From Oscillospiraceae bacterium (GTDB lineage Bacteria > Bacillota > Clostridia > Oscillospirales > Acutalibacteraceae), in the NCBI GenBank assembly GCA_902762875.1, contig CACWPS010000001.1, positions 124,001-188,000 of the forward strand: a stretch of 64,000 nucleotides of DNA, given 5' to 3'. Positions 1 through 64,000 of the stretch are shown in pieces. The number at the start of each line of letters is the position of its first letter. Position 1 is the stretch's first letter. A program made the position numbers and the translations under genes. The notes under the pieces are model-generated. The model was not told the DNA's origin, did not search any database, and saw only the letters and a program-made list of their open reading frames with translations.

Positions 1-293
1 TTCACGCACGCAGTGCGCTTCACATCCGAAGGACGCTTCTCGTTCCGTGTAGCGGAACACTTAGTTGAAAAAAGCACGCTTTTGCGTGCTTTTTTCTGGC
101 TGGGGCGGCAGGATACTCTGTGCCCGCATTATTTTGACCGCTCCGAGCGGTTGACAAAATAATTTGCGGTGCTCGAGACTTCACAGCCCGCAAAGGTTAA
201 CGCACCTTTGCGGCTGCTTCGGCGACCTACGGTTCTCATCCTGCACTAAACATAATAAAACAAGCACCACCTAAAGGTGATACTCGTTTAATT
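1..293. repeat. Structured, non-coding repeat-like region beside tRNA-Gln
   Basis: No gene is seen here. The stretch is built of inverted repeats: CGCACGCAGTGCG near 5-17, GTTCCG/CGGAAC near 42-57, a terminator-like hairpin at 68-95, ATTATTTTG/CAAAATAAT around an ACCGCT/AGCGGT core near 127-163, and CGCAAAGG/CCTTTGCG near 190-213. Positions 97-114 are an exact 18-nt copy of the 3' end of tRNA-Gln at 294-311. This looks like an intergenic repeat cluster or the remnant of a small element, not a protein gene. Confidence 0.5.
68..95. terminator. Bidirectional intrinsic terminator
   Basis: A run of A, the stem GCACGC/GCGTGC with a TTTT loop, then a run of T. It lies downstream of the two leftward tRNA genes and can end their transcript. 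Its symmetry lets it work in either direction. Confidence 0.6.
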
Positions 294-368
294 TGGCTGG
301 GGCGGCAGGATTCGAACCTACGCATGCAGCAGTCAAAGTGCTGTGTCTTACCGCTTGACGACGCCCCA
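294..368 (-). tRNA. tRNA-Gln (anticodon UUG)
   Basis: Read on the minus strand, the acceptor TGGGGCG pairs with CGCCCCA, followed by discriminator G and an encoded CCA (294-296). The anticodon loop CTTTGAC sits between CAGCA-type stem strands and gives UUG. The T loop has TTCGAAT. A glutaminyl-tRNA synthetase gene lies at 22-24 kb, so this tRNA can be charged directly. Confidence 0.93.
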
Positions 369-390
369 ATATTAATTTATTGAAGAAGTA

Positions 391-419
391 ATCCCCAAAG
401 ACTTACACCTTTGGGGATT
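391..419. other. Inverted repeat between the two tRNA genes
   Basis: ATCCCCAAA (391-399) pairs with TTTGGGGAT (411-419) around a short loop. There is no long T run, so it is more likely a processing hairpin between the tRNAs than a strong terminator. Confidence 0.35.
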
Positions 420-497
420 TGGGGTGGAAGATGGGACTCGAACCCACGGTCTCCAGTGCCACAAACTGGCGCTTTAACCAACTAAGCTACATCCACC
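420..497 (-). tRNA. tRNA-His (anticodon GUG)
   Basis: The minus strand has the extra G-1 typical of tRNA-His (497) opposite discriminator C73, acceptor GTGGATG/CTTCCAC with one T-T mismatch, and anticodon loop TTGTGGC giving GUG. The T loop is TTCGAGT. CCA appears to be encoded at 422-420. It lies 50 nt upstream of tRNA-Gln on the same strand, so the two are probably co-transcribed. Confidence 0.92.
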
Positions 498-577
498 GTA
501 GCGCAAAAACTATTATACCATATTTCTTTTTTTTGTCAACAAAAATTTTCTAAAAATACGGAAATATTTTTTAATAG

Positions 578-799
578 CTACAGAGAAAAATCTTCGGGTT
601 TATAGCCGTCGGCAATTTTTACCTTTTCGGGTATACGCCTTAGCGGGTCGTATTTATAATGCCGACAATAATCGTTGGAATTGGTCACGCCCCGTTTTTT
701 GCATAGAACCTCTTTAGAAATCAGCGAGTCCTTGCCGAAAACACAGTATTTGCAGGAGCGGGGAAGCTCCTTGTTAAATATAGAAGACATATTCATCAC
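578..799 (-). CDS. Small conserved cysteine protein, function unknown
   Basis: The product is at most 73 residues. In-frame GTG (799), ATG (796) and ATG (790) starts compete, and GGTGAT sits closest to the 790 start. Four cysteines are arranged as CKYC near residues 16-19, then one near 33 and one near 45, followed by a basic RHYKYDPLRR stretch. The spacing would suit one metal site, but no family can be named. It lies 8 nt downstream of ylbJ on the same strand, so it is probably translated from that mRNA. Similar proteins seem common in Clostridia; this is from memory, not a search. Confidence 0.6.
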   Translation of the reverse strand: MMNMSSIFNKELPRSCKYCVFGKDSLISKEVLCKKRGVTNSNDYCRHYKYDPLRRIPEKVKIADGYKPEDFSL

Positions 800-807
800 C
801 GTATGTA

Positions 808-1845
808 TTATACTATATCTTTAAGTATATTTCCAGTCCTTTTTTCGGAAAACAGCGATATTATAAGCACTATCACCATTGAAAGCATTGATAAAGATAA
901 GGCGATACCGTTATAGGTGGGCGTGTATTTAACTGCGGCAGAGACGGTAACGGCTATTCCGAATGCCTTTAAAAGCAGAGCCGTAATTACAGCGGAAAGA
1001 ATTCCGTGGGCTATTCTCGAAAGGGTGAAGACGGCAAAATTAATCTTAATATGCTTACCCATACTAAATATTTGACACCACACAGAAACCCCTGCAAAGC
1101 CCAATAAAAACGCAATAATTACAATATTTCGCATACCAGTTACGGCGTTTGTCACCTCAAGCAGAGGGGAAATAAATTTAAAAACTGAAATTTTTTCGGA
1201 AAAGCAGTTTATATATTCATTTATCGCAGAAAATAAAATCACATAAGCGCATACCGAAAATACGGTTGAGGCAGCATCCGAAACAGCAGAAACAAAGTTA
1301 TCCGCAGCAGAAAAATTCTCCACCGTATTTTTAGAAACTACGGTATAATTTTTTATGAAAAAGCCAAAAAACAGGCACAAAATTAAAGACGCCGTAATGT
1401 GCGCCGCAAGCAGTATGTAACCGATTTTTTTAGAGCCTAAAATTCCGCCGCCTACAGCCAGCACTATAAAAGCAGGCCCTGCGTTTACGCAGTAATTAAG
1501 CATAATTCCCGCATTTTCCTTTGAAATCTTGCCTGATTTTACCGCCTCGTTTAAAAGCTTTGCACCCACCGGATAGCCGCCTATAAAGCTTAAAAGCATA
1601 AGCGAAAACTGCTCGGGCGGCAGGTGAAACACCTTTTTTGCAAAGGGTGCTGTAAAACCTAATAAGCTAAGCCCGCCCGACTTCATAATAAAAAGTACAC
1701 AGGCGGTAAAGGGGAATAATGACGGGATTATAACCCTGCCTGAAAGCAGCAGCCCCTTTGACGCTCCCGAAGTGCAAACATTCGGGTTTGTTATAACGAG
1801 AATTATAAACGCCGCCGCAATCATTAAGGATAACAGTTTTTTCAT
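808..1845 (-). CDS. ylbJ: Sporulation integral membrane protein YlbJ
   Basis: This is a 345-residue polytopic membrane protein of the nucleoside-recognition (Gate) family. Many hydrophobic segments alternate with Gly-rich turns such as FIGGYPVGAKLL (near 88-99) and NYCVNAGPAFIV (near 121-132), which are typical of YlbJ. In Bacillus the gene is under sigma-E control and supports cortex or spore maturation. It is somewhat shorter than the roughly 400 residues of B. subtilis YlbJ. It diverges from the yqfC-yqfD operon across about 80 nt, which suits shared mother-cell expression. Confidence 0.85.
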   Translation of the reverse strand: MKKLLSLMIAAAFIILVITNPNVCTSGASKGLLLSGRVIIPSLFPFTACVLFIMKSGGLSLLGFTAPFAKKVFHLPPEQFSLMLLSFIGGYPVGAKLLNEAVKSGKISKENAGIMLNYCVNAGPAFIVLAVGGGILGSKKIGYILLAAHITASLILCLFFGFFIKNYTVVSKNTVENFSAADNFVSAVSDAASTVFSVCAYVILFSAINEYINCFSEKISVFKFISPLLEVTNAVTGMRNIVIIAFLLGFAGVSVWCQIFSMGKHIKINFAVFTLSRIAHGILSAVITALLLKAFGIAVTVSAAVKYTPTYNGIALSLSMLSMVIVLIISLFSEKRTGNILKDIV

Positions 1846-1928
1846 TTACTTCACCTAAAAGAGTATATGCTTTCGGTAATTATTATAATGATATTTTCAT
1901 AATATTAATTACAGGGGAGTTGTATAAG

Positions 1929-2228
1929 GTGTCAAAAAAATTCAAATTCAAATCCGAAAAGCCAAAGGAAAAATGGCGGATATTTGATTGCTCCGAAATA
2001 GGCGAGCAGACAAAGCTTGCAAAAGCTCCGCACATTGAGCTTTTCGGTAATAAAGAAATAACCGTAGAGGGGTGTATAGGGGTATTTGAATACTGTGATA
2101 CATACTTAAAGCTAAAATTACCTAAAGGCTCATTAATAGTAAGCGGCACTAACTTTGATATATCCGCTTTTGAGGGAACTACAATAACCGTTAAGGGGAA
2201 TATGTCGTCCCTTGAATTTTGCGTTTAG
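1929..2228 (+). CDS. yqfC: Sporulation protein YqfC (YabP/YqfC family)
   Basis: This is a small 99-residue YabP/YqfC-fold protein with a repetitive beta-strand pattern (ELFGNKEITVEGCIGVFEY, then LKLKLPKGSLIVSGTNF). The upstream TTG at 1920 touches the AGGGGAG ribosome-binding site, so GTG at 1929, about 9 nt after it, is the better start. YqfC proteins are mother-cell sporulation proteins encoded just before yqfD, as here. It opens the yqfC-yqfD-phoH-ybeY-era order used to place this organism in the Firmicutes. Confidence 0.85.
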   Translation: MSKKFKFKSEKPKEKWRIFDCSEIGEQTKLAKAPHIELFGNKEITVEGCIGVFEYCDTYLKLKLPKGSLIVSGTNFDISAFEGTTITVKGNMSSLEFCV

Positions 2229-2242
2229 CGAGGGTGGGCCTT

Positions 2243-3409
2243 ATGCTTTGGCTTTACAGATTTGCAGTAGGATTTATCGAGGCCGAGTTTTCGGGTGATG
2301 TTGCGGAGGTAATTTTAAATATCTGCGCAAAAAACGGAATATCCCTTTGGAATATAAAGCGAAAGAGTGAAAAAATACGGTGCTATATAACCGTTACGAA
2401 TTTTAAGACCCTGCCAAGGATTGCCAAAAAAAGCGGAATAAGGGTGCATATTTTAAAAAGATTCGGTCTGCCATTTTTTATAAACCGCTATAAAAAAAGG
2501 TTTGGAATACCTGTAGGTGCGGTAATATTTTTTTGCTTTTTATATTTTATGTCGTCATTTGTATGGACTGTTGAAGTAAAGGGAAATAAAACCGTAACCG
2601 AGGGAGAAATTTTAACCGCCTGTGAAAAAACAGGAATAAAAGAAGGGGTATTGAAGAGCAAAATAGACCCGCAAATTGCAAAGCAAGAACTGCTTTTAGA
2701 GTTAAACCGACTTGCCTGGGCGGCGGTTAATATAGAGGGCTCTATAGCTACGGTAAATGTGACAGAGGTTAAAGAAAAAGAAGAGGACAACAGCGTAGCC
2801 ACTAATATTAAAGCGGCGGCGGACGGAATAATCACAAAAATAGATGTAACCTCGGGCAACTGTGTAGTCAAGGTGGGGGATACCGTCGCAAAGGGACAGC
2901 TACTGGTATCGGGGGTTATTGAACGGGAAAACAGCACCCGTTTTGTCCACTCCTCGGGCAGTATAACGGCAAAAACCGAGCGTGAAATTAAGGTTTCGGC
3001 AAATTTCAAGCGTACTGTAAGCCAAAAAACGGGGAAAATTAAAAAAAGGAGCGTTCTTTCCTTTTTTGGAATCAAAATCCCCCTTTACTTAGGCAGTGTA
3101 AACGGTAGCTTTGAGAGCTATACCGAAAAAAATGATGTCACACTATTGGGTAAAAAACTGCCCATAAGTATTCAAACAAAGCACTTTGAAATAACAGATG
3201 AAAATGTTGTTACTATATCTAAAGACGGTATTTTAAAGGAGCTTGACAGTTTATTAAAAGCAGAGGCTGAAAAAAGTAATATCAGCGTTTTTGAGGTAAA
3301 AAACCGAGAATATGAGGAAACAGAGGACGGTATAACCCTTAAAGTAGTAATTTCCGCCCAAGAAAACATAGCAGAGCCTGAAATTTTGTTATTTAATACT
3401 GGAAATTAA
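2243..3409 (+). CDS. yqfD: Sporulation protein YqfD
   Basis: The product is 388 residues. The ATG at 2243 follows GAGGGTGG and leaves no overlap with yqfC; a TTG at 2219 also opens the frame but lacks a site. One transmembrane segment lies near residues 80-98 (AVIFFCFLYFMSSFVW). A POTRA-like stretch follows (WTVEVKGNKTVTEGEIL), then a lipoyl-like turn (GDTVAKGQLLVSG). This is the usual YqfD layout: membrane anchor and large extracytoplasmic part. YqfD is needed for an early engulfment or forespore stage in Bacilli; the exact role is unclear. Confidence 0.88.
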   Translation: MLWLYRFAVGFIEAEFSGDVAEVILNICAKNGISLWNIKRKSEKIRCYITVTNFKTLPRIAKKSGIRVHILKRFGLPFFINRYKKRFGIPVGAVIFFCFLYFMSSFVWTVEVKGNKTVTEGEILTACEKTGIKEGVLKSKIDPQIAKQELLLELNRLAWAAVNIEGSIATVNVTEVKEKEEDNSVATNIKAAADGIITKIDVTSGNCVVKVGDTVAKGQLLVSGVIERENSTRFVHSSGSITAKTEREIKVSANFKRTVSQKTGKIKKRSVLSFFGIKIPLYLGSVNGSFESYTEKNDVTLLGKKLPISIQTKHFEITDENVVTISKDGILKELDSLLKAEAEKSNISVFEVKNREYEETEDGITLKVVISAQENIAEPEILLFNTGN

Positions 3410-3465
3410 AAAAAAATGTGGTATAATGTAATAAAATATATTGAAAATTTTAAGGAGCGTAATAA

Positions 3466-4425
3466 TTGTTCGAGCAGACGGTTGATATTGAAAGGATAGA
3501 ACAGATTGTAAACCTGTTCGGAAACTTCGACGAGAATATAAAGCGTATAGAAAAGAAATACAAGGTAGTAATTACCTCTCACGGAAGTCAGATAAAGATT
3601 AAAGGTGATGTTACCGATGTGATGAATGCGGCACGAACTGTTGAAGGACTGCTTGCCATGATTAACAAGGGGGAGCAGATAACCGAGCAGAGCATTAATT
3701 ATGTTGCAAGCCTTGTTGAGGACGGGGAAGACGGTAAAATCAGCGCCCTTACCGATGCCGACTGCGTTTGCATTACCTCAAAGGGTAAGCCTGTAAAGCC
3801 TAAAACAATCGGTCAAAGGCAGTATGTTGAGGCAATAAAGAAGAATACCGTAACAATAGGCGTAGGCCCTGCGGGCACAGGTAAAACCTATCTTGCGGTT
3901 GCGAGTGCGGTAAACGCCTTCCGTGCTAAGGAGGTAAACCGAATTATTTTAACCCGTCCCGCAGTTGAGGCAGGGGAAAAGTTAGGTTTCCTGCCGGGTG
4001 ACCTACAGCAAAAGGTAGACCCCTATTTAAGACCCCTTTATGATGCCCTTTTTGATATGATGGGGGCGGAGAACTTCCAAAAATGCCAGGAACGGGGCGA
4101 TATTGAGGTGGCCCCCCTTGCCTATATGCGAGGCAGAACCTTGGACGACAGCTTTATTATCCTTGATGAGGCGCAAAACACCACAACCGAGCAGATGAAG
4201 ATGTTTTTAACCCGATTAGGCTTTAATTCAAAGGCGGTTGTTACGGGGGATATTACACAGATAGACCTGCCAGACGGTAAGCGTTCGGGCCTTAAGGACG
4301 CAGTAAGGATTCTTAAAAATATAGACGATATTGCAATTCATCACTTGACAGGCCGTGATGTTGTTCGCCACCGCCTTGTTCAGGAAATTATAAAAGCTTA
4401 CGAAAGAAGTGCTGAAAAGAAATGA
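3466..4425 (+). CDS. phoH: PhoH family ATPase/RNA helicase-like protein
   Basis: The 319-residue protein has an N-terminal KH-like region (about 10-75) and a PhoH P-loop ATPase domain. Walker A is GPAGTGKTYLAV near 138, Walker B is FIILDEAQNT near 230, and a conserved ITQIDLP follows. Start is TTG at 3466 after AAGGAGCG. An extended -10-like TGGTATAAT precedes it (about 3419-3427), so there may be an internal promoter. PhoH is linked to RNA metabolism together with YbeY, whose gene overlaps this stop codon by 4 nt. Confidence 0.93.
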   Translation: MFEQTVDIERIEQIVNLFGNFDENIKRIEKKYKVVITSHGSQIKIKGDVTDVMNAARTVEGLLAMINKGEQITEQSINYVASLVEDGEDGKISALTDADCVCITSKGKPVKPKTIGQRQYVEAIKKNTVTIGVGPAGTGKTYLAVASAVNAFRAKEVNRIILTRPAVEAGEKLGFLPGDLQQKVDPYLRPLYDALFDMMGAENFQKCQERGDIEVAPLAYMRGRTLDDSFIILDEAQNTTTEQMKMFLTRLGFNSKAVVTGDITQIDLPDGKRSGLKDAVRILKNIDDIAIHHLTGRDVVRHRLVQEIIKAYERSAEKK

Positions 4426-4904
4426 GTGTAAAGGTAACTATTACAGACAATCAGAAAAAAATTAAGCTTCCCACAGGCACAAGGCTTCTTATCAGAAAGG
4501 CTTGTACCGCAACCCTTAAGCTTGAGGGCTTTGATGACCCCGCCGAGGTTGAGGTTACTTTGGTGAACGATGAAACTATAAAAGAAATAAACGCTAAGTT
4601 CCGCAATATTGATGCATCTACAGATGTGCTTTCTTTCCCCCTTGGGGAAAACGGCGTTTATGACGAAAACCCCGAAACGGGGGCAAAAATGCTTGGGGAT
4701 ATTGTTATATCGGTTGAGCACGCCGTTTCACAGGCAGACCTTTACGGCCACGGCATCGAGCGTGAAGTAGCATTCCTTACGGTTCATTCTATGCTCCATC
4801 TTTTAGGCTACGACCATGAAAAGGGCGGTCTCGAAAAAACCATTATGCGGGAAAAAGAGGAAAAGGTGCTTGACGCTTTAGGTCTTGCGGTCAATAAAAT
4901 CTAA
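4422..4904 (+). CDS. ybeY: rRNA maturation endoribonuclease YbeY
   Basis: This 160-residue UPF0054 metalloprotein carries the signature HSMLHLLGYDHE near 126-137, whose three histidines bind the metal. YbeY trims the 16S rRNA 3' end and takes part in ribosome quality control. ATGA couples its start to the phoH stop. Length and motif are normal for the family. It is followed by era after 17 nt, another factor acting on the 16S 3' end, so the operon groups small-subunit maturation. Confidence 0.95.
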   Translation: MSVKVTITDNQKKIKLPTGTRLLIRKACTATLKLEGFDDPAEVEVTLVNDETIKEINAKFRNIDASTDVLSFPLGENGVYDENPETGAKMLGDIVISVEHAVSQADLYGHGIEREVAFLTVHSMLHLLGYDHEKGGLEKTIMREKEEKVLDALGLAVNKI

Positions 4905-4921
4905 CAAAAGGGTAGGAATAA

Positions 4922-5839
4922 ATGAAAGAGAAATCCGCTTTTATTACAATTATAGGCAGACCTAATGTGGGAAAATCGTCCCTGATGAACCGAATTTTAG
5001 GTCAAAAGGTTGCTATAGTTTCGGACAAGCCCCAGACCACCCGCACTAAAATTACGGGTATTTTAACTAAAGGTGCAGACCAGCTTGTTTTTATCGACAC
5101 ACCGGGTTTTCACAAGCCGAGAAATGTGCTTGATAAAAATATGAACAAGGCTGTAGGGGACGGTATGGCGGATGTGGATGCCGCCGTGCTTGTGGTTGAG
5201 GCTTCTCCCAAGTTTAGCCTTGAAGGCGGTTTGCCGCCGGCAGAGCTGGAGCTTATAAAGGAGCTTAAAAGGCGAAAGCTTCACGCTGTACTTGTTATTA
5301 ATAAAATTGATATGCTCGAAAAAAAGGAAGCCCTTTTAACCCTTATAACCCTTTATACAAGGGAATTTGAATTTGATACGGTAGTGCCCCTTTCGGCAAA
5401 AACAGGGGACGGGGTAGATATCCTTTTAGGGGAGCTTTATAAATTTTCAAAACCCTCGCCCCATTATTTTGATGATGACGATATAACCGACCAGCCCGAA
5501 AAGGTAATGGTGGCTGAAATGATAAGGGAAAAGCTGCTTAGAAGCCTTAACAAAGAGGTTCCCCACGGTATTGCAGTTGACCTTGAACGCTTTGTAGAGC
5601 GGGATACGGCGGAGGGTGAGCCCATTGTAGAGGTTGAGGCTACGATTATTTGCGAAAAAGAGTCCCACAAGGGCATTATTATCGGCAAGGGCGGAGCTAT
5701 GCTTAAAAAAATCGGCACCTTAGCTCGGCGTGATATTGAAGAATTTTTCGGAATTCGTGCATCTGTTAAGCTTTGGGTAAAGGTTAAGGAAGACTGGAGA
5801 AATAGGGAAGGTCTTATCCACACCTTCGGTCTTGATTAA
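4922..5839 (+). CDS. era: GTPase Era
   Basis: The 305-residue GTPase has G1 GRPNVGKS near 12, G3 DTPGFHKP near 58, G4 NKID near 123, and a C-terminal KH domain with GIIIGKGGAMLKKIG near 245-260. Era binds the 3' end of 16S rRNA and checks 30S assembly. ATG at 4922 is preceded by GGGTAGGAAT. The gene lies in the usual phoH-ybeY-era-recO series. Confidence 0.96.
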   Translation: MKEKSAFITIIGRPNVGKSSLMNRILGQKVAIVSDKPQTTRTKITGILTKGADQLVFIDTPGFHKPRNVLDKNMNKAVGDGMADVDAAVLVVEASPKFSLEGGLPPAELELIKELKRRKLHAVLVINKIDMLEKKEALLTLITLYTREFEFDTVVPLSAKTGDGVDILLGELYKFSKPSPHYFDDDDITDQPEKVMVAEMIREKLLRSLNKEVPHGIAVDLERFVERDTAEGEPIVEVEATIICEKESHKGIIIGKGGAMLKKIGTLARRDIEEFFGIRASVKLWVKVKEDWRNREGLIHTFGLD

Positions 5840-5926
5840 AAACTGTTTACTGTAATTTCCTATTATAATACCGTCTTAAAGGTGAAAAACTTTTAATGTT
5901 ATCTTAAATGACAGGCGGTAAAATGA

Positions 5927-6091
5927 ATGGAAAACGAAAATTTGTGGAATAATTTTTTAAAAAGCGGCAGTGTAAGCGATTATTTAACCTTTGTAAATCT
6001 GCGTAAGGAGAACGAGGTAAGTGGAAGAGAATCAGTCCCGCTTTACAACCGAGGCTTTGGTGATAAAGGAAATGAGCGTGGGGGAGAATGA
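5927..6091 (+). CDS. yqzL: YqzL-like small protein
   Basis: This short 54-codon frame begins with ATG at 5927 and overlaps the start of recO. Its N-terminal half reads MENENLWNNF-LKSGSVSDYL, close to the pattern of YqzL proteins, which begin with a Trp-Phe segment, a GS/GN turn and a Tyr-Leu helix. YqzL lies between era and recO in Bacilli, exactly this slot. A GGCGG at 5914-5918 could be its ribosome-binding site. The tail after about residue 32 runs in another frame over recO and may be variable. Function unknown. Confidence 0.55.
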   Translation: MENENLWNNFLKSGSVSDYLTFVNLRKENEVSGRESVPLYNRGFGDKGNERGGE

Positions 6092-6782
6092 CCGACTGGT
6101 CACTCTCTTTACCAAAGATTACGGCATAATCCGTGCTTTTGCGGCGGGGGCTAAGTCTATAAAATCGAAAAAAGGTACGGCCACCTCCCTGCTTACATAC
6201 AGTAGCTTTACAATTCTCAAGAAAAAGGATACCTATAAAATTTACGAGGCAACCCCGATTCGCCTGTTTTTTAGAACGGGAAGTGAAATCGAGGAACTGG
6301 CATTAGCACAGTATTTTTGCGAGCTGTGCGGTGTAATTGTTTCCTCAGGCATACCTGACGGGGAATTTTTGCGGCTTATATTAAATTCCCTTCATTTTTT
6401 AACGGGGGAAAGGCGTTATCCGCCCCTTATTAAGGCTATAACCGAGCTTAGAGCCGCCGCTCTTGCGGGCTTTATGCCAAATCTTGTTGCCTGTGAGAGG
6501 TGTGGAAAATTCGAGGACGATATGATGTATTTCGATATTTCGGAAGGCAGGCTTTTATGTTCCGACTGTAAGGCAAATACGAGCGGGCTTACCCCGATTG
6601 AACCTACCCTATTATCAGCGATGCGCCATATTGTGTATTCGGAATTTTCAAGGCTATATTCCTTCACAATACCCGAGGAAAGTGCAGATAAGCTATCTGA
6701 AATTACGGGTAAATACATCACTTTACAAACCGACCACCGCTTTGCCACCCTTGATTTTTATAACAGCATATCTAAGGAGTAA
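6021..6782 (+). CDS. recO: DNA repair protein RecO
   Basis: The 253-residue protein has an N-terminal OB fold (FTTEALVIKEMSVGENDRLVTL) and a C-terminal helical part with a zinc site formed by CERCG near 154 and CSDC near 177. RecO loads RecA with RecR at gaps and anneals SSB-coated strands. The start is GTG at 6021, about 10 nt after AAGGAG. It closes the era group and is followed 2 nt later by mutS2. Confidence 0.93.
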   Translation: MEENQSRFTTEALVIKEMSVGENDRLVTLFTKDYGIIRAFAAGAKSIKSKKGTATSLLTYSSFTILKKKDTYKIYEATPIRLFFRTGSEIEELALAQYFCELCGVIVSSGIPDGEFLRLILNSLHFLTGERRYPPLIKAITELRAAALAGFMPNLVACERCGKFEDDMMYFDISEGRLLCSDCKANTSGLTPIEPTLLSAMRHIVYSEFSRLYSFTIPEESADKLSEITGKYITLQTDHRFATLDFYNSISKE

Positions 6783-6784
6783 TT

Positions 6785-9175
6785 ATGGAATATAAAATCG
6801 AGAGATATTTAAAAACTCTTGAATTGGATAAAATTTTAAATATGTTAGCCGAGGAAGCTACGCTTTCAGATGCGGCGGATGCCGCACGCTCTTTAATACC
6901 CCAAACCGATATTAACAGAGTGGGGGAAGCACTTAAAAATACGGGGGACGCTTATGATTTTATGTCCCGTTATTCCGCACCCTCTTTCGGTGCGGCTACT
7001 AATGTTTCCTCTCCTTTAAGGCGGGCAGAGGCCTCTGCAGTGCTATCAATACCCGAACTGCTTGATATTGCCGAAACTCTACGGGTTATCCGTTCGGTGA
7101 AAAGCTGGCGCAGTGACTGCTCGGGAATGAGGGAAACCTCTATTGACCCGCTTTTTTCAGACCTTGTGCCCAATAAATACTTAGAGGAAAAGATTACCTT
7201 TGCAATAAAAAACGAGGAGGAGCTTAACGATAACGCGTCTCCCGCACTTTATGATATAAGGCGCAAAATCTCCTCGAAATCGGCTAAAATCCGAGACAGT
7301 CTTGATAAGCTGATTAAAGGTCCCACCGCTAAATATTTGCAAGAGGCTATTGTAACACAGCGTGACGGCAGGTTTGTAGTACCCCTTAAAGCGGAGTACA
7401 AGGGTCAGCTAAACGGCATTGTGCACGATACCTCGGCTACCGGCTCTACCGTATTTATAGAGCCTATGACTGTAGTTGAAACCAATAACGAAATACGGGT
7501 GCTAAAGCTTAGAGAGCAGGAGGAAATAGAGCGTATACTGTCCGAGCTTTCAGCCGAGGCGGGAAGCTTTGCGGATAGCATTATTTATTCCTATAACGCC
7601 CTTTCCGAGCTTAATTTAATTTTCGCCAAGGCAAAGCTTGCCTATAAACTGAAAGCGAGTATGCCCGAGATAAATAAGGACGGTTACACCTATCTAAAGC
7701 GTGCGAGGCATCCGCTGATCAACTATAAAACCGTAGTCCCCATAACTCTGGAGCTGGGCAAGGAATACGATACTTTAATTATCACAGGCCCCAACACAGG
7801 CGGTAAGACAGTTACCCTTAAGACTGTGGGGCTGCTTACCCTTATGACAATGTGCGGACTTATGATTCCCACAGATGACGGCAGTAAAATCGCTGTTTAC
7901 AGTAAGATTTTTGCCGACATAGGGGACGAGCAGAGCATAGAGCAATCACTTTCCACCTTTTCTTCCCATATGGTTAATATTATTTCCATAACCGAGCAGG
8001 CAGACGATGACTCCCTTGTGCTGTTTGATGAGCTTTGCGCCGGCACAGACCCCGTTGAGGGTGCGGCGCTTGCAAGGTCGATTTTAGCACGGCTTGCGGC
8101 TTTTGGGGCTAAAACTGTGGCTACTACCCATTACCCCGAGCTTAAATCCTATGCTATTGATACTAATCGGGTTGAAAATGCTTCCTGTGAGTTTGATGTG
8201 GCAACCCTAAAGCCTACATACAGGCTTATTATAGGTATGCCGGGGCGCTCAAATGCCTTTGCGATTTCGGGGCGCTTGGGGCTTGATAAAAGCATTATAG
8301 AGAATGCTAAGGAATTTGTATCGGACAGCGATTTGCGCTTTGAAAATGTTGTCGCCGCCCTTGAAACTGCACGGAAAGAGGCGGAGGACGAGCGTAATGA
8401 GGTAAAAAGCCTTAGAGTAAAGCTTGAAGAATCCCGCAAAAAGACCGAACAGCTCGAGCACGAATTTGCAATAAAGCAAGAAAAGCTTATGGATGAAACC
8501 CGTGAAAAGGCCAACCAAATAATAGAAAATGCCCGTTATCAGTCTTCACGGCTTTTAAATGAGCTTGAGGAAATGAAGAAACAGCTTAATGCCGAAAATG
8601 CGGCAAAGCTTGCAGAAAGGGCGAGAGCAGGCTTTAAGAAAACCTTAAGCGAGCTTGAAGAAAGCGCCGACCCCGTAACAAAGCGTACCGCAGGCGGCGA
8701 ATCGGTGACTGCACTTCAAAAGGGTGATACCGTAATTGTTGCGGATATTAACCGTGAGGCAACTGTTCTTGATGTAAAGAATGACAAAAAGCAAGCTTTG
8801 GTAGTTTCGGGTGCTATAAAGCTGTGGACGAATTTTGATAATCTTCGCCTTAAAAAGCAGGGCACAAACAATCAGGATTTAAGGAAAACCCGCAAGGTTT
8901 CTGGGCTTGTTTCCCGAGGTCAGCGTTCAGTTTCAGGTGAAGTTGATTTGCGGGGTATGGCATCGGATGAGGCGATTTTAGAGCTTGATAAATATATAGA
9001 TAATGCCGTACTCTCGGGAATTACTACAGTTACAATAATTCACGGCAAGGGTACAGGTGTGCTTAGAAAAGCCGTTCAGGCACACCTTAAAGCACATAAA
9101 AACATCAAAACCTTTAGAACAGGCTCCTTCGGTGAAGGGGAAAACGGCGTTACCATAGCCGAAATTAATGAATAG
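6785..9175 (+). CDS. mutS2: Endonuclease MutS2
   Basis: This is a 796-residue MutS2. It has a clamp/lever region, a MutS ATPase with Walker [14 protein letters not shown] near 334 and the segment [16 protein letters not shown] near 412-427, a long charged coiled coil (about 520-625), and a C-terminal Smr domain with VDLRGM near 719 and [11 protein letters not shown] near 752. MutS2 splits collided ribosomes and/or suppresses recombination, and the Smr part is a nuclease. Length is normal for the family. ATG follows AAGGAG. Confidence 0.95.
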
Positions 9176-9227
9176 TTTGCATATAGGGAGACCTATATCA
9201 TATAAAAAATCCAAGGAGGAAATTAAA

Positions 9228-9764
9228 ATGAGCAAGTATGAAGGAACACAGACCGAAAAAAATCTTCGCACCGCGTTTTCGGGCGAATCTGAGGCGAGAA
9301 ATAAGTACACCTATTTCGCTTCTGTTGCAAAGAAAGAGGGATATGAGCAGATTTCAGCCCTTTTCTTAAAGACCGCCGAGAACGAAAAAGAGCACGCTAA
9401 GATGTGGTTTAAGGAGTTAGAGGGCTTAGGCGATACCGCCGCTAATCTCCTTTCCGCCGCAGAGGGCGAGAATTACGAGTGGACAGATATGTACGACGGC
9501 TTTGCCAAAACCGCAGAGGAAGAGGGCTTTACAGAGCTTGCTAAAAAATTCCGTATGGTAGCGGCTATTGAAAAGCACCACGAGGAGCGTTACCGTGCAC
9601 TGCTTAAAAATGTTGAGACCGCCGCTGTGTTTGAAAAGAGCGAGGTTAAGGTTTGGGAATGCCGCAACTGCGGTCATATTATGGTGGGTACTAAGGCACC
9701 TGAGGTTTGCCCTGTATGCGCCCATCCCAAGAGCTTTTTTGAAATACACGCCGAAAATTATTAA
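9228..9764 (+). CDS. rbr: Rubrerythrin
   Basis: The 178-residue protein begins at ATG 9228 after AAGGAGGA; an upstream in-frame start at 9168 has no such site. A ferritin-like di-iron domain ([33 protein letters not shown]) is followed by a C-terminal rubredoxin domain with [10 protein letters not shown] and CPVCAHP. Rubrerythrin reduces hydrogen peroxide to water in anaerobes. It is 52 nt after mutS2 and may share its transcript. Confidence 0.96.
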
Positions 9765-9827
9765 TCTGTAATGAATATTTAACCGATTTATTGCCAATAA
9801 TTTCTTTGAACAGAAAGGGGCAAAAAT

Positions 9828-10103
9828 ATGGTTAAAGGTGTAAGTAAAACGGTTATAGTCGTCAATAATACGGGAAGTAAGCTTTTTGAAAAGATTGTTT
9901 TCTATGTGACCCCCGAATATGGGACGCTGAGCGCAAAGCAGCTTAAAAAGGCGGCGAGCAGTTTTTCCTTTAACTATGACGATTCGGCTCCAAAGGCGGC
10001 TTTACGCCGTAGGATAAAGCGAAAACGGCAGATAAGGGCGCTCGTTTTGGCGTCTGCTGTTTTGCTTGCGCTTATTACAGTAGCTTTGATAATAATATTG
10101 TAA
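9828..10103 (+). CDS. Small basic protein with C-terminal membrane anchor
   Basis: This 91-residue protein has a globular N half (KTVIVVNNTGSKLFEKIVFY and on), a strongly basic stretch RRRIKRKRQIR near 61-71, and one C-terminal transmembrane helix (ALVLASAVLLALITVALIII). The arrangement predicts a tail anchor with the N-terminus in the cytosol. AGAAAGGGG lies 9 nt before ATG. The function is not recognised. It sits between rubrerythrin and two polytopic membrane proteins. Confidence 0.65.
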   Translation: MVKGVSKTVIVVNNTGSKLFEKIVFYVTPEYGTLSAKQLKKAASSFSFNYDDSAPKAALRRRIKRKRQIRALVLASAVLLALITVALIIIL

Positions 10104-10200
10104 ATATTTTATTAAAAATGCAGGGAGTACCACAGTATTTCTTGCATTTATTTTTTATATGTATTATAATAAGTGCATTATAATGAAATTTGGTGTGCTT

Positions 10201-10788
10201 ATGAAAGAATTATTAAAGGGCGGCGGAAAGCTGTTTTTAAAAACTATTGTAATAAACCTTATGTGCTTTTTTATTGTGCTTTCGTTCAGCGTTATTACAA
10301 CTATGCTTTTTAAGGGTGCTGTAGGCTCTAAGCTTTCAAACAGCGGAATGGCCTGCTTTTTGATTGTTTCTCAAATATTTGCTTTTTGCTTCACCTGCGG
10401 ATTTATTTATCCCGAGCTTTGGCACATAGGTACAAAAGACAGCAATCTTTTAAAATTCAAGCATAAAAGTGAAGATAAATTTAAGGGTTTTAAAATCGGT
10501 GCTGTCGCAATTGTACCAAACTATTTATTCCTTGTTTTTCTTGCTATAGCAAGGGTAGGGCTTTTTCCGAAATTTCCAATGGCGCTTTACAAGCTGCTTA
10601 ATTCGTCGGTATATTCCTTAATTCATGTAATTGTCGGTTCTGCTGTTGCAGTATCGGAATTGTCAGCTTGGCGGTTAGCTCTGCTGTTCATACTGCCTTT
10701 AATTGTCCCTGCTATTGCAGGCGTTTCATATATTTTAGGGTATAAAAATATTTCTTTAAGCGAAAAATTTATTTACAAGAAAAATTAG
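10201..10788 (+). CDS. Polytopic membrane protein, function unknown
   Basis: From ATG 10201 the product is 195 residues; upstream in-frame starts at 10159 and 10183 are possible, and no clear ribosome-binding site settles it. Four to five hydrophobic segments are visible (TIVINLMCFFIVLSF, FLIVSQIFAFCFTCGFIY, VPNYLFLVFLAIA, LALLFILPLIVPAIAG). No catalytic motif is seen. It is 17 nt upstream of the DUF624-like gene and probably co-transcribed with it. Family not recognised. Confidence 0.6.
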   Translation: MKELLKGGGKLFLKTIVINLMCFFIVLSFSVITTMLFKGAVGSKLSNSGMACFLIVSQIFAFCFTCGFIYPELWHIGTKDSNLLKFKHKSEDKFKGFKIGAVAIVPNYLFLVFLAIARVGLFPKFPMALYKLLNSSVYSLIHVIVGSAVAVSELSAWRLALLFILPLIVPAIAGVSYILGYKNISLSEKFIYKKN

Positions 10789-10805
10789 AGCAGGAGAGTT
10801 AAATA

Positions 10806-11654
10806 ATGGCAGGTTTTTTTGGTTTGTTTAATTATGAAAAGGAAGGTCCGGGAATATCTAAAAATGCCCCAAAAAAGAAGACCTTTATAGTTTTTTTTGA
10901 GACCTTTTTCCGTAATTTCTGGAAATTTATTAATATAAATTTGGTATACTCTATAGTATCCATTCCTATTGTTACAAACGGATTAGCGGCGGCGGGTATT
11001 ACCAATGTGACCCGTAATATCGCAAGGGACAAGCATTCTTTCGGATTAAGTGATTTTTTCGAAACAATAAAGAAAAATTGGAAGCAGGCGCTTCCTGTGG
11101 GGATAATTAACGCCCTTTTGTACATAATTCTTTTTTATGATATTTATTTCTTTAATTTCGCTTCCGAGGGTACAATAGCCATTGTAGGTCTGGCCTTAGC
11201 ACTTTCTATGACCTTTATTTTTACGGTTATGCAGTTTTATATTTGGACCCTTATGATTACCTTTGATTTTAAGCTAAAGCAGCTTTATAAAAACAGCTTT
11301 AAATTCGTTTTTATTAATATGAAAATGAATTTGCTTTGCTTTTTTTCAATAGCCCTTATTTATGCCGTCAATATCGCAATTTTGTTCCTTTTTAAAAGTT
11401 ATTTTTTTCCGGTACTTTCAATAGAACTGTTTTTGTATATTATACTTTTTCCTTCCTTTAGGTATTTGCTTGTTCAGTACTGTGTTTTCCCGTCGATTAA
11501 AAAGCATATAATTGACCCGTATTATAAGGAACATCCTGACGCGGATATTGAAAAACGCCAAAATCTCGGAATCGAGGTTGAAAGGAAAACCGAACCTACG
11601 CCTGACGGTGAGGACGGCGGGGAAGAAGAACCCGAAAATGTCTTTGAAGACTAA
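10806..11654 (+). CDS. DUF624/YesL-like membrane protein
   Basis: The 282-residue protein has several transmembrane segments and the DUF624 (YesL) pattern: FETFFRNFWKFININLVYSI near the N-terminus, a GLAAAGITNVTRNIARDKHS loop, then FFETIKKNWKQALP before the next helix. The C-terminal tail is soluble and acidic (about 250-282). YesL-like proteins are common near sugar ABC transporters, but no transporter is here, so no role is assigned. AGGAGAG precedes the ATG. Confidence 0.75.
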   Translation: MAGFFGLFNYEKEGPGISKNAPKKKTFIVFFETFFRNFWKFININLVYSIVSIPIVTNGLAAAGITNVTRNIARDKHSFGLSDFFETIKKNWKQALPVGIINALLYIILFYDIYFFNFASEGTIAIVGLALALSMTFIFTVMQFYIWTLMITFDFKLKQLYKNSFKFVFINMKMNLLCFFSIALIYAVNIAILFLFKSYFFPVLSIELFLYIILFPSFRYLLVQYCVFPSIKKHIIDPYYKEHPDADIEKRQNLGIEVERKTEPTPDGEDGGEEEPENVFED

Positions 11655-11708
11655 AACTCCCTATAGCCGCATATATTATCCTATAGAGTAATTTTAGGGG
11701 TGGAAAAT

Positions 11709-11990
11709 ATGTGCTGCAGAATAGCGGATATGCGAAATAAGCAGGTTGTTTGCATTAAAAACGGCTGTGTTTTAGGTTATGTTTACGATGTTGAATTCAA
11801 CACGGCAGACGGCAGTCTTACCGCTGTTATAATACCGGGCAAGCCTCGTTTTTTGGGGATTTTCGGTAGGGAAGAGGATATTGTTATCCCTTGGTCGGAG
11901 ATTGAGGTTATAGGCCCTGAAACAATCCTTGTAACAACCGATTCCACGCCCTTCGAAGCCCGTTCAAAAAAAGGCTTTTTATGGAATTAA
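11709..11990 (+). CDS. ylmC: PRC-barrel sporulation protein, YlmC/YmxH family
   Basis: This short PRC-barrel protein has the YlmC/YmxH pattern RIADMRNKQVVCIKNGCVLG, then DVEFNTADGSLTAVIIPG and EEDIVIPWSEIEVIG. A GTG at 11700 overlaps the AGGGG site, so ATG 11709 (93 residues), 8 nt after it, is preferred. YlmC/YmxH proteins are sporulation-linked and of unknown mechanism. Its place just before spoIVB agrees with a sporulation role. Confidence 0.82.
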   Translation: MCCRIADMRNKQVVCIKNGCVLGYVYDVEFNTADGSLTAVIIPGKPRFLGIFGREEDIVIPWSEIEVIGPETILVTTDSTPFEARSKKGFLWN

Positions 11991-11994
11991 ATTT

Positions 11995-12021
11995 TAACCG
12001 CCTATTAAGGCGGTTATTTTT
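11995..12021 (+). terminator. Intrinsic terminator after ylmC
   Basis: The stem TAACCGCC/GGCGGTTA around a TATTAA loop is followed by TTTTTG. It separates ylmC from spoIVB, so spoIVB probably has its own promoter. Confidence 0.65.
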
Positions 12022-12074
12022 GTAATAACTATTTTATGATAAAATGCGCAAAATAATCACGGGAAGTGATTGTT

Positions 12075-13313
12075 TTGAAATTTGCACGCATTTTAACAAA
12101 AAGCCTATTCTATATATTTTTGGCACTTGATATTGTTATTTTTTCGATGATAGCATATCTTGATACGACAGTAACAGATGATTACAAAATTAAAAAGGGT
12201 GACCCTTTAACCTTTGACACGGCGGTGCCCATAACCGCCGTATATGAAGGCACAAAGCTTTCGGCAAGTGAAAAAAGCGACAGCATAGGTGAGGAATTTG
12301 ATGTAGAGCTTAAGGCCTTCGGAATAATACCTTTTTCTACAGTAAGCGTTGAGGTAGTGGACGAGCTTCAGGTTTCAGTTTTGGGAACGCCCTTTGGTAT
12401 GAAGCTGTATACAGACGGTGTTCTTGTAATTGATATGACAGATGTTGAAACCGAAAACGGAAATGTTAATCCCGCAAAAGAGGCAGGCATAAAAAAGGGT
12501 GATTATATCGTTTCGGTGGACGGCAGAGAAATAACAACCAATGAGGAGCTGGGTGCAGCAGTTGAAGCTTCGGCAGGTAATGAAATGAAATTTGAAATTA
12601 AGAGAAACGGGAAAACAAAAATCATCCGTTTTTGTGCGGCGCTTTCAAAGGAAACTAATAGCTACAAAATTGGGCTTTGGGTGCGTGACAGCAGTGCGGG
12701 AATAGGCACGCTTACCTTTTACAGTCCCGCTACAGGTGTAGTTTGCGGATTGGGACACGGCGTTTGTGATGAGGATACAGAAGAGCTTTTAGAGCTTGAT
12801 TCAGGGGAGCTTGTCACAGCCGAGATTATTTCTGTGGAAAAGGGGAGCTCGGGAAATCCGGGACAGCTTAAGGGTAAATTCACCTACAGTACTATAGGTG
12901 CAATAGATTTAAACAGTGAATGCGGAATTTTCAGCCTTTTGCAGGGGAAGCTGAATCTTTCAAACCTGACCGAAATAGCTTTAAAACAAGAGGTAAAGGA
13001 CGGGGATGCGCAGCTTTTATGCACTGTAAACGGTGAGTCGCCAAAGCTTTTTTCCTGCAGTATTAAAAAAAAGAATGCCGCATATTTGTCGCCTACAAAA
13101 AACCTTATCGTCACCGTAACCGATAAGGAGCTGTTAAACCTTACAGGCGGAATAGTGCAGGGAATGTCGGGCAGCCCTATTTTGCAAAACGGCAAGCTGG
13201 TGGGCGCTGTAACTCATGTTTTAATTGACGACCCGACCAGCGGCTACGGCATCTTCGCAGAGAATATGCTAAAAACCGCACAAGGAGTCGAAGAATTAAA
13301 AAAGGCGGGGTAA
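12075..13313 (+). CDS. spoIVB: SpoIVB serine peptidase
   Basis: A membrane anchor near residues 8-27 is followed by a PDZ domain (NPAKEAGIKKGDYIVSVDGR near 140) and an S55 peptidase domain. The catalytic candidates are His in CGLGHGVCD, Ser in GMSGSPILQ and Asp in HVLIDDPTSGYGIF. SpoIVB is secreted from the forespore and cleaves SpoIVFA to trigger sigma-K activation. TTG 12075 is 8 nt after GGGAAG; GTG 12066 overlaps that site. The expected clostridial neighbour spo0A is absent; a repeat region follows instead. Confidence 0.93.
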   Translation: MKFARILTKSLFYIFLALDIVIFSMIAYLDTTVTDDYKIKKGDPLTFDTAVPITAVYEGTKLSASEKSDSIGEEFDVELKAFGIIPFSTVSVEVVDELQVSVLGTPFGMKLYTDGVLVIDMTDVETENGNVNPAKEAGIKKGDYIVSVDGREITTNEELGAAVEASAGNEMKFEIKRNGKTKIIRFCAALSKETNSYKIGLWVRDSSAGIGTLTFYSPATGVVCGLGHGVCDEDTEELLELDSGELVTAEIISVEKGSSGNPGQLKGKFTYSTIGAIDLNSECGIFSLLQGKLNLSNLTEIALKQEVKDGDAQLLCTVNGESPKLFSCSIKKKNAAYLSPTKNLIVTVTDKELLNLTGGIVQGMSGSPILQNGKLVGAVTHVLIDDPTSGYGIFAENMLKTAQGVEELKKAG

Positions 13314-13319
13314 TATTAT

Positions 13320-13347
13320 AAACGGTCAGCATAATTGCTGACCGTTT
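13320..13347 (+). terminator. Stem-loop after spoIVB
   Basis: AAACGGTCAGC pairs perfectly with GCTGACCGTTT around ATAATT. It starts 7 nt after the spoIVB stop. The T run is only three bases, so termination may be incomplete. Confidence 0.55.
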
Positions 13348-13510
13348 GAGAGTGTCGATAAACCGTATTTCGCCTCCCTCTGACGAGGGTGCGGGTGTCC
13401 GGTGGACACCGTTGCGAAGCAACAGCACCGACCGAAACGGCAGTTGAGAGGTATGACTACCCCTCAGTCTGCTCCGCAGACAGCTCCCCTGACAAGGGGA
13501 GCCGAAAACA
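13348..13510. repeat. Intergenic hairpin-rich repeat element
   Basis: No coding frame is supported. The region holds consecutive small inverted repeats: GGTGTCC/GGACACC, GTTGC/GCAAC, TCTGC/GCAGA and CTCCCCT/AGGGGAG. The ACCCCTCAGTC...CTCCCCTGAC pattern resembles short repeats that recur between genes in Oscillospiraceae genomes (recalled, not searched). It fills the gap between convergent spoIVB and dapB. Confidence 0.5.
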
Positions 13511-13533
13511 GTCTTTAATATAGTATTAAATTT

Positions 13534-14289
13534 TTACTCAAAGGACATAATACTGTTCATATCGTAAAGTCCCGCTTTTTTATTGTAAAGGAATTTTGCG
13601 GCACGCACAGAGCCAACAGCGAAAACTTCCTTAGACTGTGCGGAGTGGGAAATTGTTATAACCTCATCGTGACCTGCAAAGATAACATCGTGCTCGCCTA
13701 CAATTGTGCCGCCCCGTACAGAATGTATACCAATCTCGTTTTTAGGCCTTTTACGGCGAACCGAGTGGCGGTCGTACTCGTAATTAAGCTTATCATCAAA
13801 AACCGAATTAACGGCATTTGCAAGCATTATAGCCGTACCCGAGGGGGCGTCAAGCTTTTGGTTGTGGTGTTTTTCGATAATTTCAATATCAAAGCCGTCA
13901 CCTAAAATCTGCGCCGCCTTTGTTGCAAGGCTGGCTATAAGGTTTACGCCAAGGGACATATTGAATGTGAAGAAAATCGGCACTTTTTCAGCCGAAGTTT
14001 TGATTTTCTCAATCTGCGTATCGCTGTATCCTGTGGTTGCAATAACGGCGGGGGTATTGGTCTTTACCGCATAATCAAGTAAATCGTCAAGCAAAGCAGG
14101 GTTTGAAAAATCTATAATAACATCTGCTTTAAAATTTATATCGGCAAAAGAGGAGAAAATCGGGAATTTTTCACCGTTATTGATTTTATCAACACCCGCT
14201 GTAATTTCTAATTCTCCGTCAGCCTCGGCGGTGGCGGCAACAAAGCCCCCCATTTTTCCCGAAGCACCGCAAAGAATAGCCTTTATCAT
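13534..14289 (-). CDS. dapB: 4-hydroxy-tetrahydrodipicolinate reductase
   Basis: The 251-residue DapB has an N-terminal Rossmann motif GASGKMGGFV and the family signature EKHHNQKLDAPSGTA near 142-156, with the catalytic His and substrate-binding Lys. It reduces the DapA product with NAD(P)H in the lysine and meso-diaminopimelate route; in spore formers the intermediate also feeds dipicolinate. It is the last gene of asd-dapA-dapB, 33 nt after dapA. Confidence 0.95.
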   Translation of the reverse strand: MIKAILCGASGKMGGFVAATAEADGELEITAGVDKINNGEKFPIFSSFADINFKADVIIDFSNPALLDDLLDYAVKTNTPAVIATTGYSDTQIEKIKTSAEKVPIFFTFNMSLGVNLIASLATKAAQILGDGFDIEIIEKHHNQKLDAPSGTAIMLANAVNSVFDDKLNYEYDRHSVRRKRPKNEIGIHSVRGGTIVGEHDVIFAGHDEVITISHSAQSKEVFAVGSVRAAKFLYNKKAGLYDMNSIMSFE

Positions 14290-14322
14290 TTATTTCACAT
14301 CCTGAACTTTATGGAATTTGTT

Positions 14323-15210
14323 TTACAGACAACCGCACTCTTGAAGCTTAAGCCTTAAATTTTCAAGCGCCTTTTCTTCCATTGGATAAAGGGGAAGTCT
14401 GCAAGGCCCCGCATTTAAACCTAAAAGATTCATAGCCGCTTTAACCGGTATGGGGTTTACATCGCTGAAAAGGGCATTCATAAGCCCTGTGTACTTAATC
14501 TGCAAATCAGCCGCTTTTTGAGTATTGCCGTTTAAATATTCTGCGCAAATTTCGTGCATAACATTCGGCAGGAAGTTTGACATTACCGAAATAACGCCGA
14601 TACCGCCTAAAGACATAATCGGAACCGTCTGGTCATCGTTACCCGAATAAAAATCAAGGTCATCGCCGCATAAATAGCGGGTTTTGGCAACCGAAGCAAG
14701 GTCGCCGTTAGCTTCCTTTGTAGCCACAATATTCGGGTGCTTTGAAAGCTCCTTATATGTTTCGGGCTTAATGGCAACCCCCGTGCGGGAGGGCACATTG
14801 TAAAGAATAACGGGCTTGTTTACACGGTCTGCTATATAATTATAGTGGGCTACAAGACCACGCTGTGAGGTTTTGTTGTAATAAGGGGTGACCATTAAAA
14901 AGGCATCTGCACCCGCTTTTTCAGCATCGGCGCATAAACCTACCGAATAAACCGTATCGTTACTTCCCGTACCCGCAATAAGCGGAACTCTGCCGCCGTT
15001 TGCCTTTGCGGCGGTCTCAATAACCTTTACATGCTCATCATAGCCGAGTGTAGATTTTTCTCCCGTAGTTCCGCAGATTACAAGGGCATCAATACCGCCC
15101 TTTATCTGCTCATCAACAAGGGAGGAAAGGCGGCTGAAATTAACGCTACCGTCCTCATTCATTGGGGTGATAAGCGCAGTTGCGGCTCCCGTGAAAATTC
15201 TTTTTTTCAT
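14323..15210 (-). CDS. dapA: 4-hydroxy-tetrahydrodipicolinate synthase
   Basis: The 295-residue TIM-barrel aldolase condenses pyruvate with aspartate semialdehyde. GTTGEKSTL near 47 is the substrate loop, Tyr sits in ILYNVPSRTG near 136, and the Schiff-base Lys in NIVATKEANGD near 163. AAAGGAGTGG precedes the ATG. It is 26 nt after asd in the same direction, so the enzymes making and using aspartate semialdehyde are co-expressed. Confidence 0.96.
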   Translation of the reverse strand: MKKRIFTGAATALITPMNEDGSVNFSRLSSLVDEQIKGGIDALVICGTTGEKSTLGYDEHVKVIETAAKANGGRVPLIAGTGSNDTVYSVGLCADAEKAGADAFLMVTPYYNKTSQRGLVAHYNYIADRVNKPVILYNVPSRTGVAIKPETYKELSKHPNIVATKEANGDLASVAKTRYLCGDDLDFYSGNDDQTVPIMSLGGIGVISVMSNFLPNVMHEICAEYLNGNTQKAADLQIKYTGLMNALFSDVNPIPVKAAMNLLGLNAGPCRLPLYPMEEKALENLRLKLQECGCL

Positions 15211-15236
15211 AAAAGACCACTCCTTTTAAAAGTGAA

Positions 15237-16319
15237 TCAGTCCATCCAGCCTTTGGCGCAAAGAAGCTCTGCCAACAGCACAGCACCGCCTGCGGCTCCT
15301 CTTAAAGTGTTGTGAGAAACACAAACAAACTTGTAGTCATACTGAGTATCCTCACGAAGTCTGCCTACAGAAACTGCCATACCGCCTTCTAAATCACGGC
15401 AGAGCTTTGTCTGGGGCATATCGTCCTCGGTATAATAATGGAGGAACTGATTGGGTGCGTGGGGAAGGGAGAGCGCCTGCGGCTCGCCTGAATAGCTGTT
15501 CCAAATATCAATAATTTCGTCCTTTGAGGGCTTGTTCTTAAAATCAACGAATACAGCGGCTAAGTGACCGTCGGAAACGGGCACACGAATGCACTGCGCA
15601 GTAAATTTCGGGTCCTTAGCGGGTACAATCTCGCCGTTTTCAATCTTACCCCAAATCTTAAGGGGCTCTTTTTCACTCTTTTCTTCCTCGCCGCCGATGT
15701 AGGGTATTACATTGTCTACCATTTCGGGCCAGCGCTCAAAGGTTTTGCCCGCACCTGAAATCGCCTGATAGGTACATACAAGCACCTTTTCGATTCCGTA
15801 CTTTTCATCAAGGGGATAAAGCGCAGGAACATAGCTTTGAAGCGAGCAGTTAGACTTAACTGCGATAAAGCCGCGCTTTGTGCCGAGACGCTTTCTCTGA
15901 GCATTAATAATCTCAGCATGGTCGGCGTTGATTTCGGGAATAATCATCGGCACATCGGGTGTAAAGCGGTGGGCACTGTTGTTTGATATAACAGGGCACT
16001 CGTGCTTTGCGTATTTTTCCTCAAGAGACTTGATTTCGTCCTTTTTCATATTAACGGCGCAGAAGACAAAATCAACCGCCTCGGTGATTTTATCGATATC
16101 TGCCTCTGCGTCAAAAACGGCCATATTCTTTAAATTCTCAGGTATAGTAGCCTTCATGGCCCAGCGACTGCCGATTGCCTCTTCATAGGTTTTGCCCGCA
16201 GAAGACGAGCTTGCCGCAAGGGCTGTGACATTAAACCACGGATGGTCGTGTAGCAAAAGCGCAAAGCGCTGACCTACCATTCCCGTAGCTCCGATGATAC
16301 CTACATTGTATTTTTTCAT
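15237..16319 (-). CDS. asd: Aspartate-semialdehyde dehydrogenase
   Basis: The 360-residue protein begins with the NADP motif GIIGATGMVGQRF. The catalytic Cys is in KSNCSLQSYVPAL near 157, and the longer form matches the archaeal/fungal-type ASADH rather than the E. coli type. It converts aspartyl phosphate to the semialdehyde used by DapA. It is the first gene of the dap operon and diverges from queA over about 190 nt, where no riboswitch was recognised. Confidence 0.93.
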   Translation of the reverse strand: MKKYNVGIIGATGMVGQRFALLLHDHPWFNVTALAASSSSAGKTYEEAIGSRWAMKATIPENLKNMAVFDAEADIDKITEAVDFVFCAVNMKKDEIKSLEEKYAKHECPVISNNSAHRFTPDVPMIIPEINADHAEIINAQRKRLGTKRGFIAVKSNCSLQSYVPALYPLDEKYGIEKVLVCTYQAISGAGKTFERWPEMVDNVIPYIGGEEEKSEKEPLKIWGKIENGEIVPAKDPKFTAQCIRVPVSDGHLAAVFVDFKNKPSKDEIIDIWNSYSGEPQALSLPHAPNQFLHYYTEDDMPQTKLCRDLEGGMAVSVGRLREDTQYDYKFVCVSHNTLRGAAGGAVLLAELLCAKGWMD

Positions 16320-16509
16320 TAGTAAAACATTCCTTTCGCAAACATATTTGCAAATTTAGGCTTGATATATATTGAAAACTGCAATATAATTAAACCGTCA
16401 GGCAAAAGAATTGTGTTTGCCGCATATTCTTTTACCATTTATCATAACATTACAAATAATGTTTGTCAATTTATTTTATGCGAAAAACGAAGGAAAGTTT
16501 TATATTATT

Positions 16510-17532
16510 ATGAAAACAAGCGATTTTTTTTATGATTTACCGGAGGAGCTTATAGCGCAAACACCCTTAGAGCCCAGAAATTCCTCAAGGCTTATGGTTT
16601 TATCAAAAACCGACGGCAAAATTTCCCACAATCATTTTTACGATTTGCCGAAATTTCTTAAAAAGGGCGATTGCTTAGTGCTTAATGATACCCGAGTTCT
16701 CCCAGCGAGGCTTTACGGCGTTAGAGAGGATACGGCTGCGGTTGTGGAGTTTGTACTTCTTCGTCAGCACGGCAATAAGCTTTGGGAATGTCTTGCGGGA
16801 CCGGGTAAAAAGGCTAAGACGGGGTATAGCTTTAAGTTTTCGGATAAGCTTAAAGCTACCGTCACAGATGTCCTCCCGGACGGCAACCGTATGATAGAGT
16901 TTTCCTGTGACGGGGATTTCTTCGCCGTACTTGACGAGGTCGGTCAAATGCCGCTCCCGCCCTATATTAAGGAAAAGCTTACCGATAAGGAGCGTTACCA
17001 GACGGTTTACTCAAACGAGGCGGGCTCTGCCGCCGCTCCGACAGCGGGGCTTCATTTTACCAAGGAAATGCTCGAAGAAATTAAGAATATGGGTGTAAAT
17101 ATCGCTTATGTAACCCTACATGTGGGCTTAGGCACATTCAGGCCCGTAAAGGTCGAGGAGATAACCGACCATAAAATGCACTCGGAGCATTTTTATATTC
17201 CCGAAGAAGCCGCAAAAACTATAAATGAAACCAAGAAAAACGGCGGCAGGGTTATTTGCGTAGGCACCACATCATGCAGAACCCTTGAAAGCTGTGCTAC
17301 GCAGTACGGCGAAATTTGTGCTTGCTCGGGGGATACCGATATATTTATTTATCCGGGTTATAAATTCAAGGCTATGGACGCCCTGATTACTAATTTCCAC
17401 CTGCCCGAAAGCACCCTTATAATGCTTGTTTCCGCCTTTGCGGGCTACGAAAACACAATTAACTCCTACAATACCGCCGTTAAAGAGAAATACAGATTTT
17501 TCAGCTTCGGAGACGGTATGTTAATTGTATAA
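16510..17532 (+). CDS. queA: tRNA ribosyltransferase-isomerase QueA
   Basis: From ATG 16510 (AAGGAAAG upstream) the product is 340 residues and begins [20 protein letters not shown], the usual QueA N-terminus; the frame runs back to 16411 without support. Family motifs include [13 protein letters not shown] near 178, [10 protein letters not shown] near 204, [10 protein letters not shown] near 250 and [11 protein letters not shown] near 300. QueA makes epoxyqueuosine in tRNA from SAM. Its last 27 nt recur twice downstream in altered form. Confidence 0.95.
17506..17532 (+). repeat. queA 3'-end repeat, copy 1 (within the gene)
   Basis: The 27 nt that encode the end of QueA, with core GGAGACGGTATGTTAATTG. 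Altered copies end the 73-bp repeats at 18446-18518 and 19320-19392. This is presumably the original sequence. Confidence 0.7.
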
Positions 17533-17680
17533 AATCCACAAACACAACAGATAAAATCAAATATTATATGCATATAATTATCAATTAGTAAAGTGATTTT
17601 GCCGGTTGGTAATTTAATTTTAATGGCAGTTAAGCCTAAAAAATTTACACTTTTTACAGATATAAAATTTTGAAAATCTA

Positions 17681-17709
17681 TTGACAATATGTGTTTTATC
17701 ACATATAAT
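17681..17709 (+). promoter_or_regulatory. Sigma-A promoter of the toxin/antitoxin pair
   Basis: TTGACA (17681-17686), 17-nt spacer, TATAAT (17704-17709), a perfect consensus. The ORF opening at 17689 would start inside it, so translation must begin further down, at about 17737. Confidence 0.8.
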
Positions 17710-17736
17710 ATAAGTGAGGTTAAATCAAAGGAGTTG

Positions 17737-18093
17737 GTGAAACTGTTTGAGGTCGAATATTATGAGAAAAGTGACGGTACATATCCTGCTGAAGAATTTA
17801 TTCTTTCGCAAGATATAAAAATGCAGACGAAATTATTCCGTCTCCTTGAACTACTCGAACTAAAAGGAAACGAATTGCGAGAACCGTATTCAAAATCGCT
17901 TTCAGACGGAATTTTTGAAATTCGTGCGATTCAGGGGAATAATATAACGAGAGTCTTGTACTTTTTCGTTGTAGATAAAAAAATCATACTCACAAACGGC
18001 TTTGTCAAGAAAACGCAAAAGACACCCGAAAACGAAATTGTACTGGCGAAAAAATATCGTAAAGATTATGAACTCAGAAAGGGGAATTTATAA
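17737..18093 (+). CDS. RelE/HigB-type toxin (Gp49-like family)
   Basis: The protein is about 118 residues, with the phage Gp49-like/HigB pattern: FEVEYYEKSDGTYPAEEFI at the start, then KSLSDGIFEIRAIQGNNITRVLYFF, then LTNGFVKKTQKTPENEI. Members are ribosome-dependent mRNA interferases. AAAGGAG at 17728-17733 is followed by TTG, GTG and CTG candidates; GTG 17737 is used here. Its stop overlaps the antitoxin ATG. The pair has a consensus promoter and lies directly behind queA as an accessory cassette. Confidence 0.8.
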   Translation: MKLFEVEYYEKSDGTYPAEEFILSQDIKMQTKLFRLLELLELKGNELREPYSKSLSDGIFEIRAIQGNNITRVLYFFVVDKKIILTNGFVKKTQKTPENEIVLAKKYRKDYELRKGNL

Positions 18094-18380
18094 TGGGAAA
18101 AAATTTTAGAGAAACGCTGAATGAGCAACTCAAAAATCCTGAATTTAAAAAAGAATGGGATGCACTTGAACCCGAATATCAAATTATCAAGGCTATGCTT
18201 GACACTCGCAACGAAAAAGCTATGACACAAAAGCAACTGGCTGATATTACAGGTATACCACAAGCCGATATCAGCAGACTTGAAAACGGAAATGCCAACC
18301 CTTCCCTTAGAACCTTGCAAAGACTTGCCGACGGAATGGGAATGAAACTCAAGCTTGAGTTTGTTCCTGCGAACAGATAA
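18093..18380 (+). CDS. HigA-like XRE antitoxin
   Basis: The 95-residue protein has an N-terminal helix region and a C-terminal Cro/CI HTH: MTQKQLADITGIPQADISRLENGNANPSLRTLQRLADGMG (about 43-82). It should neutralise the upstream toxin and repress the operon. It begins at ATG 18093, overlapping the toxin stop by 1 nt. Toxin-first order is typical of higBA-type loci. Confidence 0.85.
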   Translation: MGKNFRETLNEQLKNPEFKKEWDALEPEYQIIKAMLDTRNEKAMTQKQLADITGIPQADISRLENGNANPSLRTLQRLADGMGMKLKLEFVPANR

Positions 18381-18445
18381 AACATCTTTGGCGGTGCAGT
18401 ATTAAATTCTGTGCCGTCCATTTGTGTTATGATTAAGTAATAAGC

Positions 18446-18518
18446 ATTACCGATTGGCAATGCAATTTTACCAATCTTATATCCCGTGTACATCGGCGAC
18501 GGTATGTTAATTTTATAA
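18446..18518 (+). repeat. 73-bp repeat, copy 2 (degenerate queA 3' end)
   Basis: It aligns without gaps to 19320-19392, with about 57 of 73 positions equal by hand count. Its last 27 nt match the queA terminus. It separates the HigBA-like cassette from the DUF4160/DUF2442 cassette. Confidence 0.7.
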
Positions 18519-18530
18519 TTGCAAGCTCAG

Positions 18531-18566
18531 TTACCAAGCGGTATTTTACTGCTTGGTAAATATTTT
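18531..18566 (+). terminator. Intrinsic terminator after the antitoxin region
   Basis: TTACCAAGC pairs with GCTTGGTAA, followed by ATATTTTT. The loop is about 11 nt. It lies just before the next promoter. Confidence 0.55.
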
Positions 18567-18577
18567 TGTATTCAACA

Positions 18578-18606
18578 TTGACAATATCACGATACCGTGA
18601 TATACT
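18578..18606 (+). promoter_or_regulatory. Promoter with overlapping palindromic operator
   Basis: TTGACA (18578-18583), 17-nt spacer, TATACT (18601-18606). The spacer and -10 hold the perfect palindrome ATATCACG-ATAC-CGTGATAT (18584-18603). A repressor bound there would block RNA polymerase, as in self-regulated toxin/antitoxin operons. Confidence 0.75.
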
Positions 18607-18634
18607 ATTGACATAGAGATAGGGAGTTGATATT

Positions 18635-18888
18635 ATGCCCGTTATATCACGCTTTTACGGAATAATAATAAGGATGTATTTTTACAAAGTGAACATAATC
18701 CGCCGCATATACACGCAATATATAACGATGATGTTGCGGCTATTGATTTTATGACAGGAAAGGTTCTTGAAGGACACTTACCCCAAAAGGCTATGAATAT
18801 GGTTGAAGAATGGATTACTATTCATAGAGAAGACCTTAAAACAATTTGGGAGACACAGGAATTTAAAAGCTTACCACCGTTAGAATAA
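18635..18888 (+). pseudogene. DUF4160 family protein, frameshifted
   Basis: ATG 18635 opens with MPVISRFYGIIIRMYF, the DUF4160 N-terminus, then leaves frame. The rest (SEHNPPHIHAIYNDDVAAID through SLPPLE) continues in the +1 frame to a TAA at 18886-18888. One missing T in a five-T run (about 18677) explains it. DUF4160 genes commonly precede DUF2442 genes, as here, in toxin/antitoxin-like pairs. A sequencing error or slippage rescue is possible, since everything after the break is intact. Confidence 0.8.
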
Positions 18889-18899
18889 GGAGGGTTTGT

Positions 18900-19334
18900 A
18901 TGTTTCATAAAATTAAAAATGTATCTCCGTTGCCTGAATATAAATTGAGTGTTCAATTTGCAGAGGGCGTTACTAAAATTTATGATGTAAAACCTCTGTT
19001 TCTAAAAATACCTGCTTTTAAGTCGCTTGAAAGCGGCAATGATTTCGGCGGTGTATATGTTGATGTCGGCGGCTACGGTATTATTTGGAATGATGAGCTT
19101 GATTTGTCCTGCGATGAGTTATGGGATAACGGTGTAGAAGTTGAAACACCTTTTGATGGGTTGATTGCTTTCTCTGACGCTACTGAATTATGGGGACTTA
19201 ACGAAAGCACACTCCGTAAGGCAATTTCTTACGGTAAACTCATAAATGGTGTTGATGTTTGTAAATTTGGAAAACAATGGGTTGTATCGATTGATGCTAT
19301 GAAACGAGAATACGGTAATATTACCAATCGGTAA
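18900..19334 (+). CDS. DUF2442 protein with C-terminal helix-turn-helix
   Basis: The 144-residue protein has an N-terminal DUF2442 domain (about 1-85; PEYKLSVQFAEGVTKIYDVKPLF, GGVYVDVGGYGIIWNDELDL) and a C-terminal excisionase-like HTH (ATELWGLNESTLRKAISYGK, then KFGKQWVVSIDAMKREYG). It would be the DNA-binding partner of the DUF4160 product and probably binds the palindrome at 18584-18603. AAGGAGGG lies just before ATG. The last 15 nt overlap repeat copy 3. Confidence 0.78.
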   Translation: MFHKIKNVSPLPEYKLSVQFAEGVTKIYDVKPLFLKIPAFKSLESGNDFGGVYVDVGGYGIIWNDELDLSCDELWDNGVEVETPFDGLIAFSDATELWGLNESTLRKAISYGKLINGVDVCKFGKQWVVSIDAMKREYGNITNR

Positions 19335-19392
19335 TGCTAACTTACCAATCACATATCCCGTAAACTTCGGAGACAGTATACTAATTGTATAA
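19320..19392 (+). repeat. 73-bp repeat, copy 3 (degenerate queA 3' end)
   Basis: Same length as the copy at 18446-18518, ending in the queA-like TTCGGAGACAGTATAC segment and TAATTGTATAA. Together the two copies flank the DUF4160/DUF2442 cassette as direct repeats. Confidence 0.7.
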
Positions 19393-19510
19393 ATGAAGAA
19401 TGAATAATGAAAAATGAAGAATTAATGAGTGCCTGCGGCACGGATTTATAATATGTCGGCGAGGCCGACACCTAAATTATTCATTATTCATTATTAAATA
19501 TTCATTATAA
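19392..19510. mobile_element. Small MITE-like inverted-repeat element
   Basis: The left arm contains GAATGAATAATGAAAAATG (about 19397-19415) and the right arm TTATTCATTATTCATTATTA (about 19477-19496), which are largely complementary. Between them lies TGTCGGC/GCCGACA (19454-19470). There is no coding frame. The AATGAATAATGA-type ends resemble short non-autonomous elements common in Clostridia. Confidence 0.45.
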
Positions 19511-19526
19511 ATGTTTAGGTGATTTA

Positions 19527-21356
19527 GTGAATTATTATGCCAACCAAGAAAAGTTAACCGAGCTTAAGGCAAAAGCTAATCGACTTCCGCTGACGGCGGG
19601 GGTTTATATAATGAAGGATAAGAACGGCTCTATCATATATATAGGCAAAGCAAAAGCCCTTAAAAACCGTGTTACCCAGTATTTCGGCAGCGGAAATCAG
19701 CACACCGAAAAGGTAAGGCGTATGGTTTCCAATGTGGATGATTTTGAGTATATTTTGTGTGACAGCGAGTTTGAGGCGCTGATACTCGAAAACTCGCTTA
19801 TTAAGCAAAATCAGCCTAAGTATAACATTTTGCTCAAGGACGATAAGGGATATTCCTATATTAAGATAACCGCAGATAAGTGGAAAAAGCTTACTACGGC
19901 GAAGTCGGTTGATAAAAACGGGGAGTTTATAGGCCCTTATTCATCTTCGTATGTTGTAAAGGAAACGGTGGACGAGGCACGCAAAATTTTCAAGCTTCCC
20001 GACTGCACAAGGAGCTTTGACAAACCCTCAAAGCCCTGCCTTAACTACCATATCGGGCTGTGTGATGCGCCTTGTCGGGGTAAAATTTCGCTCGGTGAAT
20101 ACCTCGAAACGGTGAATTCCGCTGTAGATTTTATAAAGCACGGCGATTCGGACGGTGAGACTGTAGAAAAATTAAATACAAAGATGCTTGAAGCGGCGGA
20201 GAATTTGCAGTTTGAAACCGCCGCAAAGCTACGGGACCGCATTAATGCTATAAACAAAATCCGTGAAAAGCAAAAGGTTGTAAGAGCACCGTACAGGTCG
20301 GAGGATGTTATTGCCTCTGCTCTTATCGGTGAGACCGCCTGTGTAGAGGTAATTGTTTTCAGGAATTACCGACTTTCTGACAAGCAACATTTTATAATAG
20401 ACGGCGTTTCTGACAGAGAGAGCCTTTATGCGGAGTTTTTACAGCGTTATTACTCCGATAAAACCGATATTCCGCCGAGAATTTTGATTGATACCGATTC
20501 CGATTTTTCGCTTACCGAGCGTTGGCTTAGCGAAAAATCGGGGCATAAGGTAGGCTTTATTAATCCAAAGCAGGGGGAGCAAAAGGCATTGCTTGATATG
20601 TGCCTTGCTAATGCCGCCGAAAATATTTCGGAAAAAACCGACCGCACCGGCAGGGAAATGTCGGTACTGGATGAGCTTGCCCGCCTTTTAGGACTTCCCA
20701 CCGCACCGAGATATATTGAGGCCTACGATATTTCCAATACCGCAGGCAGTGAAAATGTTGCGGGTATGATTGTCTATAAAGACGGCAGACCCTTTAAGCC
20801 CGCTTACAAGCACTTTAAAATTAAGTCCTTTTTAGGTCAGGACGATTTCCGTTCTATGGCAGAGGTGCTTGACCGCAGATTCACCGAATACGAAAAAGGG
20901 GAGGACGAGGGATTTTCGGTCTTACCCGATTTAATACTGCTTGACGGCGGTTTAGGGCAGATGTCTGCAGTGGCTCCCGTTCTGCAAAATCATAATATAA
21001 CAGTCCCCGTATTCGGTATGGTTAAGGACTCAAAGCACCGCACCCGTGCTATTGCGGCAGAAGGCGGGGATATATCAATTAAATCAAACCGTGCCGCCTT
21101 TACCTTTATAACGGGTATTCAGGACGAGGTGCACCGCTTTGCTATAGGCTATCACAAAAACAGGCGCAGTAAAGCTATGCTTAATTCCGAGCTTTTGGAG
21201 ATTGAGGGGATAGGAAAAGCCCGTGCCACAGCTCTCCTAAAGCATTTTAAAACCGTAGCGGCAATTAAAAACGCCACAGTTGAGGAGCTTTGCGCCGCAC
21301 CTTCGATGAACTCCCGCACTGCGCAAAAGGTATATGATTATTTTCACAATGTATAA
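19527..21356 (+). CDS. uvrC: UvrABC system protein C
   Basis: The 609-residue UvrC starts with a GIY-YIG nuclease (GVYIMKDKNGSIIYIGKAK near 25-43), then a Cys-rich linker CTRSFDKPSKPC-LNYHIGLCDAPC, a UVR motif near 205-235, the RNase H-like nuclease (EAYDISNTAGS, LILLDGGLGQMSA) and C-terminal HhH motifs (IEGIGKARATALL). It makes both incisions in nucleotide excision repair. The start is TTTAGGTGATTTAGTG with GTG at 19527. Confidence 0.96.
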   Translation: MNYYANQEKLTELKAKANRLPLTAGVYIMKDKNGSIIYIGKAKALKNRVTQYFGSGNQHTEKVRRMVSNVDDFEYILCDSEFEALILENSLIKQNQPKYNILLKDDKGYSYIKITADKWKKLTTAKSVDKNGEFIGPYSSSYVVKETVDEARKIFKLPDCTRSFDKPSKPCLNYHIGLCDAPCRGKISLGEYLETVNSAVDFIKHGDSDGETVEKLNTKMLEAAENLQFETAAKLRDRINAINKIREKQKVVRAPYRSEDVIASALIGETACVEVIVFRNYRLSDKQHFIIDGVSDRESLYAEFLQRYYSDKTDIPPRILIDTDSDFSLTERWLSEKSGHKVGFINPKQGEQKALLDMCLANAAENISEKTDRTGREMSVLDELARLLGLPTAPRYIEAYDISNTAGSENVAGMIVYKDGRPFKPAYKHFKIKSFLGQDDFRSMAEVLDRRFTEYEKGEDEGFSVLPDLILLDGGLGQMSAVAPVLQNHNITVPVFGMVKDSKHRTRAIAAEGGDISIKSNRAAFTFITGIQDEVHRFAIGYHKNRRSKAMLNSELLEIEGIGKARATALLKHFKTVAAIKNATVEELCAAPSMNSRTAQKVYDYFHNV

Positions 21357-21357
21357 C

Positions 21358-21392
21358 AAAACTGCTCAATCATTTAGATGAGCAGTTTTGTT
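21358..21392. terminator. Bidirectional terminator between uvrC and nif3
   Basis: AAAACTGCTCA pairs with TGAGCAGTTTT with A and T runs on both sides. It lies 2 nt after the uvrC stop and ends both the rightward uvrC and the leftward nrdR-gltX-glnS-nif3 transcripts. Confidence 0.85.
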
Positions 21393-21393
21393 A

Positions 21394-22143
21394 TTAAATA
21401 TACTTGATTTTTGAATTATGGTCGCAACAGAAAGATATTTCGGTAAATTCTTGTTCTAAAAGCCTTTTCAAAGGTTCAATTACAATGTCCTCAGTATCAA
21501 AGTGTCCCGCATCAAAAAGCGAAATACCGAGACGCTGGGCGTCAAGGAATTGATTATGCTTAACATCGGAGGTAATAAGTGCGTCACAGCTGTGCTTTAC
21601 AGCTTCTTCAAGATATGAGCCGCCGCTGCCTGAGCAGAGCAAAACCCTCTTAATCGCCTTATCAGCTCCGAAATACTTTACCGCTCCGCCGAGCTTTTCT
21701 TTAATATAAACCGCTAAATCATCGGGATAAAGGGGAGAGGTAAGCGCACCGATATTAAGCAAATACCCATCCTCAGCCGCAACCTTTGTTACATTATTAA
21801 GTGACAGGACAGAGGAGAGGCAATCGTTGACGCCGCCCATACCGACATCAAGGTTAGTGTGCATAGAAATTACCGAAATACCGTTTTTTATAACCTCATA
21901 AACCGCACTGCCCGCTAAAACATGTTTTAGCGGGTTGAATATTATAGGATGGTGGGTTATTATAAGCTGTGCGCCCGTATTAACAGCGGTATCAATAGCA
22001 TTCGGGGTGCAGTCAAGTGCGATAATCGCCTTTTTAACTTCCGTATCAGGGTCGCCGACAAGCAGACCCACATTATCAAAATCGCAGGCAGTGTCGGTGG
22101 GAAATTTTTTGTTTAGAAAATTAAAAATATCTTGAACCGTCAT
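21394..22143 (-). CDS. Nif3-like dinuclear metal center protein
   Basis: The 249-residue DUF34/NIF3 protein has metal-binding residues in IITHHPIIFNPL near 59-70, the SMHTNLDV segment near 93-100, and a C-terminal LFDAGHFDTE near 210. It is the short form, without the central PII-like insert of many homologues. Proposed roles include a GTP cyclohydrolase-I-like or metal-insertase activity; none is settled. It is the last gene of a leftward operon, 3 nt after glnS. Confidence 0.9.
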   Translation of the reverse strand: MTVQDIFNFLNKKFPTDTACDFDNVGLLVGDPDTEVKKAIIALDCTPNAIDTAVNTGAQLIITHHPIIFNPLKHVLAGSAVYEVIKNGISVISMHTNLDVGMGGVNDCLSSVLSLNNVTKVAAEDGYLLNIGALTSPLYPDDLAVYIKEKLGGAVKYFGADKAIKRVLLCSGSGGSYLEEAVKHSCDALITSDVKHNQFLDAQRLGISLFDAGHFDTEDIVIEPLKRLLEQEFTEISFCCDHNSKIKYI

Positions 22144-22146
22144 AGC

Positions 22147-23832
22147 TTATGCCTTTTTCGCAAAGGAATCCTTTAAGGCTACCGTGCGGTTAAAGACGGT
22201 TTTTCCTTCGCTGCTGTCAGGGTCTACGCAGAAATAGCCCTGCCTCATAAACTGGAAGGTTTCGCCCGCCTTAACGCCTTTAAGGGAATTATCAAGCTTA
22301 CAGCCTTTAAGGACGGTAAGTGAATCGGGGTTAAGATTATCCGCAAAGGAGGAAACGCCCTCTTCATCGCTGGGATTGGGAACATTGAAAAGGCGGTCAT
22401 AAAGCCTAACTTCGCAATCAAAGCAGTCTTCGGCGTTTACCCAATGAAGTGTACCCTTAACCTTTCTGCCGTCGGGGGTTTCGCCGCCGAAGCTTTCGGG
22501 GTCATAGGTGCAGTGTACAGCGGTTATATTACCGTTTTCATCGGTTTCGTGGGAAGCATATTTAATGTAATAAGCGCCCTTCAGGCGTACTTCCTTTGCG
22601 GGGCAGAGACGGAAATATTTTCCCGGAGGGTCTAACATAAAGTCGTCCTGCTCGATAAATATTTCCTTGGAAAAGGTTACAGAGCGCTTGCCAAGCTCAG
22701 GCTTTGCGGGGCTTATATCTACGGGGATTTCCTCGGTTTTACCCTCAGGGTAATTGTCAATTATGACCTTAAGGGGGCGCAAAACCGCCATAGCACGCTG
22801 GGCGTTTTCATTTAAGTAATCCCGCACACAGGACTCAAGCAGGGCGTAATCAATCACGCTGTACGCCTTTGAAACCCCGATTTTTTCAACAAAATCACGG
22901 ATTGCCTTTGCAGGGTAGCCACGGCGTCTCATACCGCAGATTGTAGCCATTCTCGGGTCGTCCCAGCCTGAAACAAGACCGTCGTTTACAAGCTTTAGGC
23001 ACTTTCTCTTACTGGTAAGTGTGTAGTTTACATTCATTCTTGCAAACTCAATCTGACGGGGCGGGGTGGGAAGCTCCAGCACCTCTAAAAACCAGTTGTA
23101 GAGCGGGCGGTGGTTTTCAAACTCAAGGGAGCAAAGGGAGTGGGTGACACCTTCTTTAGCGTCACTTAGCGGGTGGGCAAAATCGTACATGGGATAAACG
23201 CACCACTTGTCCCCCGTGCGGTGGTGGGTAGCCTTCATAATGCGGTAGATAATCGGGTCACGCATATTAAGGTTTGAAGAGGCCATATCGATTTTAGCCC
23301 TTAACACCATAGCGCCGTTGTCAAATTCACCCTCGGTCATACGGCGGAAAAGGTCCTTTGTTTCCTCTATAGGACGGTTTCTGTAGGGGCTTTCCTTGCC
23401 CGCCTCGGTAAGGGTGCCCCGCATTTCACGGATTTCGTCGGGACTGCTTTCGTCAACATAAGCAAGACCCATATCAATAAGTTTTAAGGCACATTCGTAA
23501 AGAAAATCAAAGTAATCCGAAGCAAAATATACATTGTCCCAATGAAAACCGAGCCATTTTATATCCTCTTCAATAGCCTCTATATACTCAACATCCTCTT
23601 TTACAGGGTTAGTATCGTCAAAGCGAAGATTGCACTTGCCGCCGTATTTCTCGGCAGTAGCAAAATCTATAGTAATCGCCTTGGCGTGGCCTATATGCAA
23701 ATATCCGTTGGGCTCAGGGGGAAAACGGGTTTGCACATGAGTGTAAACCCCTTCCTTTAAATCCTCGTCAATAAAATCGTGTATAAAATTCGAGGGAGCA
23801 GCAGTTTCCTCGGTTTTAATTATGTCTGACAT
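22147..23832 (-). CDS. glnS: Glutaminyl-tRNA synthetase
   Basis: The 561-residue class I synthetase has FPPEPNGYLHIGHAK near 38 (HIGH), and its KMSKS-equivalent appears as LTSKRKC near 269, a weakly altered form. The C-terminal beta-barrel anticodon-binding part ends near residue 545. GAGGAGAC lies before the ATG. With GltX next to it and tRNA-Gln in the window, this organism can make Gln-tRNA directly rather than only by the amidotransferase route. Confidence 0.95.
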   Translation of the reverse strand: MSDIIKTEETAAPSNFIHDFIDEDLKEGVYTHVQTRFPPEPNGYLHIGHAKAITIDFATAEKYGGKCNLRFDDTNPVKEDVEYIEAIEEDIKWLGFHWDNVYFASDYFDFLYECALKLIDMGLAYVDESSPDEIREMRGTLTEAGKESPYRNRPIEETKDLFRRMTEGEFDNGAMVLRAKIDMASSNLNMRDPIIYRIMKATHHRTGDKWCVYPMYDFAHPLSDAKEGVTHSLCSLEFENHRPLYNWFLEVLELPTPPRQIEFARMNVNYTLTSKRKCLKLVNDGLVSGWDDPRMATICGMRRRGYPAKAIRDFVEKIGVSKAYSVIDYALLESCVRDYLNENAQRAMAVLRPLKVIIDNYPEGKTEEIPVDISPAKPELGKRSVTFSKEIFIEQDDFMLDPPGKYFRLCPAKEVRLKGAYYIKYASHETDENGNITAVHCTYDPESFGGETPDGRKVKGTLHWVNAEDCFDCEVRLYDRLFNVPNPSDEEGVSSFADNLNPDSLTVLKGCKLDNSLKGVKAGETFQFMRQGYFCVDPDSSEGKTVFNRTVALKDSFAKKA

Positions 23833-23844
23833 ATTAAAGTCTCC

Positions 23845-25497
23845 TCATAATGAATTAATCGCCGCATCAATGCGGGAAATGCAGGTGTCATAACCCAATA
23901 CCTGCATAATACTGCAAAGGTCGGGGGTGTTGCGCCTGCCCGTTATCGCAATTCGCAGTACCGTGCTTAAATCGCCCGCATGACCCTTAAAGCTTTCGGG
24001 GTCGGCTTTGTACTGCTTTGTTTCGGCGGCAAAGCCTATTTCGGGTGCGATTTGCTTTATTCTGTCAAACCATTGCTGTCGGTCATCAGATACATTGTAA
24101 ACCGATTTGTACCGTTTAAGAAACTCTGCCGCATCAGCGGGAGTGATATTTTCAGGCAAGGTGAAATCAGGGGTATAAAGCTTATCAAAGAAGAATGAGA
24201 AATAATCCTTTGCCTCGCTCCACTTGGCAATATCCTTTCGGGGCTTAGGTACATCACGGTCTATAGAGAGCATAGCCCTTGTGTAATCAGGGTTTTCGGT
24301 TAAAATTTCGTAAAATTCCGTATCAAATTCCTTTGCCCAATCGGTAAGCTTTTCGAAAACTGCCTTACTGTCAAGCTTTGAAATAACGGTTTTTGATACA
24401 TCATTTAGCTTGTCCGAATCAAATAGTGCGCCCGACACGCTCATTTTCTTTAGGTTAAATTTAAAATCCTTATACGATTTATCGGGGTTGGCTCTGCGCC
24501 AGTCCTCAAAATCGGAGGCGGCTATTGTCATAAGGTATTCTATAACGCACTCGCTGTCATAACCCTCGCTTGCAAAGAAATGCACCGCCGCCTCGGGATC
24601 CTTGCGCTTGGAAATCTTACGCTTAGCTCCGTTATCAAGCTTCATAATAGGGGAGATGTGCCCGTATTTCGGCGGTTTAAAGCCTAAAAGCTTAAACAGC
24701 TGAATGTGCTTGGGAACAGAGGAAATCCATTCATCACCACGCAAAACATGGGTGGTGTGCATCAGGTGGTCATCAACAGCGTGGGCGAAATGGTAAGTGG
24801 GTATTCCGTCCGACTTTAAAATAACAAAATCCTCGTCATTTTCGGGCATTTCAATTTTGCCTTTAACCGTATCGTCAAAAACTATTCTGTTTTCTTCGCT
24901 TCCGGGGGATTTAAGGCGCACAACATAAGGCTTGCCCTCGTCAATTAAGGCTTTTACCTCATCAAAGGTTATATCACGGTGCTTAGCCCATTTGCCGTGA
25001 TAGCCTGTACGCTCCTTTTGTTCCTCTTGAATTTTGCGTACCTCGTCTAATTCCTCGGCGGTGCAGAAGCAAGGATAGGCAAGACCCTGTTTAATAAGTG
25101 ACTTTGCGTAGGTCCGGTAAATTTCGGCACGCTCGCTCTGCTTGTAAGGTCCGTACTCGCCCGATTGCTTATCGGCAGAAACAAAGCCCTCATCAATTTT
25201 TATACCAAAGCGGTCAAGACCAGAAATTATATCTTCAACTCCGCCCTCAATTTCACGCTTTTTGTCGGTATCCTCAATTCTTGTATAGAATACACCGCCT
25301 GTAGAGGTGGCGGTAATGCGGTTTACAAGGGCGGCAAATAGGGTGCCTAAATGCAAATACCCTGTGGGGCTGGGCGCTATTCTTGTAACCCTTGCACCCT
25401 CGGGTAGGTTGCGGGGCTTATAAATTTGCTCGTAATAATCGGGGGTTTTGTCAATATCGGGAAGCAAAAGCTCCGCCATTCTCTCAAAATCGTTCAT
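23845..25497 (-). CDS. gltX: Glutamyl-tRNA synthetase (GltX-like)
   Basis: From ATG 25497 (TTGGAGAG upstream; a TTG 12 nt earlier is less likely) the product is 550 residues. It has APSPTGYLHLGTLFAAL near 42 (HIGH-like) and KRKISKRKDP near 287 (KMSKS-like), and the C-terminal anticodon domain follows. It is slightly longer than the roughly 480-500 residues of most GltX. It charges tRNA-Glu. It lies between nrdR and glnS, 12 nt before glnS. Confidence 0.94.
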   Translation of the reverse strand: MNDFERMAELLLPDIDKTPDYYEQIYKPRNLPEGARVTRIAPSPTGYLHLGTLFAALVNRITATSTGGVFYTRIEDTDKKREIEGGVEDIISGLDRFGIKIDEGFVSADKQSGEYGPYKQSERAEIYRTYAKSLIKQGLAYPCFCTAEELDEVRKIQEEQKERTGYHGKWAKHRDITFDEVKALIDEGKPYVVRLKSPGSEENRIVFDDTVKGKIEMPENDEDFVILKSDGIPTYHFAHAVDDHLMHTTHVLRGDEWISSVPKHIQLFKLLGFKPPKYGHISPIMKLDNGAKRKISKRKDPEAAVHFFASEGYDSECVIEYLMTIAASDFEDWRRANPDKSYKDFKFNLKKMSVSGALFDSDKLNDVSKTVISKLDSKAVFEKLTDWAKEFDTEFYEILTENPDYTRAMLSIDRDVPKPRKDIAKWSEAKDYFSFFFDKLYTPDFTLPENITPADAAEFLKRYKSVYNVSDDRQQWFDRIKQIAPEIGFAAETKQYKADPESFKGHAGDLSTVLRIAITGRRNTPDLCSIMQVLGYDTCISRIDAAINSL

Positions 25498-25512
25498 TGT
25501 TCTCTCCAAAAA

Positions 25513-25968
25513 TCAATTCTTTTCCAAAAGCTTATTAAGCTCCTGCATAAAGGTGTTAATGTCCTTAAACTGGCGGTAAACCGAGGCAAAGCGAACATAG
25601 GCAACCTCGTCTATTGCCTTTAGCTTTTCCATAACAAGCTCACCGATTTTTTCACTGCTAACCTCACGGTCAAGGGAGTTTTGCAGTACGGTTTCAATTT
25701 CGTCAATCATATTGTCAAGCATATCTATTGATACCGGACGCTTCTCGCAGGCACGGAGAAGTCCCGTCATAAGCTTGTCCCTATTAAATGTCTCCCTTGA
25801 TTTATCCTTTTTAATAACAATAATCGGAAGGCTTTCTATAATTTCGTAGGTGGTAAAGCGTTTTCCGCAACTAAGACACTCACGGCGGCGGCGTATACGC
25901 TGACCCTCGTCGGTAGGTCTTGAATCAATTACCTTACTTTCTTCAAATCCGCAAAAAGGACATTTCAT
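25513..25968 (-). CDS. nrdR: Transcriptional repressor NrdR
   Basis: From ATG 25968 (AGGAGCAACGGTT upstream) the product is 151 residues. It has an N-terminal zinc ribbon ([19 protein letters not shown], then [13 protein letters not shown]) and an ATP-cone ([17 protein letters not shown]). NrdR senses dATP/ATP and represses ribonucleotide reductase genes. The longer frame opening at 26079 adds a hydrophobic stretch unlike any NrdR and is rejected. Confidence 0.96.
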
Positions 25969-26097
25969 AACCGTTGCTCCTTTAAAAGTAATTACATATA
26001 TTTCAAAAAGTACTTGTATTATACTATATATGGTGGTAAAATACAAGCATAAAATACGGCAAATAGCCCATAAATACAATATTTAAGGAGAAAATTT

Positions 26098-26694
26098 ATG
26101 AACGCTTTACAGCTTAAAACCCCCGAAACAGGAGATACCGTTGCAGTTATGCACACGAATATGGGAGATATTAAGATAAAACTCTTTCCCGATAAGACCC
26201 CCAAAACCGCCGAAAACTTTATAACCCACGCAAAAAACGGCTATTATAACGGTCTTAAATTCCACAGAGTTATCAAGGATTTTATGATTCAGGGCGGCGA
26301 CCCCTTAGGTACGGGTATCGGCGGCGAATCCATTTGGGGCGGCAAGTTTGAGGACGAGTTTGATGTAGAGCTTCACAATCTTCGCGGTGCCCTTTCTATG
26401 GCGAACGCAGGGCCTAATACCAACGGCAGTCAGTTCTTTATTGTTCAGGCAGATACCGCACCCGCTAATATGCTTGAGCAGATGGAAGAGCTTACTGACA
26501 GCGGTTTCCCCCGTGATATTATAGAGGCTTACAGGGAACTCGGCGGCACGCCGTGGCTCGATTTCCGCCACACCGTATTCGGTCAGGTATTTGAGGGTAT
26601 GGATATAGTAGATAAGATAGCGGCTGTTAAGACCGTAAACGATGTACCCTGTGATGATGTGATCATTACTTCTATTGATATTGAAGCTTTATAA
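26098..26694 (+). CDS. ppiB: Peptidyl-prolyl cis-trans isomerase, cyclophilin type
   Basis: The 198-residue cytosolic cyclophilin lacks a signal peptide. It has the usual [15 protein letters not shown] near 61-75, [19 protein letters not shown] near 98-116 and the late [18 protein letters not shown] short insert around 125-150 ([19 protein letters not shown]) is seen in clostridial members. It helps protein folding. AAGGAGAAA is before the ATG. Confidence 0.94.
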
Positions 26695-26788
26695 TTATTC
26701 CTTTTATTTATTGTAAAAATGTAAATCTATGTAGATTTGTTAACATTTTTGTGATATAATTCTCTCATTATTTTGAGATTATGAGGTT

Positions 26789-29755
26789 ATGAATATGGGT
26801 AATGAAAGCACGGTGGCTGAGTATTCCCTCGGTATTGATATCGGCTCAACCACTGCAAAAATTGTGCTTCGCAAAGGGGAAGAGGTGCTTTTTGAGCGTT
26901 ACGAGCGCCACTTTTCACAGGTGCGTGAAAAAACCGCTGAATTGCTACGGCTCATAAGCGGAATTACAGGGGACAGCGAGATTGCCGCTGCAATTTCAGG
27001 CTCGGCGGGCTTAGGTCTTGCCGAGGCGGCTGATATTCCCTTTATTCAAGAGGTTTTTGCAACGGGTGAGGTTGTAAAGCTTAAAGAGCCGGACACCTCT
27101 TGCGTAATAGAATTAGGCGGCGAGGACGCAAAGATAATCTTCCTTGACGGCGGACTTGATGAGCGAATGAACGGCAGCTGTGCGGGCGGCACAGGTGCGT
27201 TTATCGACCAAATGGCGACGCTGCTTAATATAACGGTTGATGAACTTGATACATTGAGTCTCGATGCAGGAAGACTGTATCCCATAGCTTCCCGTTGCGG
27301 AGTTTTCGCTAAAACCGACATTCAGCCCCTTTTAAATCAAGGCGCACGCAAAGAGGATGTTGCCGCAAGTATTTATCAGGCGGTGGTTAATCAGACTATT
27401 GCTGGACTTGCTCAAGGCAAAAAGATTGAGGGCAAGGTGCTTTTCTTGGGCGGCCCTCTTTATTACTGCAAGGGCTTGGGGCTTCGTTTTAAGAAAACTT
27501 TAAATCTTGACGACGAGCACGCAATATTCCCCGAGTACGGCCGTTACGCCGTGGCATTGGGTGCATCATATTTTGCCGAAAAACAGCAGGATACATATAC
27601 TATAGATTCTCTTATAACTGCCGTTGAAAATGCGGGCTCTGTATCTTCAGGCAAGGGGAGACTGAAGCCGCTTTTTGCAAATGCCTATGAGTACAGAAAG
27701 TTTGTCGACAGGCACGCAAAATCGGCGGTTAAAAACGCAGATATTGCCGAATATAAGGGCAAAGCCTATCTCGGAATAGACTGCGGCTCTACCACCACAA
27801 AGCTATGCCTTTTGACCGAAAATAATGAAATTTTATACTCCTATTACGCCTCCAATCAGGGAAATCCTGTCGAGATTGTAAGGGAACAGTTGACCGAAAT
27901 ATATAAGCTTTTAGGTGATAAAATTGTAATCGCAGGCTCTGCCGTTACAGGCTACGGTGAGGAGCTTATTAAGCACGCCTTTTCGGTTGATTACGGCATT
28001 GTCGAGACCATTGCCCACTACACCGCCGCCAAATATTTTGAGCCTGATGTGGGCTTTATTCTCGACATCGGCGGTCAGGATATTAAGTGCTTCAAGATAA
28101 GAAACGGTGCTATTGACAGCATTATGCTTAACGAGGCTTGCTCTTCGGGCTGCGGCTCCTTCCTTGAAACCTTTGCAAAGGCTATGGGCTATTCCATTGA
28201 GGACTTTGCCGAAAAGGGGCTTCACGGTAATTCCCCTGTTGATTTGGGCAGCCGTTGCACCGTATTTATGAATTCTTCGGTTAAGCAGTCGCAAAAGGAC
28301 GGTGCATCTGTTGAGGATATTTCGGCGGGACTTTCAATAAGTGTTGTTAAAAACGCACTTTATAAGGTTATCCGTGCCTCTTCTGCCGATGAGCTCGGCG
28401 AAAAAATTGTAGTTCAGGGCGGCACATTTTATAATGATGCGGTTTTGCGTGCCTTTGAAAGGGAAATAGGCCACAATGTGATACGCCCCTCTATTGCGGG
28501 ACTTATGGGGGCATACGGTGCGGCGCTTTACTCCAAAAAGTGTGCTAAATCGAATATAATCGATAGCGTTAGTCTTAAAGGCTTTGTTCATACCTCAAAA
28601 TCCGCCGTTTGTCAGGGTTGTACCAATCATTGCAGACTAACCGTAAACTCTTTTGGTGACGGTAAGAAGTTTATTTCGGGAAACCAATGCGAAAAGGGAC
28701 TTGGAAAGGCCGTAACAGAGGAGCCGCTCCCTAACCTTTACGAATTTAAGCGGAATTATCTTACTTCCTTAAGCTCTAAAGAGGGGACACGGGGAACTGT
28801 AGGTCTGCCGTTGGCGCTTGGTATGTACGAATTACTGCCCCTGTGGCACGGAATTTTCACGAAATTAGGCTTTAATGTTAAGGTTTCGCCTATGTCAACA
28901 CGGCGCACCTACGAAAAAGGACAGTTCTCCATTCCGTCCGACACCGCCTGTTATCCTGCAAAGATAATGCACGGTCACATTGAAGCCCTTATTGAAGACG
29001 GTGCAGATGCGATTTTTTACCCCTGTCTTACCTACAATATGGACGAAAAAATGACCGATAATCACTACAACTGCCCTGTTGTAGCATATTATTCCGAGCT
29101 TTTAAAGGGTAATGTGGATGAACTGGCAAAGGTCAAATTCCTATATCCCTACCTTAATATCAACAATAAAAAAGAGCTTGCAAAGGAATTATATACCTAC
29201 CTTGCAAAGTTCTTTGACGGAATTACTAAGGCTCAGGTTAAGAAAGCGGTTGATTTCGGACTCAATGAGTATGACAAATATATGCAGGCGGTAAGGGACG
29301 AGGGCGCAAGAGCGCTGGAATTTGCCCGCAAAAACAATAAACGCATTATGATTTTGGCGGGAAGACCCTACCATATAGATGCAGAAATCGGCCACGGAAT
29401 AGATAAGCTTGCAAATTCCCTCGGCTTTGTTGTGGTAAGCGAGGACAGCGTTTTCCGCCTTGCCGAGCCTTTCACAGTAAAGGTTTTAAACCAATGGACA
29501 TACCACGCAAGGCTCTACCGTGCCGCACGTTATGCCGCCGAGCATAGTGATACCGAGCTTGTACAGTTGGTTTCCTTCGGCTGTGGGGTGGACGCTATCA
29601 CTACAGACGAGGTGCGTTCAATACTCGAAAGCGAGGGCAAGTATTATACACAGATTAAGATTGACGAGATTACAAACCTTGGTGCAGTTAAAATCAGACT
29701 GCGTTCCCTTATAGGAGCGCTTGACGAAAGGAGCGGGGACAATGGAAGAGCGTAA
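26789..29755 (+). CDS. 2-hydroxyacyl-CoA dehydratase activase-like protein
   Basis: This is a 988-residue BadF/BadG/BcrA/BcrD-family protein. Two ASKHA ATPase repeats are seen: GIDIGSTTAKIVL near 16 with MNGSCAGGTGAFIDQM near 129, and GIDCGSTTTKLCL near 329 with NEACSSGCGSFLETF near 449. Cysteines in CAGGTG/SGCGS should hold a 4Fe-4S cluster. A DUF2229 part (about 680-960) follows. Activases use ATP to inject an electron into the dehydratase. ATG 26795 fits a GAGG site slightly better. It overlaps the next gene. Confidence 0.88.
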   Translation: MNMGNESTVAEYSLGIDIGSTTAKIVLRKGEEVLFERYERHFSQVREKTAELLRLISGITGDSEIAAAISGSAGLGLAEAADIPFIQEVFATGEVVKLKEPDTSCVIELGGEDAKIIFLDGGLDERMNGSCAGGTGAFIDQMATLLNITVDELDTLSLDAGRLYPIASRCGVFAKTDIQPLLNQGARKEDVAASIYQAVVNQTIAGLAQGKKIEGKVLFLGGPLYYCKGLGLRFKKTLNLDDEHAIFPEYGRYAVALGASYFAEKQQDTYTIDSLITAVENAGSVSSGKGRLKPLFANAYEYRKFVDRHAKSAVKNADIAEYKGKAYLGIDCGSTTTKLCLLTENNEILYSYYASNQGNPVEIVREQLTEIYKLLGDKIVIAGSAVTGYGEELIKHAFSVDYGIVETIAHYTAAKYFEPDVGFILDIGGQDIKCFKIRNGAIDSIMLNEACSSGCGSFLETFAKAMGYSIEDFAEKGLHGNSPVDLGSRCTVFMNSSVKQSQKDGASVEDISAGLSISVVKNALYKVIRASSADELGEKIVVQGGTFYNDAVLRAFEREIGHNVIRPSIAGLMGAYGAALYSKKCAKSNIIDSVSLKGFVHTSKSAVCQGCTNHCRLTVNSFGDGKKFISGNQCEKGLGKAVTEEPLPNLYEFKRNYLTSLSSKEGTRGTVGLPLALGMYELLPLWHGIFTKLGFNVKVSPMSTRRTYEKGQFSIPSDTACYPAKIMHGHIEALIEDGADAIFYPCLTYNMDEKMTDNHYNCPVVAYYSELLKGNVDELAKVKFLYPYLNINNKKELAKELYTYLAKFFDGITKAQVKKAVDFGLNEYDKYMQAVRDEGARALEFARKNNKRIMILAGRPYHIDAEIGHGIDKLANSLGFVVVSEDSVFRLAEPFTVKVLNQWTYHARLYRAARYAAEHSDTELVQLVSFGCGVDAITTDEVRSILESEGKYYTQIKIDEITNLGAVKIRLRSLIGALDERSGDNGRA

Positions 29756-31076
29756 GTATGTTGAATTTACCGAGGAAATGCGTAAAACCTACACTATATT
29801 AGCCCCCAATATGCTCCCCCGTCATTTCAAAATGATGATGCGGGTATTCGCAAGCTACGGCTATAACATTGAACTGCTGGAAACCACAGGTCACAGAATA
29901 ATCGAAACAGGGCTTAAGTATGTTCATAACGATACTTGCTATCCCGCAATCCTTGTAATCGGTCAGTTTATTGATGCTTTAAAGTCGGGCAAATACGATG
30001 TACATAAAACCGCCCTTATTTATTTCCAAACTGGCGGCGGTTGCAGAGCCTCTAACTATATTTTTCTGCTTAGAAAGGCGCTCCAGAAGGCGGGCTACGG
30101 CTTTGTTCCCGTAATTTCCATTAATCTTGCAGGACTTGAAAAGCATTCGGGCTTTAAGCTTACAGCTCCGCTTTTACACCGCCTGTTTTATGCGATAATT
30201 TACGGCGATGTGCTGATGAACATTACCAACCAATGCAGACCCTATGAGCTCAACAAGGGGGAGACCGAGCGCCTTGCGGATAAGTTTACCTTAGAGCTTG
30301 CAAACAAAATGCAGACCGAGGGTGTATCTTTTAAAAAGGTTAAGGCGAACTGCAAGGAAATGTTAGAAGCTTTCGCTAAAATACCCCGCTCTAACGAAAC
30401 TAAGGTTAAGGTCGGCGTGGTAGGGGAGATATATGTTAAGTATTCACCCCTTGGCAACAATAATCTTGAGCAATTTTTGCTTGACGAGGGTGCCGAGGTT
30501 GTAGTGCCTGGGCTTCTTGACTTCTTTATGTACTGTATTGTCTCAAATCAGACCGATATTTCCCTTTACGGACTTCACAAAATGCGCAAGCCTGTACTCG
30601 ATTTGGTCTTTAATTACCTTGTAAAACAGCAAAAAGAGATTATTGCGCTTATGGAAGAGGACGGAAATTTTGCACCCCCAACCCCTATTACGCATACAAT
30701 GGAATTAATACAGGACTTTATGGGTCTTGGCACAAAGATGGGGGAGGGCTGGCTTTTACCCGCCGAAATGCTTGAGCTTAACGACGAAGGAGTGCATAAT
30801 ATCGTTTGTACACAGCCCTTCGGTTGCCTGCCTAACCATATTTGCGGTAAGGGTATGATGAAGCCCCTTAAGGAAAAAAATCCCGATATGAACATTGTGG
30901 CCATCGATTACGATTCGGGGGCTTCAAAGGTTAATCAGGAAAACCGCATTAAATTAATGCTTGCGAATGCGAGGGCGAACCTTGAGAATAAAGAGCGGGA
31001 AAACTCCGTTTTGCCAAGCGATGAAAATAAAAACCAAAAAAATTCTAAAAAAATACTTGACAAAGCGGAAATTTAG
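29742..31076 (+). CDS. 2-hydroxyacyl-CoA dehydratase-like component
   Basis: From ATG 29742 (GGAGCGGGG upstream) the product is 444 residues and resembles the HgdB-type (PF06050-like) partner of the activase. Cysteines include CYPAILVIGQ near 58, GGGCRASNY near 94 and QPFGCLPNHICGKGM near 351, candidate iron-sulfur ligands. In many Clostridia this part is fused to the activase as one protein of about 1400 residues; here they are split with a 14-nt overlap. Substrate unknown. The last codons overlie the next operon's promoter. Confidence 0.82.
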   Translation: MEERKYVEFTEEMRKTYTILAPNMLPRHFKMMMRVFASYGYNIELLETTGHRIIETGLKYVHNDTCYPAILVIGQFIDALKSGKYDVHKTALIYFQTGGGCRASNYIFLLRKALQKAGYGFVPVISINLAGLEKHSGFKLTAPLLHRLFYAIIYGDVLMNITNQCRPYELNKGETERLADKFTLELANKMQTEGVSFKKVKANCKEMLEAFAKIPRSNETKVKVGVVGEIYVKYSPLGNNNLEQFLLDEGAEVVVPGLLDFFMYCIVSNQTDISLYGLHKMRKPVLDLVFNYLVKQQKEIIALMEEDGNFAPPTPITHTMELIQDFMGLGTKMGEGWLLPAEMLELNDEGVHNIVCTQPFGCLPNHICGKGMMKPLKEKNPDMNIVAIDYDSGASKVNQENRIKLMLANARANLENKERENSVLPSDENKNQKNSKKILDKAEI

Positions 31077-31085
31077 TGCTATTAT
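31057..31085 (+). promoter_or_regulatory. Sigma-A promoter of the T-box/ABC operon
   Basis: TTGACA (31057-31062), 17-nt spacer, TATTAT (31080-31085). The -35 lies inside the end of the preceding coding region. Confidence 0.75.
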
Positions 31086-31091
31086 ATCGAC

Positions 31092-31360
31092 AACAAAGAA
31101 AAACCTATGATTAAGAAGAGTAGCTTTACTTAAAACCTAAAGAGAGCAGTTGGCGGTGGAAATACTGCGGCAGAGAGTATCGTGAATGGACTTATGAGGG
31201 CGGCCGAAAGCATTTTGTGAGTAGTAGCCGACGGGATCCGTACCCGTTATCCAGACGGCTTACATATTTGTGTAAGAAATGAGCGGTCGGTTTTCCGACA
31301 ACTTGGGTGGTACCGCAGGATTACAAGTCTTGTCCCATATTTGGGATAAGACTTTTTTAT
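31092..31360 (+). ncRNA. T-box riboswitch, probably tryptophan-specific
   Basis: The leader has the AGAGAG bulge (31140-31145), a TGGCGGTGGAAAT-type apical region, the T-box GGGTGGTACCGC (31305-31316), and a terminator stem AAGTCTTGTCCCA/TGGGATAAGACTT followed by six T (31325-31358). The likely specifier is TGG at 31187-31189 in GTGAATGGAC, the Trp codon. Uncharged tRNA-Trp would then turn on the ABC importer downstream. The T-box call is firm; the codon assignment is inferred. Confidence 0.9.
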
Positions 31361-31381
31361 TTATCCAAAGGAGTAAAACTT

Positions 31382-31420
31382 ATGATTCTATTAACTAAAC
31401 GATGGCGAATTTCTCTTTAA
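31382..31420 (+). CDS. Possible 12-residue leader peptide with one Trp codon
   Basis: Between the T-box terminator and the substrate-binding gene, AAAGGAG (31367-31373) is followed 8 nt later by ATG and the frame MILLTKRWRISL, then stop. A well-placed ribosome-binding site makes translation plausible. The tRNA ligand suggested for the T-box is also Trp. No attenuator hairpin is evident after it. It may be chance. Confidence 0.35.
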   Translation: MILLTKRWRISL

Positions 31421-31465
31421 CCGCCAAAAACAAAACACTAAAACATTTTTAAGGAGAAAATCATC

Positions 31466-32446
31466 ATGAAAAACATTAAAAAAATTATCGCTTTTGTATT
31501 AACATTAACACTTGTATTCGCCTTCGCAGGCTGCGGCTCTAAGGATACTTCTTTGGATAGATCTGGTAAGAAGACAATCGGCATTATTCAGTTCGGTTCG
31601 CACGCATCTCTTAACAACTGCTATGACGGCATTATGAAAGGACTTAAGGAAAACGGCATCAGCGAGGAAGATTACAACATAGAGCTCTTAAACAGCAACT
31701 TTGACCCCAGCGTTTCCCAGACACAGGCAAACAATCTTGTAAACAAAAATGCGGCTGTAATTATTGCCATTGCAACCCCCTCGGCTGTAGCCGCCGCCAA
31801 CGCCGCTGCAGATAAGGATGTTCCTGTTGTATACTGCGCTATCACAGATGCAACCGTAATGGAAAATTACGATAATGTCACCGGTTCTTCCGATATTCCC
31901 AACTTTGAAAAGCAGTTAGAGGTTGTAACAGGCTTTATGAACAAGACCGCTCTTAAAATCGGTGTGCTTTACTCAACCGAGGAATCAAGCTCACCCGTTC
32001 AGGTAGAAAACCTCAAGAAAGCGGCAGAGAAGTATGAGGGAATGGAAATTTTGGATTCTGCTGTAGCTGATATCAACACCATAGATACTAAAACCAACGA
32101 GCTTATCGACAGAGGCGTTGATTGCTTTGTAAACCTGCTTGACAACACGGTTGTAGGCAAGCTCGAAACCAACATACTCCCGATTACCAACGAAAAGAAA
32201 ATCCCTGTTTTCGGCTCTGAAATCGAGCAGGTAAAGGTTGGCTGTGCGGCAAGCGCTTCTATCGACTATATAGATGTAGGTGCATCTGCTGGTAAGTCTG
32301 CGGCGGAAATCTTAGGCGGCAAGTCGGCTTCCGAAATTCCGGTAGCTTATATCACCGAGCCTACCAACTACTATAACAGCAAGGTTTGTAAGGATTTAGG
32401 CCTCACCGTTCCCACCACCGTTACTGCGGAAGATGTAGCGAAATAA
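31466..32446 (+). CDS. trpX: ABC transporter substrate-binding lipoprotein, TrpX type
   Basis: The 326-residue DUF534-type binding protein begins with a lipoprotein signal (LTLVFAFAGCGSK, lipobox Cys near 23). The periplasmic-binding fold follows (TIGIIQFGSHASLNNCYDGI, SDIPNFEKQLEVV). Binding proteins of this family under Trp T-boxes are called TrpX and are taken as tryptophan importers. The substrate here is inferred from the specifier. AAGGAGAAAA precedes ATG. Confidence 0.85.
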   Translation: MKNIKKIIAFVLTLTLVFAFAGCGSKDTSLDRSGKKTIGIIQFGSHASLNNCYDGIMKGLKENGISEEDYNIELLNSNFDPSVSQTQANNLVNKNAAVIIAIATPSAVAAANAAADKDVPVVYCAITDATVMENYDNVTGSSDIPNFEKQLEVVTGFMNKTALKIGVLYSTEESSSPVQVENLKKAAEKYEGMEILDSAVADINTIDTKTNELIDRGVDCFVNLLDNTVVGKLETNILPITNEKKIPVFGSEIEQVKVGCAASASIDYIDVGASAGKSAAEILGGKSASEIPVAYITEPTNYYNSKVCKDLGLTVPTTVTAEDVAK

Positions 32447-32463
32447 TTAATTTTTAGTCTATA

Positions 32464-32491
32464 TGGCGCGGCGAGCAAAATCGCCGCGCTG
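32464..32491 (+). terminator. GC-rich stem-loop between trpX and the permease gene
   Basis: GCGCGGCGA pairs with TCGCCGCGC around GCAAAA, with no T run. It more likely protects the upstream mRNA or lowers expression of permease and ATPase relative to the binding protein. Confidence 0.5.
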
Positions 32492-32518
32492 AAAATATCT
32501 TAAAAAGGAAAATGTTAT

Positions 32519-33469
32519 ATGCTTTTCTTTGCCACCACTATTGACGGACTGCAAATGGGTCTTTGCTTTGCGGTTTTAGCTTTGGGAGTTTATATATCCT
32601 ATTCAATCCTTGATTTTCCCGACCTCTCGGTCGACGGGACATTTCCGCTTGGCGGCGTCGTCTGCACGATTTTGATGCTAAAACTCGGTATACCCGCCTT
32701 ACCTGCAATACTTTTAAGCTTTTTTGCGGGGCTTGCAGCGGGTGCTATTACCGGCATTTTGCATGTTAAATTTAATATCACTAAATTGCTTTCGGGAATT
32801 ATTGTAATGACAGCACTTTTGTCGGTTACCTTAGCCCTTACAAAGCTGCTCACAAGAACAGGATTTACCACTACGATTTTCTCCTTCAGGAGCGAAAATT
32901 TGAGCGGTATTTTCGGCGGCAAGCTTGTGGAGCTTTTAGGCAGTCAAAACCGAGATTATATGATGCTAATAATAGAACTTGTCTTTGTTATAGCTATAAA
33001 GCTGATTATCGATTTGTTCCTAAAAACAAAGCTCGGCTATATGCTAAGGGCGACAGGGGACAATGAAATGCTGGTTATTTCCTTAGGTAAGGACAGCGGC
33101 ACATATAAAATTTTAGGCTTGGCACTTGCAAACGGCTTTGTTGCTATGTCAGGTGCGCTTTATTCAAACCTCTTTTCGCAGTACGACAATTCCTGCGGAA
33201 GCGGCAAGGTTGTTATGGCATTGGCGTCTGTAATTATCGGTATGGCGGTATTTTCTAAAATCCGCTTTGTGGCCGATACCACAGCGGTTATTTTCGGCGC
33301 TGTAATATATTCCCTCTGCCTTAACTATTTAGTGCTGGTTGATACCAACGGCATATATTTAAAGCTTTTAAATGCCGTAATGTTTGCGCTTATTCTTATT
33401 TTCAACGATAAAACCTCAAGCTTGGTATCAAAGCACAGTAAGCTGAAAGGGGGAACTTCCAAATGTTAG
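32519..33469 (+). CDS. trpY: ABC transporter permease, TrpY type
   Basis: The 316-residue membrane protein belongs to the branched-chain-type permease family (BPD_transp_2-like), with about eight hydrophobic segments and the cytosolic loop KLGYMLRATGDNEMLVISLG near 180-200, which contacts the ATPase. It forms the channel for the TrpX-bound substrate. AAAGGAAAATG-type spacing precedes ATG 32519. Its stop overlaps the ATPase start by 7 nt. Confidence 0.87.
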   Translation: MLFFATTIDGLQMGLCFAVLALGVYISYSILDFPDLSVDGTFPLGGVVCTILMLKLGIPALPAILLSFFAGLAAGAITGILHVKFNITKLLSGIIVMTALLSVTLALTKLLTRTGFTTTIFSFRSENLSGIFGGKLVELLGSQNRDYMMLIIELVFVIAIKLIIDLFLKTKLGYMLRATGDNEMLVISLGKDSGTYKILGLALANGFVAMSGALYSNLFSQYDNSCGSGKVVMALASVIIGMAVFSKIRFVADTTAVIFGAVIYSLCLNYLVLVDTNGIYLKLLNAVMFALILIFNDKTSSLVSKHSKLKGGTSKC

Positions 33470-34236
33470 AGCTTAAAAATGTATCTAAAATTTATAACCC
33501 CGGAACTGTCACAGAGCTTTGCCTTTTTGATAACTTTAATTTGACCGTGAATGACGGCGAGTTTGTCTCGGTTGTGGGCAGTAACGGCAGTGGAAAGACC
33601 TCAATGCTTAATATTATCTGCGGCAGTATACCTGTAAGCGGCGGGGAAGTGCTGATAGACGGAAAGAATGTAAATTCTCTGCACGAATATCAGCGCTACC
33701 GTATGATGGGCAGAGTTTATCAAAACCCTGCGGCGGGTACCTGCCCTAATATGACGATAATTGAAAATATGTCCCTTGCGGATAACAAGGGTAAGCGATA
33801 CGGACTGTCCTTTGGTGTAAATTATGCTAAAAAGCAGTTCTACCGTGAACAGTTGAGTACATTGGGTTTAGGTCTTGAAGATAAGCTTGATGTAAAGCTG
33901 GGCGCCCTTTCAGGGGGACAGAGACAGGCGGTGTCACTGCTTATGGCGACAATGACCCCCATTGATTTTCTAATATTAGACGAGCATACCGCCGCCTTAG
34001 ACCCAAGAACAGCCGAGATTATAATGGAGCTTACCGATAAGGTAATTAAGGAAAAACACCTTACGGCTATTATGGTTACCCACAATCTGCGCTACGCCGT
34101 CGAGTACGGAACAAGACTTATAATGATGGATAAGGGCAATATAATCCTTGACAAACAGGGCGAAGAAAAGCAAAAGGCTAAGGTTGACGATATACTTGAT
34201 ATTTTCAATAAGATTAGTATTGAATGCGGAAATTAA
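33463..34236 (+). CDS. trpZ: ABC transporter ATP-binding protein, TrpZ type
   Basis: The 257-residue ATPase has Walker A GSNGSGKTS near 38, signature LSGGQRQAV near 146, Walker B FLILDEHTAALD near 166 and the switch His in MVTHNL near 198. It drives uptake with the TrpY-like permease, whose stop it overlaps (ATG 33463, AAGGGGGAA before). The operon ends at the strong hairpin just after it. Confidence 0.9.
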   Translation: MLELKNVSKIYNPGTVTELCLFDNFNLTVNDGEFVSVVGSNGSGKTSMLNIICGSIPVSGGEVLIDGKNVNSLHEYQRYRMMGRVYQNPAAGTCPNMTIIENMSLADNKGKRYGLSFGVNYAKKQFYREQLSTLGLGLEDKLDVKLGALSGGQRQAVSLLMATMTPIDFLILDEHTAALDPRTAEIIMELTDKVIKEKHLTAIMVTHNLRYAVEYGTRLIMMDKGNIILDKQGEEKQKAKVDDILDIFNKISIECGN

Positions 34237-34272
34237 AAAACTCCCTTGGGTGTATGCCCAGGGGAGTTTTTT
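34235..34272. terminator. Bidirectional terminator
   Basis: A6-CTCCC-TTGGG pairs with CCCA-GGGGAG-T6. It overlaps the stop codon of the ATPase gene and serves both the rightward transporter operon and the leftward reductase gene. Confidence 0.85.
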
Positions 34273-34276
34273 GAAG

Positions 34277-35011
34277 TTATATTACATATCCGCCGTTAAT
34301 ACCTAAAACCTGACCTGTTATGTATTCGGCGTCAGGGGAGGAGAGGAAGTAGGCGGCGGCGGCAATCTCGTCGGCACTGCCCATTCTGCCAAGAGGTATT
34401 TCCTCAACAAAGCTGTTGAGCTCTTCGACCGACAGGTTTTGATTCATACTCGTCTCAATAAGACCGGGAGATATGCAGTTTACATTAATTCCGCTTGGGG
34501 CTAATTCCTTCGCAAGCGCCTTTGTAAGACCTATGACACCTGCCTTTGCGGCAGAGTAAGCAACCTCGCAGGATGCACCGACCTGTCCCCACATAGAAGA
34601 AATATTTATTATACTGCCTGACTTCTGATTCACCATAACGGGTGTGACAGATTTACAGCAGTTGAAAACTCCCTTTAAATTAACATCAATTATTTTATCA
34701 AAATCGATTTCATCGGTGTCGGTTATAAGACCCTGATAGGCTATTCCCGCATTATTAACCAAAACATCAACCGAGCCGAATTTGTAAAGGGCTTCCTTTA
34801 CCATAATATCGACTTCCATTTTGTTAGCTACATTTGCCTTCTGAGTTATTACGGAATAGCCATTACTCACAAGGGAACGGCAGAGTATGTTTGCCGACTC
34901 ATAGGAATCATTATAGTTAATTACAACATTATAACCTCTCTGCGCAAAAAGTATTGCGGTTGCCGCACCTATTCCTTTTGAAGCACCGGTTACTATTACA
35001 GTCTTTTTCAT
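34277..35011 (-). CDS. fabG: 3-oxoacyl-ACP reductase-like SDR
   Basis: The 244-residue short-chain dehydrogenase has TGASKGIGAATA near 8 (NADP binding), NNAGIA near 86, catalytic Ser in INISSMWGQ near 137, and Tyr/Lys in VAYSAAKAG near 150-158, as in FabG. It could serve fatty acid synthesis, but it stands alone without fab neighbours, so another ketoreductase role is possible. The gene is a single leftward unit. Confidence 0.85.
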   Translation of the reverse strand: MKKTVIVTGASKGIGAATAILFAQRGYNVVINYNDSYESANILCRSLVSNGYSVITQKANVANKMEVDIMVKEALYKFGSVDVLVNNAGIAYQGLITDTDEIDFDKIIDVNLKGVFNCCKSVTPVMVNQKSGSIINISSMWGQVGASCEVAYSAAKAGVIGLTKALAKELAPSGINVNCISPGLIETSMNQNLSVEELNSFVEEIPLGRMGSADEIAAAAYFLSSPDAEYITGQVLGINGGYVI

Positions 35012-35097
35012 TTAACAGTCTCCAATCCCAAAATTATATCTATAAATAGTATAACATATAATAAAAAATTTTTAAAGTATTAATTACAACAAATTGG

Positions 35098-35303
35098 GTT
35101 TACATAAAGCGGGGGAAGGCATATGTTGCGTAGTTTACATAAACAGTTTACATAATATTTTAATAATCGAAAATTAGAGGTTGACATAAAATTAAAAATG
35201 TAGTATAAATATAGTAACGGCGTTTTTATCGGCTTTTTTCATATTACGATTTTTTCAATCCGCACCGATAAATTCATTATAATTGTAAATTTTGTTTACA
35301 TAA
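35098..35303. promoter_or_regulatory. Four GTTTACATAA repeats around the spoIIM promoter
   Basis: GTTTACATAA occurs at 35098-35107, 35133-35142, 35146-35155 and 35294-35303, all in the same orientation. Three lie upstream of the -35 and one downstream of the -10. They are candidate operator sites for an unknown regulator. The rest of the 410-nt gap is AT-rich with no gene. Confidence 0.5.
35181..35209 (+). promoter_or_regulatory. Sigma-A-like promoter upstream of spoIIM
   Basis: TTGACA (35181-35186), 17-nt spacer, TATAAA (35204-35209). It leaves a leader of more than 200 nt before spoIIM. Confidence 0.65.
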
Positions 35304-35424
35304 CAACTGTAAAATTCAACATTTTGTGTTGACTTTCTTTACTGCTTCAAAATATTGTTATTTTCTTTTTCTGCATATCTTGTCCTAAATTTGCATATTA
35401 TTTTTTAGAAACGGGAGTGATGAT

Positions 35425-36054
35425 ATGCAAAAAGGAAAGGTGCTAAGTCTTAAGAATTTTAAGTTTATGGACTTTGTGGCAAGGAACAATATTTTAACAA
35501 TACTTGTTGTTTTAATTGCGGGCGGGATAGCAGTTGGAATTTTTACACAATCAAAAATCCAGTTGATTTCAGAATATTCTGCCGACTATTTAGAGCGTTT
35601 TATCGCTTTGCGGTCGGGGGAATCTTTTGTTTCGGTTGCGCTTAGCTCGTTTATGGGGTCTGCGCTCGTACTGCTTTTGCTTTTTGCGGCGGGCACCTCG
35701 ATGCTCGGGGTAGTGCTTGTTCCGCTATTAACAGCTGTAAGAGGTATGTTTTTCGGCGGAGTATCAGCGCTCTTATATTCGCAATATGCGGTAAAGGGAA
35801 TTGCCTTTAACGCAGTTTTAATTATTCCTTCAGCTTTTGTTTTTGTGATAGCTTTATTGCTTGCGGCAAGGGAATCTATGCGGTTTTCGGTATTAATAGC
35901 AAAAATCTCTCTGCCGGGGTCGCCCTCTGTAAACTTGGCGTTTGATTTTAAGAATTACTGCGGAAGGTATTTATTTATTGCGCTTATAGTACTGGCGTCC
36001 GCTCTTGTGGATGCGGTGCTTTCCTGTTCGTTTTTGGACAGTTTGATTTTGTAA
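35425..36054 (+). CDS. spoIIM: SpoIIM-family sporulation membrane protein
   Basis: The 209-residue protein has about five hydrophobic segments and the SpoIIM pattern: NILTILVVLIAGGIAVGIF first, then GSALVLLLLFAAGTSMLGVVLVPLLTAVRGMFFGG. SpoIIM joins SpoIID and SpoIIP in the peptidoglycan-remodelling engulfasome. GGGAGTGATG precedes ATG. Next to a XerD-like recombinase, an order also known in other Clostridia. A sigma-A-type promoter upstream is unexpected for a gene usually under sigma-E. Confidence 0.82.
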   Translation: MQKGKVLSLKNFKFMDFVARNNILTILVVLIAGGIAVGIFTQSKIQLISEYSADYLERFIALRSGESFVSVALSSFMGSALVLLLLFAAGTSMLGVVLVPLLTAVRGMFFGGVSALLYSQYAVKGIAFNAVLIIPSAFVFVIALLLAARESMRFSVLIAKISLPGSPSVNLAFDFKNYCGRYLFIALIVLASALVDAVLSCSFLDSLIL

Positions 36055-36076
36055 AATAATTTTAAGGAGGTTTAAT

Positions 36077-36961
36077 ATGACGGATTATATCACAGCTTAC
36101 AAGGCATATTTGTTGAATGTTAAAAAATCTTCGTCCAACACAGTTGAATCATATATTCGTGATGTGCATCAATATTCGGAATACTGTACCTCTTTAGGCA
36201 AATCGGCAGAGAAGATGGGCACAAAGGATTTTCACGGTTATTTGGATTATTTAACCGCTTTAGGTAAGTCGGAGGCGACAAAGACCCGCATTCTCGCTTC
36301 ACTTCGTTGCTTTTACAAATTTATGCTTTCCGAAGGTTTTTGCGAAGCGAATCCGACAGATGCGGTCAAAATTAAAAGAACCGAGAAAAAACTTCCCGGC
36401 ATTCTCGATTCCAATGAAATTATGTTGCTTTTGTCTCAGCCCGACGGAACGGATTACAAGAGCAGACGGGACAAGGCCATGCTTGAGCTTCTATATGCTA
36501 CGGGAATCAAGGTTTCGGAGCTTATAGAGCTTACGGTCAGCAATGTCAATCTTCAAATCGGAATACTGCACCTACATAACGAGAAAAAAGAACGCATAGT
36601 TCCTATGTATCCCGCAGCTGTTAAAGCGATTTCAAACTACCTTGTAAATGTAAGACCTGTTATAGTAACAGACGAGGCAGAGGACAGGCTGTTTACCAAT
36701 ATGAACGGTCAGCCGATGTCCCGACAGGGCTTCTGGAAGATTATAAAGCATTATGCCGAAACGGCGGGTATAAAAAAAGATATTACGCCGCACACGCTCA
36801 GGCATTCATTTGCGGCGCATCTGCTTGAAAACGGTGCACAGCTTAAGGATATTAAAGAAATGCTCGGCCATTCGGATATTTCGTCAACTCAGGTATATGC
36901 ACAGTTTGTAAAAAGCAAGTATACTATGGCATATGCAAAATATCATCCGTTGGCCAAATAA
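36077..36961 (+). CDS. Tyrosine recombinase, XerD-like, with altered Arg I
   Basis: The 294-residue integrase has an N-terminal SAM-like core-binding domain (about 1-85) and a catalytic domain. Where Xer proteins have TGLRVSEL this one has ATGIKVSELI, so the first catalytic Arg is Lys. The other residues are present: Lys in NEKKERIVP, HTLRHSFAAHLL, LGHSD and Tyr in STQVYAQF. The classical role is resolving chromosome dimers at dif. The Lys change may reduce or alter cleavage. AAGGAGG precedes ATG; it is 22 nt after spoIIM. Confidence 0.85.
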   Translation: MTDYITAYKAYLLNVKKSSSNTVESYIRDVHQYSEYCTSLGKSAEKMGTKDFHGYLDYLTALGKSEATKTRILASLRCFYKFMLSEGFCEANPTDAVKIKRTEKKLPGILDSNEIMLLLSQPDGTDYKSRRDKAMLELLYATGIKVSELIELTVSNVNLQIGILHLHNEKKERIVPMYPAAVKAISNYLVNVRPVIVTDEAEDRLFTNMNGQPMSRQGFWKIIKHYAETAGIKKDITPHTLRHSFAAHLLENGAQLKDIKEMLGHSDISSTQVYAQFVKSKYTMAYAKYHPLAK

Positions 36962-36982
36962 AAATCGAATTCATTTAGAAAG

Positions 36983-37008
36983 GGGCGGGTAAAAACCGCC
37001 CTGATTTT
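36983..37008 (+). terminator. Terminator after the XerD-like gene
   Basis: GGGCGGGT pairs with ACCGCCC around AAAA, followed by TGATTTTCT. It ends the spoIIM-recombinase transcript. Confidence 0.6.
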
Positions 37009-37018
37009 CTAAATCATT

Positions 37019-37048
37019 AATTATACTAAATGAATATTTAGTATAATT
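37019..37048. other. Perfect AT-rich inverted repeat
   Basis: AATTATACTAAAT and ATTTAGTATAATT flank GAAT with 13-bp arms. It may be an operator or a second weak terminator before the MATE gene. Confidence 0.45.
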
Positions 37049-37127
37049 AGGGGAAGTGGAAAAAGCTTATATTTAGATATTTAAGCACTTCTCAATATAT
37101 TTCCTTATTATTTTACCGTGCAAATTC

Positions 37128-37156
37128 TTGACAAAATATTTTTTAAAGACTATAAT
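37128..37156 (+). promoter_or_regulatory. Consensus sigma-A promoter of the MATE gene
   Basis: TTGACA (37128-37133), 17-nt spacer, TATAAT (37151-37156). It lies inside the ORF opened at 37118 and so shows that translation starts downstream. Confidence 0.8.
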
Positions 37157-37192
37157 TTACCGGATATAGGAATATTCAGGAAGTGCACTTTA

Positions 37193-38533
37193 ATGAATAA
37201 GGATTTAACAACCGGAAAAACCTCTGCGGTACTTTTTAAATTTTGTCTTCCTTTATTCGGAAGCATAATTTTTCAACAGTTATATAATATAGCCGATAGC
37301 TTTGTTGCAGGAAAATTTATTGGCGAAAACGCTTTAGCAGCTGTTGGAAACAGCTATGAAATCACTTTGATTTTTATTGCATTTGCGTTTGGTTGTAACA
37401 TTGGATGTTCGGTTATAGCGGCACAGCTTTTCGGAAGTAAAAGATACGGTGAAATGAAAACGGCTGTCTATACAACACTTATTGCAGGCGGCGTTTTATG
37501 TGCAGTTTTGGTGGTTTTAGGCGCCTGTTTTTGCACAGATTTGCTACATATTATTCATACTCCCGAAAATGTGCTTGCCGACTCAAAATTGTACCTTGAT
37601 ATTTATATTTTAGGTCTTCCTTTTGTATTTTACTACAATATTGCTACAGGCATATTTTCGGCTCTCGGCGATTCAAAAACGCCTTTCTTCTTCCTCACCT
37701 GCTCTTCCCTGTCAAATATTGGCATTGATATTGTGTTCGTCACGGTTTTCAAAATGGGAGTTGCGGGCGTTGCATGGGCAACATTTATTTGCCAGGGCGT
37801 AAGCTGTATTTTGGCACTTATATTCGTTTTCAGGCGTTTTAATAAGATAAAGACCGAAGAAAAACCTAAGATATTTTCCAGCAGACTGCTTTTAAAAATC
37901 ACAGTTATAGCCGTACCCAGCATATTACAGCAAAGCTTTGTATCGGTTGGAAACATTATAATTCAGGGAATTATTAACTCCTTCGGCTCGGCGGTTATGG
38001 CGGGCTATTCCGCATCAATAAAGCTAAATAACCTTGTTATAACCTCTCTGGGAACAATCGGAAACGGAATTTCCAACTTTACTGCCCAAAATTTAGGTGC
38101 GGGAAAAACCGCCAGAATTAAGGAAGGCTGGAGAGCAGGCGTAGGCCTTGTTTGGCTTATCTCTATCCCCTTCTCTATCAGTTATTTCTTTGCGGGCAAA
38201 TATATGGTTAACATATTCCTTAATAATCCAAGCGGCACCGCTATGCAGGTAGGCGTGGAAATTTTGCGTATTTTAGCGCCCTTTTATATGCTTATCGCCG
38301 CAAAGCTTGCTACCGACGGCGTGTTGCGAGGCCTTGGTAAAATGAACCGATTTATGGCGGCTACCTTTACCGACCTTTTGCTTCGAGTAATCCTTGCCTT
38401 TGTTCTTTCAAAACACCTTGGGGCGACAGGTATATGGCTTGCATGGCCCATTGGTTGGAGCGCCGCAACCATTATTTCTTTGATTTTTTATAAAACTCTT
38501 AGGTTTGAAAGGGCCAAAGATAATAAAAATTAA
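37193..38533 (+). CDS. MATE family multidrug exporter
   Basis: From ATG 37193 the product is 446 residues with twelve predicted membrane segments and the MATE repeats: LPLFGSIIFQQLYNIADSFV first, then VPSILQQSFVSVGNIIIQGI. Both match the usual position of the cation-coupling helices. It would export drugs or metabolites using Na+ or H+. The promoter at 37128-37156 fixes the start; CAGGAAG lies about 10 nt before ATG. Substrate unknown. Confidence 0.9.
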   Translation: MNKDLTTGKTSAVLFKFCLPLFGSIIFQQLYNIADSFVAGKFIGENALAAVGNSYEITLIFIAFAFGCNIGCSVIAAQLFGSKRYGEMKTAVYTTLIAGGVLCAVLVVLGACFCTDLLHIIHTPENVLADSKLYLDIYILGLPFVFYYNIATGIFSALGDSKTPFFFLTCSSLSNIGIDIVFVTVFKMGVAGVAWATFICQGVSCILALIFVFRRFNKIKTEEKPKIFSSRLLLKITVIAVPSILQQSFVSVGNIIIQGIINSFGSAVMAGYSASIKLNNLVITSLGTIGNGISNFTAQNLGAGKTARIKEGWRAGVGLVWLISIPFSISYFFAGKYMVNIFLNNPSGTAMQVGVEILRILAPFYMLIAAKLATDGVLRGLGKMNRFMAATFTDLLLRVILAFVLSKHLGATGIWLAWPIGWSAATIISLIFYKTLRFERAKDNKN

Positions 38534-38563
38534 AATTCATTGTCATTATTTTAACATTAACTC

Positions 38564-38592
38564 TTGTCATTTAAAAAGAAATTTGATATAAT
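38564..38592 (+). promoter_or_regulatory. Promoter of the NifU-like/GGGtGRT operon
   Basis: TTGTCA (38564-38569), 17-nt spacer, TATAAT (38587-38592). The leader to the ATG is about 75 nt. Confidence 0.75.
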
Positions 38593-38672
38593 ACTAATGT
38601 ATGGTCGAATTTTGTAAATACGGCTAAAACAGCACGGTGAATTATCGCCGCGCCGAAGGAAGGAGTACATAT

Positions 38673-39365
38673 ATGAACTATTCAAAAGAAGTAGAAAACA
38701 TGTGTCCCTTAGCAAAGGGCGCATACCACGGTCCTGCTCCGATTCCGGAAGAGGGCAAATGGGTACAGGCTAAGGAAGTTAAGGATATTTCCGGTCTTAC
38801 CCACGGTATCGGCTGGTGCGCTCCCCAGCAGGGTGCCTGCAAGCTCACCCTTAATGTTAAGGACGGCGTTATTGAGGAAGCTCTCGTTGAGACTATCGGA
38901 TGTTCCGGTATGACCCACTCTGCGGCTATGGCTTCCGAAATTCTTATCGGCAAGACAATTCTTGAAGCGCTTAACACAGACCTCGTTTGTGACGCTATAA
39001 ACACCGCTATGCGTGAGCTCTTCCTCCAGATTGTTTACGGTCGTACTCAGACCGCATTCTCCGAGGGCGGTCTGCCCATCGGTGCAGGTCTTGAGGATTT
39101 GGGTAAGGGTCTCCGCTCGCAGACCGGTACAACCTATGCTACAAAGGTTAAGGGTCCCCGCTACTTAGAGCTTGCCGAGGGTTACATCACCAAGGTTGCC
39201 GTTGACGAGAATGACACTATTATCGGCTACAAGTTTGTTCATCTCGGAAAAATGATGGATATGATTAAAAAAGGTATGGACGCTAACGAGGCTTTAGAAA
39301 AAGCCAGCGGACAGTACGGCCGTGTTGATGACGCTGCTAAGCTTATCGACCCCCGTGAAGAATAA
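38673..39365 (+). CDS. NifU-like iron-sulfur scaffold protein paired with GGGtGRT
   Basis: From ATG 38673 (GGAAGGAG upstream) the product is 230 residues. It has an IscU/NifU-like core: GWCAPQQGACKLTLNVKDGVIEE-type strands, then VETIGCSGMTHSAAMASEIL and IGKTILEAL. Conserved Cys near 44, 51 and 74 could bind a cluster. It differs from ordinary NifU by extra segments at both ends. It is always found, as far as I recall, next to the GGGtGRT gene, 17 nt downstream here. The role of the pair is unknown. Confidence 0.82.
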   Translation: MNYSKEVENMCPLAKGAYHGPAPIPEEGKWVQAKEVKDISGLTHGIGWCAPQQGACKLTLNVKDGVIEEALVETIGCSGMTHSAAMASEILIGKTILEALNTDLVCDAINTAMRELFLQIVYGRTQTAFSEGGLPIGAGLEDLGKGLRSQTGTTYATKVKGPRYLELAEGYITKVAVDENDTIIGYKFVHLGKMMDMIKKGMDANEALEKASGQYGRVDDAAKLIDPREE

Positions 39366-39382
39366 GAGGAGGTAAACTTATA

Positions 39383-40384
39383 ATGGCTTTATTTGAAAGT
39401 TACGAAAGAAGAATTGATCAAATCAACGCCGAGCTTGCTAAGCACGGTATCTCCTCTATTGAAGAGGCAAAGGAAATCTGCGACAAAGCAGGTGTTGACG
39501 CTTACAATATTGTTAAAGGCATTCAACCTATCTGCTTTGAGAACGCTTGCTGGGCTTACACCGTAGGCTGTGCTATTGCTCTTAAGGACGGCGTTTCAAG
39601 TGCCGCTGAGGCTTCCGAAAAAATCGGACTCGGTCTCCAGTCTTTCTGCATTCCCGGATCTGTTGCCGATGACCGCAAGGTTGGTCTTGGCCACGGAAAC
39701 CTCGGTGCAATGCTTCTCCGCGATGAGACAAAGTGCTTTGCTTTCTTAGCAGGTCACGAGTCCTTTGCTGCGGCCGAAGGTGCTATCGGTCTTGCAAAGA
39801 GCGCAAACAAGGCTCGTAAAGAGCCCCTTAGAGTTATCCTTAACGGTCTCGGAAAAGACGCCGCTAAGATAATTTCCCGCATCAACGGCTTTACCTATGT
39901 TCAAACCAAGTTTGATTATTACACAGGTAAGCTTGAGGTTGTTGAGGAAATCGCTTATTCAAAGGGCGAGCGTGCAAAGGTTCGCTGCTACGGTGCGGAC
40001 GATGTTCGTGAGGGGGTTGCTGTAATGCATCACGAAGGCGTAGATGTTTCCATCACAGGAAACTCCACCAACCCGACCCGCTTCCAGCACCCCGTTGCAG
40101 GCACTTATAAGAAAGAGTGCATCGAGCAGGGCAAAAAGTACTTCTCTGTTGCCTCGGGCGGCGGTACAGGCCGTACCCTCCACCCCGACAATATGGCGGC
40201 AGGCCCCGCTTCCTACGGTATGACCGATACAATGGGCCGTATGCACTCCGACGCTCAGTTTGCGGGCTCTTCCTCTGTTCCCGCTCATGTTGAGATGATG
40301 GGACTTATCGGAATGGGCAACAACCCGATGGTTGGCGCTACCGTTGCCTGCGCGGTTGCTGTTTACGAAGCACTTAATAAGTAA
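39383..40384 (+). CDS. GGGtGRT family protein
   Basis: The 333-residue protein is named for its SVASGGGTGRTLHPDN motif near 258-273. Other conserved stretches include GIQPICFENACWAYTVGCA near 47, PGSVADDRKVGLGHGNLGAM and AGHESFAAAEGAIGL. The family is found mostly in gut anaerobes and has no assigned function. AGAGGAGG precedes ATG. Codons look biased toward a highly expressed set (many GGT, GCT, AAG), hinting at abundant protein. Confidence 0.88.
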   Translation: MALFESYERRIDQINAELAKHGISSIEEAKEICDKAGVDAYNIVKGIQPICFENACWAYTVGCAIALKDGVSSAAEASEKIGLGLQSFCIPGSVADDRKVGLGHGNLGAMLLRDETKCFAFLAGHESFAAAEGAIGLAKSANKARKEPLRVILNGLGKDAAKIISRINGFTYVQTKFDYYTGKLEVVEEIAYSKGERAKVRCYGADDVREGVAVMHHEGVDVSITGNSTNPTRFQHPVAGTYKKECIEQGKKYFSVASGGGTGRTLHPDNMAAGPASYGMTDTMGRMHSDAQFAGSSSVPAHVEMMGLIGMGNNPMVGATVACAVAVYEALNK

Positions 40385-40403
40385 TCAGAAATTTGCATAA
40401 TTT

Positions 40404-40433
40404 AAGGACTCAGTGATTTCCCTGAGTCCTTTT
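40404..40433. terminator. Terminator after the GGGtGRT gene
   Basis: AAGGACTCAG pairs with CTGAGTCCTT, then TTTT-like T. It also ends the leftward transposase transcript. Confidence 0.75.
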
Positions 40434-40434
40434 G

Positions 40435-40914
40435 CTATTCTGTATAAAAGCAATCATCTTGCCATTTTTGCGGGTTTGTGTCGATATAATTCCAAATTTT
40501 CAGATAATCATTTTCTCTGCGAATTATATGGTCGTGGAAGGAGCGTTGCCAAAGTGTTTTTCCGTATTTATGGGTTGTGAACGATTTGAAATTACCGATT
40601 ATGTCGTATATTTGTAGGGGAGGGTCTCCGCGCCCTCCCGTTTGATTTGTAATAATTAAATGTATATGATTTGGCATAATCACAAATTTATCCACCGATA
40701 TGTTACCGTAATTATCAGCAATATATTTAATTGACACCTTTACAGCTTCACCGATTGGTGTTAGCTTTGTTATCGGGAGGGCGCAGAGACCCTCCCCTAC
40801 AATGTCACATAAAATTTTTTGCTTTTTATGTGTGCATATAGTTATAAAATATGCTCCACAACTGCTATAATCATAATTTTTCAGTCTCGTAGGTTTTCGC
40901 TTGGGTAAATCCAT
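40435..40914 (-). CDS. REP-associated tyrosine transposase (RAYT), Y1 family
   Basis: The 159-residue HUH-type Y1 transposase has RLKNYDYSSCGAYFITICTH near 11-30, VIMPNHIHLII near 78-88 (the HUH His pair) and ENDYLKIWNYIDTNP near 135-149, with the nucleophilic Tyr probable in NDYLK. RAYTs move REP-like palindromes. Unusually, two inverted 28-nt palindromic units lie inside the coding sequence and are read as LCDIVGEGLCALP- and GGRGDPPLQ-type segments. No full IS ends were seen. Confidence 0.85.
   Translation of the reverse strand: MDLPKRKPTRLKNYDYSSCGAYFITICTHKKQKILCDIVGEGLCALPITKLTPIGEAVKVSIKYIADNYGNISVDKFVIMPNHIHLIITNQTGGRGDPPLQIYDIIGNFKSFTTHKYGKTLWQRSFHDHIIRRENDYLKIWNYIDTNPQKWQDDCFYTE
40613..40640 (+). 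repeat. REP-like unit, copy 1, inside the RAYT gene
   Basis: A 28-nt GC-rich palindrome starting TGTAGGGGAGGG and ending GCCCTCCCG. Its reverse complement matches 40774-40801 at 27 of 28 positions. Confidence 0.7.
40774..40801 (-). repeat. REP-like unit, copy 2 (inverted), inside the RAYT gene
   Basis: Inverted partner of 40613-40640 with one base difference, 133 nt away. It encodes roughly residues 38-47 of the transposase. Confidence 0.7.
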
Positions 40915-40935
40915 TCAAACTACCCCTCAGTGAAA

Positions 40936-42348
40936 TTAAACCGTCTCAACCTTTATTAAATTGGTATTCCCTGACTTGCCGTTTGTAACGCCGCCGGTTA
41001 TAACAATCTTGTCGCCGCTATTAAGCTTAAGCCTCTCCTTAGTAAGCTTTTGGGCGCTGTAGAACAGTACATCGGTGGAGGGGTAATTCTCGCACATAAC
41101 GGGAATTACGCCCCAGGATAGTGAAAGCTTATGCCAGGTCTTTTGGTCAGTGGTAAGGCCTATAATATCTACAGGCGGGCGGAAACGGGACACCATTCGA
41201 GCAGTCATTCCCGAGAGACTGCAAACCGCAATAGCCTTTGCGTTAATATCAATCGCCATTCCGCAGGTAGCGTGGGAAATAGCGTCCACGGTGTTTTTGA
41301 TTTTAAACTCTGCTGATAGGAAACGCTTTTTGTAGTGAATATTTTTCTCGGTGCTTTCGGCAATTCTCGCCATTGTCTCAACCGCCAAAACAGGATATTT
41401 TCCTGCAGCTGTCTCGCCGGAGAGCATAATCGCACTTGTACCGTCATACACGGCGTTAGCAACATCGGAAATCTCCGCACGGGTGGGACGGGCATTTGTT
41501 ATCATAGATTCAAGCATTTCGGTAGCGGTAATAACCCGTTTTCCGAGCATTCTGCATTTAGTGATAATTTGCTTTTGAATAGCGGGCAGTTCCTCAAAGG
41601 GAATTTCAACACCCATATCACCTCGGGCAACCATAATTCCTGCACATTCTTCACTGATTTCCTCTATATTGTCAACGCCCGAGCGGTTTTCAATTTTAGC
41701 AATTAGCTCGGTTTCACCTGCTCCGATTTCGGTAAGGTAATTCTTAACATCAAGCAAATCTTGCTTGCAGGAAACAAAGGAACAGGCAATGAAGTCTATC
41801 CCCTCCTTAATTCCGAATGCGATATCCTCCTTATCCTGGTCGCTTAAATACTTCTGCTTTAAGGTTTTATTCGGAAAGCTCATACTCTTGCGGTCGGAGA
41901 GCTCGCCCCCGATAATAACCTTGCAATTAACATCAGTATTAGTTGTACTTACTACCTCAAAGCATAAAAGTCCATTGTTCAGGAGTATCCTATCCCCTTT
42001 TTGAAGGTCATTAGCAAGACCCTTATAGTTAATCGATACCTTTGTCTCGTCACCCTCAATTTCGTCTGCTGTAAATGTGAAGCTCTCCCCTTCTTTCAGG
42101 GTGATTTTGCCGTTTTTAAAGGTTTTAATACGGTATTCGGGACCCTTTGTATCAAGCATAATGGCGATAGGAAGCCCTAACTTCTCCCTAACCTTTTTCA
42201 CAAGGTCGATACGCTTTTTGTGGTCCTCGTGGGTATTGTGGGAAAAGTTAAGCCTCGCAACATTCATACCTGCCTTGCACATCGCAGTTATTGTAGCCTC
42301 GTCAGAACAGGCAGGGCCTAATGTACATACTATTTTGGTTTTTCTCAT
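40936..42348 (-). CDS. pyk: Pyruvate kinase
   Basis: The 470-residue enzyme starts with RKTKIVCTLGPACSDE, has MLDTKGPEYRI near 65, the active-site block ELIAKIENRSGVDNIEEI near 213-230, and GVEIPFEELPAIQKQ near 243. It makes pyruvate and ATP from phosphoenolpyruvate. It lacks the extra C-terminal PEP-utiliser domain seen in some Firmicutes pyruvate kinases, so it is the short form. Its start overlaps the HD-protein stop by 4 nt. Confidence 0.95.
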   Translation of the reverse strand: MRKTKIVCTLGPACSDEATITAMCKAGMNVARLNFSHNTHEDHKKRIDLVKKVREKLGLPIAIMLDTKGPEYRIKTFKNGKITLKEGESFTFTADEIEGDETKVSINYKGLANDLQKGDRILLNNGLLCFEVVSTTNTDVNCKVIIGGELSDRKSMSFPNKTLKQKYLSDQDKEDIAFGIKEGIDFIACSFVSCKQDLLDVKNYLTEIGAGETELIAKIENRSGVDNIEEISEECAGIMVARGDMGVEIPFEELPAIQKQIITKCRMLGKRVITATEMLESMITNARPTRAEISDVANAVYDGTSAIMLSGETAAGKYPVLAVETMARIAESTEKNIHYKKRFLSAEFKIKNTVDAISHATCGMAIDINAKAIAVCSLSGMTARMVSRFRPPVDIIGLTTDQKTWHKLSLSWGVIPVMCENYPSTDVLFYSAQKLTKERLKLNSGDKIVITGGVTNGKSGNTNLIKVETV

Positions 42349-42944
42349 TCTGTTTCACCCTTTAATTTACTGAAATTTTCTGCTATTTCGTTTTCTTTAT
42401 CACGCATTGCACAAAGTGTCATATCAAGGAGCTTATCTAAGTCCCAACCGAGCATTTCTGCGCCCTTTGCAATGATATCCCGTGAACAGCCGGCGGCAAA
42501 CTTTTTATCCTTAAACTTCTTTTTAAGGCTTTTAAGCTCCATATCGCTGACGCTTTTTGACGGCCGCATAAGCGCCGCCGCACCTATAAGACCCGTAAGC
42601 TCATCTGCGGCAAATAGTACCTTTTCCATCTCGTGTTCGGGTTTTATGTCAACCGTTATTTCAAAGCCATGACTGCAAACAGCGTGTATAAGCTCGTCCG
42701 AAGCGCCTATTTCAGCTAAAAGCTCGGGCGCTTTTATGCAATGCTCCTCGGGGTATTTTTCAAAATCAATATCGTGAAGAAGTCCCACAAGTCCCCAATT
42801 TTCGGCCTCGTCACCGTAACCGAGCTGTTCTGCATACCATTTCATAACGCTTTGTACGGTAACTGCGTGCTGTAAATGAAAGCTGCCTTTATTGTATTTA
42901 AGGAGCAGTTCTACTGCTTGTTTCTCAGTAATATTTGTATTCAT
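42345..42944 (-). CDS. HD-domain hydrolase-like protein
   Basis: From ATG 42944 (GGGGGAAGAT upstream) the product is 199 residues. It has HLQHAVTVQSVMKWYA near 22-37 and GLVGLLHDIDFEKYPEEHC near 52-70, the HD metal motif; a later HGFEITVD and MEKVLFAADELTGLI segment completes it. Substrate not known; relatives are nucleotidases or phosphodiesterases. It is translationally coupled to pyk by an ATGA overlap. Confidence 0.8.
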   Translation of the reverse strand: MNTNITEKQAVELLLKYNKGSFHLQHAVTVQSVMKWYAEQLGYGDEAENWGLVGLLHDIDFEKYPEEHCIKAPELLAEIGASDELIHAVCSHGFEITVDIKPEHEMEKVLFAADELTGLIGAAALMRPSKSVSDMELKSLKKKFKDKKFAAGCSRDIIAKGAEMLGWDLDKLLDMTLCAMRDKENEIAENFSKLKGETE

Positions 42945-43034
42945 TTTCAAATCTTCCCCCATTTTAAAAATATACTGATATTTTAGCATATTTCTGCTCA
43001 ATTTTCAATAGGTTAGTATGAATACAGTTAAATA

Positions 43035-43059
43035 ATCGCCCGACTCCGAGTCGGGCGAT
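43035..43059 (-). terminator. Terminator-like hairpin after spoVT
   Basis: ATCGCCCGACT pairs perfectly with AGTCGGGCGAT around CCG. It lies 9 nt beyond the spoVT stop. On the minus strand TATTT follows, a weak T run. Confidence 0.6.
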
Positions 43060-43067
43060 AGCTTTTA

Positions 43068-43601
43068 TCAGTTTTCCATTTGTTTGCCTAAGAATGATGC
43101 GGCAACTGTAGCTAATTTAATATCGCTGTCCTTTGCGACTTCACCATCAGCGGTTGTAAGTACCACCGCTCCACTCACATCACCCGCCGCTATTATCGGG
43201 GCGGCGACAGCAATGTTCTGGTTAATGCCCTCAATAGCAGGGACTGCACTCTCGGTCGGGTAAACCTCTACCCTTCTGCCCTCCATAATATCCTCAACAT
43301 TTTGGGTCACACGGCGTTCCAGAACTTCCTTTTTTGAAATTCCCGAGGCGGCTATACAATGGTCACGGTCGCAAATAAGCACCGTTAAATCAGTAGCTGA
43401 GGTAAGCGCATCGGCATACTGTGCCGCAAATGAGGAGAGCTCCCCTATCGGCGAATACTTTTTAAATATAACCTCTCCGCCCGAATTTGTGTATATTTCA
43501 AGCGGGTCGCCCTCTCTGATTCGCATAGTTCTTCTGATTTCCTTCGGTATAACCACACGACCAAGGTCGTCTATTCTTCTCACAATTCCAGTTGCTTTCA
43601 T
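43068..43601 (-). CDS. spoVT: Stage V sporulation protein T (SpoVT)
   Basis: From ATG 43601 (AAGGAGAAAT upstream) the product is 177 residues. It has an N-terminal AbrB swapped-hairpin domain (TGIVRRIDDLGRVVIPKEIR) and a C-terminal GAF-like domain (about 55-177). SpoVT is a sigma-G-dependent forespore regulator. The longer frame to 43787 runs over the next gene's promoter region and is rejected. A partial copy of its AbrB part lies at 44275-44414. Confidence 0.95.
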   Translation of the reverse strand: MKATGIVRRIDDLGRVVIPKEIRRTMRIREGDPLEIYTNSGGEVIFKKYSPIGELSSFAAQYADALTSATDLTVLICDRDHCIAASGISKKEVLERRVTQNVEDIMEGRRVEVYPTESAVPAIEGINQNIAVAAPIIAAGDVSGAVVLTTADGEVAKDSDIKLATVAASFLGKQMEN

Positions 43602-43780
43602 ATATACATTTCTCCTTAAATTACAAATTGTGTTGTTATTATCTGTATTTTGAGGAGATTTATACTGCACAGATTTACTTTTGAAATGAATTAAACTTAT
43701 AACAAACACTTGACTTAACTTGTTGTATATGCTATAATTATTCATATAATTAATAATTGTGCTAAAAAGGAGATTTTTCC

Positions 43781-44188
43781 ATGGCAAAAGTCACTGTATT
43801 CAATGATTCAAAGATAGCTACCGTTTTTAGTTTTCTTGGCTATTTATGTATGCCGTGTGGTGTTTACCTTTTATTTGAGGAAGAATTGGATAAAAGTGTA
43901 GGCATTATTGTAATAGCAGTCGGTTTTGCTTTGAAAATATTGGCGTTTTTCCTTGATAAATTTGTCAGCTGGATAAAAAGCAAACGGGCCGCCAAGAAAA
44001 ACCAGACAAAAAGTGAAGGCGTCAGTGGTGCTTCTAACAACAGTCAAGAACAGGCGAAAGCACGAGCCGCCCTTGAGGAGTTCGTAAAATACAAAGAGTT
44101 ATTATCTAAAGGAACAATAACTCGCGAAGAGTATGAAGCGAAGACAAGAGAACTCTTCAAAGACTACGCTAAACCAAAACAACAATAG
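43781..44188 (+). CDS. Membrane protein with C-terminal SHOCT domain
   Basis: The 135-residue protein has two hydrophobic segments (about 14-31 and 40-58), a basic linker SWIKSKRAAKKNQTK, and a SHOCT-type end: EEFVKYKELLSKGTITREEYEAKTRELF. SHOCT domains are short oligomerisation or binding modules. AAAGGAGATTTTTCC precedes ATG. It is divergent from spoVT. Function unknown. Confidence 0.75.
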   Translation: MAKVTVFNDSKIATVFSFLGYLCMPCGVYLLFEEELDKSVGIIVIAVGFALKILAFFLDKFVSWIKSKRAAKKNQTKSEGVSGASNNSQEQAKARAALEEFVKYKELLSKGTITREEYEAKTRELFKDYAKPKQQ

Positions 44189-44243
44189 AAATATTGCAAG
44201 CCGACAAAACAAACTTGTCAAATAATCATGATGGATATATTGA

Positions 44244-44268
44244 AAGCGAGGTGAATTTCACCTCGCTT
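44244..44268. terminator. Perfect palindrome/terminator
   Basis: AAGCGAGGTGAA pairs with TTCACCTCGCTT, then TGTTCTTT. It serves as a terminator for the SHOCT gene and lies at the end of the AbrB fragment. Confidence 0.6.
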
Positions 44269-44274
44269 GTTCTT

Positions 44275-44414
44275 TATATCGTTTCAAAATACTATGTACT
44301 GCAATCGCAAATTTTTCTTCAAGTGTCAATGAGTTATCCAGCGGGTCGCCCTCTCGGATGCGCATAGTTCGGCGAATCTCTTTAGGTATAACAACCCTGC
44401 CTAAATCGTCTGCT
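44275..44414 (-). pseudogene. AbrB/SpoVT-like fragment at the left island edge
   Basis: Read leftward from about 44414, the frame gives DDLGRVVIPKEIRRTMRIRE-GDPLD, nearly identical to the SpoVT AbrB core, then diverges into NSLTLEEKFAIAVHSILKRYKEQAR and a stop. The first dozen residues of the AbrB domain are missing and replaced by unrelated AT-rich DNA. This is a truncated paralogue, apparently cut by the insertion or rearrangement that begins here. Confidence 0.65.
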
Positions 44415-44530
44415 TGTGTCAAGTAAGGACAAAAATATTTTTTAGTGGTCTAAAACCCTTGATATTACTGGGTTTTTTAGCATTTCGCCATTTTCAAAAG
44501 GCAAAATTTGGCGAGGGGGAATGTGTTATT

Positions 44531-45964
44531 TTAGGACAAAAACCGCAAGACTCTAATCAGTCTTGCGGTTCGTGTTATAATTGTTTCTTCCTTATACATC
44601 TTAACATTATACGGGCTAATCTTTGTGCCATTACATGCTCTTGTATCCTCTTTTAGAAGCTCCTGAACAAGTTCAAAGTCTCTTCGGGATATGATGGGAG
44701 TATGAGTTCCCTCAACACGTGTCCATTCATCTTCACTTTTATAAACAAATTTCTTTGTCTTGTAGTTAGGTGTCGTGCGTTTGCCTTGTGCTAAAATTCC
44801 AACGTACACCTCATTCTGTAAAATCCTACGAACCGTAATGTGATTCCACCCGGGCTGACTACCATCCGGAATTGGAAAGTTGATTCCACAGGATCTCTTG
44901 TATTCCATTGGTGATAAAATGCCCATATCATTTAATTGTTGGGCAATCATTGCAGGACTAAGACCATCAATTTTCCATTTGAAAATATCGCGGACAATCT
45001 CAGCAGCATATTCGTCTATCACAAGCTGATTTTTATTATCTTCGGATTTAACATAACCGTATGGGGCAAAATTGCTAATAAAATCCCCACGTTTTCTTTT
45101 TGCATCGAAGTTTGATCTGACTTTCATAGATATGTCCCTGCTATAAGAGTCGTTCATCAAATTCTTAAAAGGAACCACCAGATTGTCCGATGAAGAAGCA
45201 TTCGATGAGTCATAGTTATCGTTAATAGAGATAAAGCGTATCCCTAACTCAGGGAACAACTTATCAATATAGTAACCGCAGTCAATGTAATCTCTGCCAA
45301 AGCGAGATAAGTCCTTGACGATTACACAATTAACCTTGCCGGTTTTAAGGTCATCCAGCATTCGCTGAAATTCTGCACGATCAAAATTCGTGCCCGTTTT
45401 GCCATCATCCTTGTATTCTTCAATTATTTCCATTTCTGGATGCTTGGCTAAATAACCGAGAATAAGATCACGCTGATTGTTGATACTGTCACTCTCAGCT
45501 TTTCCGTTTGTAGAAAAAGAAAGATCGCCATCCTCTTTCGATAATCGAAGATACTGCATCCACACGGGAAGGATCGTCTTAATGTAATTGCTGATTGCTT
45601 CCTTATACTGCTTGTCATTGCCCGGAACAAAGCTTGAGAAACGCTTCTTACCGTCAAGTGCCACCTTTTCAAGGGAGGCATAGGCGGTCTCGCGCTTTTT
45701 GGCGCCGTCGGCGTCGGTTCTTGCACCGAACTTTCTCTCACTCAGGACAAAACGCACATAGGCATCCACCAGCTGATAATGATAGCCCATGGCCTTGTTG
45801 TCTGTCGTAATCGGAGCCGTCTTGCAGAAGGACTCAAAGGTTTCGAGAACGCAGATGCGGTAATTGACTTCCTGCATCTCAATCACTTTTTCAAGCGGAA
45901 GGTTGCCGGAATTGATCTGCGAGCAGAAGGACTGCTGTTTTTCACGATACTGTTGTAGAGCCAT
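44531..45964 (-). pseudogene. Chimeric, truncated serine recombinase
   Basis: The 477-residue frame joins two parts. Residues 1 to about 137 (YREKQQSFCSQINSGNLPLE through KTILPVWMQY) belong to an unrelated helical protein, which I link only loosely to ICE accessory proteins. From there a large serine recombinase begins: YLRLSKEDGD with the nucleophile Ser near 142, KDLSRFGRDYID and the recombinase domain to about 440. The zinc ribbon and coiled coil are missing, and the last codons cross a terminator hairpin. It is probably a fused and truncated relic, though the catalytic domain is intact. Confidence 0.7.
44535..44570 (-). terminator. Intrinsic terminator within the end of the recombinase frame
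   Basis: ACCGCAAGACT pairs with AGTCTTGCGGT, followed on the minus strand by TTTTTG. It overlaps the last dozen codons of the chimeric recombinase, so that frame reads through a former 3' terminator. Confidence 0.7.
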
Positions 45965-46065
45965 TCTGTACAATACCTTTGGATATGTAAATCATCATCT
46001 TCACCTCATGTTCTTTTACTTACATTACACGAGCAAAGGAAGACTTTTACAACTCCAGACTGAAA

Positions 46066-46419
46066 TTATAAAACGTACATCAAAACGACGCACAGTGCGA
46101 TGATGGCAAAAAGACATACCAGGATGATGGAAATCTTTTTGATCAGTTCCTTATCAATGCCTTCTCGACGTCGGCCTTCATCGGACGGAAGCACGTCATT
46201 ATAGTATCCGTCATACCCATCCTCGATTATCTCAGGTTCAGGTGTGACAGGTACCTTTTTGGATTTCTTCTTGCTACTCTTCTTTTTGGACGTCTGTTTC
46301 TTTTCAGACTCAGTTTGTTTGGCTTCTTTCTTGGCAGGGGGCAGTTCCTTGCCGCATTCAGCGCAAAAAGAAACGGCACCCTCAATCAGATCGGCACCGC
46401 AAAATGGACAGTATTTCAT
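46066..46419 (-). CDS. Zinc-ribbon protein with C-terminal membrane helix
   Basis: From ATG 46419 (AAAGGAGCGA upstream) the product is 117 residues. It starts MKYCPFCGADL and has FCAECGKEL near 19-27, one zinc ribbon, then a very Lys-rich linker (about 30-62), an acidic patch and a C-terminal transmembrane helix (ISIILVCLFAIIALCVVLMYVL). Such proteins are common in mobile elements of Firmicutes. Role unknown. Confidence 0.75.
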   Translation of the reverse strand: MKYCPFCGADLIEGAVSFCAECGKELPPAKKEAKQTESEKKQTSKKKSSKKKSKKVPVTPEPEIIEDGYDGYYNDVLPSDEGRRREGIDKELIKKISIILVCLFAIIALCVVLMYVL

Positions 46420-46536
46420 TATTTTTCGCTCCTTTACGATAAAAGTAAAAGTGGATCTGAAATCCAGACCCACTTATCGACGATATAAGTATAACACTTT
46501 TTCTTTCACATGTCATCGGCAAAGAATCGTCTTTTT

Positions 46537-46568
46537 ATAGGCAAAATATAGGCACAAAATAGGCACAC
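46537..46568 (+). repeat. Triple ATAGGCA repeat
   Basis: ATAGGCA occurs three times in a row about 11-12 nt apart (46537-46568), the second and third as ATAGGCAC. It lies between the zinc-ribbon gene and the hsdS fragment, as possible protein-binding sites. Confidence 0.35.
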
Positions 46569-46639
46569 CCAAGCAAATAGCGTTATTTCTAAACTTTTTT
46601 CTTGTTTGGTGTCACAAAATGTGCTAAAATTTCGTTGTA

Positions 46640-46937
46640 TATAATAGAGGACATCAGGAAGGGGTGGTATGGAGATATCCTCGTTAAGTATGGTTCTGTG
46701 GTTGATATAGATATTGATGAGGTTCCATATATCAAACCCGAAACCGATATCAGCAAATATAATAGTTCAAGTTATCTTCAAAACGGAGATGTTGTTTTTG
46801 CTGATACGGCTGAAGACTATACTGTTGGCAAAACGTGTGAAATTACTAATGCGTCTGGACACAGGGTATTATCGGGGTTACACACAATGCCATATAGACC
46901 AACAATCAATTTTGTACCAATGTACTTAGGGTATTAG
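46640..46937 (+). pseudogene. Type I restriction HsdS fragment
   Basis: The frame gives DIRKGWYGDILVKYGSVVDI, then LQNGDVVFADTAEDYTVGK, then SGLHTMPYRP and MYLGY before a stop. This is the pattern of an HsdS target-recognition domain (YGDILIKYG, NGDIVIADTAED, SGLHT-P). Only about 95 residues remain, and no hsdM or hsdR is near. The upstream frame to 46602 is not like HsdS. It is a leftover of a restriction system or of an invertible hsdS set. Confidence 0.65.
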
Positions 46938-46960
46938 TGTTAAACATCATTCAATCTCCT

Positions 46961-47143
46961 TTACTCGTTCTCTTCATTCAATTTAGTTATACGTATATTG
47001 GGGACACGTAAGAGGATGCCATCTTCGGTCCCTATGATTTCGACCGGATCGTTCTTATCCAACTGATAGGTTTTGCGTATTTCAGAAGGAATCGTAATTC
47101 GGCCTAGGTCGTCTATGCGACGGGTTACTCCAACAACTACCAT
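46961..47143 (-). CDS. AbrB-family transcriptional regulator
   Basis: From ATG 47143 (GGAGTGAT upstream) the product is 60 residues, a bare AbrB domain: VVGVTRRIDDLGRITIPSEI, RKTYQLDKNDPVEI. It should bind AT-rich promoter DNA as a dimer or tetramer. An operator-like inverted repeat lies just upstream (47162-47198). It is closer to SpoVT-type AbrB than to antitoxins, and no toxin is next to it. Confidence 0.85.
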   Translation of the reverse strand: MVVVGVTRRIDDLGRITIPSEIRKTYQLDKNDPVEIIGTEDGILLRVPNIRITKLNEENE

Positions 47144-47161
47144 TATATCACTCCTTTCAAC

Positions 47162-47198
47162 ATTAGCAAATAGCATTGTTTCCTTGCTATGTGCTAAT
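47162..47198. promoter_or_regulatory. Operator-like inverted repeat A (upstream of abrB-like gene)
   Basis: ATTAGCAAATAG, 13 nt, CTATGTGCTAAT. The arms and spacing match site B at 47719-47755. Confidence 0.6.
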
Positions 47199-47277
47199 AT
47201 TAACACAGGGATTATGCAGAATTTGTCGAAGCGTGGTGTCGAATAAAAATTTTTTGAATTCTGTCGATAAGTGGTAC

Positions 47278-47319
47278 AAAAAAAGAGAGGTACCGTTCCT
47301 ACCGAACGATAACTCTCTT
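47278..47319 (-). terminator. Terminator after the XRE regulator gene
   Basis: On the minus strand, AAGAGAG and CCGTTC/GAACGG-type arms form a hairpin followed by seven T. It lies 10 nt past the stop of the XRE gene. Confidence 0.7.
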
Positions 47320-47328
47320 GATATTCTA

Positions 47329-47649
47329 TTACAGGTTTTTGATAAAGGCGTCTAATATATCTACCGCCGTCTTTCTTTGTTTTGGTGTAAGGCCCGCAAG
47401 CTTTTCTGTAATTTCATCCAATACGTATTCCTTCCCGGAAGGGAGTTCATTTCTCAAAATGTAATCAGCTGAGATGTTTAATGCCTCAATAAGCTTAATG
47501 AATATCTTCATACTAGGCATCTTTACGCCACGCTCAATCTCACCAAGGTACATTACACCGATATCCGCCTTTTCTGCAAGTTGCTCTTGCGTGAAGCCGG
47601 CTTTATTTCTTGCTTCTCGAAGATTCATTCCTAATTCGACCTTATCCAA
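47329..47649 (-). CDS. XRE-family transcriptional regulator
   Basis: The 106-residue protein starts at TTG 47649, 7 nt after GGAGG. An HTH occupies about residues 6-60 (LREARNKAGFTQEQLAEKAD, IERGVKMPSMKIFIKLIEAL). The C-terminal tail is a short dimerisation helix set. The divergent inverted repeat at 47719-47755 is a plausible autoregulatory operator. Confidence 0.85.
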   Translation of the reverse strand: MDKVELGMNLREARNKAGFTQEQLAEKADIGVMYLGEIERGVKMPSMKIFIKLIEALNISADYILRNELPSGKEYVLDEITEKLAGLTPKQRKTAVDILDAFIKNL

Positions 47650-47718
47650 ACCATCACCTCCCAAGCCGATAGCATTACTTCTTTATTATTAGTATAAGTA
47701 ATTGCCGTCTTCATTTGA

Positions 47719-47755
47719 ATTAGCGTATAGAAGTGCATCTACGCTATATGCTAAT
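47719..47755. promoter_or_regulatory. Operator-like inverted repeat B (upstream of XRE gene)
   Basis: ATTAGCGTATAG, 13 nt, CTATATGCTAAT. Same 12-13-12 design as site A. Confidence 0.6.
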
Positions 47756-47892
47756 ATCAAAGGTAAGTTTTTTTCAAGGAATGATGGTTCACATTTGGCG
47801 GTGAACGACAACTGGGGCTATAATAAATATCTCTTTTCAATTTTCATAGTTGCTGCTCAACAATATGAATGACAAGAGAAATGCAGCCGTCG

Positions 47893-48684
47893 TTAATCGG
47901 CAGCCGCATTTAATTCTCTCACTATTCCATGTAAAACATATCGCGCGTTTTCAAATTCATAACTGCAAGTTGATAATGTAATTATTTTTTCTGTGACTGC
48001 GGGAGAAAGGGGGCTTGTAAACCACGACCGCTTCTGTGCTCCCTTTATCCACGCTTCAAAGTCCGCGTCAGACTCAAATTTTGTCTTCCAGGATGGATCC
48101 TCAACACTGGCTACGTAACCGGCGAAGAATTCTATCCGGTAAGTGCAATCCGGAGTGATAAGTAATCCTACCGGGTGCTCCTCGTAGTACGATTGCTTTT
48201 TATACTTGGTCAGTCCCGAGAACATAGTTCCATCTTTCATATGATGACCATAGATAATACTATGTCGGTCTGATATATCTTCGCTCACCCTGGAATCAAG
48301 GAAGATGCATCCCGCACTGTTCCACTTACCGTTAAAGAGGTGCTTGAGATAATAGCTGTTATCGGAGCCCTGAACGACGGGATAATTAACCGCTGTGCCT
48401 TCGATGTAAATCCAAGCGACACAATCACCATTTATTGAAGTCAGTTCTGTGAAATCTACTTCCGGCCCTGCAGGTGCCGGTTCTGTTTCTCCAGACTCAG
48501 TTGAATCTGTCTCATCAGTATCTTCAAAAGGAGGGACCTCGGGAAAAGAGATAAGCTCCTCAAGGTCAGAATAGGAATCGGCACTTTCCTGCCTCTCTCT
48601 GTGCTCCCGGATGAGATGATATCCGGCGAAGACCGCAATAAAGAAGAAACTCAGAGCCAGTATGACACTAATAACCCTTCTCAT
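47893..48684 (-). CDS. srtB: Class B sortase (first copy)
   Basis: The 263-residue protein has an N-terminal membrane anchor (about 4-22), an acidic linker rich in E, D and P (about 40-75), and a sortase B domain with TAVNYPVVQGSDNSYYLKH near 98-115, His in IIYGHHMKDG near 147, Cys in LSTCSYEF near 240 and Arg in ARYVLHG near 248. All three catalytic residues are present. Class B sortases anchor iron-uptake or pilus-like proteins. Its ATG overlaps the stop of the tyrosine recombinase, an unusual linkage. Confidence 0.93.
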   Translation of the reverse strand: MRRVISVILALSFFFIAVFAGYHLIREHRERQESADSYSDLEELISFPEVPPFEDTDETDSTESGETEPAPAGPEVDFTELTSINGDCVAWIYIEGTAVNYPVVQGSDNSYYLKHLFNGKWNSAGCIFLDSRVSEDISDRHSIIYGHHMKDGTMFSGLTKYKKQSYYEEHPVGLLITPDCTYRIEFFAGYVASVEDPSWKTKFESDADFEAWIKGAQKRSWFTSPLSPAVTEKIITLSTCSYEFENARYVLHGIVRELNAAAD

Positions 48685-49511
48685 AGTTTATTTGCCTTTT
48701 CCTTCATCTGCCGAGCTGAAGGATTACTATAGATGAGTGTAGTTTGCACGTTACTGTGGCCGGCTTGATTTGCAACCTCGTGAATACGGTACTCACCGGT
48801 ATCGAGAGCGTGGCTACAGAAATAATGGCGCAGCATCTTCGGCGTGATAATATCAGAATACTGATTGAATATCTGGTTGATCCTGGATGCTGCCATTCTG
48901 TCAGACTGACGGCTCACAAAGAGATACGGGCTCTCAGAGTTGCGGACCTTAAGGTATTCGCGAATCGCGTGTACCGTTTTATCATTCAGATATACGGTAC
49001 GGTACTTATCACCTTTACCCACGATGTAGATCTCTTTGGCAATTAGGTCCACGTGCTCCAGTTTGAGATTAACACACTCAGATCGACGTATACCGGTGTA
49101 GGTGTACAGGGTCACGATCGCGAAGTCACGTTTGCTGCCACCTTCGAGGAGCCTCTGGCGGAATGCCTCTACATCCTTTTGCTCAACCGTACACGGATTA
49201 GCATACTGAACCTGCACCTTCATAAAATCATTCTTCAAGATTGCCATTTCGGTCTGGCATCCGGAGCTGATCAGAAACTCATTGTATGCCCGCAGGGAAG
49301 AGAGATGGTTGTTGACTGATTTTGGATGGTAGCTTTTGATGTTCCTCATATAGGAAATGTAATCGAGCACGTTTGCCCGGAACAGTGTGAGGGGTATGGT
49401 GCCGAAGCTGTCCACACACCACTGATTATAAATTCGTACCTTGTCGCAGTAATTCTTCGCTGTGTTTTCAGACTTACCGATGCTGCGCAGGTACTCGTAG
49501 AACTCTTTCAT
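48681..49511 (-). CDS. Tyrosine recombinase/integrase of the island
   Basis: From ATG 49511 (AGGAGGCGATACTAAT upstream) the product is 276 residues. It has a core-binding domain (about 1-85), then catalytic Arg in YTGIRRSECVNLK, Lys in VGKGDKYRTVYL, His-X-X-Arg as MLRHYFCSHAL, AGHSNVQTT and Tyr in LIYSNPSARQM. All key residues are intact, unlike the XerD-like protein at 36 kb. It could integrate the element or invert a segment. It is coupled to the sortase gene by overlap. Confidence 0.9.
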   Translation of the reverse strand: MKEFYEYLRSIGKSENTAKNYCDKVRIYNQWCVDSFGTIPLTLFRANVLDYISYMRNIKSYHPKSVNNHLSSLRAYNEFLISSGCQTEMAILKNDFMKVQVQYANPCTVEQKDVEAFRQRLLEGGSKRDFAIVTLYTYTGIRRSECVNLKLEHVDLIAKEIYIVGKGDKYRTVYLNDKTVHAIREYLKVRNSESPYLFVSRQSDRMAASRINQIFNQYSDIITPKMLRHYFCSHALDTGEYRIHEVANQAGHSNVQTTLIYSNPSARQMKEKANKL

Positions 49512-49568
49512 ATTAGTATCGCCTCCTACTTCTATTACACGAGCAGGGGGCTCCGGATACAACAAAAA

Positions 49569-49679
49569 ATTATGTTTAACTGGGTTCTGTGGAAAACATT
49601 GTTGATTATGTTTAACTCAAAGGCAGTTCGAAAAGCAATTGATATCGGCACTTAAACATAATTAGCATTATATTTAACC
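49569..49679. repeat. Four ATTATGTTTAA repeats between recombinase and excisionase genes
   Basis: ATTATGTTTAACT at 49569-49581 and 49605-49617, inverted TTAAACATAAT at 49652-49662, and ATTATATTTAACC at 49667-49679. They lie in the divergent region, as expected for integrase/excisionase arm sites or repressor operators. Confidence 0.65.
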
Positions 49680-49732
49680 CAATCTGAGAGCACAAATCAG
49701 AGTGAACCAGATAGTGAATTCAAGAAAAGGAC

Positions 49733-49761
49733 TTGATATTATTCCTCTAAATGAATATAAT
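49733..49761 (+). promoter_or_regulatory. Promoter of the excisionase-like gene
   Basis: TTGATA (49733-49738), 17-nt spacer, TATAAT (49756-49761). It lies downstream of the four repeats. Confidence 0.7.
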
Positions 49762-49794
49762 ATTTAATAGTGATCTATGAAAGGAGTATTTGCA

Positions 49795-49992
49795 GTGGAC
49801 TACATCTCAACAATCGAAGCCGGCGAAAAATGGAATCTGTCACATCGACGTGTTGCGATCCTTTGCTCTGAGGGACGAATCCCTGGTGTAAAGAAGATCG
49901 GTAACACATGGCTCATTCCGACTAATGCAGATAAACCTGCAGATGCTCGTGTAAAGACCGGCAAGTATATTAAATCTCAGTCTGAAGAATAA
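49795..49992 (+). CDS. Excisionase-like helix-turn-helix protein
   Basis: From GTG 49795 (AAAGGAG 9 nt before) the product is 65 residues: a winged HTH of the MerR/Xis kind (TIEAGEKWNLSHRRVAILCS, then GRIPGVKKIGNTWLIPTNAD). Such proteins bend DNA for excision or act as regulators. It is divergent from the tyrosine recombinase and next to repeated sites, so excisionase is the leading guess. Confidence 0.75.
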   Translation: MDYISTIEAGEKWNLSHRRVAILCSEGRIPGVKKIGNTWLIPTNADKPADARVKTGKYIKSQSEE

Positions 49993-50022
49993 GGAACAGA
50001 ATTTCAAAAAGGTGGTGAGTAG

Positions 50023-50622
50023 ATGTCAAGACAATTCAGGGAGGCCAGAAAAAAGAATAACCTAAAGCTGACCGTAGCTGCAAAGATGCTGGGCGTCTCT
50101 CAACCCACACTCAGTTCCTGGGAGGCCGGACGTAAATCGCCAACGATCGACAATCTTGCAAAGATGGCAGATCTCTACGGTGTCACCACTGACTATCTTC
50201 TTGGAAGGGAAGCACAGGTATCATCGGAAAATTCTCCCCTATCTCCTACTGTTCAGCAAATTTCAATACATAACAAAAAACCAATGTGGTCTGATAAATA
50301 CGGTTGGCTATTAGTTAATGAATCAGGAACCGGCTTGATAACAGCAAGCCGAGATATCTTAGATATTGAGGCAGCTGGCGAGTTAATGCCCTATGCTCCT
50401 CAATTCGCAGAGTCCCCTATCCCCTCATCTTCACCATTAAAAAGGGATGAACTGACATGCCAGACTCAGGTATGGGTGGAACCTATTTCCCCAGACCCAG
50501 AAATGCGTGAGTACTTGCGTGGCTGGTATCAGGTCAAAGACCGCTTTGTCGAGAATGAGTATGGTACCAAGTTCTCTCTTGATAGCTACGGCGCCAAATG
50601 GTTAGCTTTTTTAGGATTATAA
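50023..50622 (+). CDS. XRE-family regulator with unknown C-terminal domain
   Basis: The 199-residue protein has a Cro/CI HTH (REARKKNNLKLTVAAKMLGV, then QPTLSSWEAGRKSPTIDNLA; about 5-62) and a longer C-terminal part of unknown type with several aromatic residues (WSDKYGWLLVNESG, WVEPISPDPEMREYLRGWY). It may be the repressor of the element. AAGGTGGTGAGTAG precedes ATG, and it is 30 nt after the excisionase-like gene. Confidence 0.8.
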   Translation: MSRQFREARKKNNLKLTVAAKMLGVSQPTLSSWEAGRKSPTIDNLAKMADLYGVTTDYLLGREAQVSSENSPLSPTVQQISIHNKKPMWSDKYGWLLVNESGTGLITASRDILDIEAAGELMPYAPQFAESPIPSSSPLKRDELTCQTQVWVEPISPDPEMREYLRGWYQVKDRFVENEYGTKFSLDSYGAKWLAFLGL

Positions 50623-50737
50623 CATATATCTTGCTCTACTTACTTCCTTTTACTCAGCCCATATTTGTTTATGATATACTCCATAAGTGAAGTGAAAAAG
50701 ATACCGCATGCGTCAGTGTTAAGTACGATAAGAATTA

Positions 50738-50959
50738 TCAATGAGCATTTCGATGCTGTCGAAGTTCCTTACTAATAAAATCCAATTCAAGAAACTTGAT
50801 TTTTTCTCTCGCGTTATTGCTGCGTGTGATATAAACATCGGAGCCGGTTTCTATATATCCTTCCAGTTGGACATAAGGATCGTAACCGGCCAACTTCAAT
50901 GTGGTGATAATCTCATCTAACAACCTTAGCGATTCTTTTTCATTCAATTTGATCACCAT
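50738..50959 (-). CDS. IreB-like small protein
   Basis: The 73-residue protein carries LKLAGYDPYVQLEGYIETGS-DVYITRSNNAREKI, close to the pattern of IreB/UPF0297 proteins ([26 protein letters not shown]). IreB is a substrate of the IreK/PrkC-type Ser/Thr kinase and adjusts cell-wall stress responses. The match is by eye and partial. ATG 50959 overlaps the end of the upstream gene, and a ribosome-binding site is weak. Confidence 0.55.
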   Translation of the reverse strand: MVIKLNEKESLRLLDEIITTLKLAGYDPYVQLEGYIETGSDVYITRSNNAREKIKFLELDFISKELRQHRNAH

Positions 50960-51182
50960 TTTCTTTTAAGCTACACTTTGAATCAAGCGCTTCGTATACC
51001 CGTTTCCCAACATCAGTTACCTTTACAAATCCCAAGCATTCATTGTCTACATAATCGTCCGAGAAATGTACGCAAGTTTCGGGATGTTTCAAATCGGGAA
51101 CTTTTTGGCAAAAGCAACACAATTCCAGTGCGGCCCTTCGTCCATCGCTAGCACAAAAGTTCAGTTTATATTTCTCTTTCAC
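50940..51182 (-). CDS. Cysteine-rich small protein, function unknown
   Basis: GTG 51182 follows AAGGAGTGGTT. The 80 residues include CASDGRRAALELCCFCQ near 10-26 and an HPETCVHFSDDY segment, then a C-terminal VTDVGKRVYEAL helix. Clustered Cys and His suggest a metal site. It is the second last gene of the leftward surface operon. Family not recognised. Confidence 0.6.
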   Translation of the reverse strand: MKEKYKLNFCASDGRRAALELCCFCQKVPDLKHPETCVHFSDDYVDNECLGFVKVTDVGKRVYEALDSKCSLKENGDQIE

Positions 51183-51202
51183 ACAACCACTCCTTTTTCA
51201 CT

Positions 51203-52177
51203 TCATAAATTCGGGAAGAAAGAAACACTTAACTCGCCATTGACTTTTTTTACACGGATTTTAATAGGGTTTTCTTCGGCCCATTGCGGATCTAATTCAG
51301 CGCGTTCTTTCCATAGCTGATAATGTTTTGCTGAGCCATCAAAAATCAGTTCTTCTGCAGCCTTCCGCGCTTCAGCCGCATCTTCTATGCATTCAAACTT
51401 TCCAAGATGGAATTGTTTTTTTTGAAACACAATTTTCGCAATCCATTTGCCTTTTTGAAAATAAACACCTTTTACACCAGAGGTATTATCCGCAGGGATT
51501 TTTTTGCTTTTAATCATATCCAATGAGGTTCCATCAATTCGGGTGAGGAAACTCTGCATTTGACTGTCGTGTTCCTTTTTCTTGCATCCACAACTTTGAA
51601 GGTTACAATGAACCAATTCGTTATAGCAAATATCAATCTCGGTTCCACACTCACATCTGCAGTGCCAGATTATTTGTCCCTTTGTAGATCTTTCTTTTGT
51701 TGGGTAAAGTGCAGTGAGACGATTGAAAACCTGACCAGTGATATCTTTGAAATAATAGTTTTTCTCCTCGGTTTTGCAACCACAATGATTTTTACGTCCC
51801 GTGACAAGCAGCGATGCCAAAACATCACACTCGTTCCCGCAACTGCATTTACAATGCCACCAGACGCCACCACGAGTATCCCTGGGATGATTCTCTGCTT
51901 TATGTATAACAGTTAGTTCGCCATATCTCTGGCCAGTCAATTCATATGAGTTGACTCTGACACTGTTTTCAACAGTTGTGCACCCACAGCTCTTGGAGCC
52001 ACCATATAACAAACTTCTTTCCAGAACATATTTCTCTGTCCCACAGTCGCATCGGCACAACCATTTTCTTTCTGTCCGGTTCGACTTATTTTTGTATGTT
52101 ACAGGACCATCGATGACAGCCCAGCGACCAAATCTTTGATTTAATAAGCTCTGTTTCTCATTCATTCTCTCACTCAT
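51203..52177 (-). CDS. CxCG zinc-cluster/AP2-domain DNA-binding protein (three modules)
   Basis: The 324-residue protein repeats a module (FGRWAVIDGP-type strand, WLCRCDCGTEKYVLERSLL, SKSCGC) at about 35-66, 107-134 and 170-198, each with C-x-C-G and C-G-C. It ends in an AP2-like DNA-binding domain (NTSGVKGVYFQKGKWIAKIV, FHLGKFECIEDAAEARKAAE; about 230-295). It is probably a sequence-specific DNA- or RNA-binding protein of mobile elements. Its start overlaps the sortase stop. Confidence 0.75.
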   Translation of the reverse strand: MSERMNEKQSLLNQRFGRWAVIDGPVTYKNKSNRTERKWLCRCDCGTEKYVLERSLLYGGSKSCGCTTVENSVRVNSYELTGQRYGELTVIHKAENHPRDTRGGVWWHCKCSCGNECDVLASLLVTGRKNHCGCKTEEKNYYFKDITGQVFNRLTALYPTKERSTKGQIIWHCRCECGTEIDICYNELVHCNLQSCGCKKKEHDSQMQSFLTRIDGTSLDMIKSKKIPADNTSGVKGVYFQKGKWIAKIVFQKKQFHLGKFECIEDAAEARKAAEELIFDGSAKHYQLWKERAELDPQWAEENPIKIRVKKVNGELSVSFFPNL

Positions 52178-52943
52178 CCTGTAATGAACTCAGTTTACCA
52201 ACTAATACATACCGTGCGGCATCATACTCATACGAGCACGTTGATAGAGTCACAATTCTGTCTTCAGAAGAGCAGCTGAGTGGCGAAAAAAAAGTGGATT
52301 TCTTTTTGGCTTCTTGGATATATTCATATAACTCTTCCTGCGATACAAACTCGCTATATGCATCTGAGTCTGAGGGTGTTACATATCCTGCCATCAATTC
52401 AATTTTATAATTCACTTCGGGTGTCAAAAGCCATATGATCGGATGCTCATCGTAATACTCTTGAGATTTATAATCAGTAAAAGTACCAAACATCGAATCA
52501 TTTTTCATATTGTGACCATATATTATTGTGTTAAGGCTGCTGTAGTCTGAATGGCATCGATAATCCAAAAAGACAGTACCGGCAATATTATATTTTCCAT
52601 TTAACATCCGGCGAAGATAATAGTCATTATCATCGCTTTGTACAATAGGATAATTAACTGGTGTATTTTCGCAGTAGAGCCACCCGACAACATCTTTGTT
52701 TTGCGATAAAAGTGCATCAAAATCAACAGCTATTGGGGCCTGCACTATTTTTTCTCCTTCTTGCTCGCTAATATCGTCAGCATCCTTTATGGTAACAACA
52801 TTGGCTACTATATCCTTATATGTTTCTTCACTTTCAGAATAGTGACATATTGTGCTTATAATTTGATATAGCGAAAAAGAGAAAATCAAAAGCAACAGTA
52901 CAATCAACGCAATCCAGACGAGCTTTTTAGTCTTTCGCAGCAT
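52170..52943 (-). CDS. srtB: Class B sortase (second copy)
   Basis: From ATG 52943 (AAGGTGTG upstream) the product is 257 residues. It has a membrane anchor near 9-31 and the sortase B domain NTPVNYPIVQSDDNDYYLRR, TIIYGHNMKNDSMFGTF with His near 144, LSTCSYEY with Cys near 236, and Arg in AARYVLVG near 244. All catalytic residues are kept. It is about as similar to the first sortase in its domain as typical paralogues, but its linker differs. It sits inside the surface-protein operon, so it probably acts on these products. Confidence 0.93.
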   Translation of the reverse strand: MLRKTKKLVWIALIVLLLLIFSFSLYQIISTICHYSESEETYKDIVANVVTIKDADDISEQEGEKIVQAPIAVDFDALLSQNKDVVGWLYCENTPVNYPIVQSDDNDYYLRRMLNGKYNIAGTVFLDYRCHSDYSSLNTIIYGHNMKNDSMFGTFTDYKSQEYYDEHPIIWLLTPEVNYKIELMAGYVTPSDSDAYSEFVSQEELYEYIQEAKKKSTFFSPLSCSSEDRIVTLSTCSYEYDAARYVLVGKLSSLQDE

Positions 52944-52952
52944 AAACACACC

Positions 52953-53201
52953 TTACGCACGTTGACATGTAACAAAGTCTACATCCAACAAGAATTTCTT
53001 AGCCTCATTGGGGGATGTAAACTCCTTCTTTTGTTCGGTCAGATACTCTACAGCACCATTCCACTGTTGAAGGGAAAAATCATGCGTTTCAAAATGCTGT
53101 AGTGCAGACTTTATTCTGCTTTTATCTTGAATAAATTTGAGATCAGATAAATACATGCATCCGATTTTCTCTGATAAAACAAGTAGTAAATCTTTTTCCA
53201 T
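52953..53201 (-). CDS. Small protein, function unknown
   Basis: From ATG 53201 (GGAGGAG 8 nt upstream) the product is 82 residues, mostly helical and charged (EKDLLLVLSEKIGCMYLSDL, then RIKSALQHFETHDFSLQQWN). There are two cysteines. No family is recognised. It lies between the second AP2 protein and sortase 2, 5 nt after the former's stop, so it is translationally linked. Confidence 0.6.
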   Translation of the reverse strand: MEKDLLLVLSEKIGCMYLSDLKFIQDKSRIKSALQHFETHDFSLQQWNGAVEYLTEQKKEFTSPNEAKKFLLDVDFVTCQRA

Positions 53202-53206
53202 AATAG

Positions 53207-53869
53207 TCACTCCTCCACATTCTCTTTAAGTTCTAATCCGTTTTCTTCCAGGAACTCCCCGAAATAAATCTTTTCAGCTTCTTTCCGGGCAAATACCGCA
53301 TCTTCAAAACGTGCAAAAGATCCGAAACTCATAATTTTACCCTTAAATGTCAATCGCGCTCTCCACTTATTGCTACGTTTTTCAAAATAAACACCACGCG
53401 CACCGCTTGTATTAGCTGCCGTTGGCTTCATATCTGCTATCTTTGTTATCTGTGTTCCACCAACGAACCCTGCGGATTGTCGTGCGATATCTGCAGCATA
53501 TTTGCCGGCACATTCGTTGCACATACTCATATCAGGATTCGTGAGGGTATCTGTAGCTTTATATGTAATGGCACCACACTCACATCTGCATTCCCACATA
53601 GGGGTTGTCCGTTTCCCGCGGGGATTTCTTTTATCTGACCTACCAAGGACGGTCAATTTTCCGAAAACTTTTCCCGTTAAATCAGGAGACTTTTTGCATC
53701 CGCAGTTTGTAGTATGCCCACTATTCAAATTACCGGTAGTGGAAACACAAGTGCCTCCACAATCGCATCTGCAAAGCCATCGACGTTGGCCTTGCTTTGT
53801 TGATTCCATTTGCTCTACAACAACGAGCTTGTCATATCTTTTACCAATAAGGTTTTCTCTGTTTTTCAA
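53207..53869 (-). CDS. CxCG zinc-cluster/AP2-domain protein (shorter copy)
   Basis: This 220-residue relative of the 51-52 kb protein starts at TTG 53869. It has the same RWLCRCDCGGTCVSTTGNL and TTNCGC module, a second ECRCECGAITYKATDTL, a CNEC pair near 125, and a C-terminal AP2 domain (NTSGARGVYFEKRSNKWRAR, MSFGSFARFEDAVFARKEAE). Duplicated AP2 genes of two sizes flank the sortase gene. DNA-binding role inferred. Confidence 0.72.
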   Translation of the reverse strand: MKNRENLIGKRYDKLVVVEQMESTKQGQRRWLCRCDCGGTCVSTTGNLNSGHTTNCGCKKSPDLTGKVFGKLTVLGRSDKRNPRGKRTTPMWECRCECGAITYKATDTLTNPDMSMCNECAGKYAADIARQSAGFVGGTQITKIADMKPTAANTSGARGVYFEKRSNKWRARLTFKGKIMSFGSFARFEDAVFARKEAEKIYFGEFLEENGLELKENVEE

Positions 53870-53881
53870 AACTTACACCTA

Positions 53882-54154
53882 TTATTTTCTGCGCAGCTGC
53901 TCTATAAGGCGACGCATTTCGTCTTCACTGCACACCGGTTTATTATTATTGTTTTTTCTGTCGCACTCATAACACATTTGTCCCAAACCGATTTCATAAT
54001 GGTCCCTGAAATCTATGTGTGTATCTTTACGTACCGTTGTCAATTTTCCGCATATGACACATCGTTCAAAAGGGGATTCGTCATTTTCCTCTCTCCGCAA
54101 TCGACGCTTTTTTGTGCGGTCCAAAACTTTTTGGAATATGTTTCTTATAATCAC
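53882..54154 (-). CDS. CxxC zinc-finger-like small protein
   Basis: The 90-residue basic protein (KKRRLRREENDESPFERCVI) has CVICGK near 32 and CYEC near 61-64, two pairs that can hold one zinc, and KNNNNKPVCSEDEMRRLIEQ at the end. It may bind nucleic acid. It is the first gene after the terminator at 54176-54217. Family not known. Confidence 0.55.
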   Translation of the reverse strand: MIIRNIFQKVLDRTKKRRLRREENDESPFERCVICGKLTTVRKDTHIDFRDHYEIGLGQMCYECDRKNNNNKPVCSEDEMRRLIEQLRRK

Positions 54155-54175
54155 TTTCTTTTTCGCTCCTAAACA

Positions 54176-54217
54176 GAAATAAGCCCATTCATACTAATTG
54201 CATGAACAGGCTTATTT
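54176..54217 (-). terminator. Terminator after the sortase-substrate gene
   Basis: AAATAAGCC pairs with GGCTTATTT around an inner CATTCAT/ATGAACA-like part, with T-rich flank on the minus strand. It splits the surface cluster into an upstream structural part and a downstream sortase/AP2 part. Confidence 0.7.
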
Positions 54218-54218
54218 G

Positions 54219-54878
54219 TTAGATTTCTTCTTGCTTCCTGCGGCGTCCGAACACCAGCAAGAAAATTAAAACAAGTCCACTCACACTCGCAAGAGCGATA
54301 TAAAGGGTTAAATTTGTTGTATCACCTGTTTGTGGGGGCTTCGGATCATCAGGCTCAACGGGGAGTTCTTCGACTTTGAATTGCCACTCAAGATAACCTA
54401 CGGCCTCTTGATACTCATTGCCAAGTTCAATAGGCACATCAAGTGTGACATTCAGGTCAATTTCTGCACCAGAGTAAAAAGTGCCGAGATATACCCACTC
54501 TGTCAATTGAGCCGATTGATCAGCAGGGGCATCAAAAAGGTTAGAATCTCCGTTCTGCGATACTCTCAGATTCAGTTTCGATAAGAAGTCTTCTGAGCCT
54601 TCCTTCGCACCAAGGGAGCGAATGTAAAGCCTGATTTTAACATTGTTTGACACATCATTTTTGATATGTACCTTCTGTGTGATACTATCGCCAGGCATTA
54701 CACCTTTGAAATCCGAAAACAGATCTGTCGGCGAATATTCACTTCCCGGTTCAAAGATGAACTTCTTAGCATTCCCGTCATAGGTAACGGTGCCTGCTGC
54801 AAATGCTGTGACTGTCATACTTGTTACCACTGCAAGAGCAGCAAGGAGGGTAAATAATCTTTTCAATATTCTTTTCAT
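54219..54878 (-). CDS. Sortase-anchored surface protein (PPQTGD signal)
   Basis: The 219-residue protein has a signal peptide ending near AFAAG (about 27), a beta-rich region (about 29-172), a proline linker with PPQTGD at 181-186, a transmembrane helix (190-210) and an RRRKQ tail. The PxTG-like signal is what a class B sortase (NPQTN or NPKTG type) would cleave, with the substitution PPQTGD. It is the clearest sortase substrate in the cluster. It may cap or anchor the fibre made from the TasA-like proteins. Confidence 0.82.
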   Translation of the reverse strand: MKRILKRLFTLLAALAVVTSMTVTAFAAGTVTYDGNAKKFIFEPGSEYSPTDLFSDFKGVMPGDSITQKVHIKNDVSNNVKIRLYIRSLGAKEGSEDFLSKLNLRVSQNGDSNLFDAPADQSAQLTEWVYLGTFYSGAEIDLNVTLDVPIELGNEYQEAVGYLEWQFKVEELPVEPDDPKPPQTGDTTNLTLYIALASVSGLVLIFLLVFGRRRKQEEI

Positions 54879-54890
54879 ATTTAACCCTCC

Positions 54891-55535
54891 TTACTGTTTG
54901 ATAACCAATGTGGTTCCGTCTACATCGCTTATTCCGCTACTCCACTGTTCCTTAACAACAGTTTCTGGAGCTGATTGAATAGAGGATGCCACGATTTCTA
55001 CTGATAGGTAATATCCCTCCGGCGGTGTCACATTACAAACACAACTCTCAATGAGAACGCTCGTTTCGTCGCCCTCGTTAACCGGTACAGTATAGTACCA
55101 ATACCCGTCAGATCCTTTTATCCAATTTGCATTTGATGCGTATGTCATTGCATAATCAGAACCAATTTCAGGTTTAATCGCAGTTACTGAGGTCTGATCC
55201 TCTGACTCTGACATCCATGTGACAACAACGGCAGCTCTGATATAGCTCTGAACATTACCAGTATTTTTAATGCGGACGTTCGTTTTTGTTTGCCCGTCAA
55301 ATTCACCATTTCCACCAGGACCATTTTCAAGAACCTGACAGGCTACATAGGCGTTGTCAAATTCATTTTTTATGGAACCTGTTTTTGTGAACAAAAACGC
55401 CAAACTTACACACGAGATAATACAACAAAGGATGGCAATAATTGCAATGGTGAGGTGTTGTTGCTTTTTATGCTGTGATCTACGACGGCGATGAGTAGGA
55501 ACGTAATATTTTCCTGAATATTTTCTATTAAACAT
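54891..55535 (-). CDS. TasA/CalY-like exported protein with N-terminal anchor
   Basis: The 214-residue protein has a basic N-terminus (RRRRSQHKKQQ), one hydrophobic segment (about 29-51, AIIAILCCIISCVSLAFLF), then a beta-rich exported domain (NVRIKNTGNVQSYIRAAVVV, then DGYWYYTVPVNEGDETSVLI). The same NTG...VR and YYYT patterns occur in the TasA-like proteins at 61.9 and 63.1 kb, so it is a relative. The long basic N-terminus is unusual for them. It lies between the sialidase and the sortase substrate. Confidence 0.65.
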   Translation of the reverse strand: MFNRKYSGKYYVPTHRRRRSQHKKQQHLTIAIIAILCCIISCVSLAFLFTKTGSIKNEFDNAYVACQVLENGPGGNGEFDGQTKTNVRIKNTGNVQSYIRAAVVVTWMSESEDQTSVTAIKPEIGSDYAMTYASNANWIKGSDGYWYYTVPVNEGDETSVLIESCVCNVTPPEGYYLSVEIVASSIQSAPETVVKEQWSSGISDVDGTTLVIKQ

Positions 55536-55552
55536 TTACATTTCCTCCTCTC

Positions 55553-58500
55553 TTACTTATCTTTTTTCTTAAAGATGTTTACATTGTAATCGTCACCGTC
55601 AAGCCAGTATTTATAGGTGCGTTCGTTGGTGAAAGTTACCTTGTTAGCAGCAGCATCTGCAGATAGCTTAACAGTAATAGAGTTACCGCTTACCTTAGAA
55701 CCTGCAAGATTAGACGACGGTGCACACTTGCCATATCTCCAGGACCAATCCGTTTTCTCGGTAATCTTGTACCGATGTCCAACTGTCATGCCATCAATTT
55801 TAATCGAACCATCCTTATGAATGGTTACTGTCAAATTGACGCCATTGCTTACTACGTTGCCACTTTCATCAACCTCGACTATATCAAATAGGAAACTCTG
55901 GTTAATATCCATGCTATAGTCAGCACCATCAGGGAACACCTTATCAATTGTTAAGCTGGTGAGATTGTATTCAAACTTAGCGTAGTAGGTAACATTTACC
56001 CAAAACTCACCCGGTTTTTGTGGTTTGATTCTGTTTTCGCTTACCCACTCTTCAGGGACAGCGTTTTTACAATCAGCATCCAGATACCACCCAACAAACT
56101 TATAGACATTGCTGGAGGCAGTAGCTGTGGATCCGTTTGCTTTGCCAGTCGATGCACCGATTGTCTCAGCCGGAGCATCAACTGAGCCACAGCCAGTAGG
56201 CCCAACAACCTGATATTTGATTGTCACATCCTTCACATAGTAGAAGGTAATGACATTCTCCAGAGAGTTATCGGAAATAGTAAGTGTATAGGTTTTGTTG
56301 CCTAATAACTCATAACCATTAACATCTACAGCTTTTTCCGTTACCTGAGCTTCCCATTTGGCAGTTCCGTTCTTTTCAGCAAGAACAGGAAGCCCTGTTA
56401 CTTGATCTAAGTACTGAACCTTATAGGAATATTCGTTTCTGGTGTAGTACACCCACAATTCCAGAACATTGCCTGCGGTTACTGTACCAGACATTACTTC
56501 ACCCGCATGGCCTTTGGCCCATGTAAAGTGTTGGATCTCCTTGGGTGGGTTGGGAACGGAATAAACCGAACCACTACTCATTTTTCCAGTAAAGGAAGAA
56601 TGTTCGTCGAAACCAGATCCATCTGCCTTTTCGGTCATGTAGTGAACAACATACTGCCCATTTACATTGTCCTTCTCGTAAATGAAGTAGATTGCGTTCC
56701 GGGTATTGTTTGGATCGATATAAAGGCGCTTTTGGTATTCATCAAATACATAACCGCTAATCATTACTGCATTTTCCGTAACGATTGCTTTTTCATTTTT
56801 CTCAACCGTCTTGGTTTTTGCAATCAGATAATAGATCTCGCCCTTGTATGTCGTAGTTCCCAGACTCGTACCGGGATTATTTTTTGTGAGGTAGTATACC
56901 TGATAAGGAACATACTCACGATACACATAGTAGAAGGTGTATACATTCTTGGTTTCGTCTTCGATGTCAACGGTCAGGGAATGACTCTGAATTTCCGGGA
57001 AATATCTGGTTTGATATCCTGCTTTCAGAGCAGAACCTACCTTTGCCTCGAAGGTCTTAGTATTACCAGCCAGCGCAGAACCTGTGATAGGATCAGCAAT
57101 CTCAATTTCATTGCCATTGCCGTCCTTATACACAAATTTGACTGTATAGTTCATAAGTATGTTGGACGTCCACTTGGCATATATCTTGACATCGGAAGTA
57201 ACGGTAGTGTTTTTGAAATCCCAAAGTGTCTCGATGCCATTCTCGTTGATGTAGAACCAACCGAGGAAGTCGTACTTGCCGTTGGTAGGATCAGCGGGTG
57301 GCGTAAATGGAGATTGAATAATACTTCCATGTGGTACGTCATAATCATAAGTGATTTCATCCACTGAATAGATTTTACCAGCCTCAAGATCTTCGTAAGA
57401 ATGGTAGAATGTAACATCGTGATTAATCGGTTCCCACCAAGCATAAAGAATCAGGTCATTTGCAGGCATAGTGGAATTTGCAAAGTCATATGGCTTTACA
57501 TTATCAAAATTGAAATCGTTCGGTGTCTGCGGGGCCAAATACCAACCTTTGAAGGTCACGGAGCCGGGCTGGTAAACAGAAGGTGCCTTAGAAGCATCCA
57601 AGCTATACGAACCATAGGAAGACATCGGCGCCTCGTAGGAAATGATTTCATTTCTTACTGTAGTACCATAGTTGTCAAACACCAGGTTGTAACTATTTCG
57701 GTCGTAAAAGAATTCGGCTCCATTATAGCTGTCACCCGTTTCTGCGGACATCGCTTTGTTCAAGGTATATCCTTCTATGTTTTCAAATTCTTCTTCTGAA
57801 ACCGTCAAACCAGTTCTGTACTTAAATTCAATTGGGAACAACACTTCATAGTCACTTTCCACTCCGGGTGTTCCGCCCAATTTTAATCCATAGTATGTGG
57901 CTTTATATGTGTTGTTAGAACTATAAACATAGGCATAATAGTCACGGTTCTCTTGTGGCATCACAGCAAGGAAGGATGTCCAAGGGCTCTTGGAGGCGTC
58001 CTTGTTTCTTGACCACATATAAGAGCCAGCATCTGTACTTGCGTCGATGAACTCAGTACGAATGTTTGCGCCCCATTTCTTTGTAACAGTAGCATAAGTT
58101 GTACCGCCACCATTGGACATAAACTTAACCGTAAAGGTTGTGCGGTCATAATACACATTCAATGTGGTAGTTCCGTCTGCAGAAACGGTGACATAACCAG
58201 TTTTTCCTTGGTTAAGAGTCCACAGGGGATTATCATCGTAATTTGTGGTATGTCTGCAACTTGCATCATGAGTATGTGCTTTTTTTCCACAACTATAGCA
58301 AGCGGCAGAATGTGAATGCTCTGTGGTTTGGCACTTAAGCTTATAGCAAGCATCAGAATGAGTGTGCTCTTCACAAGTCATTGCACATGAACTGTTGTGT
58401 TCGGCGTGCAGGTTGGTGTGGCAGTTAGAATTCTTCAGTTCTACAGTTGTATCATCGTCTGGAGAGGAAGAGTTCCACCAAGAACCAGTTGAATTCACCT

Positions 58501-61500
58501 GATAATAATCGTTACCGAGCTTATAGTAATACGTATAACTATATCGACCAATCCGATAAAGGCCACCACTTGTTATTGTTGAATTGTTGGTGATGTTAAA
58601 TTTGGTTGCGTCGTCAACAGGGGTCGTGTTTAAAGTGCCCCTTGAGCTTTCATAACATGCAATCGTATGATTTCTGATGCCGCCACAGTTCCAACAAGAG
58701 TCGGTATGCTCTGTGTGTTCGTCCTTACCACATATCCGATCATAACAACCATCGGCTACAGAATGGACATGCTCGGTTTCACCACAAGTAGAAGAACAAC
58801 CGGAACCGTGGGTGTGCACTTCAAAACCACACATGAGCTGCCCTGGAACATATGTAATGGTAGAACCGGTGTTAGCATAGATTTCGAAGGCTTCCTCTGA
58901 AACGTAAGAATATCCATCGTTATCAGCATTCTGTCCCCAAACAACAACTGTAACCTTGGCAGCATCGTTCGCTCTCCAAATTGCAGTATAGGAGGTATGA
59001 TTTGCAGGGATAGGAATATTCATAAATTGCTCGATATCTGCCGAAGTATCTGTGTCCAAATCCCATTCGTTCACTTCGCCTGTAACAAAATCCTCAGTCC
59101 AACCTTTATTGGAATCCCATCCCACAAAGATGTATCCGGCCTTGATGGGGTTATCTACGGAAACGGGAGTTCCATAGCGAGCATAAACGGGCTGAACACC
59201 GTAACCACCGTCTAAATCAAAGAGCATTTTATAGTACAGGCGGTCATAATAGATCTCAATATTGGTAGAACCATCGGATGCAATCTCAGCGGTTTCAAAC
59301 AGCAGCTGATAGAAACCGACAAAGCTTTTAGAGAACGCTTCGTTGCTGACATCGACCATTGCTCCTGTGATTCCCTCAAGGATAACGGAATCGCCATACT
59401 GCGTATACTCTTCATCCAGTACATTCTGCAGGAAGTAAGTAACCTTGTAAGTAGTTTTACCGGGCTTATAGGTTAGTTCAATTTCAAGGTTTTGGGTTAC
59501 ATCCGTCTTGTTGACAGTGTAAACGTATACATTCTTTGTAAGATCCGGTGTAAGAACAGTTCCGTTTGCTTCATAAAGGTCATAACCCTTTAGATAAGGG
59601 ATCTCAACTTTTTGAGAAACTGCACCATTGTATTCCAGTTCATACGGCTCCTGAAGGATGATTGTTCCGTCTTCCTTTTTTGCAGTAAGAGTGACGGTAA
59701 CCTTATCATCATTAGCTAGAGGCGTATCATCTTCTGTAACTGCAAAAACAAACTTGGAGAAACCATCCACATCAAAGGATATGGTATTGTTGGCAACCGC
59801 AAAGGAACCGAGGACCTTCACTGTTCCTTCGTGGAGGTGGTATACAACAACCTGATCACCGTTCTGGAGGCCGATTTTTGAGGCTTCCAAGGTCACGGTA
59901 ACGGTTTCTCCAGAAGCAGGCTGCCATTCGCTGCCGTCTGCATTCTTGATGGAGATGTCAAGTGCCATAGCCACAGTTTCGCCGGACCCAACCTCAATTC
60001 CACTGGAGTCGGTTTCACTTAACTGTACAGATGCTTCTTCGGGGATAATACCAGCTACACTTACTTTGACAGTTTCGCCAGTAGAGGTGGTAAAGCTCTC
60101 GGAGACCTCGATTTCGGGTTCCTCAGGCTGATACATTGCAATCGTAACAGGAATGGGACTGCTGCAGACTACATTAATAGCATCAGAAGTCTTGCAACGG
60201 ATATTTACCTTTCCATCACTTCCGAGCAACGTGCCAACCATACCGAAGGACAACTCGATGGCCTTTCCGTTTTCGCCGTAGATATCCATCCATTTTCCAG
60301 ATTCGTATTCAATCTGCCATTGGTAATGAATATCAGCAGAACTGTTATGCAGCACCTTTGCCTGAAGCTCGGTTTTTTCGTACAATCCCAGTTTAACAGA
60401 ATTTACGATATTGCCATTTTCATCTACGATAATTGTTTCAGGCTTATCTAGTTTGATACCCAGAGCAGAAGGGAGATAGCCCTTAATATCCATTGTATAG
60501 AAACAGTTATCTCCTACACCCCATTCATTTTCTTTATTCTCAAAAAGGACAAGAACAGCCCCATCAGAACGTTCGCTCAGGCAAGAATATATGAATTGAT
60601 TATCTTTTTCGTTGACATAAATGGTTTTTTCCAAATTCATATCGCCATTAGACTCTACCGTGAAAACGAAGATACTTCCGTTCAAACGATTAGACGCTTT
60701 GGACGAATTGGAACCCTTTCTGTTAGGTCCGGTAGGACAAGAAACCAAAACAACCTGTTTGCCATTGGATGTTTTTGAATATGTAATTGCCGAAATTTGC
60801 GTATTGGAGTTGGTATTAACATCAGATAATGTAACTACACTACCCCAACCATTTCCCATATGATAATCAACATAGTTCAATTTCTTTGTGCCATTGCGGA
60901 AAAAGAAGCGCAAAGAACCATTGGTTAATTCCACAACTGCTGCTTCAGAAGCCCAGTTGTAATTAAACTCTGAAGATCTACTCCAATTTTCACCGTCGTT
61001 GGAATAGATAAAACTTAAACGCTGTGTGTTGCCGGAGGCATCGTTATCTCCGTGATAGGAGTAAACCGGGAAGATCATAGTGCCGGAGCTGGTTGTAATG
61101 CTGCTGCCAGGCGCTACAAGGCACACACGCTCAGAAGATGTTTTTACATTCAGCAGTGTCGGCTCAGACCATGTTGAACCACCATCTTTAGAAGAGGTGA
61201 GATACAAATAACCAGTACGTACTACTTTATAAGGCGAGTCTTCACAAAACAGGTTGGTGTTAATGCCATTAGGACCGCTGATATTGAAGTAAGCATCAAC
61301 TTCGTAACCTTCAACTGGAGTATTTGCAGAATTGTAAATTTTCCCTTCTTTTAAGTAATAGGAATAAGATTTGTGATTATCTCCACTTAGGAGGAGATAA
61401 CCGCCCTTGTTGAATCCAACTTTTTCGCTGGGCTGTGTATGATTTTTACCGTTAAGAGCCACACCGTAAGGATATAGGTCTACCAACATATATACGGTTT

Positions 61501-61912
61501 GACCATCGGCACCGACTACCAGACTGGGATCAAGGAATGCCGTAGAGGCAGAGCCGTTATACTTGTTGCCATTGTCACCGAGATAGTTGGATGCATTGTA
61601 GCTCCAAGTCTTACCGCCATCGGTAGATTTGGCAACCAAATTGTCCAGACCGCCTCCGTCAAAGGTAGTATTCCAACGGATATCGGCTGCAGCCACAATT
61701 GTGCCATCCGATAAAGTAACCATTGCAGGAATACGATAGCTGTTGCTAGTGACGGTATTGCCGTCCACCTCGAAAGGTACATCACTTCTAAACGGAACGG
61801 TCAATCCAGAAACTTCCGTCTCCTCCTGAGCACACACTGGAACTACAGGAAGAGAGGATAAAAGCATAACTATTGCAAGAAAAAATGAAAGAAAACGAGA
61901 TTTTTTTGACAT
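55553..61912 (-). CDS. Giant secreted sialidase-adhesin
   Basis: The 2119-residue protein has a signal peptide (about 1-28, cut near VCA) and a GH33 sialidase domain (about 40-480): YRIPAMVTLSDG with Arg near 60, Asp boxes STDGGKTW, SKDGGSTW and SNDGENW, SEAAVVELTNGS with Glu near 323, FFFRNG near 339, IYSCLSERSDG near 441. Then come Ig-like and ZU5-like parts (about 490-740), Listeria-Bacteroides-type repeats, a Cys/His-rich block (about 1025-1220), MucBP-like repeats and a Cna-B-like end. It has no LPXTG or C-terminal helix. It should cleave sialic acids from host mucin at the cell surface. Confidence 0.85.
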   Translation of the reverse strand: MSKKSRFLSFFLAIVMLLSSLPVVPVCAQEETEVSGLTVPFRSDVPFEVDGNTVTSNSYRIPAMVTLSDGTIVAAADIRWNTTFDGGGLDNLVAKSTDGGKTWSYNASNYLGDNGNKYNGSASTAFLDPSLVVGADGQTVYMLVDLYPYGVALNGKNHTQPSEKVGFNKGGYLLLSGDNHKSYSYYLKEGKIYNSANTPVEGYEVDAYFNISGPNGINTNLFCEDSPYKVVRTGYLYLTSSKDGGSTWSEPTLLNVKTSSERVCLVAPGSSITTSSGTMIFPVYSYHGDNDASGNTQRLSFIYSNDGENWSRSSEFNYNWASEAAVVELTNGSLRFFFRNGTKKLNYVDYHMGNGWGSVVTLSDVNTNSNTQISAITYSKTSNGKQVVLVSCPTGPNRKGSNSSKASNRLNGSIFVFTVESNGDMNLEKTIYVNEKDNQFIYSCLSERSDGAVLVLFENKENEWGVGDNCFYTMDIKGYLPSALGIKLDKPETIIVDENGNIVNSVKLGLYEKTELQAKVLHNSSADIHYQWQIEYESGKWMDIYGENGKAIELSFGMVGTLLGSDGKVNIRCKTSDAINVVCSSPIPVTIAMYQPEEPEIEVSESFTTSTGETVKVSVAGIIPEEASVQLSETDSSGIEVGSGETVAMALDISIKNADGSEWQPASGETVTVTLEASKIGLQNGDQVVVYHLHEGTVKVLGSFAVANNTISFDVDGFSKFVFAVTEDDTPLANDDKVTVTLTAKKEDGTIILQEPYELEYNGAVSQKVEIPYLKGYDLYEANGTVLTPDLTKNVYVYTVNKTDVTQNLEIELTYKPGKTTYKVTYFLQNVLDEEYTQYGDSVILEGITGAMVDVSNEAFSKSFVGFYQLLFETAEIASDGSTNIEIYYDRLYYKMLFDLDGGYGVQPVYARYGTPVSVDNPIKAGYIFVGWDSNKGWTEDFVTGEVNEWDLDTDTSADIEQFMNIPIPANHTSYTAIWRANDAAKVTVVVWGQNADNDGYSYVSEEAFEIYANTGSTITYVPGQLMCGFEVHTHGSGCSSTCGETEHVHSVADGCYDRICGKDEHTEHTDSCWNCGGIRNHTIACYESSRGTLNTTPVDDATKFNITNNSTITSGGLYRIGRYSYTYYYKLGNDYYQVNSTGSWWNSSSPDDDTTVELKNSNCHTNLHAEHNSSCAMTCEEHTHSDACYKLKCQTTEHSHSAACYSCGKKAHTHDASCRHTTNYDDNPLWTLNQGKTGYVTVSADGTTTLNVYYDRTTFTVKFMSNGGGTTYATVTKKWGANIRTEFIDASTDAGSYMWSRNKDASKSPWTSFLAVMPQENRDYYAYVYSSNNTYKATYYGLKLGGTPGVESDYEVLFPIEFKYRTGLTVSEEEFENIEGYTLNKAMSAETGDSYNGAEFFYDRNSYNLVFDNYGTTVRNEIISYEAPMSSYGSYSLDASKAPSVYQPGSVTFKGWYLAPQTPNDFNFDNVKPYDFANSTMPANDLILYAWWEPINHDVTFYHSYEDLEAGKIYSVDEITYDYDVPHGSIIQSPFTPPADPTNGKYDFLGWFYINENGIETLWDFKNTTVTSDVKIYAKWTSNILMNYTVKFVYKDGNGNEIEIADPITGSALAGNTKTFEAKVGSALKAGYQTRYFPEIQSHSLTVDIEDETKNVYTFYYVYREYVPYQVYYLTKNNPGTSLGTTTYKGEIYYLIAKTKTVEKNEKAIVTENAVMISGYVFDEYQKRLYIDPNNTRNAIYFIYEKDNVNGQYVVHYMTEKADGSGFDEHSSFTGKMSSGSVYSVPNPPKEIQHFTWAKGHAGEVMSGTVTAGNVLELWVYYTRNEYSYKVQYLDQVTGLPVLAEKNGTAKWEAQVTEKAVDVNGYELLGNKTYTLTISDNSLENVITFYYVKDVTIKYQVVGPTGCGSVDAPAETIGASTGKANGSTATASSNVYKFVGWYLDADCKNAVPEEWVSENRIKPQKPGEFWVNVTYYAKFEYNLTSLTIDKVFPDGADYSMDINQSFLFDIVEVDESGNVVSNGVNLTVTIHKDGSIKIDGMTVGHRYKITEKTDWSWRYGKCAPSSNLAGSKVSGNSITVKLSADAAANKVTFTNERTYKYWLDGDDYNVNIFKKKDK
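58250..58830 (-). other. Cys/His-rich repeat block within the sialidase gene
   Basis: About 190 residues contain many CxxxxHxHxxxC-like units (for example HTHGSGCSSTCG, ICGKDEHTEHTDSC, EEHTHSDACYKLKC, GKKAHTHDASC). The block is inserted between beta-repeat regions. Such HTH-type repeats are seen in other Firmicutes surface proteins; function unknown. Metal binding or disulfide knots are possible. Confidence 0.7.
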
Positions 61913-61926
61913 ATCCTCACACCTCC

Positions 61927-62496
61927 TTATTGTGCATTAGGCCAGCCTGCAGCCTCTAAAACAGAATCGCCGTTGTTGGCAACCTGTGTAGCTTGCGCTG
62001 TCACTTCAATGATTGCTTTACTGTATTGATACATGTTATCCATAGACTCAGAAAAAACTACGGAAGAAAATAGATATTCCGTTGTATTTCCTGGGGTCAA
62101 CATCGTGTAATAGTAATAGTATCCGTCTCTTTCAATCCAATACTGATCATTGATATCTAATTTGATAAGAGACAGATCGGCTTCGCCATCAACGCCTGCG
62201 GCAAGCTGAATTGCTTTATCGACAGAGATACGAACCCAAGCAGGCTGGTGTCCGGTGTTTTTGACTTCGACAATCTTAGATACCGCCATGCCTGGCTGTA
62301 CGTCGATGACATCTTCAAAGGGAACCGGATCTCCACCAGTATCGGGTATAGCCCATTCCTGTAATTCGATTTTAACGTCTCCGGCAGTTATTACATTTGT
62401 TGCCGTATCCTCATAGGAGAAATATGCCGTTGTACCGTATGCCACAATAGATAGACATACGGCTATAAACGCACAGACAAACACTTTTTTCTTCAT
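61927..62496 (-). CDS. TasA/CalY-like protein with SipW-type signal peptide
   Basis: The 189-residue protein starts MKKKVFVCAFIAVCLSIVAY-GTTAYFSYEDTATN. The short hydrophobic core followed by T-AYFS-E-TA-N is the pattern of SipW-processed TasA/camelysin family proteins. The rest is beta-rich (IVEVKNTGHQPAWVRISVDK, DGYYYYYTMLTPGNTTEYLF). TasA-like proteins polymerise into extracellular fibres. GGAAATG precedes the start; the gene lies 15 nt upstream of the sialidase. Confidence 0.78.
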   Translation of the reverse strand: MKKKVFVCAFIAVCLSIVAYGTTAYFSYEDTATNVITAGDVKIELQEWAIPDTGGDPVPFEDVIDVQPGMAVSKIVEVKNTGHQPAWVRISVDKAIQLAAGVDGEADLSLIKLDINDQYWIERDGYYYYYTMLTPGNTTEYLFSSVVFSESMDNMYQYSKAIIEVTAQATQVANNGDSVLEAAGWPNAQ

Positions 62497-62552
62497 GGTT
62501 CATTTCCTTTCGCACTTAGGTCTGTGATTATATTTATATTTGCTCTGGTAAT

Positions 62553-62609
62553 ATGCAGGGCATGTATGAGTACCCCAAAATAAACCTTGAGATATTCATA
62601 CATACCCTG
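62553..62609. other. Imperfect hairpin in a 200-nt gap
   Basis: GCAGGGCATGTATGA (from 62553) pairs imperfectly with TTCATACATACCCTGC (to about 62608). It lies in the gap upstream of the 61.9-62.5 kb gene. It could be a 5'-UTR structure or partial terminator between the small membrane genes and the TasA-like/sialidase genes. Confidence 0.45.
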
Positions 62610-62696
62610 CCCCCCGAAGGAAGCAGAGTACGCGAGGTATGAAGACAAAACAGAACTAATCGCAGCAGGTTCTGCCAAGCCTTATAAGTGGTTTAA

Positions 62697-62918
62697 TCAA
62701 TATTTGACAAACGGGATAAGAGAAAGCCATAATTGCCGTCTACGACGGATCCAATATCGTCTTTCTTCACCCGAAGTTCGCCCAATCTCACTGTTGAGAT
62801 ACTTCAGTTCTTGGGAAAATTCGTTGATGAACTGTGCAAATCCAAACAAGAGAAGTATAAGAAATCCAAAAGCAATCAATCCTACAAGGAGATAGAGTGC
62901 AGAGTCATTTTCATTCAT
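62697..62918 (-). CDS. Small single-pass membrane protein
   Basis: The 73-residue protein has a transmembrane helix (about 7-27, ALYLLVGLIAFGFLILLLFG), then a polar, basic tail (EIGRTSGEERRYWIRRRRQL). Its start overlaps the end of the next gene upstream, so both are translated from one mRNA. Small membrane proteins near pilus-type operons may hold subunits at the membrane. Function unknown. Confidence 0.55.
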   Translation of the reverse strand: MNENDSALYLLVGLIAFGFLILLLFGFAQFINEFSQELKYLNSEIGRTSGEERRYWIRRRRQLWLSLIPFVKY

Positions 62919-63084
62919 CGAATGTGCAACCTACCTTCGTATCAGATTGTTCTTTATTTGTTTCTTTTTTATTTTTTGAACAAGAGAACTCATCGCGATC
63001 ATCCATCTTTGCGACACCCAAAATGGCAAAGACGAGAAATGCAATTGTTCCTCCAACGAAAACTCCAACTATAAAACCTAACAT
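62911..63084 (-). CDS. DUF3789-like small membrane protein
   Basis: From ATG 63084 the product is 57 residues, starting MLGFIVGVFVGGTIAFLVFA, then a charged tail (KMDDRDEFSCSKNKKETNKE). The GFxxGxFxGG helix is the DUF3789 pattern known from phages and mobile elements. The longer frame to 63117 has no better site. It lies 57 nt after the TasA-like gene and overlaps the next small gene. Confidence 0.6.
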   Translation of the reverse strand: MLGFIVGVFVGGTIAFLVFAILGVAKMDDRDEFSCSKNKKETNKEQSDTKVGCTFDE

Positions 63085-63140
63085 TGACCTCAACTCACCT
63101 ATAAAACTCGGCATCACCTTATGCCATTAATCCACTGTTT

Positions 63141-63896
63141 TTACTTATTCCAAGGAGCTACGTAGTCCTTGGAGCCGGGGGTACCAAATGCGGTGTTAAG
63201 CGCATCGTATGCATTTTCGAAAGTAGCGGTTTGAGCAGCTTCAGCAAACACCTTAATGGTTACATTGCCGTTCTCATCAGCAAACTGCGAAGGATAAACG
63301 GTGTTGCCCTTGTTGTCGGTGTAGTAGAAGCAATCTTGAGCTTCATCCCACTCGCAATCTACATTTTTATCAACATAGACTTTGTCGAGTGCCTGAGTAG
63401 CGGTCTGTTCGCCGGCTTTCAGCGCTGTACGATAAGTAACTACATAAACGCCGTAGTCGATACCGTCGATAGTAGCAGGATAGTAATTCCAGTTGCCTAT
63501 GCCATTGCCACGATAACCAGTATCTTCGGTCATTTCAGGCAACCAGCTCCACTGTCCTGCTTCAACAGACTCATTGGTGAAATTGAAGTGCAGGAAGTTG
63601 TTGTAAGCCGCAAAGGAAGGATCACCATCATCCAGAGCTTCCGGGATAGCAATGTGTACTCTGACATAAGCATCGGATGTTCCGGTGTTTTCAACAAAAA
63701 CATCCTTGTTAAGGTCGAGGCTAGGAATCAGTTCTATGTTCTCATCGCGAACCTCATTAATTTGAATTTTAATGCCTTTCATGGTAAACACATTGTCAGC
63801 GGAATCTTCAGCGGTGAAATAAGCCAAAGATGCACCGGCAATTGCCATGACTGCCAGGCAAGCAACAAGGCAAATCGCAACGATTTTCTTTTTCAT
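63141..63896 (-). CDS. TasA/CalY-like protein with SipW-type signal peptide (second)
   Basis: The 251-residue protein starts MKKKIVAICLVACLAVMAIA-GASLAYFTAEDSADN, the SipW-type signal. NTGTSDAYVRVHIAIPEALD recalls TasA. It ends in a motif ENAYDALNTAFGTPG that recurs, altered, at the end of the next upstream gene (DAYTALDASFGAPG). AAAGGAATAAAGCAC precedes ATG. It is a likely major or minor fibre subunit. Confidence 0.8.
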   Translation of the reverse strand: MKKKIVAICLVACLAVMAIAGASLAYFTAEDSADNVFTMKGIKIQINEVRDENIELIPSLDLNKDVFVENTGTSDAYVRVHIAIPEALDDGDPSFAAYNNFLHFNFTNESVEAGQWSWLPEMTEDTGYRGNGIGNWNYYPATIDGIDYGVYVVTYRTALKAGEQTATQALDKVYVDKNVDCEWDEAQDCFYYTDNKGNTVYPSQFADENGNVTIKVFAEAAQTATFENAYDALNTAFGTPGSKDYVAPWNK

Positions 63897-63920
63897 TGTG
63901 CTTTATTCCTTTCTGGTGAA

Positions 63921-64000
63921 TTATTCAGCCCAAGGGTTGTAGGTTCCAGGAGCGCCGAAGGAAGCATCCAGTGCGGTGTAAGCATCAGCAAAACCTGCAG
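63921..64000 (-). CDS. TasA-like paralogue, C-terminal end only
   Basis: Only the last 25 or so residues lie in the window (AGFADAYTALDASFGAPGTY-NPWAE, then stop). The ending is like that of the 63.1-63.9 kb gene, so it is a paralogue in a tandem set that continues beyond the window. It shows that the surface operon starts further right. Confidence 0.75.
   Translation of the reverse strand, partial: AGFADAYTALDASFGAPGTYNPWAE

Follow-up and report, generated by a model that had tools for sequence, protein, structure and literature searches.

A putative TasA-type fibre operon of Clostridia with a variable cargo slot, here holding a predicted sialidase

We consider it fairly probable that a gene run in an Oscillospiraceae bacterium forms an operon encoding a clostridial TasA-type fibre, with a fixed frame and a variable cargo slot, and that a sialidase is the terminal cargo. 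The window is the whole 64,000-nucleotide stretch of DNA analysed; L007 coordinates refer to DNA continuing rightward past its edge. Nineteen co-directional open reading frames form a single run from a TetR gene in L007 to window position 50738, with intergenic gaps of -20 to 64 nt and one of 200. Every gene named in an earlier, sequence-only reading of this DNA is an open frame, and its TasA/CalY-like proteins, PPQTGD protein and sialidase are borne out by family or structure matches. The partial fourth TasA-like protein that it placed at the edge is completed in L007. As that reading anticipated, rightward extension yields SipW and more subunits: two further TasA-like genes, SipW and TetR follow the completed gene. 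Its picture of one leftward set holds for the run down to 50738, but SrtB2 lies beyond two opposite-strand genes. The AbrB gene that it took for a relic scores over the Pfam cut-off, so that label is unsupported. The features are as follows.

L007:10066-10641, SipW
L007:7922-8659, TasA/CalY-like subunit completing the edge gene, 245 aa, SipW-type signal over cut-off
63141..63896 (-), Tas2, TasA/CalY-like subunit with SipW-type signal, 251 aa
62911..63117 (-), small protein, 68 aa, hydrophobic by eye, co-directional open frame
62697..62918 (-), small protein, 73 aa, N-terminus hydrophobic by eye, co-directional open frame
61927..62496 (-), Bsa1, TasA/BsaA-like subunit directly upstream of the cargo gene, 189 aa
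55553..61912 (-), cargo protein, 2119 aa: signal, GH33 head, stalk, CnaB-like domain, WL tail
60518..61753 (-), GH33 head, cargo residues about 54-465
55619..55960 (-), CnaB/prealbumin-like pilin domain, cargo residues about 1985-2098 (AF2, Foldseek)
55556..55618 (-), C-terminal tail with WLDGDDYNVNIF, cargo residues 2099-2119, proposed donor strand
54891..55535 (-), Bsa0, TasA/BsaA-like subunit between cargo and anchor, 214 aa
54219..54878 (-), Anch, PPQTGD sorting-signal subunit, 219 aa, proposed wall anchor
53882..54154 (-), Cys-rich protein, 90 aa
53207..53869 (-), AP2b, AP2-like/zinc-ribbon protein
52953..53210 (-), 85-aa protein between AP2b and SrtB1; same order in L109
52170..52949 (-), SrtB1, class B sortase, TIGR03064 198 bits, over cut-off
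51203..52177 (-), AP2a, AP2-like/zinc-ribbon protein, PF00847 E 1.1e-5, below cut-off
50738..51182 (-), pair of small co-directional open frames (80 and 73 aa) closing the run downstream
48681..49565 (-), tyrosine recombinase overlapping SrtB2, PF00589
47893..48684 (-), SrtB2, second class B sortase, TIGR03064 191 bits, over cut-off
46961-47206, AbrB-like gene, over Pfam cut-off

Judging by its family, SipW would mature several of the TasA/CalY-like subunits. It exceeds the TIGR02228 cut-off (85.9 bits) and misses that of the Bacillus-specific model NF046067 (72.8, cut-off 190). SipW-type signals over the NCBIfam cut-off (TIGR04088) are found in 61927-62496 and 63141-63896, the two proteins credited with them earlier, and in L007:7922-8659. 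Three subunits, Bsa1, Tas2 and Tas3, exceed the cut-offs of both PF12389 and TIGR04088, Tas2 with 27.8 bits for the latter. The curated BsaA cut-off (TIGR04090) is missed by the TasA-like subunits scanned; Tas2 (E 2.9e-13) and Bsa0 (E 6.9e-9), whose N-terminus is long and basic, match the model below it. Family scans covered 14 of the 19 run genes, the other five encoding 68-85 aa. Within those 14, TetR is the sole regulator found, with no BsaR/BsaS two-component genes, and AP2b has no Pfam match of its own. The Cys-rich protein shares 48% identity over 42 aa with L008:10755-11000, in a second locus of the same genome.

The 2119-residue protein would serve as cargo or tip, with a GH33 head, a B-repeat stalk, a CnaB-like domain and a flexible tail. 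Its head is a GH33 sialidase by fold and catalytic residues, and the activity is predicted. It exceeds the BNR_2 cut-off, its best phmmer matches among solved sialidases are 1sli (E 1.1e-37) and 4x6k (1.6e-36), and the RIP Arg, Asp, Glu, two further Arg and Tyr align by eye. With these best matches, the head is a candidate for the intramolecular trans-sialidase subgroup of GH33. An Ig-like/B-repeat stalk of about 1500 residues leads to the CnaB-like domain, a block of AF2 pLDDT 80-98 for which Foldseek returns pilus adhesins (pilus-presented) and pilins, with a best E of 2.6e-6. Neither a NanE match nor a NanA over cut-off turned up in the genome, which leaves the use of sialic acid as food unsupported; the enzyme would more likely uncover or bind host glycans. 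The mucin-degrading role proposed for it earlier is conjectural.

Donor-strand exchange is expected to drive polymerisation of the fibre, each subunit inserting its mature N-terminus into a groove of its neighbour. This is the published mechanism of B. subtilis TasA, for which the available part of the account places the donor strand at 28-38, with F29 and F39 (PMC9674648). The cargo tail has a spacing like that of such a strand. Its pattern, W-L-x7/8-N-x-F, follows the CnaB-like domain and is conserved across an alignment of 40 proteins (W 38, L 39, N 39, F 29), with WL directly after the C-terminal domain in 38 of 42 domain-bearing cargo ORFs. The last 16 residues have AF2 pLDDT of 50-57 and no secondary structure, and are predicted to be disordered. 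The spacing pattern [aromatic][hydrophobic]-x7/8-N-x-[hydrophobic or T] is present in 34/42 tails and 162/177 TasA-like N-termini, against 76/1311 control pairs. Further, a PSSM of TasA-like N-termini puts the tail at rank one for 17 of the 43 cargo proteins, where 1.35 would be expected, whereas 200 column-permuted PSSMs give a mean of 1.6, a 95th percentile of 4 and a maximum of 12; for the cargo described here, the tail is just 12th among 2083 PSSM windows. Without its first two positions, the PSSM places 1/43 tails first (N9 subset 5/43; 1.47 expected). Most of the PSSM signal comes from the aromatic-hydrophobic pair, N and F. Against the sequence of the TasA structure, the tail shows the same register in a weak match: L2104 to F2114 span a distance of 10, as do F29 and F39 of TasA, and the residue order is that of the TasA N-terminus. 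Given this spacing, the tail probably occupies the groove of a terminal TasA-like subunit and so docks the cargo. Bsa1 and Bsa0, encoded on either side of the cargo gene, are the likeliest partners. With the same residue order and strand direction, the cargo body would consequently exit the groove at the opposite end, a point against this docking.

Relatives of this arrangement are common. Using Anch as seed, 80 further loci were recovered from named genomes, most of them Clostridia MAGs. Directly upstream of Anch, 77 of the loci have a TasA-like gene; SipW was found in the DNA examined at 46, and AP2a/AP2b-like genes stand close to Anch in several. The most frequent order is SipW, TasA-like genes, a single large cargo, TasA-like, Anch. 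It is seen in L046-L048 and L051 as SipW, TasA-like, cargo, TasA-like, Anch; in L052-L054 the cargo gene heads the set instead of being enclosed by TasA-like genes. Anch is 52-60% identical in six other genera (L046 and L047 among them being the same DNA), and Bsa1-like genes of 55-60% identity occupy the equivalent place in L046, L047 and L048. The slot itself varies. Among 40 cargo proteins scanned, heads comprise vWA in 19, B-repeats in 15, GH20 in one (L113) and GH33 in one, the window's own cargo and thus a single case in the slot. The L051/L161 cargo shares the signal, Ig-like part, B-repeats and C-terminus of the window cargo, with no counterpart of the GH33 head in that comparison. L052 has a GBS104-like tip-pilin Ig; GBS104-type proteins are tip adhesins of sortase-assembled pili. 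Of 70 filled slots, 33 have no tail pattern; four of these have the CnaB-like domain, and the others hold mostly a C5Big-type protein of a different kind, with a few TasA-like or SipW genes. In relatives, the slot appears to be filled mostly by adhesin-like proteins, and here by a predicted sialic-acid-cleaving enzyme. Given that the slot takes heads of the vWA, B-repeat or GH20 kind in relatives, the fibre in this genome would present its sialidase at a distance from the cell.

It is unlikely, in our view, that the large protein is instead secreted with the matrix and stays outside the fibre, a co-expressed free enzyme or adhesin whose tail serves folding or secretion. Class-wide, a TasA-like gene stands within the 1.5-kb flanks of 11 of 16 tail-type matches and of none of seven tail-less matches with the same C-terminal domain, six of which end in LPXTG-type signals and one in a sortase. 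A wider look at the remaining five tail-type matches found such a neighbour for one, giving 12/16, and none for four. Those four fit a free protein, as does the lack of any sorting-signal match in the sialidase, but the 11/16 against 0/7 within 1.5 kb speaks against one, as do the many loci in which the cargo gene is flanked by two TasA-like genes.

At the base of the proposed fibre, SrtB would fix Anch to peptidoglycan. Anch exceeds the TIGR03063 and TIGR01167 cut-offs, has a sorting motif, hydrophobic segment and positive tail, and has a class B sortase available in its genome. Its AF2 model is a pilin-like beta-sandwich, for which the best PDB match is a TasA-related archaeal bundling pilus; this match is weak (E 5.6e-4, TM 0.36/0.42), and CUB domains and other unrelated beta-sandwich proteins match at nearly equal E-values. 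The six TasA-like subunits scanned have no sorting-signal match. Because only the PPQTGD protein has one, the sortase would anchor the base and not link subunits; of the sortase-linked appendage proposed earlier, base anchoring stays a proposal and linkage of the other subunits scanned is unsupported.

Both class B sortases are complete, as previously claimed, and are 43% identical. Membership of SrtB2 in the fibre gene set is uncertain, as is that of the tyrosine recombinase 48681..49565. The earlier expectation that the gene set would recur elsewhere holds in part: SipW, TasA-like genes, a large secreted protein and a sortase-signal protein form a widespread module, but GH33 occurs in one of 40 cargo proteins and SrtB within 6 kb of the module in 8/80 loci. 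The sialidase-sortase association is local. Moreover, 142 of the 150 family genomes have SrtB anyway (100 of the 150 over the curated cut-off), so its presence says little. It is highly improbable that the system works like sortase-assembled pili, with SrtB covalently polymerising or decorating the fibre and an isopeptide bond attaching the cargo: SrtB1 does lie inside the run and the cargo does carry a CnaB-like pilin domain, but Anch alone among the fibre genes scanned has a sorting-signal match, SrtB is so seldom adjacent, and five of the six sortases of the genome are class B, the sixth having no assigned class and no class C being identified. Nor, in the published portion drawn on here, did loss of srtB affect BsaA polymers in C. 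perfringens (PMC7395162).

Recombinase genes were earlier taken to bound an island. On the right, outside the window, Int fits a putative switch component better than the border of an island. Inverted repeats flank it here, it is 52-59% identical to the Int of nine other such loci, and eight of those nine have one-consensus inverted repeats around Int; repeats of at least 14 bp surround Int in 8/9 loci, against 3/168 other ORFs of similar length. Int occurs in both orientations, though in different species. Across loci, two switch-type recombinases, the Int type and the C5 type, lie upstream of SipW. Promoter-like sites number 4 in the C5 segment (shuffle mean 1.2) and 8 in the Int unit (5.6). 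The 48681..49565 recombinase is neither type, with 24% identity to its best switch-type match (E 1e-10) and 25% to the C5 recombinase. With upstream recombinase genes often accompanied by inverted repeats, many loci look phase-variable, which suggests on/off switching of the operons. Although genes for a serine recombinase, an AbrB-like protein and a tyrosine recombinase lie close by, it is scarcely credible that this is a mobile island of genes assembled by chance, with recombinases as integration remnants, when the gene order repeats across many genera and Int has such repeat-flanked relatives. G+C across the region is 0.34-0.49 per kb, which decides neither way on mobility.

More tentatively, and with greater doubt than confidence, we suggest that gut Clostridia possess a phase-variable, wall-anchored donor-strand pilus whose plug-in heads, adhesins or glycosidases, attach via a C-terminal tail mimicking the TasA N-terminus: a sialidase here, a GH20 in Candidatus Woodwardibium gallinarum. 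If true, TasA-family fibres would be more than biofilm matrix and would serve gut Clostridia as a modular pilus for display, the donor-strand rule would work from either protein end, a readable docking signal would predict which large surface proteins ride fibres, and there would be a testable route by which commensals keep sialidase away from the cell.

The earlier reading knew of no named system with this make-up, yet a close relative, and the closest described system, is the sipW-bsaABCRSD operon of C. perfringens, which has srtB next to it (PMC7395162). As far as the available part of that report goes, the two share SipW, BsaA (filament-forming there), further secreted proteins and an adjoining srtB. 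BsaA polymers there are mainly extracellular, and deleting the neighbouring srtB altered neither BsaA profile nor pellicles. The same part describes no sialidase, anchored sortase-signal subunit or swappable cargo for that operon, unlike the window's run, and control there is by a two-component system (PMC7395162), where the present locus has TetR and an Int unit with inverted repeats. With B. subtilis TasA/TapA/SipW, the run shares SipW-matured TasA-family subunits and the donor-strand register. TapA, as described in the sections used, is donor-only with a complete fold, a role like that proposed for the cargo, but TapA donates an N-terminal strand and the cargo would donate a C-terminal one; sortase anchoring and an enzyme head belong to the window, neither being described in those sections (PMC9674648, PMC10151520). 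Sortase-assembled (SpaA-type) pili have in common with these loci the tip-like vWA, GBS104-like Ig and CnaB-like domains and one sorting-signal subunit, whereas the TasA-like subunits scanned here lack sorting-signal matches and the genome yielded no identified class C sortase. Finally, the head aligns to both catalytic-domain parts of the GH33 sialidases 1sli and 4x6k/4x47; unlike them, it is set on its long stalk, ending in a pilin-like domain and WL tail.

To the right of the window, where the sequence-only reading had expected SipW and further subunits, the contig supplies both. The genome, in which the window is C1:124001-188000, comprises 1.69 Mb in 22 contigs and is 97.6% complete. In L007, the right-hand continuation of the window, the leftward gene set opens with the following genes:

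L007:10644-11237, leftward set: TetR gene, the first gene of the set
L007:10066-10641, leftward set: SipW gene, next after TetR

There follow four TasA-like genes, of 211, 209, 245 and 251 aa, then two small proteins and, in gene order, the 189-aa TasA/BsaA-like Bsa1, the 2119-aa sialidase (the cargo), the 214-aa BsaA-like Bsa0 and the PPQTGD protein Anch, the proposed wall anchor. Downstream of Anch lie a Cys-rich protein, AP2-like proteins, SrtB1 and small genes. Intergenic gaps range from -20 to 64 nt, with a single exception of 200 nt. No tRNA genes were found within the island; two tRNAs lie at the far left end of the window. A second, smaller set occupies another contig of the same genome (C5, examined as L008). 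Besides a BsaA-like protein, it encodes an anchored protein that shares 27% identity with Anch, a Cys-rich protein (48% identical over 42 aa) and a peptidase related to SipW (26% identity over 107 aa). To the right of the Int unit described below (L007:15632-17197) are genes for a sorting-signal protein with a SpaA domain and for a 176-aa protein that weakly matches surface proteins. Elsewhere in this genome, a 1668-aa protein with SpaA-like similarity and a terminal QTGDD sorting signal directly precedes another SrtB gene (L107:5086-11036).

The gene set had been expected to recur in other genomes, and the set of SipW, TasA-like genes, large protein and Anch does so, both within the family and across GTDB. 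Anch found matches in 41 of 150 same-family genomes (E 0.001), many of them weak and some at the sorting signal only. It is 52-60% identical in six other genera, two of which (L046 and L047) are identical DNA; like L127 and L128, these are the same DNA under two species records. The order SipW, TasA-like genes, large protein, Bsa0, Anch is found in L046-L048 and L051. In L052-L054 the large protein comes first, followed by SipW, TasA-like genes and Anch, and in L049 and L050 Anch occurs with SipW and/or TasA-like genes, the large protein being of another kind or absent. An Anch alignment, run against the species genomes of GTDB, found 107 relatives, and loci were counted around the best 80 of these. 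A TasA-like gene ends -120 to +280 nt from the Anch start in at least 77 of the 80 loci, an ORF of at least 200 aa occupies the next slot in at least 70, SipW is present in at least 46 and SrtB lies within 6 kb downstream in at least eight, all lower bounds since many contigs end early. AP2-like/zinc-ribbon proteins similar to those of the window (51203-52177 and 53207-53869) also occur near Anch in other genomes. The loci come mostly from metagenome-assembled genomes whose record titles often give animal rectum, colon or cecum; among the isolates with an Anch locus are Clostridium porci, Merdimmobilis hominis (L155, with the tail described below) and Hespellia stercorisuis DSM 15480 (L112, which has the module and the WF variant of the tail). 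One locus (L179, CAMZHH010000014.1) lies on a contig assigned to Candidatus Saccharibacteria, likely through mis-binning or, alternatively, through transfer.

Anch is predicted to fold into a beta-sandwich followed by a C-terminal helix (model pLDDT 80). Among solved structures the model comes closest to the Pyrobaculum bundling pilus 7ueg, at a low TM-score; further matches at low TM-scores are FimG, PapA and a Sulfolobus filament, and unrelated beta-sandwich proteins stand among them at nearly equal E-values. The Anch profile has no match among PDB sequences at E 0.1. An xxxTGx motif lies near the C-terminus of 60 of 68 complete Anch proteins, most commonly as PPQTGD (19/68), and C. difficile SrtB accepts motifs of this type. 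SrtB presence is of no use as a discriminator, since SrtB matches turn up in 142 of 150 genomes of the family. In many family genomes, class B sortase matches fall in ORFs of about 500-1000 aa.

The sialidase itself, which the sequence-only reading had made part of the island, is not a constant partner. A GH33-type head (BNR_2) is found in one of 40 slot proteins scanned with Pfam, that of the window itself, eight of the 40 being cut at the contig start so that heads may be missing. Across the 40, the scan also found vWA (19), B-repeats (15), DUF7601 (10) and DUF5979 (8), with single cases of a GBS104-like Ig domain and of a GH20 head (L113, Candidatus Woodwardibium gallinarum). The L051 cargo aligns to that of the window at the signal (3-39), the Ig-like part (494-597), the B-repeats and the C-terminus (1401-2116), and has no counterpart to residues 40-493, the GH33 head. 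The nearest anchors, in L177 (74% identical to Anch) and L108 (68%), likewise accompany cargo without GH33. Among solved sialidases, the head is nearest to 1sli and 4x6k/4x47, with Sialidase B entries next. Such enzymes yield 2,7-anhydro-Neu5Ac, and the head may or may not be of their subgroup. Feeding on sialic acid is unsupported: this genome (97.6% complete, not closed) has no NanE match, and for NanA two family matches only, far below cut-off.

What many slot proteins share is their C-terminus. The cargo C-terminal model (mean pLDDT 88 overall) is similar to pilus-presented adhesins and streptococcal pilins, and its last 16 residues are without structure (pLDDT 50-57). Thirty-seven slot proteins were scored as WL-tailed on a W-[LIVM]-x-x pattern among their 50 C-terminal residues. 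The alignment (A5) took in 35 of them, L118 being judged a chance match and L127 a duplicate of L128; the window cargo, L100 and three proteins that the pattern had missed (L123, L163, L173) complete it. The tail is conserved at W (38/40), L (39/40), G (32/40), N (39/40) and F (29/40). A domain model built from A5, biased towards tailed proteins although the tail itself was excluded, was used to search ORFs of the 80 loci; WL directly follows the domain in 38 of 42 proteins, the other four having WF, WI, LL and LL. The tail pattern is absent in 33 of 70 filled slots, four of which have the CnaB-like domain (L112, L123, L163, L173); the others are mostly of a 'C5Big' type with a SipW-type signal, and a few are TasA-like or SipW genes.

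Across the class, 23 domain matches were found in 19 of 291 genomes, 16 with and seven without the tail, as typed by eye. Eleven of the 16 tailed matches, versus none of the seven untailed ones, have a TasA-like gene in their 1.5-kb flanks. Wider flanks, examined for the five remaining tailed matches only, gave one more. The 16 include this genome and L196, already in the alignment; excluding both, the figures are 9/14 (10/14 with wider flanks) versus 0/7. Of the untailed matches, six have LPXTG-type signals at the end and the seventh a class B sortase. Because the untailed matches mostly end in sorting signals, tail and sorting signal look like alternative mounts for the same domain. In L212 (G184:C6), one ORF holds both a class B sortase match and the CnaB-like cargo domain.

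The DNA upstream of SipW genes is rich in inverted repeats. Within up to 1.8 kb upstream, repeats of at least 14 bp, 60-800 apart, number 16 in 98,845 bases versus 20 in 1,143,015 elsewhere, with nested repeats counted separately and L127 and L128, the same DNA, both included. Two of those in L161 may, at a guess, be tRNA-derived. The features in this genome are:

L008:8928-8952 and 9306-9330: perfect 25-bp inverted repeats, 353 nt apart, with a tyrosine recombinase gene on one side and the C5 SipW/TasA-like anchored set on the other
L007:11422-12960: tyrosine recombinase Int between inverted repeats, upstream of the TetR-SipW operon; on one side the repeat is present twice, as direct copies 101 bp apart
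Window 49568-49582 and 49649-49663: imperfect inverted repeats, just upstream of the SrtB2/recombinase pair

Two kinds of repeat recur. Those of the first kind, ACATAAT-N4/5-ATTATGT or near it, bracket 208-353 bp and occur in C5, L112, L119, L125, L128, L134, L177 and L184. In L112, L119 (where the gene is cut), L125, L128, L177 and L184 the repeats come after a gene for a recombinase of about 280 aa that shares 49-64% identity with the C5 enzyme; the L134 sequence examined contains no such gene. Judging from sequence, the DNA between the C5 repeats is probably an invertible segment. In the putative invertible segments, promoter-like sites number 4 against a shuffle mean of 1.2 (C5) and 8 against 5.6 (Int unit), an equivocal result. 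The second kind (TTTCGTAGAGTTxCACAxxCT type, 1.4-1.6 kb apart) surrounds Int, of about 380 aa, in eight of nine loci as well as in the island; three of 168 other ORFs of similar length have such flanking repeats. Of the nine cases with repeats, this genome included, Int has the same direction as the operon in six and the opposite direction in three (L143, L146, L155); the two orientations occur in different species. The window recombinase (48681-49565) has imperfect repeats only and no clear inverted-repeat unit; the SrtB2 gene overlaps this tyrosine recombinase gene by 4 nt (region 47893-49663).

The proposed role of the tail as a donor strand rests on its resemblance to the mature TasA-like N-terminus, roughly [YW]-[FL]-T-[DA]-x5-N-x-F or one residue longer. 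This spacing is found in 162 of 177 TasA-like subunits (99 short, 63 long) and in cargo tails (28/42 short, 6/42 long), compared with 76 of 1311 aromatic-hydrophobic pairs at other positions of the cargo proteins; the rule was framed post hoc, with both logos already known, and the rows are related sequences and hence not independent. Two points count against the donor-strand reading: the tail PSSM signal depends chiefly on its two leading positions together with N and F and is weak without positions 0-1, and the window cargo tail ranks only 12th among 2083 windows. PDB sequence searches returned only two fimbrial chaperones (E 0.06, 0.23) for seven mixed TasA-like proteins and nothing at E 1 for 21 Tas4/Tas5-type proteins. 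The TasA-like profile aligns weakly to TasA in donor-strand register (whole-sequence E 0.29), and also to archaeal bundling proteins (E 0.009, 0.021). The tail has the same residue order as the TasA N-terminus, which also counts against the donor-strand reading, as it raises a steric question.

Open-licence PMC literature was searched on SipW, TasA, sortase, sialidase, donor strands, tips and DNA inversion, with subscription papers outside its scope. Among the matches listed, no title or abstract opening concerned anchored TasA-type fibres with exchangeable cargo, and where 25 of 308 matches were listed, SipW was in none of the 25. The excerpt of one review mentions SipW and class B sortase, but separately (PMC12445088). 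The one close system among those matches is the C. perfringens sipW-bsaABCRSD operon, in which, according to the excerpted text, loss of SrtB altered nothing measured (PMC7395162). In B. subtilis TasA, the donor strand is given as residues 28-38, with hydrophobic contacts at F29, I32 and F39 (excerpt of PMC9674648). TapA, which has a complete fold, is described in part of PMC10151520 as acting only at the filament start, through donation of its own strand. Like TapA, the modelled cargo would combine a complete domain with a loose strand; unlike in TapA, that strand is C-terminal.
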